Positions 1 to 64,000 of a stretch of 64,000 bases of DNA are shown here, piece after piece; within the stretch, counting starts at the first letter, position 1, and each line of letters begins with the position of its first letter. This stretch comes from Spirodela intermedia (taxonomy: Eukaryota; Streptophyta; Magnoliopsida; Alismatales; Araceae). The DNA lies in the NCBI GenBank assembly GCA_902729315.2, contig LR746276.1, forward strand, positions 5,716,169-5,780,168. The letters are read 5' to 3'. The notes below the pieces were generated by a model. The model did no database searches. It saw only the letters and a program-made list of their open reading frames with translations, and was not told the origin of the DNA. A program made the translations under genes and the position numbers.

Positions 1-429
1 AGTTTTGATTCTCAGTTTTCGAGATTCTTGAGAATCGAAATTCTTAATGTAAGTGGGAAGATGGTATTCAAGTGTTTCTAAAGTTTGTACAATTGTGAAT
101 ACCTTAATATATGACATATGAAGGAAATTGTAGAGCTCAAGGGTTGCAAACTAGTGACAAAAGCTCACTCCTCTGATCACTGTAGACATTCATGATGAAA
201 TGGTTGTCTTATTATAGGGAAAGTAATTATTGAAACATGTTTTAGATTAGGGATGGTCCTTCGACATTCAAACGTCAAAGTTTCAAGGTTTAATTCATTC
301 CAAAATTATAAAAAAATCTAATTCAATATGAAGCTTTGTTCTGGTGATTAATGACTGGGACATTACTTTGAAAAAATGAATCCAGATACAAATATAAGAT
401 TTTTTTTAAAACATAGTTCTAAAGTCAGG
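1..429. other. AT-rich intergenic, no gene seen
   Basis: Frequent stops in all frames, no recognisable domain and no RNA gene. Sequence similar to the stretch from about 430 onward recurs elsewhere in the window, whereas this part does not obviously do so. Confidence 0.5.
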
Positions 430-784
430 TCCTAAGAGCAGAGTTAATCATCATTTCGATTGACCTCTTTCTTCTCTCCCTTTACTATCGTCAAAGTTGC
501 ACTTCGTATATAATTGATTTGCAAATTTTCTGGTATTGATTCTTGTAAACCTTTTTGTAACTGATTGGCTACTTGTGCCAAGAGAACTTTAGGAACATGA
601 TAAAGAAAATAGGAATGAATTTTTTGGGATTTTGGTTACTGTTCAGTAAGTAAATCATTATGTTCAACATCATTAAGAAATAAGCAACGACAGAGGGCCA
701 GCAAGCCACTGTGATCATTCTCTTAGTCATCTTTGCTAGTGCAAGCCGTCGGCGACCGCTCAGGATACGGTTGAGTCGACCGGA
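430..784 (-). repeat. Family A 3' flank module, copy 1
   Basis: A stretch with 'gagttaatcatca', a run of TCTCTC, 'ttgattgcaaat' and later 'catct/cttgccagtg' lies immediately beyond the stop codon of every family A gene. Copies are at about 5500-5700, 18650-18840, 38010-38400, 50440-50850 and 56690-57116. It is seen only by eye, but the word order is kept, so it marks duplicated blocks rather than chance similarity. It has no open frame of interest and may hold the 3' UTR and terminator. Confidence 0.6.
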
Positions 785-1090
785 CTACTTGTCTGGTGGC
801 GGCTTGAATCCGCTATGTCCGGGATTCTTGGGCTTCGGAGACGGAGGCCCATAGTACTGTTTAAACACGGAGAATTTCCCCCTCATCTTTGTTGGAAACT
901 CCGCCATCTCTCTAGCCAGAACCCCTTTATCTCCTGGAGAGCTCGAACGGCAAGGATCAACGGCCGGAGGCATCCTGTAATGAGTTCCGGTGGGGCTCGG
1001 ATGGTCACCTGAGACAACACAGAACAAGCCGTCGAGTATGAGAAGGACAGCGACCGAATTTCGAGCGGTATTAGGTGTTGACCCTTCCAT
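785..1090 (-). CDS. A1: CIF-like secreted peptide precursor, 5'-rearranged
   Basis: Single-exon frame of 101 aa from the ATG at 1090; a further in-frame ATG at 1138 gives 117 aa. Its middle and C-terminus match A3, A4 and A5: PPAVD, SSSPGDKGV, EFPTKMRGKFSVFK, then YYGPPSPKPKNPG and FKPPPDK before the stop. The C-terminus is the most CIF-like of the set (Y-G-x-x-S-P-K-P-K, then F-K-x-x-P), although the residue before the Tyr is Tyr instead of the Asp usual for sulfation. The 5' half of the family signal peptide (MGSS...SLA) and the 5' UTR are deleted. The remaining hydrophobic run VAVLLILDGLFCVVSG is fused to former promoter sequence ('aggtgttgacccttccattga'), which supplies the new ATG. It may still work as a signal peptide, or it may be a 5'-truncated pseudogene. 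Confidence 0.5.
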   Translation of the reverse strand: MEGSTPNTARNSVAVLLILDGLFCVVSGDHPSPTGTHYRMPPAVDPCRSSSPGDKGVLAREMAEFPTKMRGKFSVFKQYYGPPSPKPKNPGHSGFKPPPDK

Positions 1091-2290
1091 TGAGCATGCC
1101 CGCGACGCTTTGTCTCTCCAATTTTTCTCTCCGGACAAATTAATTTCATGAAAACACGTAAAGATTATTATTTTGAAAATAGATTATCATCATTTTTACG
1201 AGCGTTCTCTTTTCAGCACTTTTCATTGTCTACCGCGGTTCGACTTCAATGTCTGGGCAGCGATGAGATGGCAGCTGTTGCCGAGTTTGTCAAATAAAAC
1301 TATGACCAACACGTCAGATGCCGACGAGTCCTCTCTCGCTTCTACTGACAATTACGTACCATCAAGACTCAACAACAACTCCAGGCATGTTGAATTACAA
1401 TCAAAATATTTAAATGGTATTTCTCGTTGTTCATGCGTAAGTGATATACAATTCCTCATTAAATTAAATGAAATAAATATTGATCGATGAAACAAAATTC
1501 TTCAACATGATATCATTAGTGCCTTCAACTTAGAAACATACTTTGTAAATTACGATTGTCATAAAAAGTCGACACATCAAATGGATCAGTTTGACGTCAA
1601 CATAAGCTCACCCGTGTGTTTACCCAACATAAAAGGAAAATACAGAGATCTTTATCTAATACCGATTGTGACCTGTCATTCTCGGGATCAACCGGAGTCA
1701 GGTTTGTAGAGTCATGTGTCGGCGAGTAAACTCCCTACCACTTACACAAGATCAATTAAATTGTTCTAATTAATCAACTAAACTCCTTCTATCATATTGA
1801 TACACCAATATATATATTGCTATAGAATTATCGAGTATTAAACCGTTCACCAATGATCATGTTTCTACTTCAGATAATCTTTATTTTACTATAAAATAAG
1901 AATTTATGGTTATCTTCCCCTAAGCTAATTCCAACATGAACCAGAATATAATGATCAACTCAAGTTCAGGAATGGGAAGAGATCTTTATATGTCACTGTT
2001 ATTTAGAACATACATTCTTTCGTATTGTTCTTCGGAAAGGTTGAGCTATCGATTGCTACAAAAGGTTTTCCTATCCACCCATCCTCACTTGATGGAATTC
2101 TGGTGCCTCTTGCTATATGGTCCGGCTCCTTTATTCCCTCTCCCCCCCTACCAACAAGGCTCGACAGTTTTAAGAATTTGTCCACGGATCAGAAGGCAAA
2201 AGGCAGCGTGAGATTCAATGTATAGCATCTGAGACTTGTTCCCATATTTTTTACATGCCAGAAGAATGTCCTATTTTAAAGTGCAATAGC
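1091..2290 (-). repeat. Family A 5' flank, spacer and B 3' flank, copy 1
   Basis: This stretch runs in the same order as 19270-20750, 38870-40270 and 51300-52790: the 'aaaatagattat' and 'cctcttttcagcac' words, the 'caaattcttcaacatgat' word, 'acatggaccagaatat' and 'gatcagaaggcaaaa' before the B gene. Short frames occur but none keeps coding across copies. I read it as duplicated spacer DNA. Confidence 0.6.
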
Positions 2291-2592
2291 AATGACTCCT
2301 GCCAAGAAACTCAAAAGCATATGTATATAGGAGAGGGGAATGAAGCATGGTACTGTAAATGAGACCCAACGGCTTCCGTGAGAAATAGTCTCTTGGTAAA
2401 CTGATTCTCCCGGAAATAGATGCTCCATTTAAGGGAGCCTATTTCAAAGGGTCCCTCGTGGACCATTTCTAAACGAAACAGACAGGCTAATTTAAGGGCA
2501 GCAATAGCATTTGCTGCAAGAAAAACATCCCAGTGACGTCCCATGACGAGGGGGGAAGAAGGTAGCAGACGGCAGCAAAGAGGCCCATGTTT
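2290..2592 (-). pseudogene. B1: decayed family B precursor
   Basis: The complement of 2590-2592 is ATG, with the family B context (CAT of 'aggcccat', then 'gtttcttctgctagtccttggtgagagggga' on the plus strand, as in B3). The first codons read MGLFAAV and then lose the family frame, giving hydrophilic and aromatic residues and an early TAG near 2490. No donor site like those of B2 and B3 follows. Exon 2 is only faintly visible around 2360-2440. The gene is dead, but it fixes Block I as an A-plus-B unit. Confidence 0.6.
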
Positions 2593-2599
2593 CTTCTGC

Positions 2600-3130
2600 T
2601 AGTCCTTGGTGAGAGGGGATGGCGCGTCGAGCAAGTTCTGCTTTCATAGCTTTCCCTTTCACCGCGTCTTCCAAATTGACGTCTTCGAATGCGTTTATAA
2701 TTACACCAACGGCTCACCAACTAGGACAGGCATGCTGACCTCGCTATCTGCGAAAAGCAGGCTCATTATTTTCTTTTCGCACAATCGGCCTTGACTAATT
2801 GTTTAAAATCTAATAATACAAGATTAATCTTCAGGCCTGGTTTTTACGAAAATGTTATTTATTATTTAATAACGTATATAATTAATTTTTAGTTATATCT
2901 CATTTATTTCCTGAACTTCATTTTCGTTCATTATTTCTTATTTTGGTTTTTAATTTATTTCACCTAGCGATTTTTATGTAACATGTAGGTCTCCATCTTC
3001 GTTAATATCTTAACAGCTCTGTAATTAGTAAGATTAATTATTTTTTCATGATATTAACATATATCTGAGGGACACAAACTAGGTAAACATACAAACATAA
3101 TAATATTTGGTATAATATCTTGGCTTATAA
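2600..3130 (-). repeat. Family B 5' flank, copy 1
   Basis: It shares 'ggcatgctgacctc', 'cgcacaatcggccttgac' and 'tcatgatattaac...cataataat' with 7290-7950, 21230-21700, 40660-41250, 54780-55460 and, in part, 22450-22640. It includes the TATA region of B genes. It holds no gene. Confidence 0.55.
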
Positions 3131-3611
3131 ACGGGGACACCATTCAATAGGGGGACAGAATTGATTGTCATCTCATTCTTTGATATTTTCTAAACAAAAA
3201 TTGTAATTATAAAGAATAATCATCAACAGGAAAAATTTTATCGTTGTTTTTTGGTCCATGTAACCTGCATCTACTCTCCAATGATACCATCCTTGATTTT
3301 ACTAAATCCTTAGATGCAAACATATTAAATTTTGGGGTCTACAACCTACTAGATTTTACAACTCTAGCCTACTCAGATTTCTTAAATGTCTTAAATTCTA
3401 TGGCTCTAAATGGTCAAAACTAGAGAAGCTCACTACTTCTCTCTTCAAGATTCCAGAGTTCTAGGCGGTCAAATTCCAGAGCTCTTTCAGATTCTAATGC
3501 TATAGGAGGCCAAATTAGAGTAGCCTTTTCTTTGACTTCAGGCACACCTTATCTCTCACATTTTAATGTAAATAAGATGGAAGGAGACTACCCAATGGTG
3601 AATATTTCATT
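3131..3611. other. AT-rich intergenic, nothing seen
   Basis: No open frame above about 60 codons, no domain and no clear repeat. Confidence 0.4.
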
Positions 3612-4880
3612 TGATGCTTGATCACGATATAGTGGTGTGAGGAATCGAATTCTTCTTCTTCATCATCACTTTCTTCTTATTCTTCTTTCCTTTGTTGAGA
3701 GGATCAGTAGCAACGGCGTAGTTGATCCCTTTCTTCTTCTCATTCTCGTTCTCCTTTCTCGTCCTGCTCATTCGCCTCTTATTCTGTCCTCGATATCGAA
3801 GGTGAGCGGGGTGGATGATCTTTTCTTTCTCCACAATCTTCTTCTCTTCGCTTCGAGCTTTCTATTCCCATGTAATCAGACGTCTTTCTCTTCGTCTTTC
3901 CTGCAAGAATCAAAGATATTTCTGTAGTCGTTCCCGTACTCTTTATCTTTGATCTATGTTCGTGCATTGTTCTCTTCCCGCCGTTCTCCTCTTGTTTCCG
4001 ATCCAGATCAGAGAGCTTTGTAGTCGTCGTTCTCCTCTGTTTCACGCGAAGATCCAATGGATTTTCTGACGTCATATTCCTCCACTTTCTGGCGAATATC
4101 AGCATGATATTCCGTCGTCGTAATCCTCGTTTTTCCGGTGAAGGTCCGTGATATGTTTTGTCCTCAAACTCTTATTTCCCGTGAAAATCAGCAGCCTTCT
4201 CGTCGTTTGAAAGCTCACTTTTTTTTCCGGTGAAGAACAGCAGCCTTCTCGTCGCCGAGATCTCTCGTTTTTCTAATGAAGAACACCGGTCTTCTCGTCG
4301 TCTAATCTCACGTTTTTCATTTGAAGAACCAGTTGATTTTCGGACTCGTTCTCCTCGACTTTTCGGCCAAGAATAGCTTGATTTCAGTCGTCGAACTCCG
4401 CATTTCTCAGGGGCACTTGACGAGTCGATCTTCATCCGATTTTCAGAGCTCAGGAGAGGGAGGATAGTTCACTTGATGGGTCGTCGAAAATCCTTATACT
4501 TCCGGTGAGAATCACGCGACCGTTCTTCCCCTTGAGTTCCTTCTTTTCCGTCGTGATTTTTCCTCTGTTTATTCCTCGTTCGTCAGGTGATTTCCGTCGT
4601 GATTTCTGTTCTCATTATTCCTCGTGATTTCCGTTTCGATTTTTCTTCCGATTACTCCTTGTTTTCTCGGTGTCTCCGGTTGCGAAGTTTGTTCCGTTTC
4701 TTCCTCGTTTTCCCTTTGTTTCTTCGTCGCGATCCTCCATCCGATTGTCCTCCATCGTCCGTGATTCATCGTCGAGATTTCCGTTCATTTTTCTCTTCAT
4801 TCGTCCCTCAAAGGAGAGAGAAGAGAGAGAAGAGATAGAAGAGAGAGAAAATATATTAATAATCCGGAATAAAATAAGAG
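3612..4880 (+). repeat. Pyrimidine-rich region with degenerate ~55-60 bp tandem repeats
   Basis: The plus strand is strongly C/T biased. Between about 4010 and 4400, phrases such as 'cagccttctcgtcg', 'tctcgtttttc' and 'tgaagaac' recur every 50-70 bases with substitutions. The long frames here on both strands (Arg/Glu/Lys-rich one way, Ser/Phe/Leu-rich the other) are what a CT-rich strand produces and are not credible genes. The tract ends in a purine-rich 'gagagagaagagaga' segment at about 4815-4850. It could be the leader or LTR of a degraded retroelement. Confidence 0.5.
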
Positions 4881-5499
4881 AGAGTAAAGAGCGAATATTC
4901 TCACGATAATCCGTATGAAAATTTTGAAAGAATAATTCGGGGAAATCACTATAAATATTTTCGGATCCTTAATGGCCCGAAAAAGGAATTTTTCTTAAAC
5001 GGGCGAAGATCCTTGTTCAGATTTTGGATCCCTTGTTTAAAGAAATCCTTCTATCCTGGAACCGAAAGTCAGATCCATTATTCCGATAATGGATCCGAAA
5101 CGCCTTTTTATTAGGCCCGCTAAGTTAGTTCATTACGCCTTTTAAATCAGACTCAATAAATAAACCAATTTAGATTTGACATCAGGCCAATAGTCAACTA
5201 AATTCACCTTCAATTTAGGCCCAAAAATTAAATCCATTTTATGTTAAATTCAGGCCAAATACTTAACTTAATTTCTCTGAATTTAAAATAAAATAAATAA
5301 TTATAAAATACATAAAATTTAAAGACCATTATGTAACATAAAATGTTCAAATATAGATGCCGGGTTATTATATCACCTTAAACTTAATTAGAATATTTAA
5401 GATCTTCATGTTAATAAATTATTCAAATTAATTCTTAACGAAATGACTAATCTACCCAATATGTTGTGATTACCATCAAAATACCTATGCCCTATAATC
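4881..5499. other. AT-rich filler, no gene
   Basis: Repeated motifs such as 'aggcc(c)aaa' with 'taaattcaggcc' appear, and no coding potential was found. Confidence 0.4.
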
Positions 5500-5700
5500 C
5501 AAATTCAGGTCCTAACATTGTTTCTCTCTTTTTATTTTCTCCCTTTACCATTAAATTGTTGCCGCTTTATATCACTATTGATAAATCATCGTGTTCTACA
5601 TCATCAATAAATAAATAACATGAGTAGGGATTTACCGAGTCAATGTGACGATTCTCTTCGTCATCTTTGCCAGTGAAAAGACGGCTGGCCTACCAGTGAG
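5500..5700 (-). pseudogene. Deleted family A locus (3' flank only)
   Basis: The sequence follows the family A 3' flank (TCTCTC tract, 'catctttgccagtg', 'ggcctaccagtgaggc' as beside A2) up to where the stop codon should be. At about 5720 it jumps to 'caggcttgctcatttggctgttcag', which in the other blocks lies upstream of the A gene (for example about 19620 and 39190). The coding region and promoter have been removed as one deletion, leaving an A-less Block II. Confidence 0.55.
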
Positions 5701-5719
5701 GCAGCGGGTTGATTATGTC

Positions 5720-6574
5720 AACATATCAGGCTTGCTCATTTGGCTGTTCAGGAAGAGTCAACTGTCCATGCTTCATTTACGCGTAGGAAACTTGACCTCT
5801 GGGTCTTGGGATGACGGACAACCTCGTGGAAACATATGACAGTCAAATTATTTAAAAGGTGTTCGCCATTGATCTTGTGTCAATGACATACTGTGCGTCA
5901 AATCAAATGAAAAAAAAAAGTATCCATGAAGGAAACCAAATTCTTAAACAGGATGTCATCAATGACTTCAAGTTGGATACCTTCCATGTAAAAACGGGAC
6001 GCGTCATAAAAAAAGACACATCAAATTGATCAGTTTTGTTTTAACATAAGCTGCAAAGTGTTTACCCAACTTATGCAAGAAAATGGCGATATCTCATACC
6101 TAGTATCAGTTGTGGCCTGCAATTCTAGAGATTGACTTCAATTGGATATGTGAATGGGTCATGTCTTGGCAGGCTATCGTGTTCCAATTTACACGAGAAC
6201 AACAAAATCTTGATTTCATTCCATCATATTGTACACAGTAAGTAGATGCTCGAAATATAACGCTGTTTAAAATATCTAATGACCCAGTATGTGCATCAAA
6301 TGATCTTCTATTTTACTACATATGTCATATATTTGTGTCCACCCGCCCTAAACGAAACTTAACATGGACCAGAATATGACAAATTCATCTTCGACAATGG
6401 GAGGAGATCTCTCTAACTCCCTGTTGTTTCGGATATGTGCAATCTCTTGTTATTGTTTGAAAAGGATGAGCTAATCCGTGGTTATGGAAGGCTTTCTCGT
6501 CCCTCTCGTGACCTGGTTCCTTCATTCCCTCTCCACCCCTACCAAAGAGGCTTGTCAGTTTTATAACCTCCTAA

Positions 6575-6612
<38 letters not shown>

Positions 6613-6827
6613 GCATCACTGGACAGTTGCAGTTAGCGAGAGACTGAAACATCCGAGTGCATATAAGTTAAAGCGACGACGGATCAGAAGGCAAAAAGAA
6701 GTTTGAGATTCAGCGTATAGTATGCGAGAATTCTTCCCTTATTTCTTACATGCAAGAAGAAGTCACTGTTTCAACGTGGCACGACAGTGAGTCCTATCTT
6801 CTGACTCAGAAGCTAATGATATGTCCA
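5720..6827 (-). repeat. Spacer and B 3' flank, copy 2, with (CT)n
   Basis: The order and words match 39190-40270 closely, for example 'aggaaaccaaattcttaaacaggatgtcat' and 'atatctcatacctagtatcag'. A CT microsatellite at about 6578-6610 lies at the same place as those at 20533-20567 and 40032-40048. 'acatgcaagaagaa' follows just before the B2 stop side. No gene. Confidence 0.65.
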
Positions 6828-7287
6828 TTATACAGGAGGCGGAGGCGGAGGCGAAGGACGGAAAGTCGCCCTGACCGGGTTCGTGTTCGGCGACGGCGGA
6901 CGCCGGTGTTTTCTTGAACGTAGGATTCTCCTCCCCGCTGCAGGAAATTCCGGTGTCTCTTCCTCTGGGCTAAACTTACTACCGGAGACCGTCTCCACCA
7001 TAGCCATGTCGCCGTTAAGGGGAGCTCTTAAGCTCACTCCAACGCCAGTATCTACAGTTTCATGTATACCAAGGTTAGCCGCGTCTGCGGCTCATAAAAG
7101 ATACACATAATGCGAGTTTCCGTGACGGGGAGTAGCTCTGGGGTAGCTTACCTGTGAGAAGGCAGAGGGCGTTCAGAAGGAGAAGTGCGGCAATAGCGGT
7201 CGCTGGGAGAAAAACAGCCCGGCGGAGGGGAAAGAATGCAGCAGAGGAGCTCCTGTTTTTTCTTTGAAATGGGATGGCCTCGGTCAT
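6828..7287 (-). CDS. B2: two-exon family B secreted peptide precursor, start codon altered
   Basis: Exon 1 is 7152-7287 and exon 2 is 6828-7051. Donor CACAG|GTAAGC and acceptor TGTAG|ATACTGG keep the frame (phase 1), giving 119 aa. The signal-peptide core is AAFFPLRRAVFLPATAIAAL continuing LLLNALCLLT. The middle has GDMAMVETVSG and an acidic PEEETPEFP, followed by the basic run RSRKHRR, which precedes PPSPNTNPVRATFRP and a final run of six prolines. The family ATG (as in B3) is AGG here, at 7252-7254. The only upstream in-frame ATG, at 7287, lies just 9 nt below the TATA box at 7296-7302, so it is probably upstream of the transcription start. Splice sites and mature motif are intact, so this is either a very recent loss of function or a gene with an unusual start. 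Confidence 0.6.
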
Positions 7288-7295
7288 GTTTCTGG

Positions 7296-7302
7296 TTTTA
7301 TA
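7296..7302 (-). promoter_or_regulatory. TATA box of B2
   Basis: TATAAAA on the minus strand in the context CTATAAAACC, which is identical upstream of B3 (21263-21269). B5 has CTATAAAAGC. In B3 it sits 53-59 nt before the ATG, a normal distance for a short 5' UTR. Confidence 0.65.
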
Positions 7303-8050
7303 GCTTTTCCCTTTGACCATGTCTTTGATTTGACGGATTCTTACGCGTTTATGACGGCATGCTGATCTCAGGTTTGCGAACAATGGGTCTCTTATTTTAT
7401 GTTCACACGATTGGCCTTTACCAGTTCCTTATAATACATTATATAGGATAAATACTCAAGTTAGCTTTTTCTGAAATGTCATTTTTTAGTGAAGATGGAA
7501 TATAATTGCTTCATCAGTTCATCTCATAAATTTCCTAAACTTTTTTTTTATTCAGCTATTTCTGATTTTGGGTTTCAATTTACTTCATCAAGAGCTGTTA
7601 GGGTAATGTATCCAATGGCATCTTCTCTGATATCCTAATACTTTGAAATGATTAAGTTTAGTTGTTTTGTCATGATATTAACACCCATATGTGAGATAGA
7701 AACTAGGTTAACTTAAAAGCATAATAATCTTTTCCAAAAGCATCCACTAATAACACAGTAGCTAAAAATCATAGGTGGCAGGACATGTAGTCATTACGGA
7801 TGCAATGTTCTTGCCCCATTTTCAATGTCTTGCCAATTTTTTTCGATCAGATAGAATGCTGAGAGAAAGGATTGGATATAGACCAAGCCTAAAAATCACC
7901 AAGATAACTGAAGTTCTGCAGTAATCATGGATCTTGACTAGATCTACTCAATTAAGGAGGATTCAATATATTCATGGGAGAATGGAGGTAACTGATGGCT
8001 TTATTAAAATGGGCTATTATCAATTGGTCAATGTACCATACTGTTTGGAA
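7303..8050 (-). repeat. Family B 5' flank and distal module, copy 2
   Basis: Matches 21270-21960 and 40660-41340 in order: 'gacggcatgctgatctc', 'gatattaacaccatat', 'cataataatctttcc', 'gatctactcaattaa', 'attcatgggag..atggaggtaa'. No gene. Confidence 0.6.
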
Positions 8051-10213
8051 ATAACCTTTTATATACAAGCATTAATTCTTCAACTGCAATGGGATGTACC
8101 TCATTGATCTACATGTAAGACACAAATTTTGGTCATTTTAGATTAGACAGTATCCTTGTTGGAATTTTTTCATATATGCTCTCAAGTTTTCTATATTTTT
8201 TTATTGTACTATAACTTGAAATGCACTTCAATCATTTATATCTAGAGCAGAATGCAACAAGCTAATGACCTTGTCATGAATGGAAATAAAGTCACATCAA
8301 AAATCATCTGTACATTGGTAATTTTTTATTACACTCCAAGAATTATGATCAAAAGCTTTAATAAATACTCGTATGGATTTTCCAATATCTACAATTGTTT
8401 CCATCAAACATAAGAGTATATATTTGTAATGATGTTCAACCCATTCACTTGTTGAAACACTAGTCATTCCTCAATGGTAGTTACTTCCTATGATTTGAGT
8501 TTAGCTCTAATACTAATTATTGGTTCCACTATCACTAGATAATTTAAGAGGGGGGATGAAATAATTTTTAATTTTCTATTTAATTAAGTATAATAAAATC
8601 TCTTTTATTTTATTTTATAAATTAAATATCAATTATATCTTGATATTAATATATAGATATAAAATAAATTAATAAGAGATTGTGTGCAATAAATTTTGAA
8701 AGTGGTTCAATCTAATTCCTTTGACCTACATCAACTTTCAAAGACTCCACCTTAATTCCACTATTCTACCACCTAAATATAACTACCTTATGGGCTTAGC
8801 TTTCCCTTACATGATAGACTCTCAAATCTATGTATCTATATAATAGAGGCCATACTTCTAATGGCCTTCACCTAGGTGTTAGTGCACCACAACTCACTCA
8901 ATATTTAACATATTATTAGTGCTCATTGACTAAGTGCACCATGACACTTTTCAGGTCACCACACATATCATTTGTATGGGGTTTGTGGATGCCCTCAGTG
9001 TTGACACATAGAGAATGTTTAAATACATTTAGTAAAAAAACTAATTTATAAATTATTCTTTGATGAGTCTAAAACATAAGTCATCTATATGCATGATGAT
9101 TATTTTTCATTGTGAGATAAGTTTAATTGATAAACATTCAAATCATATACTTTGATGATGCTCTATGCAATCTATGGCTAACATCGAATTCAATAGTCAT
9201 GCCCTTAAGACACTCTTTTATATTGAAGTAATGCAGCCCAATACTCTCTGAATATATGCACATCATGACAAGGGTTAATACATGTGACGAAGTTTCATGT
9301 ATATTTTGAAAAATCAAAGTCATCAATGAGATTCAAATCCAACACCTGAATAATATGAATAATATAATGTTAGTATAACAAATGTTTTAAATATCAAAGA
9401 CAGATTATGGTAGATATGAGATTTGAGCTCAAGAAGCAACCATAGTGGAAATGAGAAAAATGATAGCCTAATTATTCAATAAAGTATGGGTGCAATTTGA
9501 ATTCAGAGCACTATAACAACAAGTCAAAAATTGATTGAGATATTCAACACAAAAGTATATGATTAGTGACTGAAGCAAGGCTTGAACTCAAAACTTATCA
9601 CACTCTAGATGGTAACACATCGTCAAAATTCATAGACTAAATGATAAGTTCAACGATAATATGTTAACTTGACTTTGAAGACAAGTATGCCTATTGATTA
9701 GTTGAGTGTCTCTAGACACAATATCAAGGATATTATATGATGAAGAGTAAGGTTATCTTTCTCCACTAAGCCCTAAGGTAACTTGGGTGGTGAGGAAAGT
9801 GTAAAGTTAAGGCACAAGGTATTGTGAGCTAGATTTTGTTTGTGAAAGATGTTATTCTTTGAGAAAAACTTTACCCTAAGTTAAGCACATGGTGCCATGA
9901 GTTAAAACTAACTCATAAGGGTTAAATTTATGTGGAGATTGACAATTGTGTTGAAAAAGTTGAGCTAGTGATATTTTTGTTAAACAATTGTGAAAATCCT
10001 GAAGGGAGATCCTCTAGTATTAAACATAGCTCAAGAAAGATGAACTAGTATAAAATATGTGTCTACCATCATTGAGAGTGGGAGAGAAAGAAACTAGAAT
10101 ACTCATGTGACTTAGAGAAAAATTATAAGTGCATACTTCATAAATTGAGTTGGAATGTGTGTCGACACACAAAACACTAATTCACCCCCCTCTTGGTACC
10201 TCACTTAGCCACC
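8051..10213. other. AT-rich repeat debris without genes
   Basis: There is no credible coding frame. Two short motifs resemble the region around the primer-binding site of plant copia elements: 'gctctaatactaatt' at 8503-8517 with 'aagaggggggatgaa' at 8545-8559 (minus orientation), and 'ttcacccccctcttgg' at 10181-10196 (plus orientation). The remainder shows nothing I can name. Confidence 0.4.
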
Positions 10214-11780
10214 CTAAACCTAACATGTCTGGTGTGACCAAATTTTCGTATAATAAATCACATAAATTTAAAATTTATAAAACTAGAAAATATAAATTAT
10301 TATATTTTAAAAAATATTTTAGAATAAATAAATTAATTATAATTTGATATTTTTTTAAAAATAATAGAAAATTTTCAAGTAGATCACATAGATGTAATAT
10401 AATATTAGGTAATATTTGATATTTTTAAAAATAATTTCAGACTAAATATTAAAAAATATATTTAAAATCCACGATAAGAGAAATAAGGGTGTAGACATCA
10501 AGATGATGTTAGTGGCTTAGCAAATGTTAATCAGGTAGAAATAGAGTTTTACTTGACAATTCTTGTGTAAATAATTACAGATGAATAAATTGGTCAAATT
10601 AAGATCTATAAAAGCTAGAATATTCATAATTTAATGAACAATAATTTTGAAACTTGAAATCACACAAAATTTTAGTAAATTAAGTAAAAAATAAGTCAAA
10701 AGTAGAAAAGATAGTGTTTCGACCTAGTGGCAACGATTGCTGAAATTCTGTGTTTAGGAGGCTTATTGAACGATATCTATAGCTTCAAAGGCTCTCCTTA
10801 GACATGGACGATTGAACATTTTCTAGATCTCATTCTAAAGTCCAAAAAATAATAGTAGAAGTTAAACTAATTAAAAATGATAAAACAGAGTTCCAATGTT
10901 ACAATGGTGATGTGTCAGAATCTTGAGCGTTCAAAGAGACTATTGTGTAATGTCTACAGTTTCAAAAACTCTCCTTGAACATGAACAGTGTGAGAATTTC
11001 TAGATCTTCTTGGTCGAGAAATCATCTTTGGTGGCTGTCACCTAGTGGAACAAAAAATAACAACTTTGCGGATCTTTAGTGGCTATCACCCAATAGAGAT
11101 AAGATGGATGGAGGTGGGGCGTGTCTTAAGAAACTTCATCCTTAAGTCTATACAACAAGAGAAAGCTCTTCATCACATTTTATATGCTATCAAAAAGTGG
11201 CGACTCGTCTATTGGCATATCGTTTTTTTCTTCACAATTATTTGTTTATCAATCAATTAGAGATAATTTACTTAATAGATTCATAATTTTTTTATTTAGA
11301 ATCATTCAATAATTTTAGTAATGATGCTTTGCGAACTGCGTTGACTATATTTCTATCGATGATTGAGTAATTCTAGTGGCTTAATTATTGACAAAAAATC
11401 GAAAAAAATCACAATTTAATCAGATAAAAATATGAGTTTTGACTTTAGTGGGATTCAAATCCTTATTGGCCATCCATCTATATAGAAGAGAGTAAAATAA
11501 GTACATGAATATCCTTATAAAGTGACATTATATGGATATCTCATTCTCATAAACAAGGGGTATATTAAGTATTAAAAATATTAAAAATCCTATAGAAAGT
11601 TATGACAGGTGTTTAGTACCACATTGGTTATTTTCCACGTTTTGAGATAGATATATAGTAATATAAGAATGTGTGATCAATAAGCCTTTCTCTTGTGTGT
11701 ATACAATCAGTCCTTACCCCACGCCCAATTAGCCCACCAATGACATGGAATGAGAGCGACACATGTGTCCCTCCTACCGG
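10214..11780 (+). repeat. Left member of a long direct-repeat pair (LTR-like)
   Basis: Words recur in the same order at 15700-17056: 'ataataaatcacataaatttaaaatt...aaactagaaaata', 'aaattaagatctataaaag', 'ggctctccttagacat', 'ggcgactcgtct.ttgg', 'ggattcaaatccttattggcc'. The copies are well diverged. The left copy also has an internal duplication (about 10720-10830 and 10900-11010). Long direct repeats about 5.5 kb apart, same orientation, suggest old LTRs, but I cannot fix the TG/CA ends. Confidence 0.5.
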
Positions 11781-14700
11781 TCCTTAGCAGCTTGAGCCCT
11801 ACTCACGACTTTACCTGACTGTGCTTTTGACCTACTTGTGGGCTTGATTGGCCAGCAAGCTCTCTCTTTTTTCTATATTTTTTGTTTTATTTTATTTATC
11901 TTTATTTATTTTAAAAACTAATTATAAAAATTATAAAATTTACATTAAATTATATAAATAGTTGAAAAAATTATATTAACTAACTAGAAACTCATTTTCA
12001 TAATTTAACACAAATATAAGTTTATTTATTATAGTTAAGGCTTAAAACATATTATTAATTAATTATTAACTCATGATACTGAAGACTTATCAATGTCTTT
12101 CACTCAAGCTCACAATTGACACAAGATGGAGATCTCCACACTCCATAATTTAAAGATAACTAAATAATATTTCAAAAAAAATATAACACAACTTTCAAAT
12201 ATTATTTTCATACACCAAGAGTTGATAAAGGTGTTGAGAGATTTTGAGCTGCAAGAGGAAGCTCTTGAGACTTGGAGCATATCCACTTCTCCCTTGAAGC
12301 AATCAAAATTTGGGTGGAATGTGTTACTTATGGGAAGATTAGACTGCCTTCTTTTGGCCCCTTATCAGCTCAAAAAGCTGAGTTAAAGCAGGCCTCAATG
12401 TGTCATACGTGGATCCTAAAAAATATTTTAAAACAACCATAAAACATGAAAAACTTATAACTCCCTCAACTATTCAAGTTTTTATAAACGATTTCAGCTT
12501 TAGATTCTTATTTGGACTAGCTTTATTGATGATCACACCCAATATGAATGAGATATTTTTTGATATAATAATATTTTATTATGAGGGATCAAACTTATAG
12601 ACTATTTTGCCTTAATCAACAATTTTCTCAAACATAGAAATTAATAATATTCTAAAATTAATAAAAAAGCATTCCCTTAATCATTTTCTCTAAAGGGCAA
12701 TAGTTGAACCATTACTCATTAACTACCTTCTTCCTTGGATTTCAATTTGGCAACAAATCTCATCCTAAACAAGTGAGAATCCATTGGTGTTGAAAACATA
12801 GTGGGATAGTATAATAAAAAATCTTGAAACTTGTATCAGCCCATGGTGTTTCTTTGATGAGCACTTTCTGCCTTCTTTATCCTCTAATGGGCTTCAACTA
12901 CTTTATCTTAGGATCAATGTGAGTAGGATTCTACTTAGAAAAAAAATAGGAGATGAGATGATAGAGTTTCTCATAGAGGCAATGAGTATCCTAGTTCCAA
13001 AGGTTGTTGTGTTGGATTTGATCTCAATGTTGAAAAATATATAAATTTTTTATTATATGGCCATCATTAAGTCAATCTAATTAAAGTGATTTATTAAATT
13101 ATAAGCAGTTAAGATTATTACATCTCATGTAAATATGAACATAAATAGAATTGTGTAGAAACTTGGTTACCTCTAGTATTATCCTTACATGTGTATAGAT
13201 GTAGTAAAAGAATCACAATCTAAAAAATGATTTTCCAGTCCTTAGTAGTGGTAAGTTTTTGCTCGCTTGACAACATGTATGAGAGTGTGTGTATATGTCA
13301 GATCGGGGTGGTGATTATGATACGGAGAATGATGAAGTTAGTATAAAGAAATAGTGGATTAGAAAGGAAGAAAAATGGATAATTAACTTGTTTAGCAATA
13401 GATTAACTCAATGTCATTTTGATGATTTTTGGGCATTAATTAGAAATCATAAAACTAAGAATATGTGACATATATTTAGTATGATATTGATCTATTAGAT
13501 GATTAAAAATTAAAGGTTATTTTTTTAAAATATTTTTTAAGATCGTAAAAAATGTGTCTCATTTTATTTGAGGTATATGTGAGGTGATTATGCTAAATCA
13601 TTTGTGTGAGTTTTAATCTTCGGATTTTCTTTATCAAGTGGCTTCAGTAATATCACCATAATTGTAACAAATATGAAGTTATTTGAATCACTCAAATGAA
13701 ATAAATTTAGGAAAAAAATATCAAGGTGCTGATTTGTTATTGATTTTTTGATATTATTTATTTAATAAATTTCTAATACCAAAAAAATAGTATAAAAAAT
13801 TAACCCTTCCTACTAAATAATTTTTATCTTAGAAAATAAGTACATGCATGTGACAAGTTAATGAAAATTTGATCCAAACATAAATCAAAACTAGAAATCA
13901 TTTGTACAAATTCAAAGTATTGAGAGAGTTATGATTTTTTCATTCTCTATAGTCATTTTTTCATATTTTCAAGAATCCATGTGTGGTGCTTTAAGGTCAT
14001 GATTAAACCCAACCATTTAAAATGATAGATGATTTTTCTCCTCTTAGTCAGGTCTTATTGATGTTACTCTAGTTGTTTTTTTAAGAATTAATTAATTTTA
14101 AAATTTATTAAAACCAAATATCTGAAAATTATACTATTGATTATTTATAATGTAGTCTATTGGGCCAATCCATAGGAAAAATCTAGTATTATGCGATGTG
14201 ATGATATTTTTAATTAAAAGTTCGAGTGAGGATAAAGATGAAAAAAGGAATGAAAGAGGAAAGGAGACTTAAAAACTCTTCTAGATCTTTCATAAACTCA
14301 AAATTAGAGAAATATTATAACCTCCACCTTGTGTTTGAGAAAGAACCCTAGATCATATTGACAATTGTAGAAAATACACAATTAGTATGTTGAAATTTGG
14401 TAAGTGTTTGACATCTCATAGAGTTCATTATTTATAGTATTCATAAAGAAAAAGAAATACAGAACTAAACACGTGTGAAAAGTAAAATGCTCAATTCGAA
14501 GCCTGGGAGTGTGGATGCTTTTACTATTGTGCTCAACTCTTCCTTTGCTTGTCACACAATAGGGGAGCTTGCAACCACTACTATTGTTGCTATCAAGAGT
14601 ATATTGCCGTCATTGTTGTTGCCACCGTCGTGCTTGTCTCCTCCTTTGCCTATCACATAGAATGGGAGTTTGCAGCCACTACCATTGTTGTCACCATTGT

Positions 14701-15699
14701 TGCTATCACAGTTGTGCACATCACCAATGCCGTGCTCATCCCTTTCTCTACTAGTCATATAGAATGAGACTCGCAACCACCATCATTGTCGTCGTTGTCA
14801 CTATCATGATTTCCCATTTCTCCACTTGTCACCCTCCATCTCCTCTCTGCAAGCCCCAATTTTTGCCAATTACCCCTCCTTTTCTCTCTCTTCTCTCTAC
14901 CTTTAAATACCCTCCAGTGAAATGGGCTGATATGCAGCCTAATAGTGAGCCAACAATAATGGATCTGTTGGTCAACACATCAAAGACTTAAAAATTTCAA
15001 ATAATTCATTTAAAATTTAAACTATCCTTCTTCTAATTTCCCTGCATGTAGATATAATTTTTCCATCTATTAGAATAACAAGCATTACATGAAAAACTTT
15101 TTGATTTAATAGAATATGCATGTAATAAATTGTGTAGAATTTAATAATTTTTTATGTAATTTAGTAAATAATTTTAAATCACATAAAAGTAGGTTTAGAT
15201 CAAATGTGTGATTTCATTAATACATTTAAGTCATAACCATATCAAATATGCATATCCTATCATGTAATATTGAGGCTTTATCACTTATTAACCCTCCAAG
15301 AATCAAGGATAAGGTCTACTTCTTTCAAGGGAGTTTTGGATATCACTCAAAGTATCAAGAGCTTCATCATTTTGTCTAACACCTCTCAACACTTTCATCA
15401 TCACTTGATGCACAAAAATGAGATTTAGAGGTTGCAATAAATGTATTATTTGTTTCTATTTTCATCTATAGTGTGTTAAGATATGTATCTTGCACTTATG
15501 TTATACTTGAGTGAAAGATCCATACTTGTGGTAACTTGAAAAGTATGTATGGTGGTCCAAAGTGTCTATAATGTGCTTAGTCAATTGACAAATAACTATT
15601 GTGTGCTTGGTCAATGAGTTCAACTCATATGGTGAGCTTAAGTACTTCTTAGCACATGTGGTGTGCTGAACATAGAGTGAAGCATGTGGTACCCTCATA
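11781..15699. mobile_element. Interior of the putative LTR pair; no coding
   Basis: About 3.9 kb, very AT-rich, with no gag or pol motif in any frame, so if it is an LTR element it is non-autonomous or fully eroded. It contains a copy of an unknown module at about 12720-13020, shared with 42040-42260 and 47450-47830 ('acaagtgagaatcc', 'tttctttgatgagcac'). At 14530-14780 are degenerate ~100-bp repeats ('cattgttgttgccacc', 'tatcacatagaatgggagtttgcagccac'). Confidence 0.35.
14475..14991 (+). repeat. Low-complexity degenerate tandem repeat
   Basis: About three imperfect ~100-base units, each with 'tgccactattgttg'-like words and 'cacatagaatgrgag'. Overlapping frames exist on both strands in three phases, which is typical of repeats and not of a gene. 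Confidence 0.5.
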
Positions 15700-17056
15700 A
15701 CGTCGCCTAATCATTGCATAATAAATCACACAAATTTAAAATTAATCAAACTAGAAAATAATAATTTTTAAATTCTTAGAAATATTTTAGTACAAATATA
15801 TCATTTATAATTGATAAAAGCCTCTAAAAAAAGTGAAAATTTTAAGTCGATCACATGTTTGTAAAATAATATAAGATAAAATTTAAGAATTTCTCTCAAA
15901 GAATATATATTTTACTCAAGTTTTAGACTAAATGATGAAGATAAAATATATTTAAAAATTTAAGAAAAAATGGATACTGATGTCGTGATGATGTCAACAA
16001 CATGACAAATGTGATTTGGGTAGAAGCATAATTTCCCTTGATGATTCTTATGAAAGTGATTACAAATGATTTAATTGATCAAATTAAGATCTATAAAAGT
16101 TAAAAGAATTATAATTGACTATAGAAGTTTTTTGAAATATGAAATCAAATAAAATGACATTAATTTAAGAACTAATCAAATTTAGAATAGAGTTATAGCC
16201 GAAATTATAAACATTTTGATGGATTATCGTGTGATGTCCATGATTCTAAAGGCTCTCCTTAGACATAGACTATGTAAGCAATCTATAGATTTTCTTTCGA
16301 AGTCCAAAAATTGATGAGATGGGTTGACTATCACTTGACATAATAGAAGTTTGGTAACTCTTGAATCTCAAGTGGCTCTCCCCAAATGAAGATGAGTTTG
16401 ATGGAGGTGGAGTGTATTTTAGAGAGCTTTATCCTTAGGCCCATGTAACAAGAGGAGACTTCTCATTGGATTTGATATGCTCTGTGGAGAAGGTGGCTCA
16501 TCTCTTGGTAGAGCATTCTCTTCTCGATGATGACTTGTTCATCGATCAATAGAAGATGATTTTCTTGAAGAATCTATAATTTTTGTATTCAAAATCCTTG
16601 GTCAATTGCTGATGATGAATAACATTAATGAAATTTTCACCGATGATTAAGTGATTCTAGTGGTTGGATTGTTTACCAATGCTTTGTAGAAAAATTGAGA
16701 TTTAATTTGATAAAAATATTTTTTGGTTCTAGTGAGATTCACATCCTTGCTAATCGCTTGACTATGTGTGTGAGAGAATATGAATTACCTGCATACCCTC
16801 AACCTAGGGATGTCATGGAGACATTTTCTTCTTATAAGTCAGGGATATTTTTGATATAAAAAGATAAAAAACCTGCCAGCGAGTGCTGAAGTTGGTTTAA
16901 TTCCACATTAGCTACTTTTTGATGTTTGAGACATATATATATCAATACTTCTTTTTATCTTCAACATCCTCACATGCTCACGTGTGTACGACCACTCTTT
17001 GTACAACCACTCCTTGCTCGATTAGCAACCAGTGACGTGGAAGAGGAGTGATGCAC
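15700..17056 (+). repeat. Right member of the long direct-repeat pair
   Basis: See the left copy at 10214. It ends abruptly at about 17056, where sequence shared with the C2 locus begins ('tctgacaggcac...acaacggtcttctagtc', also at 34785). The element edge therefore lies directly at the C1 block. Confidence 0.5.
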
Positions 17057-17258
17057 ATAGTCTGACAGGCACTACACAACGGTCTTCTAGTCACAAGGGA
17101 TAGTTTAACTTTAATGTGGTTCCCGGCTCAATTCATAGCGACGGCCACAGGCTCACTAGGTGTTTGAGTTTATTAATTCTGATTTGAGAAAATTCAGAAT
17201 TTTACAATATGATTCAAGAAGCTGGAATTGTGTGCCGCTGAGTTGTTGCCCGTTGATC

Positions 17259-17633
17259 TTACGCTGAATGAGGTGGTGGCGGTGCGTGATAGAGTAAAAA
17301 CTTCACTCTGCTCGTGGCAGGGGCGGGTGGCGATGGCTTTGGCCTGCTGCCCAAAGATCTTCTCATCTTCTGGCCATCTGAAAAGACGTCAAACAGCCAT
17401 AGAGACGTCGTCTGCGGGCGAGGTCTCGAGAGTGAGTCAGTCCTGTCTCAAGAAATTCTATAAACCTATGGTGGATGCTCTTTCTTGTTCCAAAGGGCTC
17501 CCAAAGAGAGATGGAAGCAGTGCATGAGCCTGGAAGGGCTTACCGTGAGGAGCAGAAAGCATAGCAGCACCGCGGCACCAGGTTTCATCAGGAAGCGGTG
17601 CACCCTGGCTGAGGCGATGGCCAAGTAAGCCAT
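17259..17633 (-). pseudogene. C1: frameshifted family C secreted peptide precursor
   Basis: Paralogue of C2. Exon 2 (17259-17377, 119 nt, the same length as in C2) is open and ends with KPSPPAPATSRVKFL then LYHAPPPPHSA. Exon 1 (17544-17633) starts MAYLAIASARVHRF and reaches the hydrophobic AAVLLCFLLLT, then meets the donor CACG|GTAAGC. It is 90 nt against 133 nt in C2. The missing 43 nt remove half of the hydrophobic core and change the splice phase from 1 to 0, so exon 2 is read out of frame and stops after four codons. The conserved exon 2 shows the family was once under selection, and the break looks recent. Confidence 0.75.
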
Positions 17634-18420
17634 AGCAACGCCGGCGCCGCCGAAGGAGATGGGAGGAGCTGGTTCTCACTGGAAGACGCAATGGTGGAGG
17701 ACAACTCGTTGAAATATAGAACAGCAGCGAAGCGGTTCGGATGTGACGTGTCCGCTCTACTGACAACGTTTGGCAGGTTTAGGTGCGGGTTTAAATAACC
17801 CAAAAAGGAAATAAAGCAATATATTATTACATAAAATCATTTGTGAATTTGTGAACTTCACGTAAAAAAATATGATTTAATCAGCTTTTTAGAACAAATA
17901 CCATCAGCCACTACTGGTGATTAGTAGTTTATGCTGACAACATCAGTCACTTGACAATAGTGGATAATGACATGATGCCAATGTTCTATCACAAACAGAG
18001 GACAGAACTTTGATAAACCTTTCCTAATAGAGATTTTAATTACTGATTGAATTAAAATCGAAATATTTATCATTTAAAAGGTAACAAATATATAATGCAT
18101 GTATTATTGTCAATTTACAATGGAATAAAATGTTACGATGATATTTAATTAAGAAAGTATAAAAATTGCAATTTCAAAAGAATATTATTCTTAGATATGA
18201 ATTTCAAAAGATTTCATATTTTTGTAAATGTGGTATTCATCACATGCAATCTAGAATTACAGTTATTTCTCAAATTTTTGGGTGTATCTCCATTGATAAA
18301 AATGGAAGAATATGTGGATGTAGGAGTACCTAAGTAATCCGATGTATACAATTAATTGTAATTAACTCTCTTGTAGTATACAAGAGAGTTAATTGACTTA
18401 TTTTCAAAATTTGATGTCAG
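17634..18420 (-). repeat. C1 5' flank, shared with C2 upstream
   Basis: It matches 35441-36250 in order ('agcaatatattattacataaaatcat', 'agtagtttatgctgac', 'cacttgacaatagtgg', 'agaactttgataaacctttcc'). It therefore contains the family C promoter. No gene. Confidence 0.65.
18360..18394. repeat. 16-bp perfect inverted repeat, 3-base loop
   Basis: The arms at 18360-18375 and 18379-18394 are exact reverse complements (aattaactctcttgta). They could form a hairpin in RNA or mark a small insertion. The corresponding place upstream of A3 (about 36170-36240) lacks the perfect hairpin. Confidence 0.7.
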
Positions 18421-19176
18421 CTAAACTTTTTTACAAGTAGAGACTCTTGGTCTAAAAGGCAACAATATGAACCAGTTAAAAGGGCTTAGGGTGTTTAGTT
18501 TTATTCTCAAAATAGGGTTTTTATTGAAAGAAACTATGATGGTAAAATGGTCTTTGCATTTTTTATCAGTGTAATATTTATTCCATGTGGATAACTTACA
18601 CATAAAGTTTCCCATAAAATTTGAGATTGATGAAAAGATTTTAAGATGGCTTACGCAGAGTAAAATATCGATGACATGGCTTACAGTTAATTTTTTTGTG
18701 ATAGATTGGGTACTCGTGCCAAGATAACTTTGGGAAAATGATGAGGAAGAGAGGAATAAAGCATTGTGTCTCTTCGTCGTCTTGGCCAGTGCAAGCCATC
18801 TGGCTGCCGCGGCGCAGGATAAATCTGACTCGACTGGCCTACCAATGAGGCGGAGGGTTTTGATGGGATCCTTGGATATCGGAGATGGAAGCCCATAATA
18901 TAGTGTCAACACTCGGCATCTCCCCCTAATCTCTGTCGGAAACTCCGCCGTCTCTCTGGTGAGAACCCGTTTATCTCTGGGAGAGCTAGACAGCCAACGA
19001 CCAACGGCCGGAGACATCCTGAAATGAGCTTCGGCAGGGGTTTGACGGGCGCCCGACACAACACAGCCAAAGCCGTCTAAGTATGCGAAAGGCAACGACG
19101 ACCGTTGCGGGGCAAGGGAAACGGGCCGGCGGTGTCTTCCAGTGGCGAGGGGAAGGAAGGTAACCGACGAACCCAC
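18421..19176 (-). pseudogene. A2: family A precursor with damaged signal peptide and lost stop
   Basis: It opens with MGSSVTFLPLATGRHRRPVSLA as in A4, then two small insertions (+2 and +1) shift the frame across about 13 codons, so the hydrophobic ATVVAALLIL is replaced by PQRSSLPFAY. The frame returns at LDGFGCVVSG. The middle matches A3 and A4. The C-terminal motif begins LYYGLPSPISKDP and then shifts, losing the F-x-PPP tail and the stop. Translation would run on through the 3' flank to 18421 (251 aa in all). Poor secretion and a scrambled end make a functional peptide unlikely. Confidence 0.7.
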
Positions 19177-19305
19177 CGATACTTCTCAGCAGAAGGCGAT
19201 GGAGTTTGGTGAGTTCTTCCGTCTATATATTGGCCAGTTCCTAGTCGGTTGCCGCAACGTTCGCCCCAAGACCATGACGAGTTGATTTTTGATCGTTGTA
19301 AAGTG

Positions 19306-19311
19306 TTGACT
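19306..19311 (+). promoter_or_regulatory. W-box-like TTGACT upstream of A2
   Basis: TTGACT, 130 nt upstream of the A2 ATG, in the conserved phrase 'gtgttgactcttccattga'. The neighbouring TTGACC of A3 is TTGATC here. Confidence 0.4.
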
Positions 19312-20529
19312 CTTCCATTGACGAGGTCTACTACGCGTCAATGGACAAGTTAATTTCCGATTTTCTTCTCCGGACAAGTTAATTTTATGAATATACATAA
19401 ATATTATTCTTTTAAAATAGATTATGCTTTTCACGAGCGTCCTCTTTTCAGCACTGTTTATTGCTACCTCGCAGATTGACTTCAATGTATGGGCAGCTAT
19501 GCGTTGACAGCTGTTGTTGACATTGTCAAATGACATTATGACCAACACGTCAGGATGCTGAGTCCTCGCTCGCCTCCACCGACAATTACGGACTAGCCAA
19601 GACCTTGACAACAGCCGCAGGCTTGCACACTTGGCTGTTAGAAAGAGTCAACTGTTCTTGTCTCGTGTTCAAATAGGAAAAGTTGACGTCGTGGAAATAT
19701 GATTACCTTCTATGTGGTGAAATAGAAAAGTATCACAATAAATAATTTAATAGATGTTTCCCATTGATCAGGTGTGAGTGATATACAATGCGTCAAATGA
19801 AATGAATTAAATATTTATCTACGAAGGAAACCAAATTCTTCAACATGATGTCATGAATGGCTTCAAATTGGATATCCTCTATGTAAATTTGGAACGTCAT
19901 AAAAAAAGACACATCAAATAGATCAGTTTGGCTTCAACATAGAATGCGAAGTGTTTACCCAACTTATAAAACAAAATACCGAGATCCTATACCTACTACC
20001 AATTGTTGCTGCCATTCTTGGGATTAGCTTCAATAGGGTATGTAAATTTCTCACGTGTTTGCAGGTTAACTTCTTCCAGTTTATACGAGATCAACTAAAT
20101 ATTGATTTCATTCCATGCACACTACGTAGATGCCCGAGATATAGCGCTGTAGAATTATCCAAGATTAGAATATGCCCCGATGCCCCAAAATTAGAGTATG
20201 TGCTTCAAATAATCTTTCTTTTACTTCTCAAAACAAGAATTTTGTGTACACGTTCCCCTAAACCAATCCTAACATGGACCAGAATATGATCAACTCAGTT
20301 CGAGAATAGAAGTGGTCTCTCTACGTCCCTTTTAATTCGAATATACACAATCACATATTATTGTTTGAAAAGGACGAGTAAACCAGTTTTTATGAACGAT
20401 TTTCCTTTTCCCCTGTCTTCCAGCACTCGGTGGCATTCTCGTCCCTCTCGTGACCTGGTTCGTTCATTCCCTCTTCGCTCTTACCAACGAGACTCGCGAG
20501 TTTTTATGATCTCCTAAGCTTTCGCAAGA

Positions 20530-20569
<40 letters not shown>

Positions 20570-20754
20570 GCATCACTGGACAGTTGCGATTATGGAAAGA
20601 TATCAACATCCGAGTGCATACAGGTTAAAGCGACCACGGAACAGGAGTCAAATAGCAGTATCAGGTTCAATTTATCGAATATGAGAATTCTTCCCTTATT
20701 TTTTACATGCACGGAGAACTCACTCTTTCAACGTGAAACAGCCGAGTCCTGTCT
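19312..20754 (-). repeat. Spacer and B 3' flank, copy 3, with (CT)n at 20533-20567
   Basis: Collinear with 38900-40270 and 51330-52790. Open stretches here (for example 19951-20289 plus) are not kept open in the other copies, so I do not call a gene. Confidence 0.6.
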
Positions 20755-21210
20755 TCAGACTCGAAGGCCGATGATATGCCAATTATATAAAAGACGGCGG
20801 CGAAGGAAAGGCGACTTGGACGTGTTCGGTTTCGGCGATGGCGGACGCCGTCCTCTTCTTGAACGTGGGATTCTCCTTTCTGCTGCAGGAAATTTCGGCG
20901 TTTCTTCCTCTGGGCCAAATTTCCTGCCGGAGACCGTCTCCCCCGTATCCATGTCGGCGTTAAGGGGCACTCTTAACCTCACTCCAGCGCCAGTATCTAA
21001 GTTTCATGACTGCCGCGGTTAGCCGTGACTGAGGCTCGTTAAAGACACAGGTAAAGCAAGTTTCCTTTACGGGGATTAGCTCTGGGGTAGTTTACCTGAG
21101 AGAAGGCAGAAGGCGTTCAGAAGGAGAAGGGCGGCAATAGCGGCCGGTGCGAGAAAAACAGCCCGGTGACGTCCCACGGCGAGGGGAAAGAAAGCAGCAG
21201 AGGGGCCCAT
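20755..21210 (-). CDS. B3: two-exon family B secreted peptide precursor, C-terminus frameshifted
   Basis: Exon 1 is 21096-21210 and exon 2 is 20755-20996; donor CTCAG|GTAAAC and acceptor CTTAG|ATACTG match B2, phase 1. The product is 118 aa. It keeps the family ATG: MGPSAAFFPLAVGRHRAVFL, then a hydrophobic core APAAIAALLLLNAFCLLS. The middle carries ETVSGRKFGPEEETPKFP, then the basic RSRRGRR and PPSPKPN. Against B2 and B4, four bases are missing after the Phe codon, so the expected FRPSPP end is replaced by a basic and hydrophobic tail that runs to a stop at 20755-20757. This is the only B gene with start, signal peptide and splice sites all intact, but its mature peptide is altered. It may be non-functional or a changed ligand. 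Confidence 0.65.
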
Positions 21211-21262
21211 GTTTCTTGTGGTAGTCCTCGATGAGAGGGGATGGCGTCGAGCAAGTTTCTGG

Positions 21263-21269
21263 TTTTATA
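21263..21269 (-). promoter_or_regulatory. TATA box of B3
   Basis: TATAAAA on the minus strand, 53-59 nt upstream of the ATG at 21210, in the family B context CTATAAAACCAGAAAC. Confidence 0.7.
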
Positions 21270-21700
21270 GCTCTTCCCCTTCACCATTTCTTTGAACTTG
21301 AGTGGTTCATACGCGTTTACGAAGGCGTTGGGAGCCACGTTTGGTCAACTAGGACGGCGACATAGTTGACCCAACGTAATTTGCGAACAATAGGCCTCGT
21401 AGTTATAAGATTATTTATTTTGTCATTATATTAACGTCCACCGGCAGCACTCGGCTAAATTAACTTAAAAACATAATAATCTTTCCCATAATCATTCACC
21501 AATAACGCGGCAGGTCAGAATTATAGGTTTTAGGGCACCTACTTCATTAAGTGCTCAGTCTTCTAGCCCTATTTCGCAATGTCTCGCAAAATTTACGCGG
21601 CAGGACAAAGGACTGTATACGGACCAAGCATAAAATTGCTTGAGATTTCCAGTGTTCTATAATAATCATGGATCTCAACGAGATCTACTAAACCTAGGGA
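21270..21700 (-). repeat. Family B 5' flank, copy 3
   Basis: Collinear with 7310-7950 and 40680-41250. No gene. Confidence 0.6.
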
Positions 21701-21922
21701 TGATTCGATGTATTCATGGGCTCACAGAGGTAAATGATGGCTCTGTTTGCACTCAATTTAGGGAAGATTCGATGTATTCATGAGCTAATGGAGGTCATGA
21801 TGGCTCTGTTTGTACAAATTTCGGGTAGTAAAATTAATGTACGCAATTTAGGGAAGATTCGATGTGCTCATGGGAAAATGGAGATAATGATGGCTCTGTT
21901 TGAACAAATATTTGGGTATTGA
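21700..21922 (+). repeat. Three tandem ~55-90 bp units
   Basis: 'gattcgatgt(a/g)ttcatg', 'aatggag', and 'atgatggctctgtttg' occur three times (about 21702-21755, 21765-21815, 21855-21905). The other blocks carry one copy (7960, 41265, 55460). The 62-codon frame through it is a by-product. Confidence 0.7.
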
Positions 21923-22099
21923 AACGAGCTTTCATCAATTGGTCAATTTACTTAATGTTCAGAATGTGAGTGAGCTATTTATTTTGGCAGTAATGAATAT
22001 TCGGGTTGTAGGTAGGAAGAGTTAAGTTGTGTGTTGTAATATCGATGTTGGTAATGGTTTAGTTGCTCGATGTTCACACTCTATCCTCAATTGAAAAGA

Positions 22100-22420
22100 C
22101 GAACACGAGGAGCCATGGATTATGATTTTCCTCTGTTACACCATAGGGATGGCCTTTTTGGCATTCAGGTATTATATTCTCTTAACCCTATATAACACCA
22201 CAAGATCATACGAAGTTCCTAATAAGTTTTTACTGCAAGATGGTATCCTTTTGATTCCATCTCGGACATGTCTATTGACTTATGATAAATTAGAATATGA
22301 GCCGATTTTGACGCGTTTAGAGATTGTCACCATAGAGGGAAAACCCGTCAACCTTCCAACAGGGAATATTTTTCTGGAAGAAGTAAATATGTACGATGCC
22401 TTTATCTTCCTCTAAGGAAA
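22100..22420 (+). repeat. Unknown module J, copy 1, with an open frame
   Basis: A frame at 22122-22415 (97 aa) includes LTYDKLEYEPILT and IEGKPVNLPTGN, then a Glu-rich end. The same segment recurs at 41640-41810 and 47090-47255, with LEYEPI, (E/K)GEP(I/V)NLPT and LVEEENVVDAI, each with different breaks. The protein-like conservation suggests a decayed exon of a gene I do not recognise. It has no start, intron or domain that I can defend. Confidence 0.45.
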
Positions 22421-22430
22421 ACAATAAGAA

Positions 22431-22640
22431 CTACATGCTTGTCGGTAGTCCTTGGTGAGAGGGGATGGCGTCGAGGAAGTTTTTGGTTTTATAGCTCTTC
22501 CCTTCAACGTGTCTTTGAAGTTGGCCAGTTCTTACGCGTTTACGACGGCATTGACGGCCACATTGGGATCTCACCAGCCATGACGGGCACGCTGATCTCT
22601 TTATTTGCAAACAATGGGCATAGAACCGGCTAGAGCCGAG
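22431..22640 (-). repeat. Stray family B promoter fragment
   Basis: 'gtagtccttggtgagaggggatggcgtcga', 'ggttttatagctcttccc' and 'acggcacgctgatctc' match the 5' flank of B3 (21225-21380), including the TATA box. The coding part is absent: the fragment begins just upstream of where the ATG would be. It marks a lost B gene or a breakpoint beside D1. Confidence 0.65.
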
Positions 22641-22764
22641 CTTTGGCAAATAATTATCCATTGGTTCGATAACAGACGAATGATATCAGTTTCCAATACT
22701 AAATAACATCATCTAAAAGGAAGCATGCGCCTGGAGAGAGCAAGCCGTAGATCAATCACCATAA

Positions 22765-23247
22765 TTATCCTATTATTGGCAGCGGGGAATCAGCGGGCGG
22801 AGAGACGTACGGAGATGGGGAAGGAGATGGGGAAGGAGATGGGGAAGGAGGCATCGAGAAACCTTTCAACGGGTTCTGTATCGGCGACGGAGGAGACAGG
22901 CCTGGCCTTGTTCTCAGGGACCTCCGACTCGACCATCCGAAGAACTCAGCCAGCTCCCCGCCCCCACCAAGGTTCCTGCCGCCGAATTCCCACAAGCCCA
23001 CGCCCCCATCTGAACTTCTTTCTAAACTTCGTGGAACGTCGCGATTAATAGGGCTCAAAGCTATCGAGCCAGAGAGAGAGAAAGATAGGCTAGAAGCAGG
23101 CAGTGGAAGCTCCGGTCGCCCAGCTGAAGTACCCCAGAGAAAGCAGCAGAAGCTGTGGAGGAGGAGGCCGGTTACGGCTGTTCCCGCCAAGAAAGCAGCC
23201 ACGCGATGTCTAACGGCAGCGGGGAGGAAGCTGGCCGGCGAGCCCAT
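22765..23247 (-). CDS. D1: large CIF-like secreted peptide precursor with Ser-Pro repeats
   Basis: Single exon, 160 aa. The start MGSPASFLPAAVRHRVAAFL aligns with family A and B starts, followed by a hydrophobic core and FCCFLWG, giving a likely signal peptide. The middle (residues 40-105) includes a Gly-rich stretch and LAEFFGWSSRRSLRTR, placed like the EFP...R-rich stretch of A and B. Then comes SPPSPIQNPLKGFSMPPSP, matching PPSP-x-x-NP-(V/L)-(R/K)-x-x-F of B2, and a tail of Ser-Pro repeats partly encoded by three 12-bp units at 22811-22846. SP repeats are usual arabinogalactan attachment sites. The frame is intact and GC-rich, with no sign of decay. It is unusual in length and tail within the set. 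I infer an apoplastic signalling or AGP-like peptide. Confidence 0.65.
   Translation of the reverse strand: MGSPASFLPAAVRHRVAAFLAGTAVTGLLLHSFCCFLWGTSAGRPELPLPASSLSFSLSGSIALSPINRDVPRSLERSSDGGVGLWEFGGRNLGGGGELAEFFGWSSRRSLRTRPGLSPPSPIQNPLKGFSMPPSPSPSPSPSPSPYVSPPADSPLPIIG
22811..22846 (-). repeat. Three tandem 12-bp units inside D1
   Basis: ggagatggggaa three times without change. On the minus strand it adds Ser-Pro pairs to the D1 tail, so copy number would change tail length in frame. Confidence 0.85.
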
Positions 23248-23338
23248 TGCTCCCCTCTGCGAATTCGGCAGCTTCTTCGTCCTCGTATGTTCAGCTTAGC
23301 CTCCGGGTTATGCTCGTATTAAACGAGAACCTCTCCCG

Positions 23339-23344
23339 TTGACT
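23339..23344 (+). promoter_or_regulatory. W-box TTGACT upstream of D1
   Basis: TTGACT 92 nt before the D1 ATG, followed by 'ttggatcagctgacc', resembling the 'gttgactcttccattgatcagg' of the family A promoters. Confidence 0.4.
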
Positions 23345-24140
<796 letters not shown>

Positions 24141-26400
24141 AATCCGTTTTGCGGATCAACATGGCTATTATTTTTAGTTTCCCTGAAATCAGCTTAAGTA
24201 GTTGCTTCTGGTCCTCCGCTTCCCTCCCCCGTATCTCTCTAGACCTTGGGTCAAGTCCATCGCCTCCCTTCCGCCATGCCGCCAGAATTATGGCCGCCGG
24301 TGTGCTATCGTCCCCATGGACCTCCGCACCTTAACCGTCCTGCCGGATGGTCGCCACCGCCAAGACCTTCCCAGCTTCACCCCACCGGCGATGGCAGCCG
24401 CCACCGCCTCCGCCGTCCCCGCAGGGTTGTCAGATCCGGCCACCTCGCAGTCCGTGCGGTGATGAACACGGAAGAAGCAGGATCATCGTCCACTGTACGC
24501 CATCCTCGGTCCATCGTCCTCCTCCCTCCATCGCCACCGCACGACCAAGATCCTGCACTGCTACCGGCGTTCTGCTACCGAAACTACTGGCTACTCCGTC
24601 CACTCAGTCCGTTCCACTGAACCATCCGTTTTGCTATTCAAGTCAAGGTTCTGCCAATAGTCGCGACCAACTTGCCTCGTCGCCAGTCAATGGTCAAAAG
24701 TCATATGATCTACAGTCAACTCTAGTAAACGGTTAACTTTTAGTCAATAGTCAACGACTAATGGACAAGTTTGAATGTGTGTTCTTCTTGGGAACAGTTA
24801 TTTATTTAGGCATAGTGGGGTACCATCCGAACCCACTTTCCTTTTTCACTGAGTATTTGTTATTCTGTATATTATCTATGATAATATTATCAACAAGCCT
24901 ATAGACATTGTAGAGCAGTGAATTATTAATTTCATTCTCCTTTCCTTGCGACTCTACTTCTTCTTCTATTCTATCATCTCTTCCCAATCTCTTCTCTTAC
25001 TCATCTCGTTCTCAGTTCTTGATCTCTGCGACCAGCTTTTACACCCGCTGATCAAGCAGCGACACTGCTCGTGATTGGCTTAGCTTAAGCTGCTAATGTT
25101 CAGTTCAGATAAGTAAAGTCCCTGCGGTTGGTTCGCTAAGGTGGCCTTCCCTAACGTTCAGAGCTGTTCTGGTTTGAGAAAGGAGCACCGCCAAGTCCAC
25201 TAATGGCGCGTCCTGAATGAATAAGAAATAGACAACCTAGGGAGCATTCAACTTAGACCACACAGTGTCTCCGTTGTGCTTGATTGAAGTGGTTAAGGGA
25301 ATTGTAAGCCTCCGTTGCATCAAATCCAGTGAGGAGTGAGGTGGGCTCGATCTGCCTAAATACGTAATTTAAAATAACTATGAGTTTGGACCTTCCAAAT
25401 TCAGAGCCATGAACAAAACAAAGGGGATTGACTGAGAAGTAGAGAGCTAAGCGATCTATTGAATGAAGACACCACCACTTGTACTCGAAAAAATGCTCTC
25501 GACTCAGATTATAATCCAGGCCTGGCAGTACACTCCCAAGCTACTGTCCATAGAAATATTTCTCATGTTGGATCTCAGTCTGAGGCAAGTGGATAGGTCA
25601 TTGTACCTCTGATAGAAAGGGAAAATCCATTTCTCCAACACCAGATGTTGGTCCACTCCGGATTCAAGAGAACAAGCACCCTGCTACCATGGTAAGTGTA
25701 GCTGTTGAAGAAAACGAGATTGACATATACTTCATCATGTAGAATTGGAGAGCGGATTGATTTGTGCACCTTATGTGCCTACACATGTCGAACTTGTGGA
25801 TGTGCTAGTCCAGTATTTCAGTATCAAAGCTAGGAATGGAGAATGCCTATACACCAACTTGAGTGGGAGTGTGAGAAAGACTGTATAATTAGGAGTTTGG
25901 TTCTTAGTTGGACCGTTTCCTAGTTCATCAGTTTTCCTAGTTGTAAGGTAGTCTGCTTGTTTTGAGGCCCTGGTGCTCTGTGATGTGAACATGACTTGAG
26001 TTTTTCCTCGGGTTTGTCCCACTGTTTATGACATCAATAAAATACCAAAATAGCATGATGCATACAAGCAATTGGAATGTATGTCGTGAGCATTAAACTA
26101 CATTTTACTGCATCATATTTGGTAATTGAATCCTTAACAAGTTAGCATATATCATCCAACCAATCCATGTTCTTTACTCATCAATTGAATTAACATAAAA
26201 AATAAACATAAATATTGGAATATCAAAAATGAGTAGCAAAATACATTCCAATTCTAATTGCTACTTCTCATATCAAATTAGATATGAGAAGTAGCAATTA
26301 GATAACCACAAATCAATTCATCCATGTATTAATAGTCACTTTCGTTTCAAGAAGAAGTTGCTGAAAACAAGAGAACATACGCTAGTGATAAAGATAAAAA
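24141..26400. other. GC-rich then mixed unassigned sequence
   Basis: 24150-24620 is C-rich (cgccaccgc, cctccgcc) with overlapping Pro/Arg/Ser-rich frames in all three plus phases, which I regard as composition artefacts. 24760-25360 has the look of an LTR end and leader ('cttctattctatcatctcttcccaatctcttctc', then 'gctgatcaagcagcg'), without proof. 25380-26050 has short broken frames that I cannot assign. 26254-26301 is a perfect hairpin, listed separately. Confidence 0.35.
26254..26301. repeat. 21-bp perfect inverted repeat with 6-base loop
   Basis: Arms 26254-26274 (ctaattgctacttctcatat c) and 26281-26301 are exact reverse complements around aaatta. Perfect pairing over 21 bp with so short a loop is unlikely by chance. 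It could be a recent inverted duplication or the core of a small hairpin RNA or MITE. Confidence 0.8.
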
Positions 26401-26422
26401 TAGGTTTATTCACATGCTAAAC

Positions 26423-26722
26423 CCTTCGATGATAAAATGGTAGCAAGCACGTGCGATGCATCAAACTTGAGAGCACTATGTAGAACAGCAAACTGTCTTA
26501 CTATATAGTTGGCAACTGAACCCAAAAACAAGAAACTTGTGATACAATCAAAGTCCACAAATTAATTGACAGAAATAGGAATCCCAATGTAGAGAAATAA
26601 AAGCAGATTCCAGAACACCAAGTTGGACATCTCTGATTGATAGTCACTAACTAATAATTCAGCAGGCAATTTCCCCAATATTAGTTGCAGAAGTTTCACT
26701 GCAATTTCCATTGATTGAGACC
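26423..26722 (-). pseudogene. Neurochondrin-like pseudogene, 3' exons
   Basis: Two exon remnants. At 26619-26722, flanked by TGTAG| and TTG|GTGTTC, the minus strand reads SQSMEIAVKLLQLILGKLP then an acidic end and EMSNL. At about 26423-26515 it reads NYIVRQFAVLHSALKFDASH and VLATILSSK. Both match my memory of the plant neurochondrin-like protein (AMEMAVKLLQLILGKLP..., QFAVLHNALKF...). The join between them does not keep phase, and no further 3' exons are visible, so the gene is truncated. The 104-nt exon joins in phase to 32712-32865, so the 6-kb gap between is one intron, now filled with a gypsy element. Confidence 0.65.
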
Positions 26723-28159
26723 CTACACAAAATCATAGCAGAAAAATAGCTTTAATTGGATATAACAAAATCATTACAATGGAACATTAGCACTTGTCTA
26801 AAGTAAAACATAAAAATCAAGAGTTAAGCAGACAATGATGCCCAAGGCGTAAGAGTTTTAACTCCAGTCTAAGGTAAAAGATAAAAACAAGAGTTTAGCA
26901 GGCACGGTTTTTATTTTTAATCAAGTCTTCTCTGTTATGTGTAGATTGTACAGCATTTACCATGTTCTTACCATATTCTTACTGGTGGATTGAAGGAATT
27001 CTAATGCTTACGATATAAACGCCCACCATTTTTTATTCGGAATGCAGTTTTTTGAAAATAAAGCTTCATACAAATAGAGTCTCATTATAGAATCTAGGGT
27101 GGCGAAGGGATGAAAGGACCTGTTCTTACCAAGAATCCACACTCAATGGCTCAGAAGGCTCAATGGCATTTTAAATACATGGCTTGCGTGTGACATTCTA
27201 AAGCAATTAGTCTCACGAATTATTGATATAAAATCATGTCAGAGGAGAGATTCATTCAGCTTCAACTCTGATCCTATTCGCTGGCCTCAGTAGGGGTTGT
27301 GACAAGAAGAAAGATCTATAGCTGACCATAGCATTAGTCAATGTATAGGTTGATTGTGATACAGGCCCAATAAGGGTCTATATCAGAACAAGGAAGAAGA
27401 GGGTGCAAAGGCCCATCATGACCCACTAGGCCGAATTAGATCCTTCTTTAAATTCAACTATGGAGCCTTCCCTAAGGAAGAAGGAATCTGAAGTAAAAAT
27501 TCTTCCTTTCCCTCTATTGGCCTTCTCTCTCTCTCCCCATTTCTCATTCTATGATCCCTGTCTCCAGAAGAAGGATCCCCATCGGTGCCCCCTTCCCCAG
27601 GATCTTCATGAAGAATGCCCGGTTTCTCTACCTCTCCTCTCCTTCTTTCCTTTAAGGTTTCTCTGTCTCTATGGAAAACTTTTGTCTAGTAAAATTTGAG
27701 CACTTGTTCATCGGAAGAAAAAAGACAAATCGCAAGATACGATCTAGGATCAAGCTGAAGCATAATGGTCGCCAGAGGTTTGACCTCACATGAGAAGAGA
27801 TGCAACATCGATGCGCTCAAGGCCTTTGTTTTCGCTGCAACGAAAAGTTCACACTGAGTCACCAGTGTAAAAAGGACTTATGTTATATTGTGGAGGAGGT
27901 AGCAGATGAGAACCATCCATTCAGAGGAAGATGATGCGCTAGTATTAGATGAGGCGGACTTTGATGCGATGGGCACCCTGGCCTCTTTTCAAGTTTCACT
28001 CCACACCACTTTGGGGTTCACGAGCAGTGGCAACATTCTGATGCACCATTTGGAGTCACACGGTGGTTGTACTGATCAATAGTGGGGCTACGCACAACTT
28101 CATCTGCCACCTGTTGGTTAGGCGCCTGGGCCTTTCCATATACGAGGATACCCATATAG

Positions 28160-28439
28160 TGTACTGAACCAGCCCGTATAGGTCGTAGACGTCCACTTTC
28201 GTCTTGCCGGTTGCGAACATGCGCAGGGACACGGCGGCGCGTGCCGTTAGCCCGTCGAGTAGGCCCAGGAGGATGCGGTCAAAATTGGGGTCGCTCGTCA
28301 CGTTCGCAGTGATCCATCTTATCAGCTTCTCCCCCCTCAGCTTGCCGAAGAAGCTCTGGTTGGAGTACCTCAGGTGGCAGGTCATCGAAAATGGATTCCT
28401 TTTACAATGTAGGTTTGTAAAAACGAATTCCATCGTCAT
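28160..28439 (-). pseudogene. DUF26 (cysteine-rich receptor-like) gene fragment inside the gypsy element
   Basis: The minus strand reads CHLRYSNQSFFGKL, then DPNFDRILLGLLDGLTARA, and later SLRMFATGKTKVDVYDL followed by YGLVQY. This is the pattern of DUF26/Gnk2 domains of cysteine-rich receptor-like kinases and secretory proteins (C-x-(L/I)RYS..FF; R..FATG...YGLVQC). The final Cys is Tyr here. It is opposite to the element's strand, between protease and RT, has no kinase or transmembrane part, and GC content is higher than its surroundings. I infer a captured host gene piece or a nested insertion. Confidence 0.7.
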
Positions 28440-28633
28440 TGTTCTAGTAAACCATCATTTTTATTAAAGGGGAGAACTTTTCAAAAGAACGACCGATTCA
28501 GCGGGTAACATCAGCGGAAAACGACTCGTTAGTAAGATATGATGCGCTGCTCTATAAGTTTCAGAACCGTTGTTTTATTGTCGTCCTCGGGTACTAGTCC
28601 ATCTCCTCTTGCAGAAAATAGTGAGCTAGAGCC

Positions 28634-29190
28634 ATGGGATCCCTCCACCAAAGCTGGCGGCAACTCCTACTCCTGTCTTCCCTCTTCCTGCTTCACTCGC
28701 TCACCGCCTACCCGGCTGTCTCCGGAATTTTCTACACTCTCTGCCCGAACCCTTCTCTCCCTCTCTCTTCCCCCTCCCTCCCTCCCTCCTTTCCCTCCAG
28801 TGTGTTACAGACTACTACAATTCTTCGCTGAAGAGCAGGTTTGTGCGATTAAATGGCTCTCTCCTTCTCCAGGAAGATATCTTCAGAAGAAAACGGCTTC
28901 ATCTCAGAGAACCTCCCCCTCTCCCACGTCGGAGGCGCTAGTGAGGGGCGCAGGGAGCGGAAGGATGCCTTTCCAGAGGGATTCAACCACCATGACATTC
29001 AATGCCGTTGGAACGCTGCCACGGGCATTTAAACGCACTACTTTCCGACGGCGAAACCCGGAGCGAGCATTTTTGCAGGGACCTGTCCATGTCCATCTAA
29101 AGGTTTTCTTTTGTCCAAGATTTCCTGCCTTTGGACTCGATCGGGATCAAGGTCGTCTTGGGGGCACAGTGGTTACGAACCTTGGGTTAG
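28634..29190 (+). other. Second foreign insert in the gypsy element, unknown protein-like frames
   Basis: A frame at 28634 starts MGSLHQSWRQLLLLSSLFLL and continues HSLTAYPAVSG, a good signal peptide, and then breaks. An overlapping longer frame (28539-29201) is open but Ser/Pro-rich and less convincing. I do not recognise the mature part. Position and composition match the DUF26 fragment, so both may have arrived together. Confidence 0.35.
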
Positions 29191-31917
29191 ATTTAGACTA
29201 ATTATGAGTTACTGATGTTGCAATTTTGGATTGTTGGAGTGCAGCATACTCTCTCCAGGGTGACCCAACAACAAGTCAACTGTCCGGTGGGTCCAGACAT
29301 TCAAAGGCACCCAAGGCATTGTGTGGGGCTTCGGCGTTCGTCGGATTACACTATTCATCCAATTTATCAAGGCTGATTTTGGAAGCGAGATCTCAAGAGG
29401 GGACAATAGTAGTGTTCTAATAGACTTTCCTAAGGGTTTGTTTTTCCTCCTAGGCCAACAGACCACGCAATCATTTTGTTAATTGGCACGGTACAAGTGA
29501 ACTGACGCCCTTACCGCTATTCTCACTTACAGAAGAATGAGCTGGAGAAGTTGGTGGAAGAATAACTGCATATGAGTATAATCCGGCCTTCGAATAGTCC
29601 TGATTTCAGCCCCGACCTATTAGTGAAGAAAAATGACGGCAACTAAAGATTTTGCGTTGATTACAGAACTCTCAACCGAGTAATGATGCCCAACTGGTTT
29701 TCTATTCTAATCGTATTTGAGCTTTTGGAGGAGTTACATGGGGCCACAGTCTTCTCCAAGCTAGATCTAAAATCCGATTTCCATCAGATCAGAATGAACA
29801 AAGGTGACATTCCAAAGATGACTTTTTGTACTCACCAAGGCCACTACTAATATTTGGTGATGTCGTTTGTTCTTTCAAACTCGCCTGTAACATTCTAATC
29901 TTTGATGAGTATGATATTTCGGACTTTTCTGCACAAGTTTGTTCTAGTTTTCTTTGCCGATATATCGATGTTCAGTAGATCTCAGCTAGCTGATATAAGG
30001 AGCATCTGAAGAAGGTTTTGAGCTACTAACCGATCATCAATCAATGGTCAATATCAAGAAACGTTTTTTCTTTCAGTTGCCATTTCGAATTTTTTGGGCT
30101 ATTGGATATCAGTCTCCGGCATAGCCATGAATGAAGGAAAATTTTGCAATATTCAAGACTGACTGAATCTAAGGCATTGGAAACAATTGCGGGCCTTTTT
30201 GGGTCTAATACGGTCTCACAAGTGATTTGTGGAAGGATACACAAGGATCATCGAGCCTCTAATGCAACTTTTAAAAAAGGATTCATGTGCTTGGTCTGAG
30301 TCAGCACATCAAGCATTTGCTGAGCTCAAACAAGCTATGACTTCTAATCCGATATTGATACTTCTCAATTTCTCTTAGCCATTCGTTTTGGAGATGGATG
30401 CTTCAGGAGTTGGGGTGGGAGCAGTATTCATGCAGCAAGAGAGAGCGGTGGTTTTCTTCAGCAAGACGTTACCTCCTACTACGCACATTTGTTCTGTGTA
30501 TGAGCTAGAGTTAATGGTCATTGTGCTAGCTGTGCACAAATAAAAACAATACTTGATATTATCAAGATTGACCAGTACAACCTCAAGTACCTCTTTGAGC
30601 AGCGAGAGGTGCACAGACAATACTACAAGCGGCTATCTAGACTCATGGGTTATTCATTTGATATTCACTACAAGGAGGGGTGGTAAAATCGAGTGGCAGA
30701 TGCATTGTCACGCCATCCTTCAATGGATACCTTATAGTTGTTCTCTCTATCCATGTCAAACAAGAGGCCATTCAAAGGGAGGCTTAGGGAGATCCTCACT
30801 TCTTTGAGATTCTAAACATCTTACAGGCAAGGGGCCAGCCAGACTCACGTCATTTTCTATCAAGGGAGCAGCTGTTACAACTATATTATGATAGTGGCGG
30901 ACCGCCTCAATAAGTACAATCATTACATTCCGACGAAACACTCATTTTCAGCCAAAGATGTAGCAGCTAGTTTTGCCAAGGAGATTGTCCACCTATATGT
31001 TGTCTTGCTTTCTTTTCTTTCTGACTGTGGAAGTGTGTTTACCAACAATTTCCGAAGAGAACTTCACCCTCAACAAGGGATGGCACTTAAAATGAGTTCA
31101 TCCTATCACCCCGAGATAGATGTTTAGACTAAAGTAGTGAATCGTAGCTTGGAAAGCTACCTCCATTATTTTGTAGGACACAAAACCCCATGTCTAGTGT
31201 GAGTGACTTCATTGGGCCGAATTGAGCTACAACACTTCACATCATTCTGATGTCGTCATGAAACCATTCCAAGTAGTCTACAACAGAACACTTCAACCGT
31301 CGTGCATTATGGGTTCCCCATGTCGCCCTTAGACGCCATGGATCGATATTTAGTAGAGCGGGATCAGATTTTAGAATTGTTGAAAACCCATTTGGCCCTT
31401 GCCCAAGCCCACATGAAGGTCAAGTCAGACGTGCATAAGAGAGATGTGAAATTTGAAGTTGGAGATTCAACAGTTTTGAACTAACAAAAAACTGGTTCCT
31501 AAATATTTCGGACCTTATCTGATATTGCAACAGATAGGTCATGTGGCATATAAGCTGGACCTACCCCCTCATTCTTCTTTACACCCCATTTTTCATGTTT
31601 TGCAACTTAAGAAAAATCCAACTAGCGCCATCACACTGCAGGACCTTCCTGCCTCATTATCAGCAGATCGAGAATGGAGGGTAGAACTAGAGGAATTGCT
31701 AAACATCTAGCCTTCACCAGATGGCGGTCGTGTTTTCATCAAATGGAAGCAACTATCTGACTTTGAAGCTTCATGGGAGTTGGCACTTGCAATAGGACAA
31801 CAGTTTCCTGAATTCCAGCTTGAGGACAACCTGGAGGCTCATTGAGGGAGTATTGATACGGTTCAATAAGGGTCTATATCTAAACAAGGAAGAAGAGGGG
31901 GCTAAGGCGCATCACAT

Positions 31918-32711
31918 TGCAGCAACTGCAATATCTGCTTGATGGAGACTAAATCTGGCCCTTGAAAGCATACTATGTCGCATTTGTCCTCATCCAAGAG
32001 AAAAGGATGGGATGATAGATGTGAATTGACTAATAGGCACTGGACAGGGTATCCCATTCCCAATGTGAATAAACAGTTCCACAAAGTGTGATATGCATAA
32101 TACTTCTCCAATAGACAAGCCTTCAAGCTACTATCGCATTTGCAGAACATGTAGCTGAATCGAAGACAGTAGGTAAACTGCTATTTTTAAACTCACCATA
32201 TCAATTGGGTTGACCAAGGTGTCTACCAACGTTTGCATATTGATGAACACTTTTTATGTGGCAATAAGAATATAGTGGTTTAACATAATATGCATTGATA
32301 ATACTGAGTTATCAAACTAAATTTTGGCAGAGTACACCATCTACCTTTGGAAGGTCCTAGCTACATGGAGAGACTACACTGTTCTGTCGGACAGAGATCT
32401 CCTGCCCATTTGTACAAGCGATTGTATGAACTGCATCAGGGACTCCAAAGCACCATGCATGTGTCTGGACTACCAATGGAATGGGTCTTAGCGAGGAAGA
32501 AAATTTTAATTCCCTACCATGTAAAAATAGGGTTAAAATAAAATATCGATTAATTCAGATTGACATGAAGGTCCATCTACATCGCATTGAATTGATAAAC
32601 TAACACAATAAACTTAAAACATGGTTCTGCAAACTATTTGAGAAGATTGACATATAATTGAAAAAAGAAAACAAACATGTAAAGAAAATAAAAGGGTCAA
32701 ATATTTTATAC
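31918..32711. other. Intron remnant, no gene
   Basis: Between the gypsy 3' end and the next neurochondrin-like exon. An 82-codon minus frame at 31902-32150 has no recognised motif. Confidence 0.4.
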
Positions 32712-34342
32712 CATCAGAGAAAATAGAAATATTAGAAGCCAGAGCTCTCATGTCTCCAGACTCGTACAATCTGGTGAACCCATCCTCCGACGTAGTTGCA
32801 ACTAACAACAAAGTTTCATAGCATTCCTCAAAAACGGACAGGTCTGATCTGCATATCACACATAACTGTGAGAATACTTTTGGAAAATGGAGAGACGACC
32901 TCATGAAGAACTACAAAGTAATCAGATGTCTAAAATTTTCTGAGCTCCTCAAATCCCTTAATTCCCTGGAGATAATGCAATTCTATGGACCTTTAGTTAG
33001 TTTCATTTTGGTAGTTTTCTCACCATATACAAACTACAGACGGCTTTGAACTGGAACACTCTATCACCTGTGTTATTTTTAATGGGTGATTCACCGGTCG
33101 CTATATATTCAAATATTAGGCACCTACATGGTCTGCCAAATGGATTCAAACATAGAAGGATTTATTTTACAAGATTATCAAACTGTGCACGATCTGGCAT
33201 GCACAATTAATGCAGTACAAATTGGAATAATAGAGTGATTAAGAATGTAAATCTTAGCTAGCCCATGCCCTCACAGCATGAGCAGCTGAAGTTTATGATT
33301 TCTATTGGTCAGTTTTCTAGTTTGTTAGTTTCCTAGTTGGTCAGTTACCTTAACCTTGGAAGTTTCCTTTTCTTGTGGCGAGGGTAGAATTGTACATAAA
33401 TAGCAATTATTATATGATTTAGAATCAAAAGATATTTTTGCCGATTGTTTATCCTCGTATGGTTTGCATAAGAGATTATGGCAACCCTGTGGAGAGAAGT
33501 AACAGAACAAGCAAATTAGGACGGCCTATCCATTTTTAAGTAAAATATATATGCAATTTTAAGGCAAGTTTTGGAACCGGAACTGGAAAGGTACTTGGCT
33601 ATGACCATGAAAACTTTTCATATAATCTTGCAAGTGGAATGAAGTGACAGCTAAAGCCTTTTTTTTTTGTACAATTCTAAAAAGCTTTGAAATGATTTTT
33701 GGCCGACTTACGCTTGCACAAATAACCAAAAAAACAAACTGACAAGTATTAAAAAATAGCTACGCCATCCATGCCAGCATGTTCATTGTCAGATCAATAG
33801 AAAATTTACGAGTTGTAGAGAGTTTGCAGCAGGAGAGGAACCTTTGAGATCATGTCCATTGAAGATGCAATTTCTGGGACACGGCAGAATGTTGCATGTA
33901 CTGTCACAGAGAGCCTCAAGTATGCCGCCCTGTCCTCCCCTCCTTTGGTTTGGGAAGATCCCGTCCCGGTGCCTGTGAATTTTAAAAATCGCAAACAAAG
34001 GATCACATTTACAGCCATCTGGATGGAATCGAACATGGAGTTTGGAAAGAAGGATCATGAAGCTGATGGCTAACCGGTCATCAAGAGCCGGTCAAGAAAC
34101 CGAGTGCCAACAGCCTCATAAACCTTGAGAACCAACGCATTGTGGTCTGCCTAAAATTACTTAGGATCAGGAGGCCAGCAAGCTTCTGCTCGTCGCACTC
34201 TCCTCTGACTTTCGGGCAGTCTTCAGAGCGACAGATGATTCCTGTCATATGGAAAGAAATACCTTGAGAGATTCAAGAAGAAAAAAAAGGTCACTGCACA
34301 GAGAGCGAGAGAGTGAGAGAGCAAGAGAGAGAGACTCACCAT
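32712..34342 (-). pseudogene. Neurochondrin-like pseudogene, 5' exons
   Basis: Read on the minus strand from 34342: an ATG directly before a donor (ATG|GTGAGTC, 34340-34342); exon 34075-34241 with RGECDEQKLAGLLIL, then after a frameshift near 34160 DHNALVLKVYEAVGTRFLDR and LLMTG; exon 33810-33972 (CACAG| to CTC|GTAAAT) with AAYLRLSVTVHATFCRVPEI and ASSMDMISKVPLL; exon 32712-32865 (CACAG| to GATG|GTATAA) with ECYETLLLVATTSEDGFTRL, YESGDMRAL and ISIFSDG. These blocks match what I know of the plant neurochondrin-like family, an armadillo-like cytosolic protein of unclear role. The frameshift and the out-of-phase first exon mean no full protein can be made. Confidence 0.7.
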
Positions 34343-34440
34343 TTGTTCAACTGTTGTGGGATTTATGTCTCTCAGAGAGATGCTGAAAGAAAGCCTCTCT
34401 CTCAAACCCGAGGAGCGAGAAAACTCGACGCCGCAGCCAA

Positions 34441-34760
34441 CCAACCTAGCACTCGCCGATGATGATCCCTCTCAGCGCGATCTTCTAGCACAGACAAGGT
34501 CGCCACCGGCATCAACAGCCGACCGACTGCTTTCCTCCTCGAGAACACTCCTCCAGCAGAGAAGACTCGACATCTCTGCCGACCAACCTAGCACTCTCTG
34601 ATGAGAACCTCTCTCAACGCGCTCTTCTAGCGAAGGCATCACCGCCGGCTTCAACAGCCGACCGATCGCTTCCCCTGCTTTTTTAACGCTGCGCCGCCGT
34701 CGCCGGCGGTAAGCCTCCTCTCTGCAGAATGCCCGAACTATTAAACCCGCGCAAGGCGGA
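34441..34760. repeat. Tandem 142-bp duplication, GC-rich
   Basis: 'ccaacctagcactc', 'cctctca.cgcg.tcttctagc' and 'tcaacagccgaccga.cgctt' occur from 34441 and again from 34583. This is the upstream side of the neurochondrin-like first exon, so probably its old promoter or 5' UTR. Confidence 0.7.
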
Positions 34761-34784
34761 GGGGAAAACGGGTGTGGCTTTTAA

Positions 34785-34998
34785 AGTCTGACAGGTACGG
34801 CACAACGGTCTTCTAGTCGCGAGGGGTTGTTTAACATTGACGTGCTTCCCAGCTCAATTCAGATCGACGGTCGCGTGCTCACCAGATGTTTGAGTTTATG
34901 ACACTACTAGAACAAAACGCAATGCACTATTATTTTATTAAAGCCAATTTGTGAAGCTGGAATTGTGAGACATGCCGCCGAGTTGTTGTCCGTAGATC
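34785..34998 (-). repeat. Family C 3' flank, copy 2
   Basis: Matches 17063-17258 ('gtctgacagg', 'acaacggtcttctagtc', 'tcccagctcaattca'). It defines the left edge of the duplicated C block. Confidence 0.65.
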
Positions 34999-35440
34999 TT
35001 ATGCTGAAGGAGGCGGCGGCGGCGCTTGGTAGACCAGAGACTTCACTTTGTTCGTGGCAGGGGCGGGCGGTGATGGCTTTGGCTTGCTGCCCAAAGACCT
35101 TCTCATCTTCTCGCCACCTGAAGAGACATCAAATACCGCATAGAGACGTTGTCTGAGGGCGAGCATGGGCAAAGAAATCCGGGCTCGAAAATGAGGTCAG
35201 TTCTCTCTCAAGAAATCCTACAAACAGATGGTGGATGATCCTTCTTGTTCCAAAGGGGTTCCAGAGAGAGAGGTAAACAGTACAGGAGCCTGAAGGGGAG
35301 GGCTTACCTTGGGACATTGCAGCCCCAGAAATTACCGAGAGCGCGAGGAGGAGAACGATGAAGCATAGCAGCACCGCGGCACCAGCTTTTGCCGGGAAGC
35401 GGTCGATCCTGGCAGAGGAGGCAACCGCCAAGTCAGCCAT
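34999..35440 (-). CDS. C2: intact family C secreted peptide precursor
   Basis: Exon 1 is 35308-35440 (133 nt) and exon 2 is 34999-35117 (119 nt). Donor CCAAG|GTAAGC and acceptor CTTCAG|GTGGCG join in phase 1, giving 83 aa. Residues 1-19 (MADLAVASSARIDRFPAKA) are polar and basic. Then GAAVLLCFIVLLLALSVISG forms a strong signal-peptide core. After it come MSQGGEKMRRSLGSKPKPSP, PAPATNKVKSLVYQAP and a PPPPSA end. Basic RR at about residue 50 is a possible processing site. N-(K/P)-V-(K/R)..(Y/F)(Q/R)..PPPPP aligns loosely with the end of B2. Codon use is GC-rich. No lesion is visible. C1 is its broken copy. The function is unknown; I infer an apoplastic signal peptide. Confidence 0.7.
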
Positions 35441-36660
35441 AGCAACGCCGGCGCCGCCGAAGGAGATGGAGGAGTTAGTTCGCACTGGAAGACGCAATGG
35501 TGGAGTACAGCTCGTTGAGATATAGAACGTTGACAAAGCGGATTTGCAGATACAAGCGGATTGGATGTGATGGGTTCGCTACCGACAGGGTTTGGCAGGT
35601 TAAGGAACAGGTTTAAATTATCTAAATAAGAAATAAAGCAATATATTGTTAAACAAAATCATATGAGAATATGTGCACTACAACATATTAAAAATTAGCT
35701 TTAATCATCTTTTCAAAAACAAATATCATCAGGCACTACTAGTGATCAGTAGTTTATGCTGACGACATCAGTCACTTGACAATGGTGGATGATGACATGA
35801 TGGCAATGATCCACAATGACAGGAGGATAGAACTTTGATAAACCTTTCCCAATAGGGATGATGACTGAACTAAAATCAAATCGTTTATCATATAAAAAAA
35901 TAAAATATTATGCATATATTATCGTCAATTTAGGATGGAGTTAAATATTACAATTACTTTAACAACGAAGGTACAGATAATTCCATTATTTAATCTTGAT
36001 TGAAATTATACCATTTTTAAAATATGAATTTTCAAAGATTTCATTATTTTTGTAAACGTGGTATTAACCATTTTCATTGTCTACACTATATGTTAATTCT
36101 CAAATATTGGGGTTAATCTTCAATGATACAAATAGATATGTTAGAATACATAAGTAATCAAATGTATACAACTAATTGTAATGAAAAAATAAGTGTTGAT
36201 GTTAGTTGAGTATTACATTCTACAAGAGTATTAGCTGAATTTTTCTAAAAAATTGACGTAGACTAATCTTTTGCACACGTAGAAGCTCTTGGTGTTAAAT
36301 TGATAGCAACATGAATCAAGATAAAAGGGTAGAGAGTGTTGAGATTTATTCTCAAAATAAGATTTGGTGAAAAAAAACTATCAACAGAAAAAGGGTCATT
36401 TTTGTGTTATTTTGATCAGTGTAGTATTTATTGCATAAGTGGATAACTTATGCACAAAAGTCTCCCATAAATTTGAGATTGATCAAAAGTATTTTAGATA
36501 AGTTACACATAGGTAAAAAATATCTAAGACATAGGTTATAGTCATAAGAAAATGACGATACAAAATGGAAAAGGAGAGGTATGTGAATGGCTTATTGTTT
36601 GAAGCCTTATATTTTTAGTGTATTGTTACACAATAGTCTAATACATCAACTCTCACAATA
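35441..36660 (-). repeat. C2 promoter region, shared with C1 upstream
   Basis: Collinear with 17634-18690: 'agcaatatattgtta', 'agtagtttatgctgacgacatcagtcacttgacaatggtgga', 'aagtggataacttatgcac'. It contains TTGACA within the shared phrase. No gene. Confidence 0.6.
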
Positions 36661-36766
36661 GAGAAGGGTAATGAAATATGCAACTTGTTATTATGCTATA
36701 TGATGATTAGGCTGTGAAATATTATTTCATATGAATCATATATTCTAATATATATAAAATTTACAT

Positions 36767-38406
36767 TAGGAAACATAAGTATCAAACATAAGAGAAATAA
36801 TTGAAAAATTTACTATATCAAGCATAACACATACACATGAAATCTATGCTAATATATGTTAGTATATGAATTGAAGATATTACTTAATATATGAAACCAC
36901 ATACCTCAATATGTTAGTATATGTAAAAGTTGTAACATACTATTCTATGTTCACATGTCATTATGACATATATTTTGTATTATTAAAAGATAAGAGTAAT
37001 TCATGCCCCCCCCCCCCCCCCCCCACAGTTCCTACACTGGCTCATTGAACACCATAGTGGGTAGGGTGACTTATTCTTTTCTTGGGAATTAAAATTGTGG
37101 TTACTGTTGGTTTCAGTCATCATAGGCAAAATGAGTTGTCCCTTGCAAACAGATCATAGAGTAACATTTTTTAATAACTTGTATTTGGCTCTCAATAGAT
37201 TCTAGTCCCTTAAGAGCTAGTCCCTTGGGTTACAATCATTACCTTAATTAACTAACTCATCAAAACACCACATTCATAACTCTAGGTAGACTGATTAGTT
37301 TTAGATTCTCAATTTTTGAGGATTATTGTGTACATGTAACACACTTTTAACAGTAGAAATCTATTAGTAACAACCCTTTTTAATGAAAGATATATGTAAA
37401 CCCTTCTAGATTTGAAGATTGAAAATCCTTTTTTGGGCAGACAAATGTGAGTTTTGAATGTAGAAGCTTTACAACCCAATGTTCCTTATTTTCTAATGAA
37501 CGACCTGAGAATATTAAATTTTAAGTTCAAGTTAGTTGAAAAAATCTTGGCTGAGGTTTATTATTTTATATGGATGTGACTTTTAAATTTTAAGAGCTTA
37601 GAACAACCGTAGATTAATCATTCATGGTTCTTTCAACTATTATGAATAAATGTGCAATATATTCTGAGTTTTAAGATATTCTTTCTTTTTTGTCATATTG
37701 TACTTGATTTATACAGAACTTTGTTTTCATGGGTTAAATCCTTTTCTTAAAAGTATACAAATACAGTTGAACAATTACATGTTATCTCAAGTTTTGATTG
37801 GGTTTTTTAGCAAACCTTGGTATACAATGTCCACATCATTAAACAGTTAATATCTTTGTGATACAAAATATCAATTTTATCATTATGTTCATTCTGTCAA
37901 CAGAAATCATTACTAATTGAAAAATCCACAAAGACTAAAGCACAATACTATCTTCTTTTAAGTATTTTTCCTAAAAAATGCAGCTCGAAACTTAATCTAC
38001 TGAAGAGCTAAGAGTTAATCATCGTTTGGTTTCTCTCTCTTTATTCACTCCCTTTACCTTCATCAAAGGTTTGCTACTTTATATTCAGTTGATTGCAAAT
38101 GAGAACAAAGCATCAATGAAGAGTATTAGGAAAGAAAACATAAATAGGCTTCGATTTTTGATAATTATTTTGTTACAGATTGGCTACTCGTGTCAAGATG
38201 ACTTTACGAAAATAATGAGCAAAAGAGGAATGAAGCTTTTAGGGATTTTGGCTATGACTCAATAAAATACATCATTGCGTTCTACATCACTGCTGAATAA
38301 ATAACATGACTGAGGCCAGCAGGTCCATATGATCATTCTTTTCTTCGTCTTTGCCAGTGAAAACCGTCGGGTGGCGGCGGCGCGGGATAAAGCTGAGTCG
38401 ACCGGG
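36767..38406. repeat. Segmental duplication, copy 1 (A3 3' side)
   Basis: Closely matches 49227-50852 throughout, at a constant offset of about 12.44-12.46 kb ('tatcaaacataagag', 'ggcaaccgtagattaatcattcatggttctttcaacta', 'gaagagctaagagttaatcatc'). The match carries on into A3/A4. A run of 19 C at 37006-37024 corresponds to only 7 C at 49463-49469. No gene is present within it. Confidence 0.8.
37006..37024. repeat. Poly-C tract, 19 bases
   Basis: Uninterrupted C run, expanded relative to the 7-C run in the duplicate at 49463-49469. G-quadruplex or assembly slippage is possible. Confidence 0.9.
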
Positions 38407-38757
38407 CTACCTGAGAGGCGGCGGGCTGAAAAATTGGCTGATGGGGTTCTTGGATATCGGAGACGGCGGCCGATAATGTACTTTCAACACTCGGAATCTC
38501 GCCCTCATCTCTGTCCGATACTCCCCCATCTCTCTAGCCTGAACCCCTTTAGCTCCGGGAGAGCTCGAATGCCAACGATCAACGGCCGGAGGAGTCATGT
38601 GACGAGTTTCAGTTTCAACGGGAGTCGGACGGGAACCTGAGACGAAGCAGCAGAAGCCGTCGAGAATGAGAAAGGCAGCGACGAGTGTTGTGGCTAGGGA
38701 AACGGGCAGGCGGTGTCTTCCACGGGCGAGGGGAAAGAACGCAGCAGACGAGCCCAT
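38407..38757 (-). CDS. A3: intact family A CIF-like secreted peptide precursor
   Basis: Single exon, 116 aa, from the family ATG at 38757. Residues 1-41 form a signal peptide: MGSSAAFFPLARGRHRLPVS, then LATTLVAAFLILDGFCCFVSG. The middle holds TPPAVDRWHSSSPGAKGV and the conserved EMGEYRTEMRARFRVLKV. The C-terminus is HYRPPSPISKNPISQFFSPP then PLR, giving PPSP-x3-NP-x4-F-x-PPP. The Gly after Tyr is Arg here. Basic residues before the motif suggest proteolytic release of a ~20-residue peptide. Upstream lie a TATAAA box and two W-box motifs. Start, core and motif are all intact, and it is duplicated as A4. The CIF-like label rests on spacing and a few residues; an IDA-like or novel class is possible. 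Confidence 0.75.
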   Translation of the reverse strand: MGSSAAFFPLARGRHRLPVSLATTLVAAFLILDGFCCFVSGSRPTPVETETRHMTPPAVDRWHSSSPGAKGVQAREMGEYRTEMRARFRVLKVHYRPPSPISKNPISQFFSPPPLR

Positions 38758-38812
38758 GATTCCCGTGGTGCTTCCCAGCAGAGGGCGATGGAGTTTGGCG
38801 AGTTTTTCCTTC

Positions 38813-38818
38813 TTTATA
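38813..38818 (-). promoter_or_regulatory. TATA box of A3
   Basis: TATAAA on the minus strand, 56-61 nt upstream of the A3 ATG. A4 has the related AATATAAGG at the same place. Confidence 0.6.
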
Positions 38819-38877
38819 TTGACGAGTTCCTACTCAGTTGCCACCTCGTTCTCGCTGAGACCATGACGAGTTGATTT

Positions 38878-38900
38878 TTGACCGATGTTAGGTGTTGACT
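38878..38900 (+). promoter_or_regulatory. Paired W-box motifs upstream of A3
   Basis: TTGACC (38878-38883) and TTGACT (38895-38900), 121 and 138 nt before the ATG, inside a phrase kept in A1, A2, A4 and partly D1. TTGAC[C/T] is the WRKY binding core. Confidence 0.5.
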
Positions 38901-40272
38901 CTTCCATTGATCAGGTCCACCACGCGTTTCCTCTCCAATTTTCTTTCCCGGACAAATTAATTATGAAAATATATAAATATTTTTTTTTAAAAATAGATTA
39001 CCCTGCTTTTTGAAGCCTCCTGTTTTTCAACATTATTGTCCACAGCGCATTAACTTCAATGTCTGGGCACTGATGAGATAACGACCATTATTGACATCGT
39101 GAAATGACAATATTATCAACACGTCAGGATGCCGACGAGTCACTCGCCTCCATTGACAATTACGGACTAGTAAAGACCTCGACAACAACCGCAGGCTTGC
39201 TCATTTGGCTGTTCAGACTGAGACAACTGTCCATGTCTCATGTTCGCATAGGAAACATGACCTCGTCTTAGGATTAAGGATGACTTCGTATAAAAATATG
39301 ACAATCAACTCATTTAAAACGTGTTTGCCATTGATCTTGAGTCAATGATTTACAGCGCATTAAATAAAAAAGAGAAAGTACTTATCGATGAAGGAAACCT
39401 AATTCTTAAACATGATGTCATGAATGACTTCAAGTGGGATACCTTCTATGTAAAATCGGGACGCGTCATAGAAAGAGACGCATCAAATAGATCAATTTTG
39501 CTTCATCATAAGCTGCGAAGTGTTTGTTATACAAGAAAATGGCGATATCTCATACCTAGTATCAGCTGTGGCCTGCAATTCTAGGGATTAACTTGAATAA
39601 AATATATGAATTGTTTATGTGTTGGCAGGCCATCGTCTTCCAATTTACACGAGAACAATTAAATCTTGATTTGATTCCATCATATTGTACACAATAAGTA
39701 GATGCCCGAGATATAGTGCTGTTTAAACTATCCAATGACCATGTATGTGCTTCAAATGATCTTCTGTTTTACTTTTAAATCAAACTTTTGTGTTCACCGC
39801 CCGCTAAACGAATCCTAACATTGACCAGAATATGATGAATTCAAATTCGACAATGGGAATAGATCTCTCTACGTCCCTGTTGTTTCGAATATCAGCAATT
39901 TCATACTATTGTTTTCAAAGGACGAGTTAATCGGTAGTTATGAAAGGCTTTCTCGTCCCTCTCGTGACCTGGTTTCTTCGTTCCCTCTCCACCCTTCCAA
40001 GGGGGCTCGGCAGTTTTATGACCTCCTAAGAGCTCTCTCTCTCTCTCATCTCTCTCCCGCATCACTGAACTGTTGCAGTTATCGAGAGACGGCAACATCC
40101 GAGTGCACACAAGTTAAAGGGACCACGGATCGGAAGCCAAAAAGCAGTATGAGATTCAACGTATAGTATGTCAGAATTCTTCCCTTACTGCTTACATGCA
40201 AGAAGAACTCACTGTTTCAGGTGTAACGGCAGTGAGTCCTGTCTTCAGACTCAAAAGTTGATGACATGTCAA
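38901..40272 (-). repeat. Spacer and B 3' flank, copy 4
   Basis: Collinear with 5720-6827, 19312-20754 and 51330-52790. An 87-codon frame at 39321-39584 is open only in this copy. A CT tract is at 40032-40048. Confidence 0.6.
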
Positions 40273-40600
40273 TTATACAGGACGCGGCGGTGAAGGACGG
40301 AAAGTCGCCCTGAACGGGTTCGGGTTCGGCGACGGCGGACGCCGGCCTCTTTGAACGTAGGATTGTCCTCCGTGCTGCAGGAAATTCCAGCGTCTCTTCC
40401 TCTGGGCCAAATTTCCTGCCGGGTAGACCGTCTCCCGCAGAGCCATGTCGCCATTAAGTGGCGCTTTTAAGCTCACTCCAACGCCAGCATCAAAGTGTCA
40501 TAGCTATCAGGGATAGATAATAGTGTCTGCTGCTCGTTAAAGATACACGTAATCCAAGTTTCCTTAACGGGGAGTAGCTCTGAGGTAGTACCTGAGAGAA
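40273..40600 (-). pseudogene. B4: family B precursor without signal exon
   Basis: Exon 2 (40273 to about 40490) begins as in B2 (LKAPLNGDMALRETV), then a two-base insertion and a later compensating change alter the acidic middle before the frame returns at RGRRPPSPNPNPFRATFRP, ending PSPPRPV. The acceptor is TTG in place of TAG. The region that should be exon 1 holds only its last codons (GCTTCTCTCAGGTAC) joined to an inserted 'aggtagtacctgaga' duplication. The ATG, the signal core and the promoter TATA are gone. The mature motif is preserved in a gene that cannot be expressed normally. Confidence 0.7.
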
Positions 40601-41340
40601 GCCGTTCAGCAAACACCTGAGGGAGTAGCTCCGTGAAAAGGTAGTACCTGAGATAGTGTCTGCTGATCTCGGTGTTTGCGAACAATGGGCTCCGTGCTTT
40701 ATGTCCACACGATCGGCCTTGACAAATTTCTTATAATCCAATTATACAAGATAAATACTCAAGTTAGTTCTTACTGAAATCATTTTTTTAGTGGAGAACG
40801 AATATAATTTCTTCGTCGTTTCATCTCATCAATTTCCTGAACTTTATTTTCTTCAGCTATTTCTCATTTTGGTTCTCGATTTAGTTCTGTCAGGAGCTTT
40901 TGGGGAAACGTGTCCGTTGGGTCTTCTCTGATATCCTCATTAACTTTAAAACGACTAAGATTAATTATTTTGTCATGATATTAACACCATATGCGGGTCA
41001 CAAACTATGTGAACTTAAAAACATAATAATCTTTCCCAGAATCATCCACCAATAACGCGGTACTTAAGAATTCTAGGCGAAGGACACGTACTCATTGCGT
41101 ACGAAGTGTCCTCGCCCCATGTTCAACGTCTCACCAAAAATTTCATCGGTCAGATAGAACGGTAGGAAAAGAGGATTCGATACAGATCAACCCTAAAATC
41201 GCTTAGGATAACCGAAGTTCTGCAATAATCATGGATCTCAACCAGATCTACTCAATTAAGGGAGGATTCGATGTATTCATGGACTAATGGAGGTAACGAT
41301 GGCTCTGCCTGAACAAAGTTTTGGGCATTAAAATGAGATT
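40600..41340 (-). repeat. Family B distal 5' flank, copy 4
   Basis: Collinear with 7340-8000 and 21350-21740. It includes 'gtagtacctgag' twice (40587-40600 and 40639-40652), the scar of the B4 rearrangement. No gene. Confidence 0.55.
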
Positions 41341-41439
41341 TTATCTAACGTCTGGAAGGTGGCAGAGCTTTTTTATTAGAGTTACGAATAGTCTGAATTG
41401 TAGGTGGGAAGAGTTCAATCGTGTGCTTGTTTTGTCAAT

Positions 41440-42010
41440 GGTGGTAGCTGTTAAGTTACCTGCTGGATTATGTAATTTTCCTATGTTGCACCCGTGGGAT
41501 GACTGTGACAAGGTTAGTGTAGAGGCATTCAGGTATCATAGTATCTCATTCTTTCATGATACTGTAAAATCATACTAAAGTCCTGTTTAGTTTTGGTAAA
41601 TATATAAGCTTCATTTTCAATACTAAAATCCTATCCTTTTGATTTTCCATCTGTGACATGCCTTTCGACGTTTGATCAGTTAGAATATGAGCCGATTTTG
41701 ACGCCTCTATAGATCGTCATCTTAGAGGGTGAACTCATCAAACTTCCAACAGGAAATACTTTGATGGAGGAAGAAAATATGATCGATGCCATTATCTTCC
41801 TTTAAAGAAAACAAGAAGAACCACGCTCGTCGGCCACCATTTCCAGCGAGTTGTCCAGGCCGCAAATGTCGCTCTCGAGTAAGAACCCGTCGACGTCCAA
41901 GAAGCATAGATCCAGTCGAAGCTTCAAGATGCAGAAACTTGCTTGAAGACAGACCTGACACTGAAGGTCAACAGCTGATCCACTGCTGGCCAGCTAAGTG
42001 CGAACCCGTC
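41440..42010 (+). repeat. Unknown module J, copy 2
   Basis: It shares 'tagaatatgagccgattttgacgc' and 'cttccaacaggaaatactttgatggagg' with 22240-22420 and 47120-47230. The plus frame is broken by stops. The segment continues with 'aagaagaaccacgctcgtcgg', which is shared with 47250-47290. Confidence 0.5.
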
Positions 42011-42039
42011 AACATTTCAAAACAAAGTTAAACAGTATA

Positions 42040-42260
42040 AAGACTAAAAGACGCAGAACATTGTATTAGCCTATAGTATTTCTCTGATGAACACCAAAAG
42101 ACCTTTTTCCTTCCAACAACCGTCGTCAACTCCTCTCCTCCTATGCGGCTGTAGTTTATCCTAAGATTTCCAGATCTCCTCTATCTCCAAAGATGAGAGT
42201 GCCATTTAGGCATGAGCGACCGTCTCCGATGACAAATGTTTCAGTTAGGCGAGAGTAACA
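42040..42260. repeat. Unknown module K, copy 2
   Basis: 'agacgcagaa', 'tttctctgatgaacac', 'atctccaaagatgagagtgccatttaggcatgagcgacc' recur at 47520-47830, and a diverged form at 12720-13020. No coding evidence. Confidence 0.5.
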
Positions 42261-42679
42261 ATGTTGTTAGAGAATGAGATCAAATTTATGACTTAATGGG
42301 TCTACAAAGAAGCCTGATAGCCAAACGAAAAGGAGAAAGTAATAAGGCAAAATGTCTACAAAATAATAAATGATATGGAGAAGGACAAATGTGCTGTAAT
42401 AAGGCACCACAAATTAAATGTGATCCAAAGAGTACGACTATGTCTCATGAGTATTAAATAGAGAAGGGAGGATATCCAATAGTCAATAAGGAATTGATTA
42501 CAAAAGTATGTAAGGTTAATGAAGCAATAATATCAGCCACTAGATGGGAGAGGAGGAGAAGCTGAAATCTTGATTTCAGTCACCGGAGAGAAAATGGTTT
42601 CTCGTGCATGAAATCAGTCCTAAACAATAGTATAAAGTAGAGATGGGGTCTAGACAAACCTCTTTGAAAAACAAGTTGA

Positions 42680-45320
42680 TTGAGTCACCTTCACAAATCT
42701 CCCCCTTGACATAGTCAACATGGACAATTTCAAACTTCATACTGAAAACTCCATCAGCTCTTCATAACTACAATATAAAAAAAAAGTTATATACCTTCTC
42801 CAAACATAAGGTTAATTTCAAATTCTGGAACTCAGATCAGGTTCAAATAGTGTTGGAACTTTGAAAATGAAAGAGACTTTGTTAACATGTCAACTGGATT
42901 ATTTTTGGTATGTCTTTTGCAGATTAATTTCTCAATTAGAAATTATATTGTGATGAAATAATATTAGACATCAATGTGTTTTGTATTTTTGCGATATGTT
43001 TGATCTTTGACTATGTGAATAGTGCTCTAATTGTCACAATATATAATAATAAAATTCTGGAATGAATTAAGTTTATAGAACAAATCTCTTAACCATGTAG
43101 TTTCCTGTAAAGTCTCTATAAAAGTCATTAACTCTATTTTTATAGTCGATAATATGATGGTAGATTGTAAGGAAGCTTTTCAACTAACAATAGATCTATT
43201 AAAAATGATACATAATTAGTTAGTAACCTCTTTTTATCAAGATCTCCAGAAAAATCTGAATAGTAAAATCTAGTCAAGGTATCATCCATTTTCCCAAACT
43301 ATAAACATGTATTACTAATACCTTGTTAGTACTTAAAAATCTCTCTTAACTACATGTCAATGTGCTTTACTTGGATTTTCATATAACAACCAATAACACT
43401 GACTCCACATGGTATATTAAGAAGTGTGTCAATCATGAGATACATCATGCAGCTTATTGCACTAGAGTACATAACATGTGACATAAATACTTCATCTCTT
43501 TTGGGGACTGTAGTGATAACGAATTTAAAAACTTAAATTGAGCAGCAAAAAGGGTATTAACGAGCTTGGCATCTCATATGCCAAAGAGGTTAAGTACCTT
43601 CTCAATATACTTTGCTTGAGTCAAATATAATTTGCTCTTACCCTAATTTCTTCAGATATCCATTTTGAAAATCTTCTTGGCTGCTTTCAAATATTTTATC
43701 TTGAATTAATTATTGAGCAAAACTTTTATCTGAAATATTTTTCTGCGATTAACATGTGATCAACATGAAGTAACAAATAAAGGAAGGAATCACTTAATAA
43801 TTTTCTAATATAAACCCAATTGTCAAATTTACTCCAGGAGAATTTATGTTGTGTCATAAATACATCAAATCTCTTTTTTTATAACACTACTTATGAGATT
43901 GCTCAAGACTATAGAGATTTCTTAATAAACAAATATGATTGTTTTTTCCTTCAAGTGACTACATATAGATTTTTTCTTCAAGATTATACCATATAGAAAG
44001 GCTGTTTTGACATCAATCTATTCTAACTCTAGATTATATGATGCAACTAGGGATATTAAGACACATATTGAACTATGTTTAACAACATGTGAAAAATTAT
44101 AATTATAATTAATACCTTTTACATAACTATATCACTTTGTGACTAACTGCACCTTGTATTTAACATCATCAACATGTGGAGTGTCTCCTTTCTTTTCGAA
44201 GACCCACCAACATGTAGAGTATCTAGTCAATGACTTTCTATCCTTTGAGAGCCTCCACCAATTTTCAAATCTAATTTTTATGGAGAGATTCAATTTCTTC
44301 CTCCATAGAAACTAGCCATTTGTTCACATACTCATAAAATATAATATCTTACTCTAAAAATTTGGAAGGCTAGTTGGAGTCAAAACTCTCCTCTACTATG
44401 GTCAATACATTAGCAACCATGTTAATACAATCATACTTCAACGGTGATCTAGTATTTCTCCTTGACTAATTTCAAGAGAGAGTAATTCTGAATTTGTGGG
44501 TGCATGTCAGGCACCATAACATATTATCATTGGGAATAGACTTTATGTGAAATTTATAACTTCACCTAATCCAAAACATTACCATAAAATTTTGTATTTT
44601 GTAGGCCAAACATCTTTAGTCTAGGATGAAAAAATACAACCTCATCAAAGGTAACATTCCTCTCCATTAAAACCTTATTAAAAGAGATTTAGGATTATGA
44701 AGCTATAACTTGTAACCCTAGACTCTAGAGGTATAACTGAGGAAAATAGACTATTTTACATTTGGCTCTAACTTTCATCATTAATATGGATATAGGTTGA
44801 GCAACCAAAAACTCTTAAATCTGAATAATCAAGAGGATTATCTAACCAGATTTTTTTAGGAGTTTTGTAGTCAATGGTGGATGTTGGAGATTGGTTCACA
44901 AGATGATATACTGTGAACACCACTTTTCCCTAAAAATCTTGATTAAGACCTGCATTATAAAGTATATAACATACTCTTTCTATAAAAGTTCTATTTATTC
45001 TTTTTGTTACCCCATTTTACTATGAAGTATATTGTGTTGGATAGTATCTTAGTTTCTACATGAATCATTAAATTTAGTTGAGCAAAACTAGAAATTATTG
45101 TCAATTCTAAGCTTCATAATTTTTTTCGTTGTATGATTTTCGATCAAAGTCTCAATTACTTAAACTACATAAATACTTCATTTTTTATGCTTAAGCATGA
45201 ACATACAAATTTTTTGACAAAACTTATTAATAAATGATAGAAAATAATGAGCACCTCCTTTTGAAAGGACACAAGAAGGACCCCCAAAGATTTGAATATA
45301 TATAATTAAGAGTATCTTTA
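42680..45320 (-). mobile_element. Ty1/copia remnant 1
   Basis: Minus-strand pol debris, heavily broken. It is collinear with 61140-63370, which carries clearer copia motifs. Shared phrases include 'caacatgtg.agtg.ctc.ttt' and 'aatcaagaggattatctaac'. No frame above about 70 codons remains. Confidence 0.6.
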
Positions 45321-45639
45321 GTCTTGTGCATTGCTATTTTGACTATAACTTTCTTGTGTTTATTTAAAATACAATGTTTCATAGAAATGACATTATCAGT
45401 ACTTTATCTACAAAGCAAGTCTCTCTTATTTAATAGATTTTTTTTTCTCATGCATATGTGCCAACCTCATATGCCACAATTTAGTGACATCTTCTTTCAT
45501 AGAGGTAGATGCTTCAAATTGATCGTCATCATGGACCAATAGAAGTGGAGGTAGATGCAATAGTGTTCTAGTGCAATTTTTTTGTCAAAATGGAAGTAAA
45601 GGTTTTGACCCATGGGGCACATTTGTTACTTCACTAATT

Positions 45640-46620
45640 GGATCTTACTCCTGCTCTTCTTGTGCTCTGAGTAGAAGGGTTGTGAGAACTCTCATATTGC
45701 TGAATTCCAACTACCCATGGCTTGTGGAAATGAACTGTTGGCCTTACTTCTTTCTGTGTTTCTGCTAGTGGATGAGATAAGATGACTATCTTCAGGTTTC
45801 GAATGTAGGCCTTCCAACGATCCCATGGCCTTACTAGTTCTAGGGTTCCATGCAACCCTCAAAGTCTCCAACAGTTTGTCGGTCAGTTGTGTCATTTCCA
45901 TGACTTTGCACAGCCCCATGGGTTTAAACATGGTTAGCTCCGAAATAATTTCTTCCTTCAAGCCCTTGATGAACGTATTTTTCATGATGTTTTTTGGGAT
46001 TCCTGGTAGGAATGCCGATAGGGCCTCGAAATCACGCTTGTACTCCGCTACCATCCCTTTTTTCTTTTGAGGTTCAGAAACTTACAGTAGAGGTTTCCTA
46101 AACTTACAGATCCGAAATGCTGCAGCAACTGTGTATTGAGGCCTTGCCAGATCTTGAATGAATAGCGGAAGTTGGTCTAGTGAAACAACGTTAAAGCATC
46201 TCTTTTGAAACTCGTCGCCACTGTCGGCACCTTCTCATCTTCTGATACACCGTTCACGGTGAAATACAGCTCTAATTGAAATAGCAAACCATCGGAGTTC
46301 TCCCTACGGCAAAAACGAATGTCCCACCGGCGGCCTCATTTGCCCATCTCAGCATTCCCAGTCCTGCTATTGGGGGTTCCATGGATTGTCGAAACTTTTT
46401 GGTCATTAGGTGGGTTCTTGTCGGCAAGTGTGCCCCGAGCTGGTTGGTATTGTTATTCCTTTTTTCTATTGTCATTGTTCTGACCTTCAGCTAGTCAATC
46501 TGATGCAAGAGTCGGCTGAACATGTGTGAAATGTTCTTCTCCAGCTGATCCATGTACCCCTATAGTTTGCAAGTGTGCTCCATTGCCTCTCAGCAGTTGT
46601 TGCTGAGCGATGGATTCTAA
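45640..46620 (-). mobile_element. Ty3/gypsy gag remnant
   Basis: The minus frame at 45692-46054 reads VAEYKRDFEALSAFLPGIPK, then FIKGLKEEIISEL and FKPMGLCKVMEMTQ, the standard plant retrotransposon gag pattern. Upstream (46272-46475) is a typical N-terminal gag linker. At 46640-46790 a GA repeat and leader-like sequence follow. Stops separate the frames; there is no pol on this side. Confidence 0.7.
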
Positions 46621-47009
46621 TTCTAACACCTACTATTACCAACTCGAGGGGAGAGTAACACCTAGATCCAACATAGAGAGAGGCAGAGAGAGAGAGAGAG
46701 AGAAACGAAGAACATAGAAGAGGGAAATAAAGGTTAGGCTTTCGGCAGAATTCCTAAACTATATGCGGTCCCCACTTCACCTCGTTATATAAAATGAGAG
46801 GCCCACAATCTAACTTAGAGTCCCCACTACTAGGCTGCTTCTCTGCGTCCAGCTGACATATGGTTGGCACTATCTGTTTCGTATTTGAGCCAATCCTCTT
46901 CATCCTATGAGGCTCTGTTCGGCCTAGTGGTCGAACATTAGACCTTGTGGATGTCATTTTGGCATTCAAGTATCATAATATCTCATCCTTATATATATAT
47001 ATTATAAGA

Positions 47010-47260
47010 TCATGCGAAACCCCTCTCAAGTTTTGGTAAATTTACATAGTTTAATTTTCATACCAAGATGCTATCTTTTCAATTTTCTATCTCCGGCATG
47101 TCTATTCACGTATGATCAATTAGAATATGAGCCGATTTCATCGCATCCACATATCTTCATCATAAAGGGAGAACCCATCAACCTTCCTACAGTGAATTCC
47201 TTGGTGGAGGAAGAAAATGTGGTCGATGCCATTCTCTTCCTCGAAGTAAAATAAGAAGAA
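47010..47260 (+). repeat. Unknown module J, copy 3, open frame
   Basis: An 80-codon plus frame contains CLFTYDQLEYEPI, IKGEPINLPTVN and LVEEENVVDAILFLE. It is the best-preserved copy of a segment seen three times. I do not recognise the protein. Confidence 0.45.
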
Positions 47261-47449
47261 CTACATGCTCGTCGGTCACCTTTCCCGGGAATTAGCTGGG
47301 CCGCAAATGTCGTCGCACACGAATAATAACCTTTCAACGTTTAAAAAGAATGGAACCGCTTGAAGCTTAAAAATGCAGAAACCGGCTTGAAGACAGACCT
47401 GGCACTGAAGGCTAATAGCTGAACCACTCTTCGCCAGCCACATTCTTGG

Positions 47450-47860
47450 ATTGCATTCGGCAACGAATGTCAGCCTAAACAAGTGAGAATCCCTCAGCAT
47501 TTTAAATCACAGTGAAATGGTATAAAGACTAAAAGACGCAGAAACTGGTATCGACCCACGGTGTTTCTCTGATGAACACGAGAAGCCCGTTTTCCTTCTA
47601 GCCCCCGTCATCACTTCCTTTCTCCTCCAGTTAAGCTTCAGTTGCTTTATCTCAGGTCCAGTGGGAGGAGGATGGTGCCCGGCAGAAGCCCAAAGAATAG
47701 ATAGAGTTTCCCACAGAGGCGAGTATCCTGGGTCCTAGGGTGGTGAACCTCCTCCATCTCCAAAGAAGAGAGTCCCATTTAGGTGTGAGCGACCGTCTTC
47801 GATGTCAAATGTTCAAGTAATGCGGGGGCAACGGTCTCCTCTACATTAATATACCTAGGG
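47450..47860. repeat. Unknown module K, copy 3
   Basis: Matches 42040-42260 and 12720-13020 in word order. Here K follows J directly, as at 41640-42260. Confidence 0.5.
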
Positions 47861-49226
47861 CTCATATGTCAGCAAATATTTTACGGACTGTGTTACTTGT
47901 AGAAACAGAACGAACATTCTGCTTGGAAATGTACAAGAGGCTTCCTCCATTAATGTCGTTACCCCTGTATAGACGTATCTGTACACAAACAGACACAGAG
48001 ACATATAGGCACGGAGCGAGAGCGAGACGAGAGCGCGAATGAGAGAGAGAGAGAGAGAGAGAGCATTAAACACTGACGAGGCGGTGATTATAGCATAAAG
48101 AATGACGTGTCGATGAAGGAAAAGAGGAACGGAGCGGAAGAAAAAGGGGCAGTCTACCAATCAAAGAAAACCCGAAACATTTTATCCTTGCTGTGTAAAT
48201 CAGTACCCATGTAGGGCGATTATTTTAAGTTTTATTTCCCAGAATCAACCTAAATATTAAGGAGATGACGCCAAACCAAGAAAGCCCTCTCTCGGTTGAA
48301 AGCAAAACGGCGATGTAAAAAATGTTAATTGCTGTCTCTGGAATAACTAACTCATCAATCGATACAAAAATTCTGTAATAGTTTTATCTTTGAAATGAGA
48401 AGATTTAGTGAGATGACGTTTGAGAGCTATACGTTGCCATAGAGATTATTTCGAATGCTGGTAAATGAATGTTTTTGGCACTTGATCCTAAACACTTGTT
48501 TCGGCCATTGACTGGTGAATTGTGTATTATATTGATAGATAACTTCGATTTTTTCCACAATTACTATCATTTTGCAACAAAAGTCATTCCAGTAAATATA
48601 CGACTCAATCAACACTTTTCGCTATTTGCATTTATTAATTATTGGGAAAAAGTTTTCTACCAAAATTCTTCTGATATTACGTGAATTCATTTCATTCATT
48701 GTTTATTATTATCCATCAAAAGTACATAAAAAGTTGAGATGCTTGAAATTTTAATAGAATTGATGAAGCAACAAGGGGACGAGCAGAAAAAGATACATTC
48801 TTCCTCCCCTGATAAGCCGCTCGTCGTTGCACACCATTGTTACTGCGGCAGCCGTGATGCCATCTGCCACCCGGTTGCTAACCTTCCCGGCACACCAGCA
48901 AGTATTTGTGCTCAGTTTCCCAAGGATAAAAAGTCGAGTGCTCAACATAGTAAAGTTATTAAGCTCCTTGATTTGGAACTAGCTCGTACATCCATGTATG
49001 GTATCATTAGAACTTTGATGAAAGCTAACTCTAAGCTAAGTCTGCCGTAAAATCCAGTGATGTTCAGTCGACTTTGGACAAATGAAAGAGTTCGCTTAGT
49101 CGCATACTATTTATTTTAGGAGATGCATCCCTATAAAAATATTTAAATTCGGTGCCTTAATTGATGAGTCTCAGGAGGTTTCCCGGGTTAGGTGCACTGC
49201 CCACTTACGCACTCTCCTCTTGTTCA
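47861..49226. other. Intergenic; (GA)n at 48041-48063; weak frame at 48739-49050
   Basis: A 103-codon plus frame (starting MLEILIELMKQQGDEQKKIH) has a small GC-rich centre and no known domain. A 65-codon minus frame overlaps it. I give neither a function. The rest shows nothing. Confidence 0.35.
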
Positions 49227-50852
49227 ACCCACATTTAAGAAACACAAGTATCAAACATAAGAGCAATAATTTCGCAACTTACTATATCAACCATAACATA
49301 CACATGAAATCTATACTAATATACGTTATTATATAAAATGAAGATATTACTTAATATATGAAACCACATATCTCAATATGTGAAATTTGTAACATACTAT
49401 GTTATGTTTACATTGCATAATGACATATATTTTGCATTATTAAAAGATAAGAATAATTCATGCCCCCCCGGTTCCTACATGCCTCATTGGACCCAATAGG
49501 GGTCGGGTGACTTAGTCTTTTCTTGGGAATTAAAATTGTGACTATTTTTGGTTTCAGTCATCAAAGATAAAATAAGTTGTCTCTTGCAAGGAGATCATAG
49601 TGTAACATTTTTTAATAACTTATATTTGGCTCTCAAATGATTCTAATCTTTTAAGAGCTAGTCCCTTGGGTTACAAACATAACCTTGAGTCATTGACTAA
49701 TCTAGACACCGCATTCATAGCTCTAGGTAGACTGATTAGTTTTAGATTCTCAATTTTTGAGGATTATAGCGTACATGTTGCACACTTTTAACAGTCGAAA
49801 TTTATTACTAACAACCCTTGTAAATGATAGATGTATGTAAAACCTCCTAGATTTGAAGATTGAAGATCCTTTTTTGGGCAGAAAAATGTGAGTTTCGAAT
49901 GTACAAGCTTTACAACTCAACGTTCCTCATTTTCTAATAAATGCCCTTAGAATATTAAATTTTGAGTTCGAGTTAGTTAAAAAAATCTGGGCTGAGGTTT
50001 ATTATTTTATATGGATGTGACTTTTAAATTTTAAGAGCTTAGGGCAACCGTAGATTAATCATTCATGGTTCTTTCAACTATTACGAATATATGTTCAATA
50101 TATTAGGGGTTTTATGATATTTTTTCTTTTTTGTCATATTGTACTTGATTTATACAGAACATTGTTTTCATGGGTTAAATCCTTTTCTTAAGAGTATACA
50201 AAAAGAGTTGAACAATGACATGTTATCTCAAGTTATGGTGAGTCTTTTTAGCAAACCTTGGTATATATCCGCACCATTAAAAAGTTAATACGATGATGAT
50301 AGAAAATGTCAATATTATCATTATGTTCACTTTGTCAACAAAAATCATTACTGATTGAATATCAACAAAGACTAAAGGACAAGACTATCATTTTCTGAAT
50401 ATCTGTTCTCAATAATCTAATTATAAACTTAATTTACTGAAGAGCTAAGAGTTAATCATCATTTGGTTTCTCTCTCTTCATGTACTCTGTTTACCGTCGT
50501 CAAAGTTTTGGTACTTTATATTCAATTGATTGCAAATGGGAACTAAGAATCAATGAAGAGTATTAGGAAAGAAAGCAAATAAAGGTGCTTGCAGGCTTTG
50601 AGTTTTAATATTATTTTGTTACAGATTGGCTACTTGTGTCAAGATGACTTTAGGAAAATGATAAGCAAAAGAGGAATGAAGCTTTTTGGGATGTTGGTTA
50701 TTATTCAATAAATACATCATTGCATTCTACACCATTGCTGAATAAATAGCATGACTGGGGGGCAGCAGGTCCATATGATCATTCTTTTCTTCGTCTTTGC
50801 CGGTGCAAACCGTCGGGCGGCGGCGGCGCAGGATAAAGCTGAGTCGACTGGC
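49227..50852. repeat. Segmental duplication, copy 2 (A4 3' side)
   Basis: Partner of 36767-38406. Differences are mostly substitutions and small indels, including the shorter C run. Confidence 0.8.
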
Positions 50853-51197
50853 CTACCCGTTAACCGTCGGTGAGGTGTTCAGGGGGGGCGAGGATACCGG
50901 AGATGGAGGCCCATAATATACTTTTAAAACTCGGAATCTCTCCCTCATCTCTGTCGGAAACTCCGCCATCACTCTGGTCGGAACCCCTTCAGCTCCGAGA
51001 TAGCTTGAACGCCAACGATCAACGACAGGAGGCCTCCTGTAACGAGTTTCAGTTTCGACGGGGGTTAGACGGGCACCTGAGACAACGCAGCAAATGCCGT
51101 CGAGTATGAGAAGGGCAGCGACGACTGTTGCGGCGAGGGAAACAGGCCGACGGTCTCTTCCAACGGTGAGGGGAAAAAACGTAGCAGAAGAACCCAT
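50853..51197 (-). CDS. A4: intact family A CIF-like secreted peptide precursor
   Basis: Single exon, 114 aa from the family ATG at 51197. An in-frame ATG at 51251 exists only because AAG became ATG in this copy, so I prefer the conserved start. Signal peptide MGSSATFFPLTVGRDRRPVS then LAATVVAALLILDGICCVVSG. The middle matches A3 (VVDRWRSS, AEFPTEMRERFRVLKV). The C-terminus YYGPPSPVSSPPLNTSPTVNG keeps YYGPPSP but lacks the Phe and PPP end of A1 and A3, so the tail has drifted or specialised. It lies 12.44 kb from A3 in a tandem duplication. Confidence 0.75.
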   Translation of the reverse strand: MGSSATFFPLTVGRDRRPVSLAATVVAALLILDGICCVVSGARLTPVETETRYRRPPVVDRWRSSYLGAEGVPTRVMAEFPTEMRERFRVLKVYYGPPSPVSSPPLNTSPTVNG

Positions 51198-51317
51198 GGT
51201 TCCCGCGGTGCTTCCCAGCAGAAGGCGATGGAGTTCGGCGAGTTTTTCCATCCTTATATTGACGAGTTCCTACTCAGTTGCCGCAACGTTCTCGCCAAGA
51301 CCATGACGAGTTCATTT

Positions 51318-51323
51318 TTGACC
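51318..51323 (+). promoter_or_regulatory. W-box TTGACC upstream of A4
   Basis: 121 nt before the ATG at 51197, the same distance as the first W-box of A3. The second box is deleted ('ttgacctgacttcttc'). Confidence 0.45.
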
Positions 51324-51329
51324 TGACTT

Positions 51330-52790
51330 CTTCAATTGATCAGGTCCAACACGCGTTCTCTCCAGTTTTATTTGACGGAGAATTCAATTATATGAAAACA
51401 GGTAAAGATTATTTTTTGAAAATAGATTATCCTCATTTTTACGACTCTCCTCTTTTCAACACTATTTTTTGGACTACTGCAGATCGACTACAATGTATTG
51501 GCAGCGTTGAGACGGCCGCCCTAGTCGACGTTGTGAGATGACCTTATGACCGAACGTCAGGATGGCAACGATTCCTCACTCGCCTTCATTGACGATTGCG
51601 GACTAGTGAAGACTTAGTAAACACCCGCAGGCTTGCTTAGTTGTCGGCTTAGAAAGACTCAGCTGTTCGTGTCTCGTGTTCAGATAGGAAAGTTTACGTC
51701 GTGGAAACGGGATAACGTAAAAATAATTGCTGACGTAGAAAAATATCACAATAAATAACTTATTAGTTGTTTGCCATCTGTCATGTATTAGCGATATAAA
51801 ATGCATCAAATCAAATGAAATAAATACTTCTAATGGAGTGGAAACTTAGAAAGAAGTAGTAGGAAAGTGATCTTAGGATTACGCAAAAAATTCTGATGAA
51901 GTGGATAATATCACTAATTTTTTGAAAAATTATTTGCCATTCTTATGTGTCAGTGATATACAATGTACCACATCAAATTAAAAAATATATTAATTTGTAC
52001 CAAATTCTTCAACATTATCTCATTAATGTTTCAAATTGGAAACCTTCAGTGTAAATTTGGAATTTCATTGGAAAAGGACAAATCAATTATATCAATTTGG
52101 TTTCAACATAAGCTGAGCGAAATGTTTACTCAACTTTTAGAAGAAAACAGCAAGATCGAATATCTACTACCTGTTGTGGCCTGCCATTCTTGGGACTAAC
52201 TTCAATAAGGCATGTGAATTGTTCTTGCACTGGAAGGTATGCTTCTTCACAGTTACACGAGATGAGATGAATCTTGAGTTCATTCCATCATATTGTACAC
52301 CAAGTGGATGCTCGAGATTTAGAGTTGATGATGTTATAGAAGATTAAAATATGCCCTGATTAAAATATTAGTGTTCAACTGCAACCAAACCCAACCTAAC
52401 ATGGACCAGAATATCATAAAATAAAATTTTAGAGTGGAAAGAAACTTCCCTACATCTCTGTTGTTTCGAATATGCGCAATCTCATTATTGGTAGTTGTGA
52501 AAGGTTTTCCTATTCCACTCTCCTCCCTCACTCGTTGGCATTCTTGTCACTCTTGTTCTACGACCTGGTTCTTTCAGTCACTCTCCACCACTACCAACAA
52601 GGCCTGGCAGTTATGTTCTCCTTAGTTTGAGCAAGATTCATCTTTCTCCCTATCTCTCCTGCCCTACTAGATAGTTGCGATTATAGAGAGGCTGCAACAT
52701 CCGAGCACATACAAATTAAAGCATTCATTGATCAGAAGACAAAAACCAGTATGAGATTCAATGTATAGTATGTGAGAATTATTACATCGG
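51330..52790 (-). repeat. Spacer and B 3' flank, copy 5
   Basis: Collinear with 38901-40270. It is interrupted after 'agtatgtgagaattat' by a copia insertion and resumes at 54204 with 'ttactgacatgcaagaactcactg'. Confidence 0.65.
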
Positions 52791-54203
52791 TTCTAGCTTG
52801 AGGTAGTACCTGACGGGAGGGAATTGCTCAAACTGAGGCTCCTATCCATTGAATAAAGAAACAAGGCAAAATAGAACAAAGATAAAAACCCTCAATTTGT
52901 TTCATTTGAAGCTGGTATTTATACATGAGTTTCTACACATGTTGAGTAACCTAAGACGCCTCTTCAAGATGCGTTGTGAATTTTTAACAGCCATTTTAGA
53001 GATTAAGAAAGATAAACAAGAGGAAAGAGGTTTAGTGGATGTGTCTGCTAATTGATAATCAGAATAATCTCAAAGAAGTTTAATGGCGTCATTGATAAAT
53101 TTCTCACAGATGAAAGGGCAGTCAATCTTGATGTGCTTGGTCTACTCATAAAAGGTAGGATTTGAGGTAGTGCTATAAAAGTCATATATGAATGTTGATA
53201 TAAAAGTCATATATTTATTTTTGGATCTAAATAATTGTGATACTTGCAACATCTAATACATGGTATTCAACTTCGGCAGCTGAGTAGGAGATAGTTGATC
53301 GCCTCTTTTCCTTCTATGAGATAAGAGAATCACCAAGAGAGGTACAAAAACCAGCAACTAATTTTCAAGAATCAGCACATGTTGTTCAATCTGCATCAGA
53401 GAAAGTTTCAAGTTTTAGAGGAGATAAAATTAAAAATAAAATGCTTTACCTGGGGGGGGGGGATTTCAAGTAGCAAAGGAGGTGGATGTACTGCATGTAA
53501 ATGGGGGAGTCAAGGTTAGGCCATAAACTTAGTCTATGCGCTTCAAATATAATATCAGGGTGTGAAAGTGTCAAGTATGATAGAATACCAATCAGTCAAT
53601 GATATTGAGGAACATCTTCGAGTAATGGTCCAAGCGTAGCACTGAGTTTTAAGTCCAGATCTATCGGAGTTAAAGTCAGTTTGGATATGAGAAAACTAGT
53701 CTTATAATAATTATAAATCATAATCTCTTTCAGATAATATAAATGCTTTCAGTAGAATGTGTAATTTCTAGTCCCAAAAAGTATCTTAGAGATCAAATAT
53801 CTTTGATTTTAAACTGGACGTGTATGATAATTTTCAAAAAATGATCAGTAAGAGAAATAGATGGCATTGATAAAATGATGTCATCCACACAAACCAGTAA
53901 ATTAATAAAGGTAGAATCATGTCCTTTGATAAATAACGAATAATCACATTCAAATTGAGAAAATATATGATGAAGTAATGAAGTGACCTGGAATGTCATT
54001 ATCTCAAAGATCGACAAAGTTCATGAATAGATTTGTGTAGCTTGCAAACTATTTTACTGTTTTAATTGAGGCTCCTACCTGTGGAAGAAGGAAATGGGGC
54101 ACAATATAATAGAGAGAAAGCTCTCGATTCATTTCATCTAAAAGTTGGTATCAATACATGAATTTACACGTGTTTCCACACACGTGGAGTAACTTAAGAA
54201 GAA
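52783..54203 (-). mobile_element. Short Ty1/copia insertion in the B5 3' flank
   Basis: About 1.4 kb. The minus frame at 53793-54017 has LLVCVDDIILS, the copia RT catalytic motif (YVDD with Cys for Tyr) and following residues. Terminal segments are similar to each other: 'gaggctcctatcc...ttcattt...gagtttctacacatgttgagtaacctaaga' near 52830-52955 and 'gaggctcctacctg...ttcattt...acacgtggagtaacttaaga' near 54068-54198. GAATTAT flanks both sides (52777-52783 and 54198-54204). The family B 3' flank is split between these points, so it landed after the block duplication. The TG...CA ends are not clear. A run of 11 G is at 53452-53462. Confidence 0.65.
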
Positions 54204-54289
54204 TTATCTCCTTATTACTGACATGCAAGAACTCACTGCTTCACCATGTAACAGCATAGTCATGTTTACAGACCGAAATGCCAATGATA

Positions 54290-54760
54290 TGACAATTTTA
54301 CAAATGGCGGCGACAAAGGATGGAAAGTCGCCCTCAATGTGCTTGGTTTTGGCAACGGTGGACACCGGCCTCTTCTTGAACGTAGGATTCTTCTTCACAC
54401 TACAAGAAACTCTAGCGTCTCTTCTTCTTAGACGAATTTCCTTCCACAGACCATCACCTTCAGAAGCATGTCTCCATTAAGGGCATTCTTGAGCTCAGAT
54501 CAAGGGCAGTATCTATGTTTCATGGCAAGCATGGCTTGCTGTGTCTTTACCCTGTAAAAGATACATGTAAAGCGAGTTTCCTAAGCGGCGAGTAGCTTTG
54601 GGGTTGTAGCTGAGAGAAGGCAGAAGGCACTCAGGAGGAGAAGGATGGCAATTGCGATCGCTGCGAGAAAAACAGAGCGGTGATGGCCCACGGTCGGGGA
54701 AAAGAAGGCAGCAGAACGGCTCGTTTTCTTATGGTGATGGTCAGCGAGAGTGGATGGCAT
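54290..54760 (-). pseudogene. B5: decayed family B precursor
   Basis: Exon 1 region: SAAFFSPTVGHHRSVFLAAI, then a hydrophobic LLLLSAFCLLS. The family ATG is lost (CATGGG became CGAG, with one base missing). An in-frame ATG at 54760 lies only 22 nt from the start of the TATA box, probably upstream of transcription. The donor GTAAAC is deleted (CTCAG is followed by CTACAAC). Exon 2 (about 54290-54520) is frameshifted, with a motif remnant PPLPKPSTLRATFHPLSPP. At least three separate lesions mean a dead gene. Confidence 0.75.
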
Positions 54761-54779
54761 CAAACAAGTTTCTGCTTTT

Positions 54780-55680
54780 ATAGCACTGCCCCTTCCCTGC
54801 GACTATGAAATTAGCAGGTCCTATACGCTTGCAATCGCATTGGCAGCCACGTTGGGGGTCTCACCAACTATGACGAGTATGCTGATCTGACTATTGGCGA
54901 AAAATGGGTCTCATCTTTTGTGTTCGCACGATCTGCCTTGACTAATTGTTTATGACCGAACAATATAATATAATATTCAAGTTAGCTTTTTACTGAAATA
55001 TCATTTATTAGTGAAGAACAAAAATAGTTACTTCATCATTTCATCTCGTCTATTTTCTGGGCTTTATTTTTTCAGATAATTACGATTTATTTCATCAGGA
55101 GCTTTATGTATAACATGTCAGACGCCATTTTATATGATGTCCTCACAGCTCATTAATGTCATATTAACTACTTTGCCATCATATTAACAAACGTACGCAG
55201 CATAAAAATTAGGTAAACATAAAACATAATAATCTTTCCCATAATCATCCACAAATAATGCAGCAGCTAAGGATTCTTGGTTGTAGGACACGTCCTCATT
55301 AGGTACCTAGTGTTCTCACCTAATTTTCAACATCTCACCAAAATTTTCTTCAATCAAATAGAACAATGGGAAAAGGATTGAAAACAGCGCAAACATAAAA
55401 ATCATTTAAGATAACCAAAGTTTTGATTTAATCATGGATCTCAACTAGATATACTGAATTAAAGGATCATTTGATATATTAGTGGGCTAATGGAGGTAAG
55501 TGCAGACTCTTTGTAACTAAAAAAAAAGAAATATTTCACCGTTTAAATATTAAAGTGTATTCACCTATTACATAATTTTCCTATGCCACACCTTGGGGAT
55601 GGTTGTCAAATGGTTAGCTTGGAGGCATTCAGTTATCATAGTATCTCATTATTATATAATATTATTTTAATTATTTTTAG
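54780..55680 (-). repeat. Family B 5' flank and start of module J, copy 5
   Basis: Collinear with 40660-41560, ending with 'ataattttcctatgccacacc.tgggatgg' and 'ggaggcattcag.tatcatagtatctcat' as at 41480-41550. No gene. Confidence 0.55.
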
Positions 55681-56689
55681 AGATAAATATAAAATTATGA
55701 TATCTTTAGTCGGCAGTTTTCTGAAGAGCCCCTGCAAACAATTAAAATAAACGATTTCACATCGTATAGAATACTGTAGCTCATGCATTGTAAACTACTT
55801 GTGCCAAAAGATCATTGCAACTATTCAGATAACCGTAGATGTTATTGATGGAAAGTTTTTGTCGTATTGGCTGAAAATATTATGAAAACATCTTTTTCAT
55901 TGATCTTGAGTCTAAAAATTTCATGGACGATGGCCCATCAACTTTTATTAAGGTTTCAAGTCTTAAGGCCTAATTCATTTGACAAATTATCAGATAGAAT
56001 GTACTGAATCCAATACAAACCTTTATCAAGGTGCTTAATAGCACTACAATATTACTTTAAAAGGCATGGATGTAGACAAAAATATGGGAATACTTCAAAA
56101 CATTGGTTGAAAGTGAAGTCCTAAGAGCCAAGAGTTAATCATCATTTGCGAATCTCCCACGGAAACAGGATGAATGAAAAGTATTACCGCAGAAAACCAA
56201 AAAAAAAATGTGCTCGTAGGCTTTGAAATTTTTTAGAGCTTTTGTGGCAGATTGGGTACTTGTTTCAAGAGTGTTCTTGTTTCCTCTTCTTACACAGCAG
56301 AAGTATGATGCAAACTATACCACGAGAGAGAAAAAGGGAGAAAAAGGCAAGAATAGGGAACGCATGGAATGAATTTTATATGCAAGCTACTCCTCCTAGT
56401 CTTGCTTCTATTTACTTTATCTACAACACTTGATTATACATATCGAATTATTTTTCATGGGTTAAATCCTTTACTAAGTAGTATACAAAAGAGCCAAAAA
56501 ATGACTTTTTATCTCAAACTATGGTGAGGTCTTTTTTGCAAAGGATAGTATACACTGTCAACAGCATGGAAAAAGTAATACTATGATGGTATAAGATATC
56601 AATTTTATCAATATTAACCATTACTAGTTTAAAAATTAACATAGACTAAGGCAAAAGACTATAATATTTTAAATATTTCTCCTCAAGGA
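55681..56689. other. Intergenic, no gene seen
   Basis: A 63-codon frame at 56242-56433 has no recognised feature. Parts resemble 37700-37990 ('gggttaaatcctttact.agtatacaaa'). Confidence 0.4.
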
Positions 56690-57116
56690 TCTAATTCGGA
56701 ACTGTGTACTGAAGAGCTTAAGCGTTGATCATTATCTGGTTTCACTCTCTTTCTTCATTCCCTTTACCATCGTCAAATTGTTGTCACTTCATGGTTACTT
56801 GATTGCGAATAGGAACAAAGAATCAATGAACAGTATTAGGAGAGCAATAAAAAAGGCGCATATTGGCTTTTAGTTTTGCTAATCGTCTTGTGACAGATCG
56901 GGTATTATTGTTAAGGGAAGTTTAGGAACATGATGATCAAAAGAGGAAGTTTTTAGGGATATTGGCTATTATTCAGTAAATAAACCACTGTGTTCTACAT
57001 CAATAAGAAATAAGAAACATGACAGGGCGGCAGCAGGCCGCTGTGACCATTCTCTTAGTCGTCTTTGCCGATGCAAACCGTCGGTGGCGGCGCAGGATAA
57101 AGCGTAGTCGACCGGC
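56690..57116 (-). repeat. Family A 3' flank module, copy 6
   Basis: Matches 430-784 and 38010-38400 up to the A5 stop. Confidence 0.6.
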
Positions 57117-57461
57117 CTAGTTGGCAGGCGGTGGGCTGAGAGCTTGATGAGAGGAGGGAATCATATGCGGAGACGGAGGCCCATAATTTACTTTCAACAC
57201 ACGGAATCCCCCCCTCATCCCTGTCGGAAATTCCACCATATCTCGGACCAGAACCCCTTTAGCTCCGACAGAGCTTGAACGCGAACGATTGACGGGCGGA
57301 GGCATCCTGTAACGAGTTTCGGCGGGGGTTGGACGGGCACTTGAGACAACGCAGCAAAAGCCGTCTAGTATGAGAAAGGCAGCGACGACCGTTGCGGCGA
57401 GGGAAACGGACCGGCGGTGTCTTGTAACGGCGAGGGGAGAGAAGGTAACAGAGGAGCCCAT
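57117..57461 (-). CDS. A5: intact family A CIF-like secreted peptide precursor
   Basis: Single exon, 114 aa from the family ATG at 57461; an upstream in-frame ATG at 57530 is outside the conserved region. Signal peptide MGSSVTFSPLAVTRHRRSVS then LAATVVAAFLILDGFCCVVSS. The middle has TRYRMPPPVNRSRSSSVGAK and MVEFPTGMRGGFRVLKV. The C-terminus is NYGPPSPHMIPSSHQALSPP then PAN, which ends in Asn as many plant peptide hormones do; Leu replaces the Phe. Similarity to the other A promoters stops about 20 nt upstream of the ATG, so the TATA and W-boxes of the family are missing and expression may differ. Confidence 0.7.
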   Translation of the reverse strand: MGSSVTFSPLAVTRHRRSVSLAATVVAAFLILDGFCCVVSSARPTPAETRYRMPPPVNRSRSSSVGAKGVLVRDMVEFPTGMRGGFRVLKVNYGPPSPHMIPSSHQALSPPPAN

Positions 57462-57539
57462 GCTTCCCGCCGTGCTTCCCAGAATTGTCTGACTTGAATT
57501 CTTTAGTTCATTGTTTCCCAGAGTAGTCAAAAATTAAAT

Positions 57540-60500
57540 AGTTACACCCCTGAAATCCTCCCACCACACGAATTTCCTCTTCCTCGCCGAATTTTTTTCT
57601 TCAATCGTTAGAAGTGATCTATGATGGGATGACGATCAGTTCTGGTTTCGGACGATCAAATGCGGTTAACGGTGACGACAACTCTGCCCTGCACAGAAAA
57701 TGAACCTGGCTCATACTATCTTCAGGAAAAATTATAATGTGTCAATTGAATATTATTCTGTAAAGCTGGTCTCAAATATGCATGATATTTTATATCACTC
57801 ATTTGATAAAAAAAGAAAGAATAATGTCTATTGTTTGTGAGGAAAATAAAAGCGCGTAGGGAATCATGTCTTGTCAAATTAGATGTCTATTAAAAAAACA
57901 TGAAGCTAAAATTTGGACTACCGACACGATTCCTAACTTGTGATTACGACTGCTGTTGTTCTGATCACTTTGGAAATAAAAAATCCAGTGGTCGGGCACG
58001 CTAGACTAAGTCATTAGCAAAACGCTAGAGATTAAATTTGTTTTGGACCAAGGCCACGCTAGACTAGGTCGTCCCTTATGAATCATTGATCGGTTTGAAT
58101 AATTATCGTATTTGAATCATTACGTTAGAAGTAGAAATCGATGTGAGAATATAAGAATCCCACAAAAATCAACCCCAGTGATACTAGAAATATGCTGGAC
58201 ACATCATGATTAACCTCCAAAACCTCACGGGAGGGATAAAATCTTCGGTAGAGATGGGCCATAGCCATGCGTCAACAATGACAACACAGGAATAATTATT
58301 TAATAATATACAGCATTACTTTCTGTTAAGAAACCCTAGCTTGGGTTTTCGTCTCGTCGCCTTCTACAGTTGAATAGATCAAAAGAGGCGAAACTGAGTG
58401 TTCATGAGGTCGAGTTGAGAACGTCACTGAGGACTTTAGAATCCCCAAATAGCCACGTAGATATTTGGCCTGTCCTCTCTCACGTAAATCAGCCGTAGGC
58501 CACTTCTAACGTGGACCCGACGATGTTAGGTAGCTGTTTTACCCCGTCGAAGGGCTCTCTGCTATTTTGGATTAACTGTTCGTCATTTGAAATCATACTT
58601 CATTGACCTACGAGAATTTTTAAGGTAAAAAATTTCTGGGGTGCCTGCAGATTGCCCACGTACCACCCTCCTTGCGGAAATATTATATTTGGGACTCTTT
58701 CCAATATCTCGTGAAATCAGAATGAACAAACTACCATAAGAATTTAACGTAAAAATGTCTTAGGATAGTTTCAGACCATTTGTTCGTAATTAACTTCCCT
58801 TCCATTTGTTTGATACATACACCAAGTTCTCTTTTCTCTAGTTCTTCTCAACCCAAACCCATTATATTTTAATATGGCCAATAAGTACACCATGTGGGAA
58901 CAAACGATGTAATGATGTTCAAAGTTTAGGAAAAAGTAATATTTGGATATTTTTACCCGTGGCAAGTGTCTTAATGACAAAAATGGGTTAATGAACCTAA
59001 ATATTGTTTTAACAACTCTGCTAACCATTAGAAGACTAACCTGCTAGGGAGGGCTTCACTCAATATATGAGAATAATCACAGAGGAAAGGAAGCAATTAT
59101 GTGGAAATAAAATAAATGTTCTGTATGGCTCCTCTCGTCTTTCTTGTAACTGCTAGATTATTTTCATGTCGCCAATGGCTCAAGTCTTTCCTCACTTTGA
59201 TACATTTGTTGAAACATGTGAAAAATAATATTTGTGGAGCCCTAATGTCTTCAGAAAATTAAAAATAATGGGAATCACTCATAGAAAAAAATATTGAATA
59301 AGAGTGTATAAACAATAAAAAAGATATTATAGGATTTGTATGAAAAACCCCACGCTATGAGAAACACCATGAGAAGAGAGTCAATTCAGTGGACATGAAA
59401 AACTAGATTACACTAATAGAGTTGAATAAGTCATTTCCCTGAGTGTATGCTGCTAATTGAGTCCACCCTTTTGAGGATCTCTAGTGAATGATCATCTCAA
59501 GTCAATAGTGAATACACGATCCAACTCCATTGTGAGTTGGTAGGAGGGTTCAAGGGGATATTGCCACCTTGGTAGAACTTGAAATAAGGGCAATTACGCC
59601 TTTGGTCCCTAGGTGGTCGCCCTAACCCTGCCATATAAGTCTTTATGGACCCACTCATCACTGTTGCTTTGTTGCACTGTTGATAATGAGTTTAGGTTCT
59701 TAACCCAGAAATGTGGAAAAGCATTGTGAGAAAGGTACCAAGTTGAAAAATCCCTTTCCACCACCAACCTAGCATTTGGGCCCTCATGCACCAAAATTAG
59801 TTTGGTTCTGAATAGAAGTGGAAGCCCTGGCTTTCGAAAGTGTTGCTTTAAAGGTTGAGTGAAGGGATGATACGCAAATACTTTGAAGAAAGAAAGACCA
59901 CAAAAGCACTTTATAAAGGGGCGTCACTGCACTATTTTTTAGCTATATGAATGCTGAGCGATGCTTTTCAACCTTGGAATTCTTTTGAGGGTCTGCCAAA
60001 GAAGGAAATGTTTTTTATAGTCCTCAAGCCAGATTAATGATGAATAGTAGTGGCTCACATATCCTTCAATTTGGCAAGAAAGAGTCAAGTCACATATCTG
60101 TAACTGACAAAAAAGGTGGCCCATGGCTCTTTTAGTCTTCATCAAATAATTTAGTAAGTCAATGATTCTATATCTTGGAGACTTCTCAACTACATCCATC
60201 ACCTTTTGGTCAATGGGTACTTTCAAGTCGCCTACAGACTCTTAAAGAATGAAGGTAAAGGCGATATCATATGAAATCAGTGAAAAAGGTGAGCCACCTT
60301 TCCATATTAATGTTCACCAAGTCAAAGAGTTCACGTTATTAATTTATCGTTTCCAGGGACTCCATTAATTGGTCGATATGTGGTGTATTCTAGAATTGGG
60401 TAGAGTTTAACACTCACACACCTATTTTTCCCAGTCACACTCTTTGTATGTCTCTATTTGGAAACAATGCTAGTGAAACTCTAGTTGAAATATCTAAATA

Positions 60501-61139
60501 AAAGGCTACTCAACAAAAGAGAGATCACAAACAGACTTTCTAAAACTAATGAGAGAAGCTGCAGCCTTTTTCTATTAGCATTTTAATGAACCTTTATTTT
60601 CTATTTATTTTTTTCTCATATTTCACAAATAGCAATGCTACTTGGCACACATCATCATCCATTTCCTTTTCATAATAGATTAAAAAGTCCCTAAAAGTTG
60701 AATACCTCTTCACTGGGTTCACTTACTCATATGGCTCTCTTATACTGGTATCAAGGATGCTCAAGATAGTCACCAATATTTCCATTTACCTCTGAAGAAT
60801 TGAAAGATACTTCTCTCATATTAGTTTAAAGTTGGGGTGAACCTTGTGTCTCATTTTAAAATCAAACAAAAGATGATCTTGTAGAGACAGTTAAGAGTGA
60901 CATATCAGTCCACTAAGAGACGTCTTCCAATACTTTTCCTCTCCCTTTTTGCTTTATTTTAGGGACTGGTTTCAGGTACAAAACTTGTCACCTCCCTTTC
61001 TTAAATGGAGAATGAAAAGAGACTCAAGGACAGAAAAAGAGAGAGAACTCAAGATAGGAAAATGTTTGGGGATATGACCATATTTAAGACTTAATTGGCT
61101 TGAAAATGGCCTAATACAGCACAGGAAGTAAGAGAGTTA
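57540..61139. other. Unassigned DNA, no credible gene
   Basis: Minus frames at 58771-59028, 59609-59794 and 59939-60226 (95 aa, starting MKVPIDQKVMDVVEKSPRYR) have no domain I know. The last two may be debris of one transposable-element gene. Otherwise nothing was seen. Confidence 0.4.
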
Positions 61140-63370
61140 TTATTGCTACAATACTTCTTCAAAACTTCATATTGAAAACTTTATAAGTTTCTCATAGTTG
61201 CAATAGAACAAAAAAAGTTGCATACCATTCTGAATAGGAGATTAATTTCAAGTGTTATGAACTCCAATCAAGTTCAAATAATGTTAGAAATTATATTATA
61301 GATCAAGTGATATCTAACATCTTTGGCTGTCATAATAGATAATAATCAAATCTTGGCACGAATTAAGTTCATAGACCAAGCTTCTTAGCCATATAACTTC
61401 CTTTAACGCCTTAGTAAGTGCCATAAACTTCACTGTTTTAGTGGATAATACAATAATAGGTTGTAGTAAAACTCTTCAAATAACACCACATCCACTAACT
61501 GAAAATAAATAATTAGTTAGTGACCTCTTTTTATCAATATCTCTTGCAAGATCTGAATCAACAATCTAGTCAAGGCATCAACACTTCTCCCAAATTTTAA
61601 ACATATAGTAAAAGTACCTTGGTAAGTACCTGATGACCCACTTAACTACATGCCTATATGTTTTACCTTGATTAGTCATAGAACGACTAATGGCTTTGAC
61701 TACATGTGATATATCAAGACATGTGCAAACTATGCCATACATCATGCTGCCTACTATATTAGAAGGTGAAACATGTGACATAAGTTCTTTGTCTTTTGGG
61801 GTCTGTGGTGATAAGAAATTTAAAAGTTTAAAATGAGCAGAAAAAGGGGTGTTAACAAGCTTGACATCCCACATGTCCAAGCACTTAAGTACCTTCTCAA
61901 TGAACTTAACTTAAGTTAAATATAATTTTCTCTCACCTTGATTATTTTTTATCCGTATTCTAAGAATCTTCTTAGCTACTCTCAAATATTTCATCTCAAA
62001 TTCATTTTGAGTAAAGCTTTCAATCTACTGATTTCCAATAAATGTTTTGCTATCATGTTGTGAACATAAATCAACAAATAAATGAAGGAATCAATTAACA
62101 ATTTTCTAATAAGTACAATTGTCAAATTTACTCCAAAGAATTCATGTTGTGTCTTAAATGCATCAAATCTCTTATACCACTACCAAGGAGATTGCTTAAA
62201 GCTGCATGTAGATTTTTGAGTAAATAAATATGATTATCTTTTCCGTAATAAGAAAGCCTTCAAGTCGCTGCATATAAATTTGTTCTTCAAGATTATAATA
62301 TAGAAATGTTGTTTTGACATTTATCTATTTTAAATCTAGATTATATGATGCAACTAGAGATAATAGGACATGTATTGAGCTATGATTAACAATAGGTGGA
62401 AAACATTTACAACTAATCATGCCTTATATCTAACATCATCAACATGTTTAGTGCCTCATTTTCTCCTTGAAGAATCATTTTCAGCCAATGACTTCCTATC
62501 CTTTTAGAGCCTTTGTCAACTCACAAATCTGCTTTTTATGAAGAGATTCAATTTCTTTCTTCATAGAAACTAGCCACTTATCTCCATCCTCACAAGAGAT
62601 ATCATTTGATAATTTAGACGGCACATTGGAGTGTAAAGTCTCATCTACAATGGTCAAATATATAAGTAACCATATTTGTATAGTCATACTTGAATGGTGG
62701 TCTAGTATCTCTCTTTGACTGATCTTGGGTAAGAAAGTAATTCTGAGTTTGTAGAAATGTCTCTATAAGATGCATGTTAGGCATTGCAAGTTTTCTTTTG
62801 CTAGGAGTGCATCTTATGTGAACCTAAAATTTTAAAATCCACCTATTTTAAAGTACTATCATGAAAATTTATATTTTTTGGAAAAAACATCTTTTATCTA
62901 GGATGTAAAAATACAACTTCATGAAAGGTAACATTTCTCTCAATAAAAAGGTTAGGGGATTTAGGATCAAGAAGCCAAAACCTATATCCTTTGGCTCTAG
63001 AGACATAACTGAGGAAACTAAACTTCTTTGTCCTTAGATCTAACTTTCTATTATTAACATGGATATAAGTCAAATAATAGAAAACTCTTAAATCTAAATA
63101 ATCAAGAGGATTATCTAACTAGATTCCTTCAATAATTTTTAAGTTGATGTCACATATTGGAGATCAGTTTATAAGATGGCATGTTGTGGACACCTCTTCT
63201 GCCCAAAAGTCTTGACTAACACCTACTTTTGAAAGCATACAACAAGCTCTTTCTCTAGAGTTTTGTTCAATCTTTTTGTGTCTCTATTTTGTTGTGGAGT
63301 TTAACTAATTGTCCTATGCCTATTAATACCTTCTTTTTTATAGGAATCATTAAATTTCAAGGAGCAAAAC
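61140..63370 (-). mobile_element. Ty1/copia remnant 2
   Basis: Minus strand. The frame at 62496-62687 has SCEDGDKWLVSMKKEIESLH then KKQICEL, the start of copia RT. The frame at 61578-61880 has SNIVGSMMYGIVCTCLDISH and later HVVKWVIRYL, the copia RNase H start (VGSLMY...RPDI...H...R.L.YL). These are in the expected order on the minus strand. Stops break the frames elsewhere. It is the same family as 42680-45320. Confidence 0.75.
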
Positions 63371-63639
63371 TAGTCCTCAAGATTAGAACTGCCATGATAT
63401 CATCAACTATCACATCATTATAGGATGTCACATCATCATCATCATCAATGTCACATCAATAGAAACTACCACCTCATCCCTACTATTGATGTGTCATCCC
63501 CACATCAATGCATTGTTTGATGAATCAATGCCTCATTTTATTATTTATAAGTATCATTGTAATGACGTTTAGAAAAATAAAAGAATAAGAAATGATATAC
63601 AATAATTTGGTTAGGATTAATCAAAATCACTCTATTTAG

Positions 63640-64000
63640 GGGATGGTCATGAGAACCACTACTACTCCCAATTGGAGCATGTGACTTGATGCACCTCCAT
63701 TGCACATCCTATGAGTGTTGGCACCCTTCTTACCTCCTCCCCTTCACCCTCAAGAGCTGCCTCCTTCATCGCCACATTGTCCCATTCATTAGACATTGCT
63801 GTCTCCTTTGTTGCCAAATGTCATCTTCTGCTGCATTGTGACCACCAGTTGTCACTCTACTCAAGTTGAGTCCTCAATGTCCACCCCCTACAGTGGCTCT
63901 TGCCAATGTTACTACCTCCTCCTCCTACCTAAGCTACTGACACCTCCACTAGCACTGCTCACTCACCGTCACCACTTTCCACCTCCACAGCCTGCACCGC
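63640..64000. other. C/T-rich low-complexity edge
   Basis: Words such as 'cctccttcatcgccac' and 'cacctccac' repeat. It is similar in style to 14530-14780. The window ends inside it, and no gene is supported. Confidence 0.35.

Follow-up and report, generated by a model that had tools for sequence, protein, structure and literature searches.

Organization of the array

Thirteen minus-strand loci, spanning positions 785..57461 and belonging to four related groups, were found in the window, by which we mean the whole 64,000-nucleotide stretch of plant DNA, probably from a duckweed, that was analysed. The groups are lettered here A (five copies), B (five), D (two) and C (one). The letters are our own: our D (two copies, at 17.3 and 35 kb) probably corresponds to group C of the first-pass annotation, and our C (one copy, at 22.8 kb) to its group D. 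Once the letters are mapped in this way, our counts agree with the thirteen loci (five, five, two and one) that it had listed. The splice joints in the models below were chosen by us for in-frame reading.

A1, 785..1090, minus strand: open single-exon frame, 101 aa, without the usual A start; SVFK replaces the RVLK site
B0, 2488..2697, minus strand: degenerate, DNA-level remnant of B exon 1
B1 exon 1, 7152..7287, minus strand: hydrophobic start; splice model with a 100-base phase-1 intron
B1 exon 2, 6828..7051, minus strand: acidic stretch, RRIL, PPSP, basic proline-rich C-end
D1 exon 1, 17532..17633, minus strand: out of frame with exon 2 through a deletion
D1 exon 2, 17262..17378, minus strand: open piece of a broken copy
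A2, 18817..19176, minus strand: decayed A copy with GTG at the homologous start, a scrambled hydrophobic part and a run-on C-end
B2 exon 1, 21096..21210, minus strand: splice model
B2 exon 2, 20755..20996, minus strand: C-end altered by a 4-base deletion; RRIP where RRxL is expected
C1 exon 1, 23133..23247, minus strand: followed by a 123-base phase-1 intron
C1 exon 2, 22765..23009, minus strand: RRSL, PPSP, C-end rich in SPSP
D2 exon 1, 35308..35440, minus strand: followed by a 190-base phase-1 intron
D2 exon 2, 34999..35117, minus strand: RRSL, PSPPAP, basic C-end
A3, 38407..38757, minus strand: open single-exon frame, 116 aa
B3, 40279..40600, minus strand: broken, without exon 1 and acceptor, internal frameshift
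A4, 50853..51197, minus strand: open single-exon frame, 114 aa
B4, 54305..54794, minus strand: broken, several stops
A5, 57117..57461, minus strand: open single-exon frame, 114 aa; upstream DNA differs from the other A copies

Eight of the thirteen loci are open (A1, A3, A4, A5, B1, C1, D2 and, with its altered C-end, B2). Breakage or degeneration has affected the other five (A2, B0, B3, B4 and D1), and about a third of all the copies seen are broken. B0 is recognized by its DNA identity of 75.7% to positions 21127-21319; it has no frame and its protein match reaches only E 0.13. In C1 the reading frame is open through the intron as well.

The repeated blocks of conserved order that had been proposed were recovered, with D-A-B (in our letters) recurring at 17.1-21.1 and 34.8-40.6 kb at DNA identities of 72.9% and 74.2%, and A-B pieces present at 50.1-54.6 kb. 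The array is real but larger than its first description: it covers ~177 kb on the contig C13, extends beyond both window edges, has members on the plus strand upstream of the window, and is partly duplicated as a 16.7-kb copy on the contig C11 (mismatches 2.2%). A1 is nearly identical to its C11 copy A8, with 2 differences in 306 bases. Neither A1 nor A5 has the upstream DNA common to the other A copies.

Gene structure and anatomy of the putative precursors

A phase-1 GT-AG intron lies just after the hydrophobic start in the seven open two-exon models (B1, BC11, B2, C1, D2, D3 and D4), and the same joint was read by eye in E1 and E2. Group A is single-exon. An intron in this group was considered and rejected: at the place of the B donor A5 has AAGT, not AGGT, and A3 lacks the AG, the would-be intron would be only ~45 bases long, and the frames of A3 and A5 are open without usable joints. 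TATA boxes were found at -150 to -30 in 4 of 14 genes, compared with 12.6% of random places, and 4 of the 14 have AATAAA no more than 300 bases away.

The groups are homologous. Matches among the A copies have E values of 2.9e-22 to 8.9e-45, exon 1 of B1 matches A4 at E 2.3e-6, and C matches A3 at E 3.3e-5. Over the C-terminal ~40 residues, B1, BC11, C1, E1 and E2 resemble one another at p = 0.002, the floor of 500 shuffles, which was also reached by D2 against B1, BC11 and C1. The same C-terminal shuffle test gave 0.002-0.036 for A against B1 and mixed results for A against C1 or E1; it was mostly not significant for A against D2 (0.03-0.5) and not significant for D2 against E2 (0.21-0.40). 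Four weak matches outside the array were taken for chance after reading by eye.

A 15-residue stretch with a mean hydropathy of 2.1-3.4 was present in all ten proteins measured. Near the other end, a subtilase-type RxxL/RxLx site stands 8-11 residues before the PPSP-like motif in 13 of the 15 open copies, the exceptions being A1 and B2; the C11 copy A8 likewise has no such site. The distance from RRxL to PPSP is 11 residues in B1, BC11, C1, E1 and E2; in D2-D4 RRxL lies 9 residues ahead of the PPSP-equivalent place, and in A3-A7 RVLK lies 8 residues ahead of the PPSP-like motif. RxxL is found in non-hormone proteins too. RRxL was shared by all of B1, C1, D2, E1 and E2 in none of 20000 shuffles. 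The PPSP-type motif claimed for every locus is common as a PPSP-like ending, with exact PPSP confined to 11 of the 15 open C-ends (PLSP in A7, PSPPAP in D2 and D3, a further variant in D4).

All 15 C-ends are without DY and without cysteine, and their net charge ranges from +2 to +13. The acidic-to-basic middle ascribed to the whole array was seen in B, C and E, where an acidic segment precedes the basic C-end, but neither in A, whose middle has a charge of -1 to +4, nor in D2 (0). In B and E the C-ends are very basic and proline-rich (+9 to +13, 15-32% P). The mature peptides, which may resemble insect proline-rich peptides, could be cationic proline-rich antimicrobials, the acidic segment masking the basic C-end until cleavage, with microbes rather than a plant receptor as target. 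Such a function would fit the large MiAMP1 expansion in the same genome (88 of 93 matches over cut-off) and the expansion of antimicrobial proteins reported for duckweeds in the excerpted text of PMC9828482. We nevertheless consider it unlikely, as the C-ends of A and D reach only +2 to +6, group A has no acidic segment, and the fixed RxxL spacing fits hormone precursors as well.

Comparison with known peptide families

A Pfam search gave nothing over the curated cut-off (best E 0.2 and 0.44), which is a weak test because the genome's own CIF protein is also without a Pfam match. A PDB search with one A protein found nothing above chance, and no description of such a family was found in the literature, among the matches listed. 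These results fit the earlier suggestion that the family is undescribed. Judged by sequence comparison, it matches no known peptide family tested, IDA, CEP, PIP, CLE (except CLE18), PEP and systemin lying outside the computed comparison.

The core of the SCOOP motif is S-x-S, and the SCOOP receptor is MIK2. The excerpted text of PMC6382344 describes PROSCOOP genes as tandem clusters of two- or three-exon genes encoding 72-117 aa with a signal peptide and no cysteine, and as having divergent P/S/R-rich motifs, local duplication and a restricted phylogeny. Many PROSCOOP precursors carry RxLx/RxxL sites (passage from PMC13082318), and RxxL/RxLx is given as the SBT6.1/SBT3.5 site of RALF23, GLV1 and PROSCOOP12 in passages from PMC13082318 and PMC4983112. 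The array resembles PROSCOOP in its tandem clustering, two exons (one in A), hydrophobic start and cysteine-free C-end. It differs in that B2 and C1 are the only two of the 15 C-ends with any S-x-S, PPSP taking its place; the motifs of PROSCOOP reportedly do not lie at the very C-end, whereas the PPSP-like motif is C-terminal, and PROSCOOP is hosted by Brassicaceae, whereas the genome here is monocot-like. RALFs are cysteine-rich, unlike the array C-ends. The likeness to RALF23 lies in its RRIL processing site directly ahead of the mature peptide (passage from PMC13082318). Poplar RISP, one of the orphan small secreted proteins and according to the excerpted text of PMC3975113 a species-restricted defence protein that carries a signal peptide and lacks homologues in other plants, adjoins LRR-RLP genes and is likened to the array by description, not by sequence.

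A1 and PSY1 have YG.PS..PK in common (shuffle p 0.041). Membership in PSY was rejected, the DY of the core (DY plus AN..HDP type) being absent and the PSY1 profile p being 0.19-0.71.

A separate canonical CIF gene lies on the contig C6. The group A C-terminal peptide contains YG..SP, as do CIF1 and CIF2 (table in PMC11534595), RVLK precedes the peptide both in group A and in the genome's own CIF precursor, and 6 of 12 pairwise shuffle comparisons of family C-ends with this CIF gave p < 0.05. The array might on these grounds be a derived CIF branch that has lost the sulphated tyrosine, perhaps acting as a decoy or antagonist at the GSO/SGN3 receptor, but this is highly improbable. DY at the peptide start occurs in none of the 15 C-ends, only A6 having EY before the motif. 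Profile p values against the CIF C-end were 0.28 for the whole family, 0.068 for A and 0.018 for B/E, and the best of 44 values (0.005, for a piece of the CIF propeptide) is not convincing after correction. CIF has three exons by our reading, against one or two in the array genes. CIF membership was not accepted, with no DY, no convincing profile match and a CIF exon that matched only CIF itself when searched against the genome.

Constraint, turnover and likely function

Constraint on the family is weak. The whole-frame dN/dS of group A is 0.90 (0.64-1.29) and its flanks are conserved as much as its coding sequence, so the random substitution pattern named beforehand as contrary evidence is in part what group A has. 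Values for D2/D3 and D3/D4 are 0.25 and 1.43, and B1 and BC11 differ by 12 replacement changes and 1 silent change. A diversifying tail in A (dN/dS 1.9, 1.06-3.67, with A3-A7) is not robust because the estimate falls to 1.19 when A1 is included. Selection could not be read from the C13/C11 duplicate either, where changes are too few (2/306 in A1 and 10/223 in B exon 2, block mean 2.2%) and the A1 count is reached or undercut by 13% of the duplicate-block windows.

Taken with the five broken loci and the altered one, and with the upstream DNA no longer kept by A1 and A5, this pattern would suit a family in decay or close to neutrality, a remnant that was copied along with its surroundings and whose open frames are mostly left over. 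Such an origin seems quite unlikely to us. All five A copies stayed free of stops in only 18 of 2000 runs of a neutral simulation with substitution rates and base frequencies of our own setting, and gap runs were multiples of three in 10 of 12 cases in coding sequence versus 3 of 26 in the 3' flanks (six pairs of four copies). The RxxL-PPSP spacing is, moreover, preserved across diverged groups. The anatomy, together with frames open longer than the neutral expectation, supports the first-pass annotation of a multi-group tandem array of secreted-peptide precursors, although that reading as a whole stands only in part.

We give about an even chance to the array encoding secreted prepropeptides, a family with rapid turnover whose mode of action would be that of PROSCOOP or RALF23. 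The hydrophobic start would take the precursor into the secretory pathway, where a subtilase of the S1P/SBT6.1 or SBT3.5 type may cut at RRxL (B, C, D and E) or RVLK (A). A PPSP-like, basic, proline-rich and cysteine-free C-terminal peptide of ~20-50 residues, its prolines possibly hydroxylated, would then be released and act extracellularly, most likely in defence or stress signalling, as a ligand that a leucine-rich-repeat receptor kinase perceives.

Duckweeds are reported, in the excerpted text of PMC9828482, to have lost the immune hub EDS1. The EDS1_EP domain had no match in this genome, which shows little because none of the 14 control genomes matched either. More tentatively, and on the doubtful side, the array may constitute a SCOOP-like phytocytokine system of its own in a monocot lineage reported to lack EDS1, a fast-evolving set of subtilase-released proline-rich ligands that have variable tails and would be perceived by some receptor kinase. 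The clade-restricted phytocytokine array known from the literature, among the matches listed, is PROSCOOP of the Brassicaceae. If the proposal is true, a parallel array in a small aquatic monocot would mean that systems of this kind evolve more than once and go unnoticed by annotation and family models. Such an array would also provide defined peptides for testing on plants that are easily grown and treated, and would raise the question of which receptor kinases read these ligands in a lineage reported to be without EDS1.

Extent and composition of the array

Protein comparison recovered five A, five B, one C and two D loci on the minus strand of the window, the same counts as in the first-pass annotation, although its letters C and D are probably swapped relative to ours (letters A to E denote groups of array genes and numbers the copies). 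Loci A1, A3, A4, A5, B1, C1 and D2 are open, B2 has an open frame with an altered C-terminal part (hereafter C-end), and the remaining five loci (A2, B0, B3, B4, D1) are either degenerate or broken. Self-comparison of the window revealed blocks repeated at 66-85% DNA identity, with the order D-A-B seen twice, at 17-21 kb and 35-41 kb.

The multi-group tandem array proposed by the first-pass annotation is real and larger than first described. When the genome (136.5 Mb, 32 contigs) was searched with one A, one E and one D protein, clear members were confined to contig C13 at 5.625-5.803 Mb, the window being C13:5716169-5780168, and to contig C11 at 4.74 Mb; the best candidates alone were scored, and member counts from these searches are to be read as "at least". 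Weak matches were found elsewhere, four at E 0.23-5.8 and two at E 0.53 and 0.74; the former four were inspected by eye and taken for chance. Eight of the 25 copies listed are broken, with D5 counted apart and the C11 copy of B0 left out of the tally.

Array members beyond the window
A6, A7 and an A fragment
D3 and D4
D5, two exon pieces
E1 and E2
E3, broken
C2, carrying an internal stop

The C11 members include BC11 and A8, copies of B1 and A1. They lie in a 16.7 kb segmental duplicate (C11:4733314-4750054) that covers window positions 1-15493 and a further 1.2 kb on the upstream side. Over the 16662 bases aligned there are 365 mismatches (2.2%), densest at window 9.8-12.8 kb. Further features were observed in the window.

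22236-22446, 41632-41833 and 47064-47276: a module of ~200 bases (79-81% identity) adjoining B/C loci, probably the "module" of the first-pass annotation
43032-45091 and 61328-63373: two copies, at 72% identity, of a 2-kb repeat that falls outside the peptide blocks
45695-46054: a weak Ty3 capsid-like piece near the 2-kb repeat (E 7.7e-4, below cut-off)
53796-53999: a weak RVT_2-like piece near the 2-kb repeat (E 0.0036, below cut-off)
32617-32904: a frame of 96 aa on the minus strand that weakly matches Neurochondrin (E 0.003, below cut-off)

Gene anatomy and a putative processing site

The predicted precursors are 83-119 residues long. In the ten proteins analyzed, a 15-residue stretch at the start has a mean hydropathy of 2.1-3.4, the middle carries a net charge of -5 to +4, and pI values of 9.7-12.0 mark a basic C-end. 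Group A genes have a single exon. In B1, B2, BC11, C1, D2, D3 and D4, a phase 1 splice (G|GT to AG|) falls directly after the hydrophobic stretch; with joints set by hand from the alignment, introns measure 99-190 bases and all seven spliced models are then in frame to the stop. C2 shares this joint, but its frame runs into an internal stop, and a joint of this kind was seen by eye in E1 and E2. C1 has a weak donor (GTACTT) and E1 a weak acceptor. The motif PPSP is present in 11 of the 15 C-ends, and an alignment of 11 members, D2 being left out, has five invariant columns (E, P, S, P, P).

A putative subtilase site precedes this motif: RRxL lies 11 residues before PPSP in B1, BC11, C1, E1 and E2 and 9 residues before the equivalent place in D2-D4, and RVLK lies 8 residues before it in A3-A7. 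The site is missing there in A1 (SVFK), in A8 and in B2 (RRIP). In none of 20000 shuffles did B1, C1, D2, E1 and E2 all carry RRxL. PMC13082318 and PMC4983112 describe RxxL/RxLx as the site recognized by SBT6.1/S1P and SBT3.5 in RALF23, GLV1 and PROSCOOP12. This site is the strongest pointer to mechanism, and from it we infer cleavage. The earlier proposal of secreted-peptide precursors fits what the sequence predicts, as start, joint, RxxL/RxLx site and C-end have the anatomy of secreted, subtilase-cut prepropeptides.

Comparison with known families

No Pfam match above chance was obtained for the array proteins, a weak test because the genome's own CIF protein was also unmatched. A6, the one array protein compared with PDB, gave a chance match alone (E 0.78), and the family is undescribed among the matches listed in the literature, the 2019 Spirodela genome paper lying outside that scope.

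A canonical CIF gene, with three exons as judged by eye, is found on the minus strand of contig C6 (C6:1982565-1984250). Its C-end peptide, DYGRYDPSPTFVKPPFKLIPN, matches CIF2 in PDB entry 6s6q (E 4.5e-4), and a genome search with its exon, up to E 10, retrieved that exon alone. Six of 12 family C-ends aligned to this CIF (shuffle p < 0.05), the most among the 19 peptides compared, but CIF is also the longest of them. Profile tests of the array against CIF were unconvincing after correction, and the DY carried by CIF occurs in none of the 15 array C-ends. The tests made here do not place the array in any of the families compared.

The PROSCOOP core is S-x-S, found in only 2 of the 15 array C-ends. 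In build and predicted behavior the array is closest to PROSCOOP, which it resembles in tandem clustering, size, hydrophobic start, lack of cysteine in the C-end, P/S/R-rich motifs and perhaps a restricted range; PROSCOOP genes form tandem clusters, occur in one plant family only and encode 72-117 aa with a signal peptide, no cysteine and divergent P/S/R-rich motifs (PMC6382344).

Duckweeds are reported to combine MiAMP1 expansion with EDS1 loss (PMC9828482). The MiAMP1 family had 93 matches in this genome, 88 above the curated cut-off, many packed on contig C4 in a tandem cluster (C4:1.39-1.96 Mb), with others on further contigs; runs of identical scores may be recent or assembly duplicates. 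EDS1_EP had no match in the genome, a weak result as none was found in 14 control genomes either.

Tests for constraint on the array genes

All five copies A3-A7 stayed stop-free in 18 of 2000 neutral runs, simulated with substitutions only along their tree at rates that we set. Gap runs were multiples of three in 10 of 12 cases in coding sequence versus 3 of 26 in 3' flanks (six pairs of four copies). Whole-frame dN/dS of these five group A copies was 0.90 (0.64-1.29), and coding sequence was no more conserved than flank. Regional dN/dS values were 0.60 (hydrophobic start), 0.94 (middle), 0.45 (RVLK-PPSP core) and 1.9 (tail), and the interval of the tail (1.06-3.67) is the only one excluding 1; the tail value comes from 18 columns of uncertain alignment and falls to 1.19 with A1 added. 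Pairwise values were 1.59 for A6/A7, 0.31 for A1/A8, 0.25 for D2/D3, 0.48 for D2/D4 and 1.43 for D3/D4, and B1 differs from its C11 copy by 12 replacement changes and 1 silent change. Drift may also explain these patterns. Setting the open frames and frame-keeping gaps against the near-neutral ratio and flank-like conservation, we read these genes as a scaffold under weak constraint with a tail that is free.
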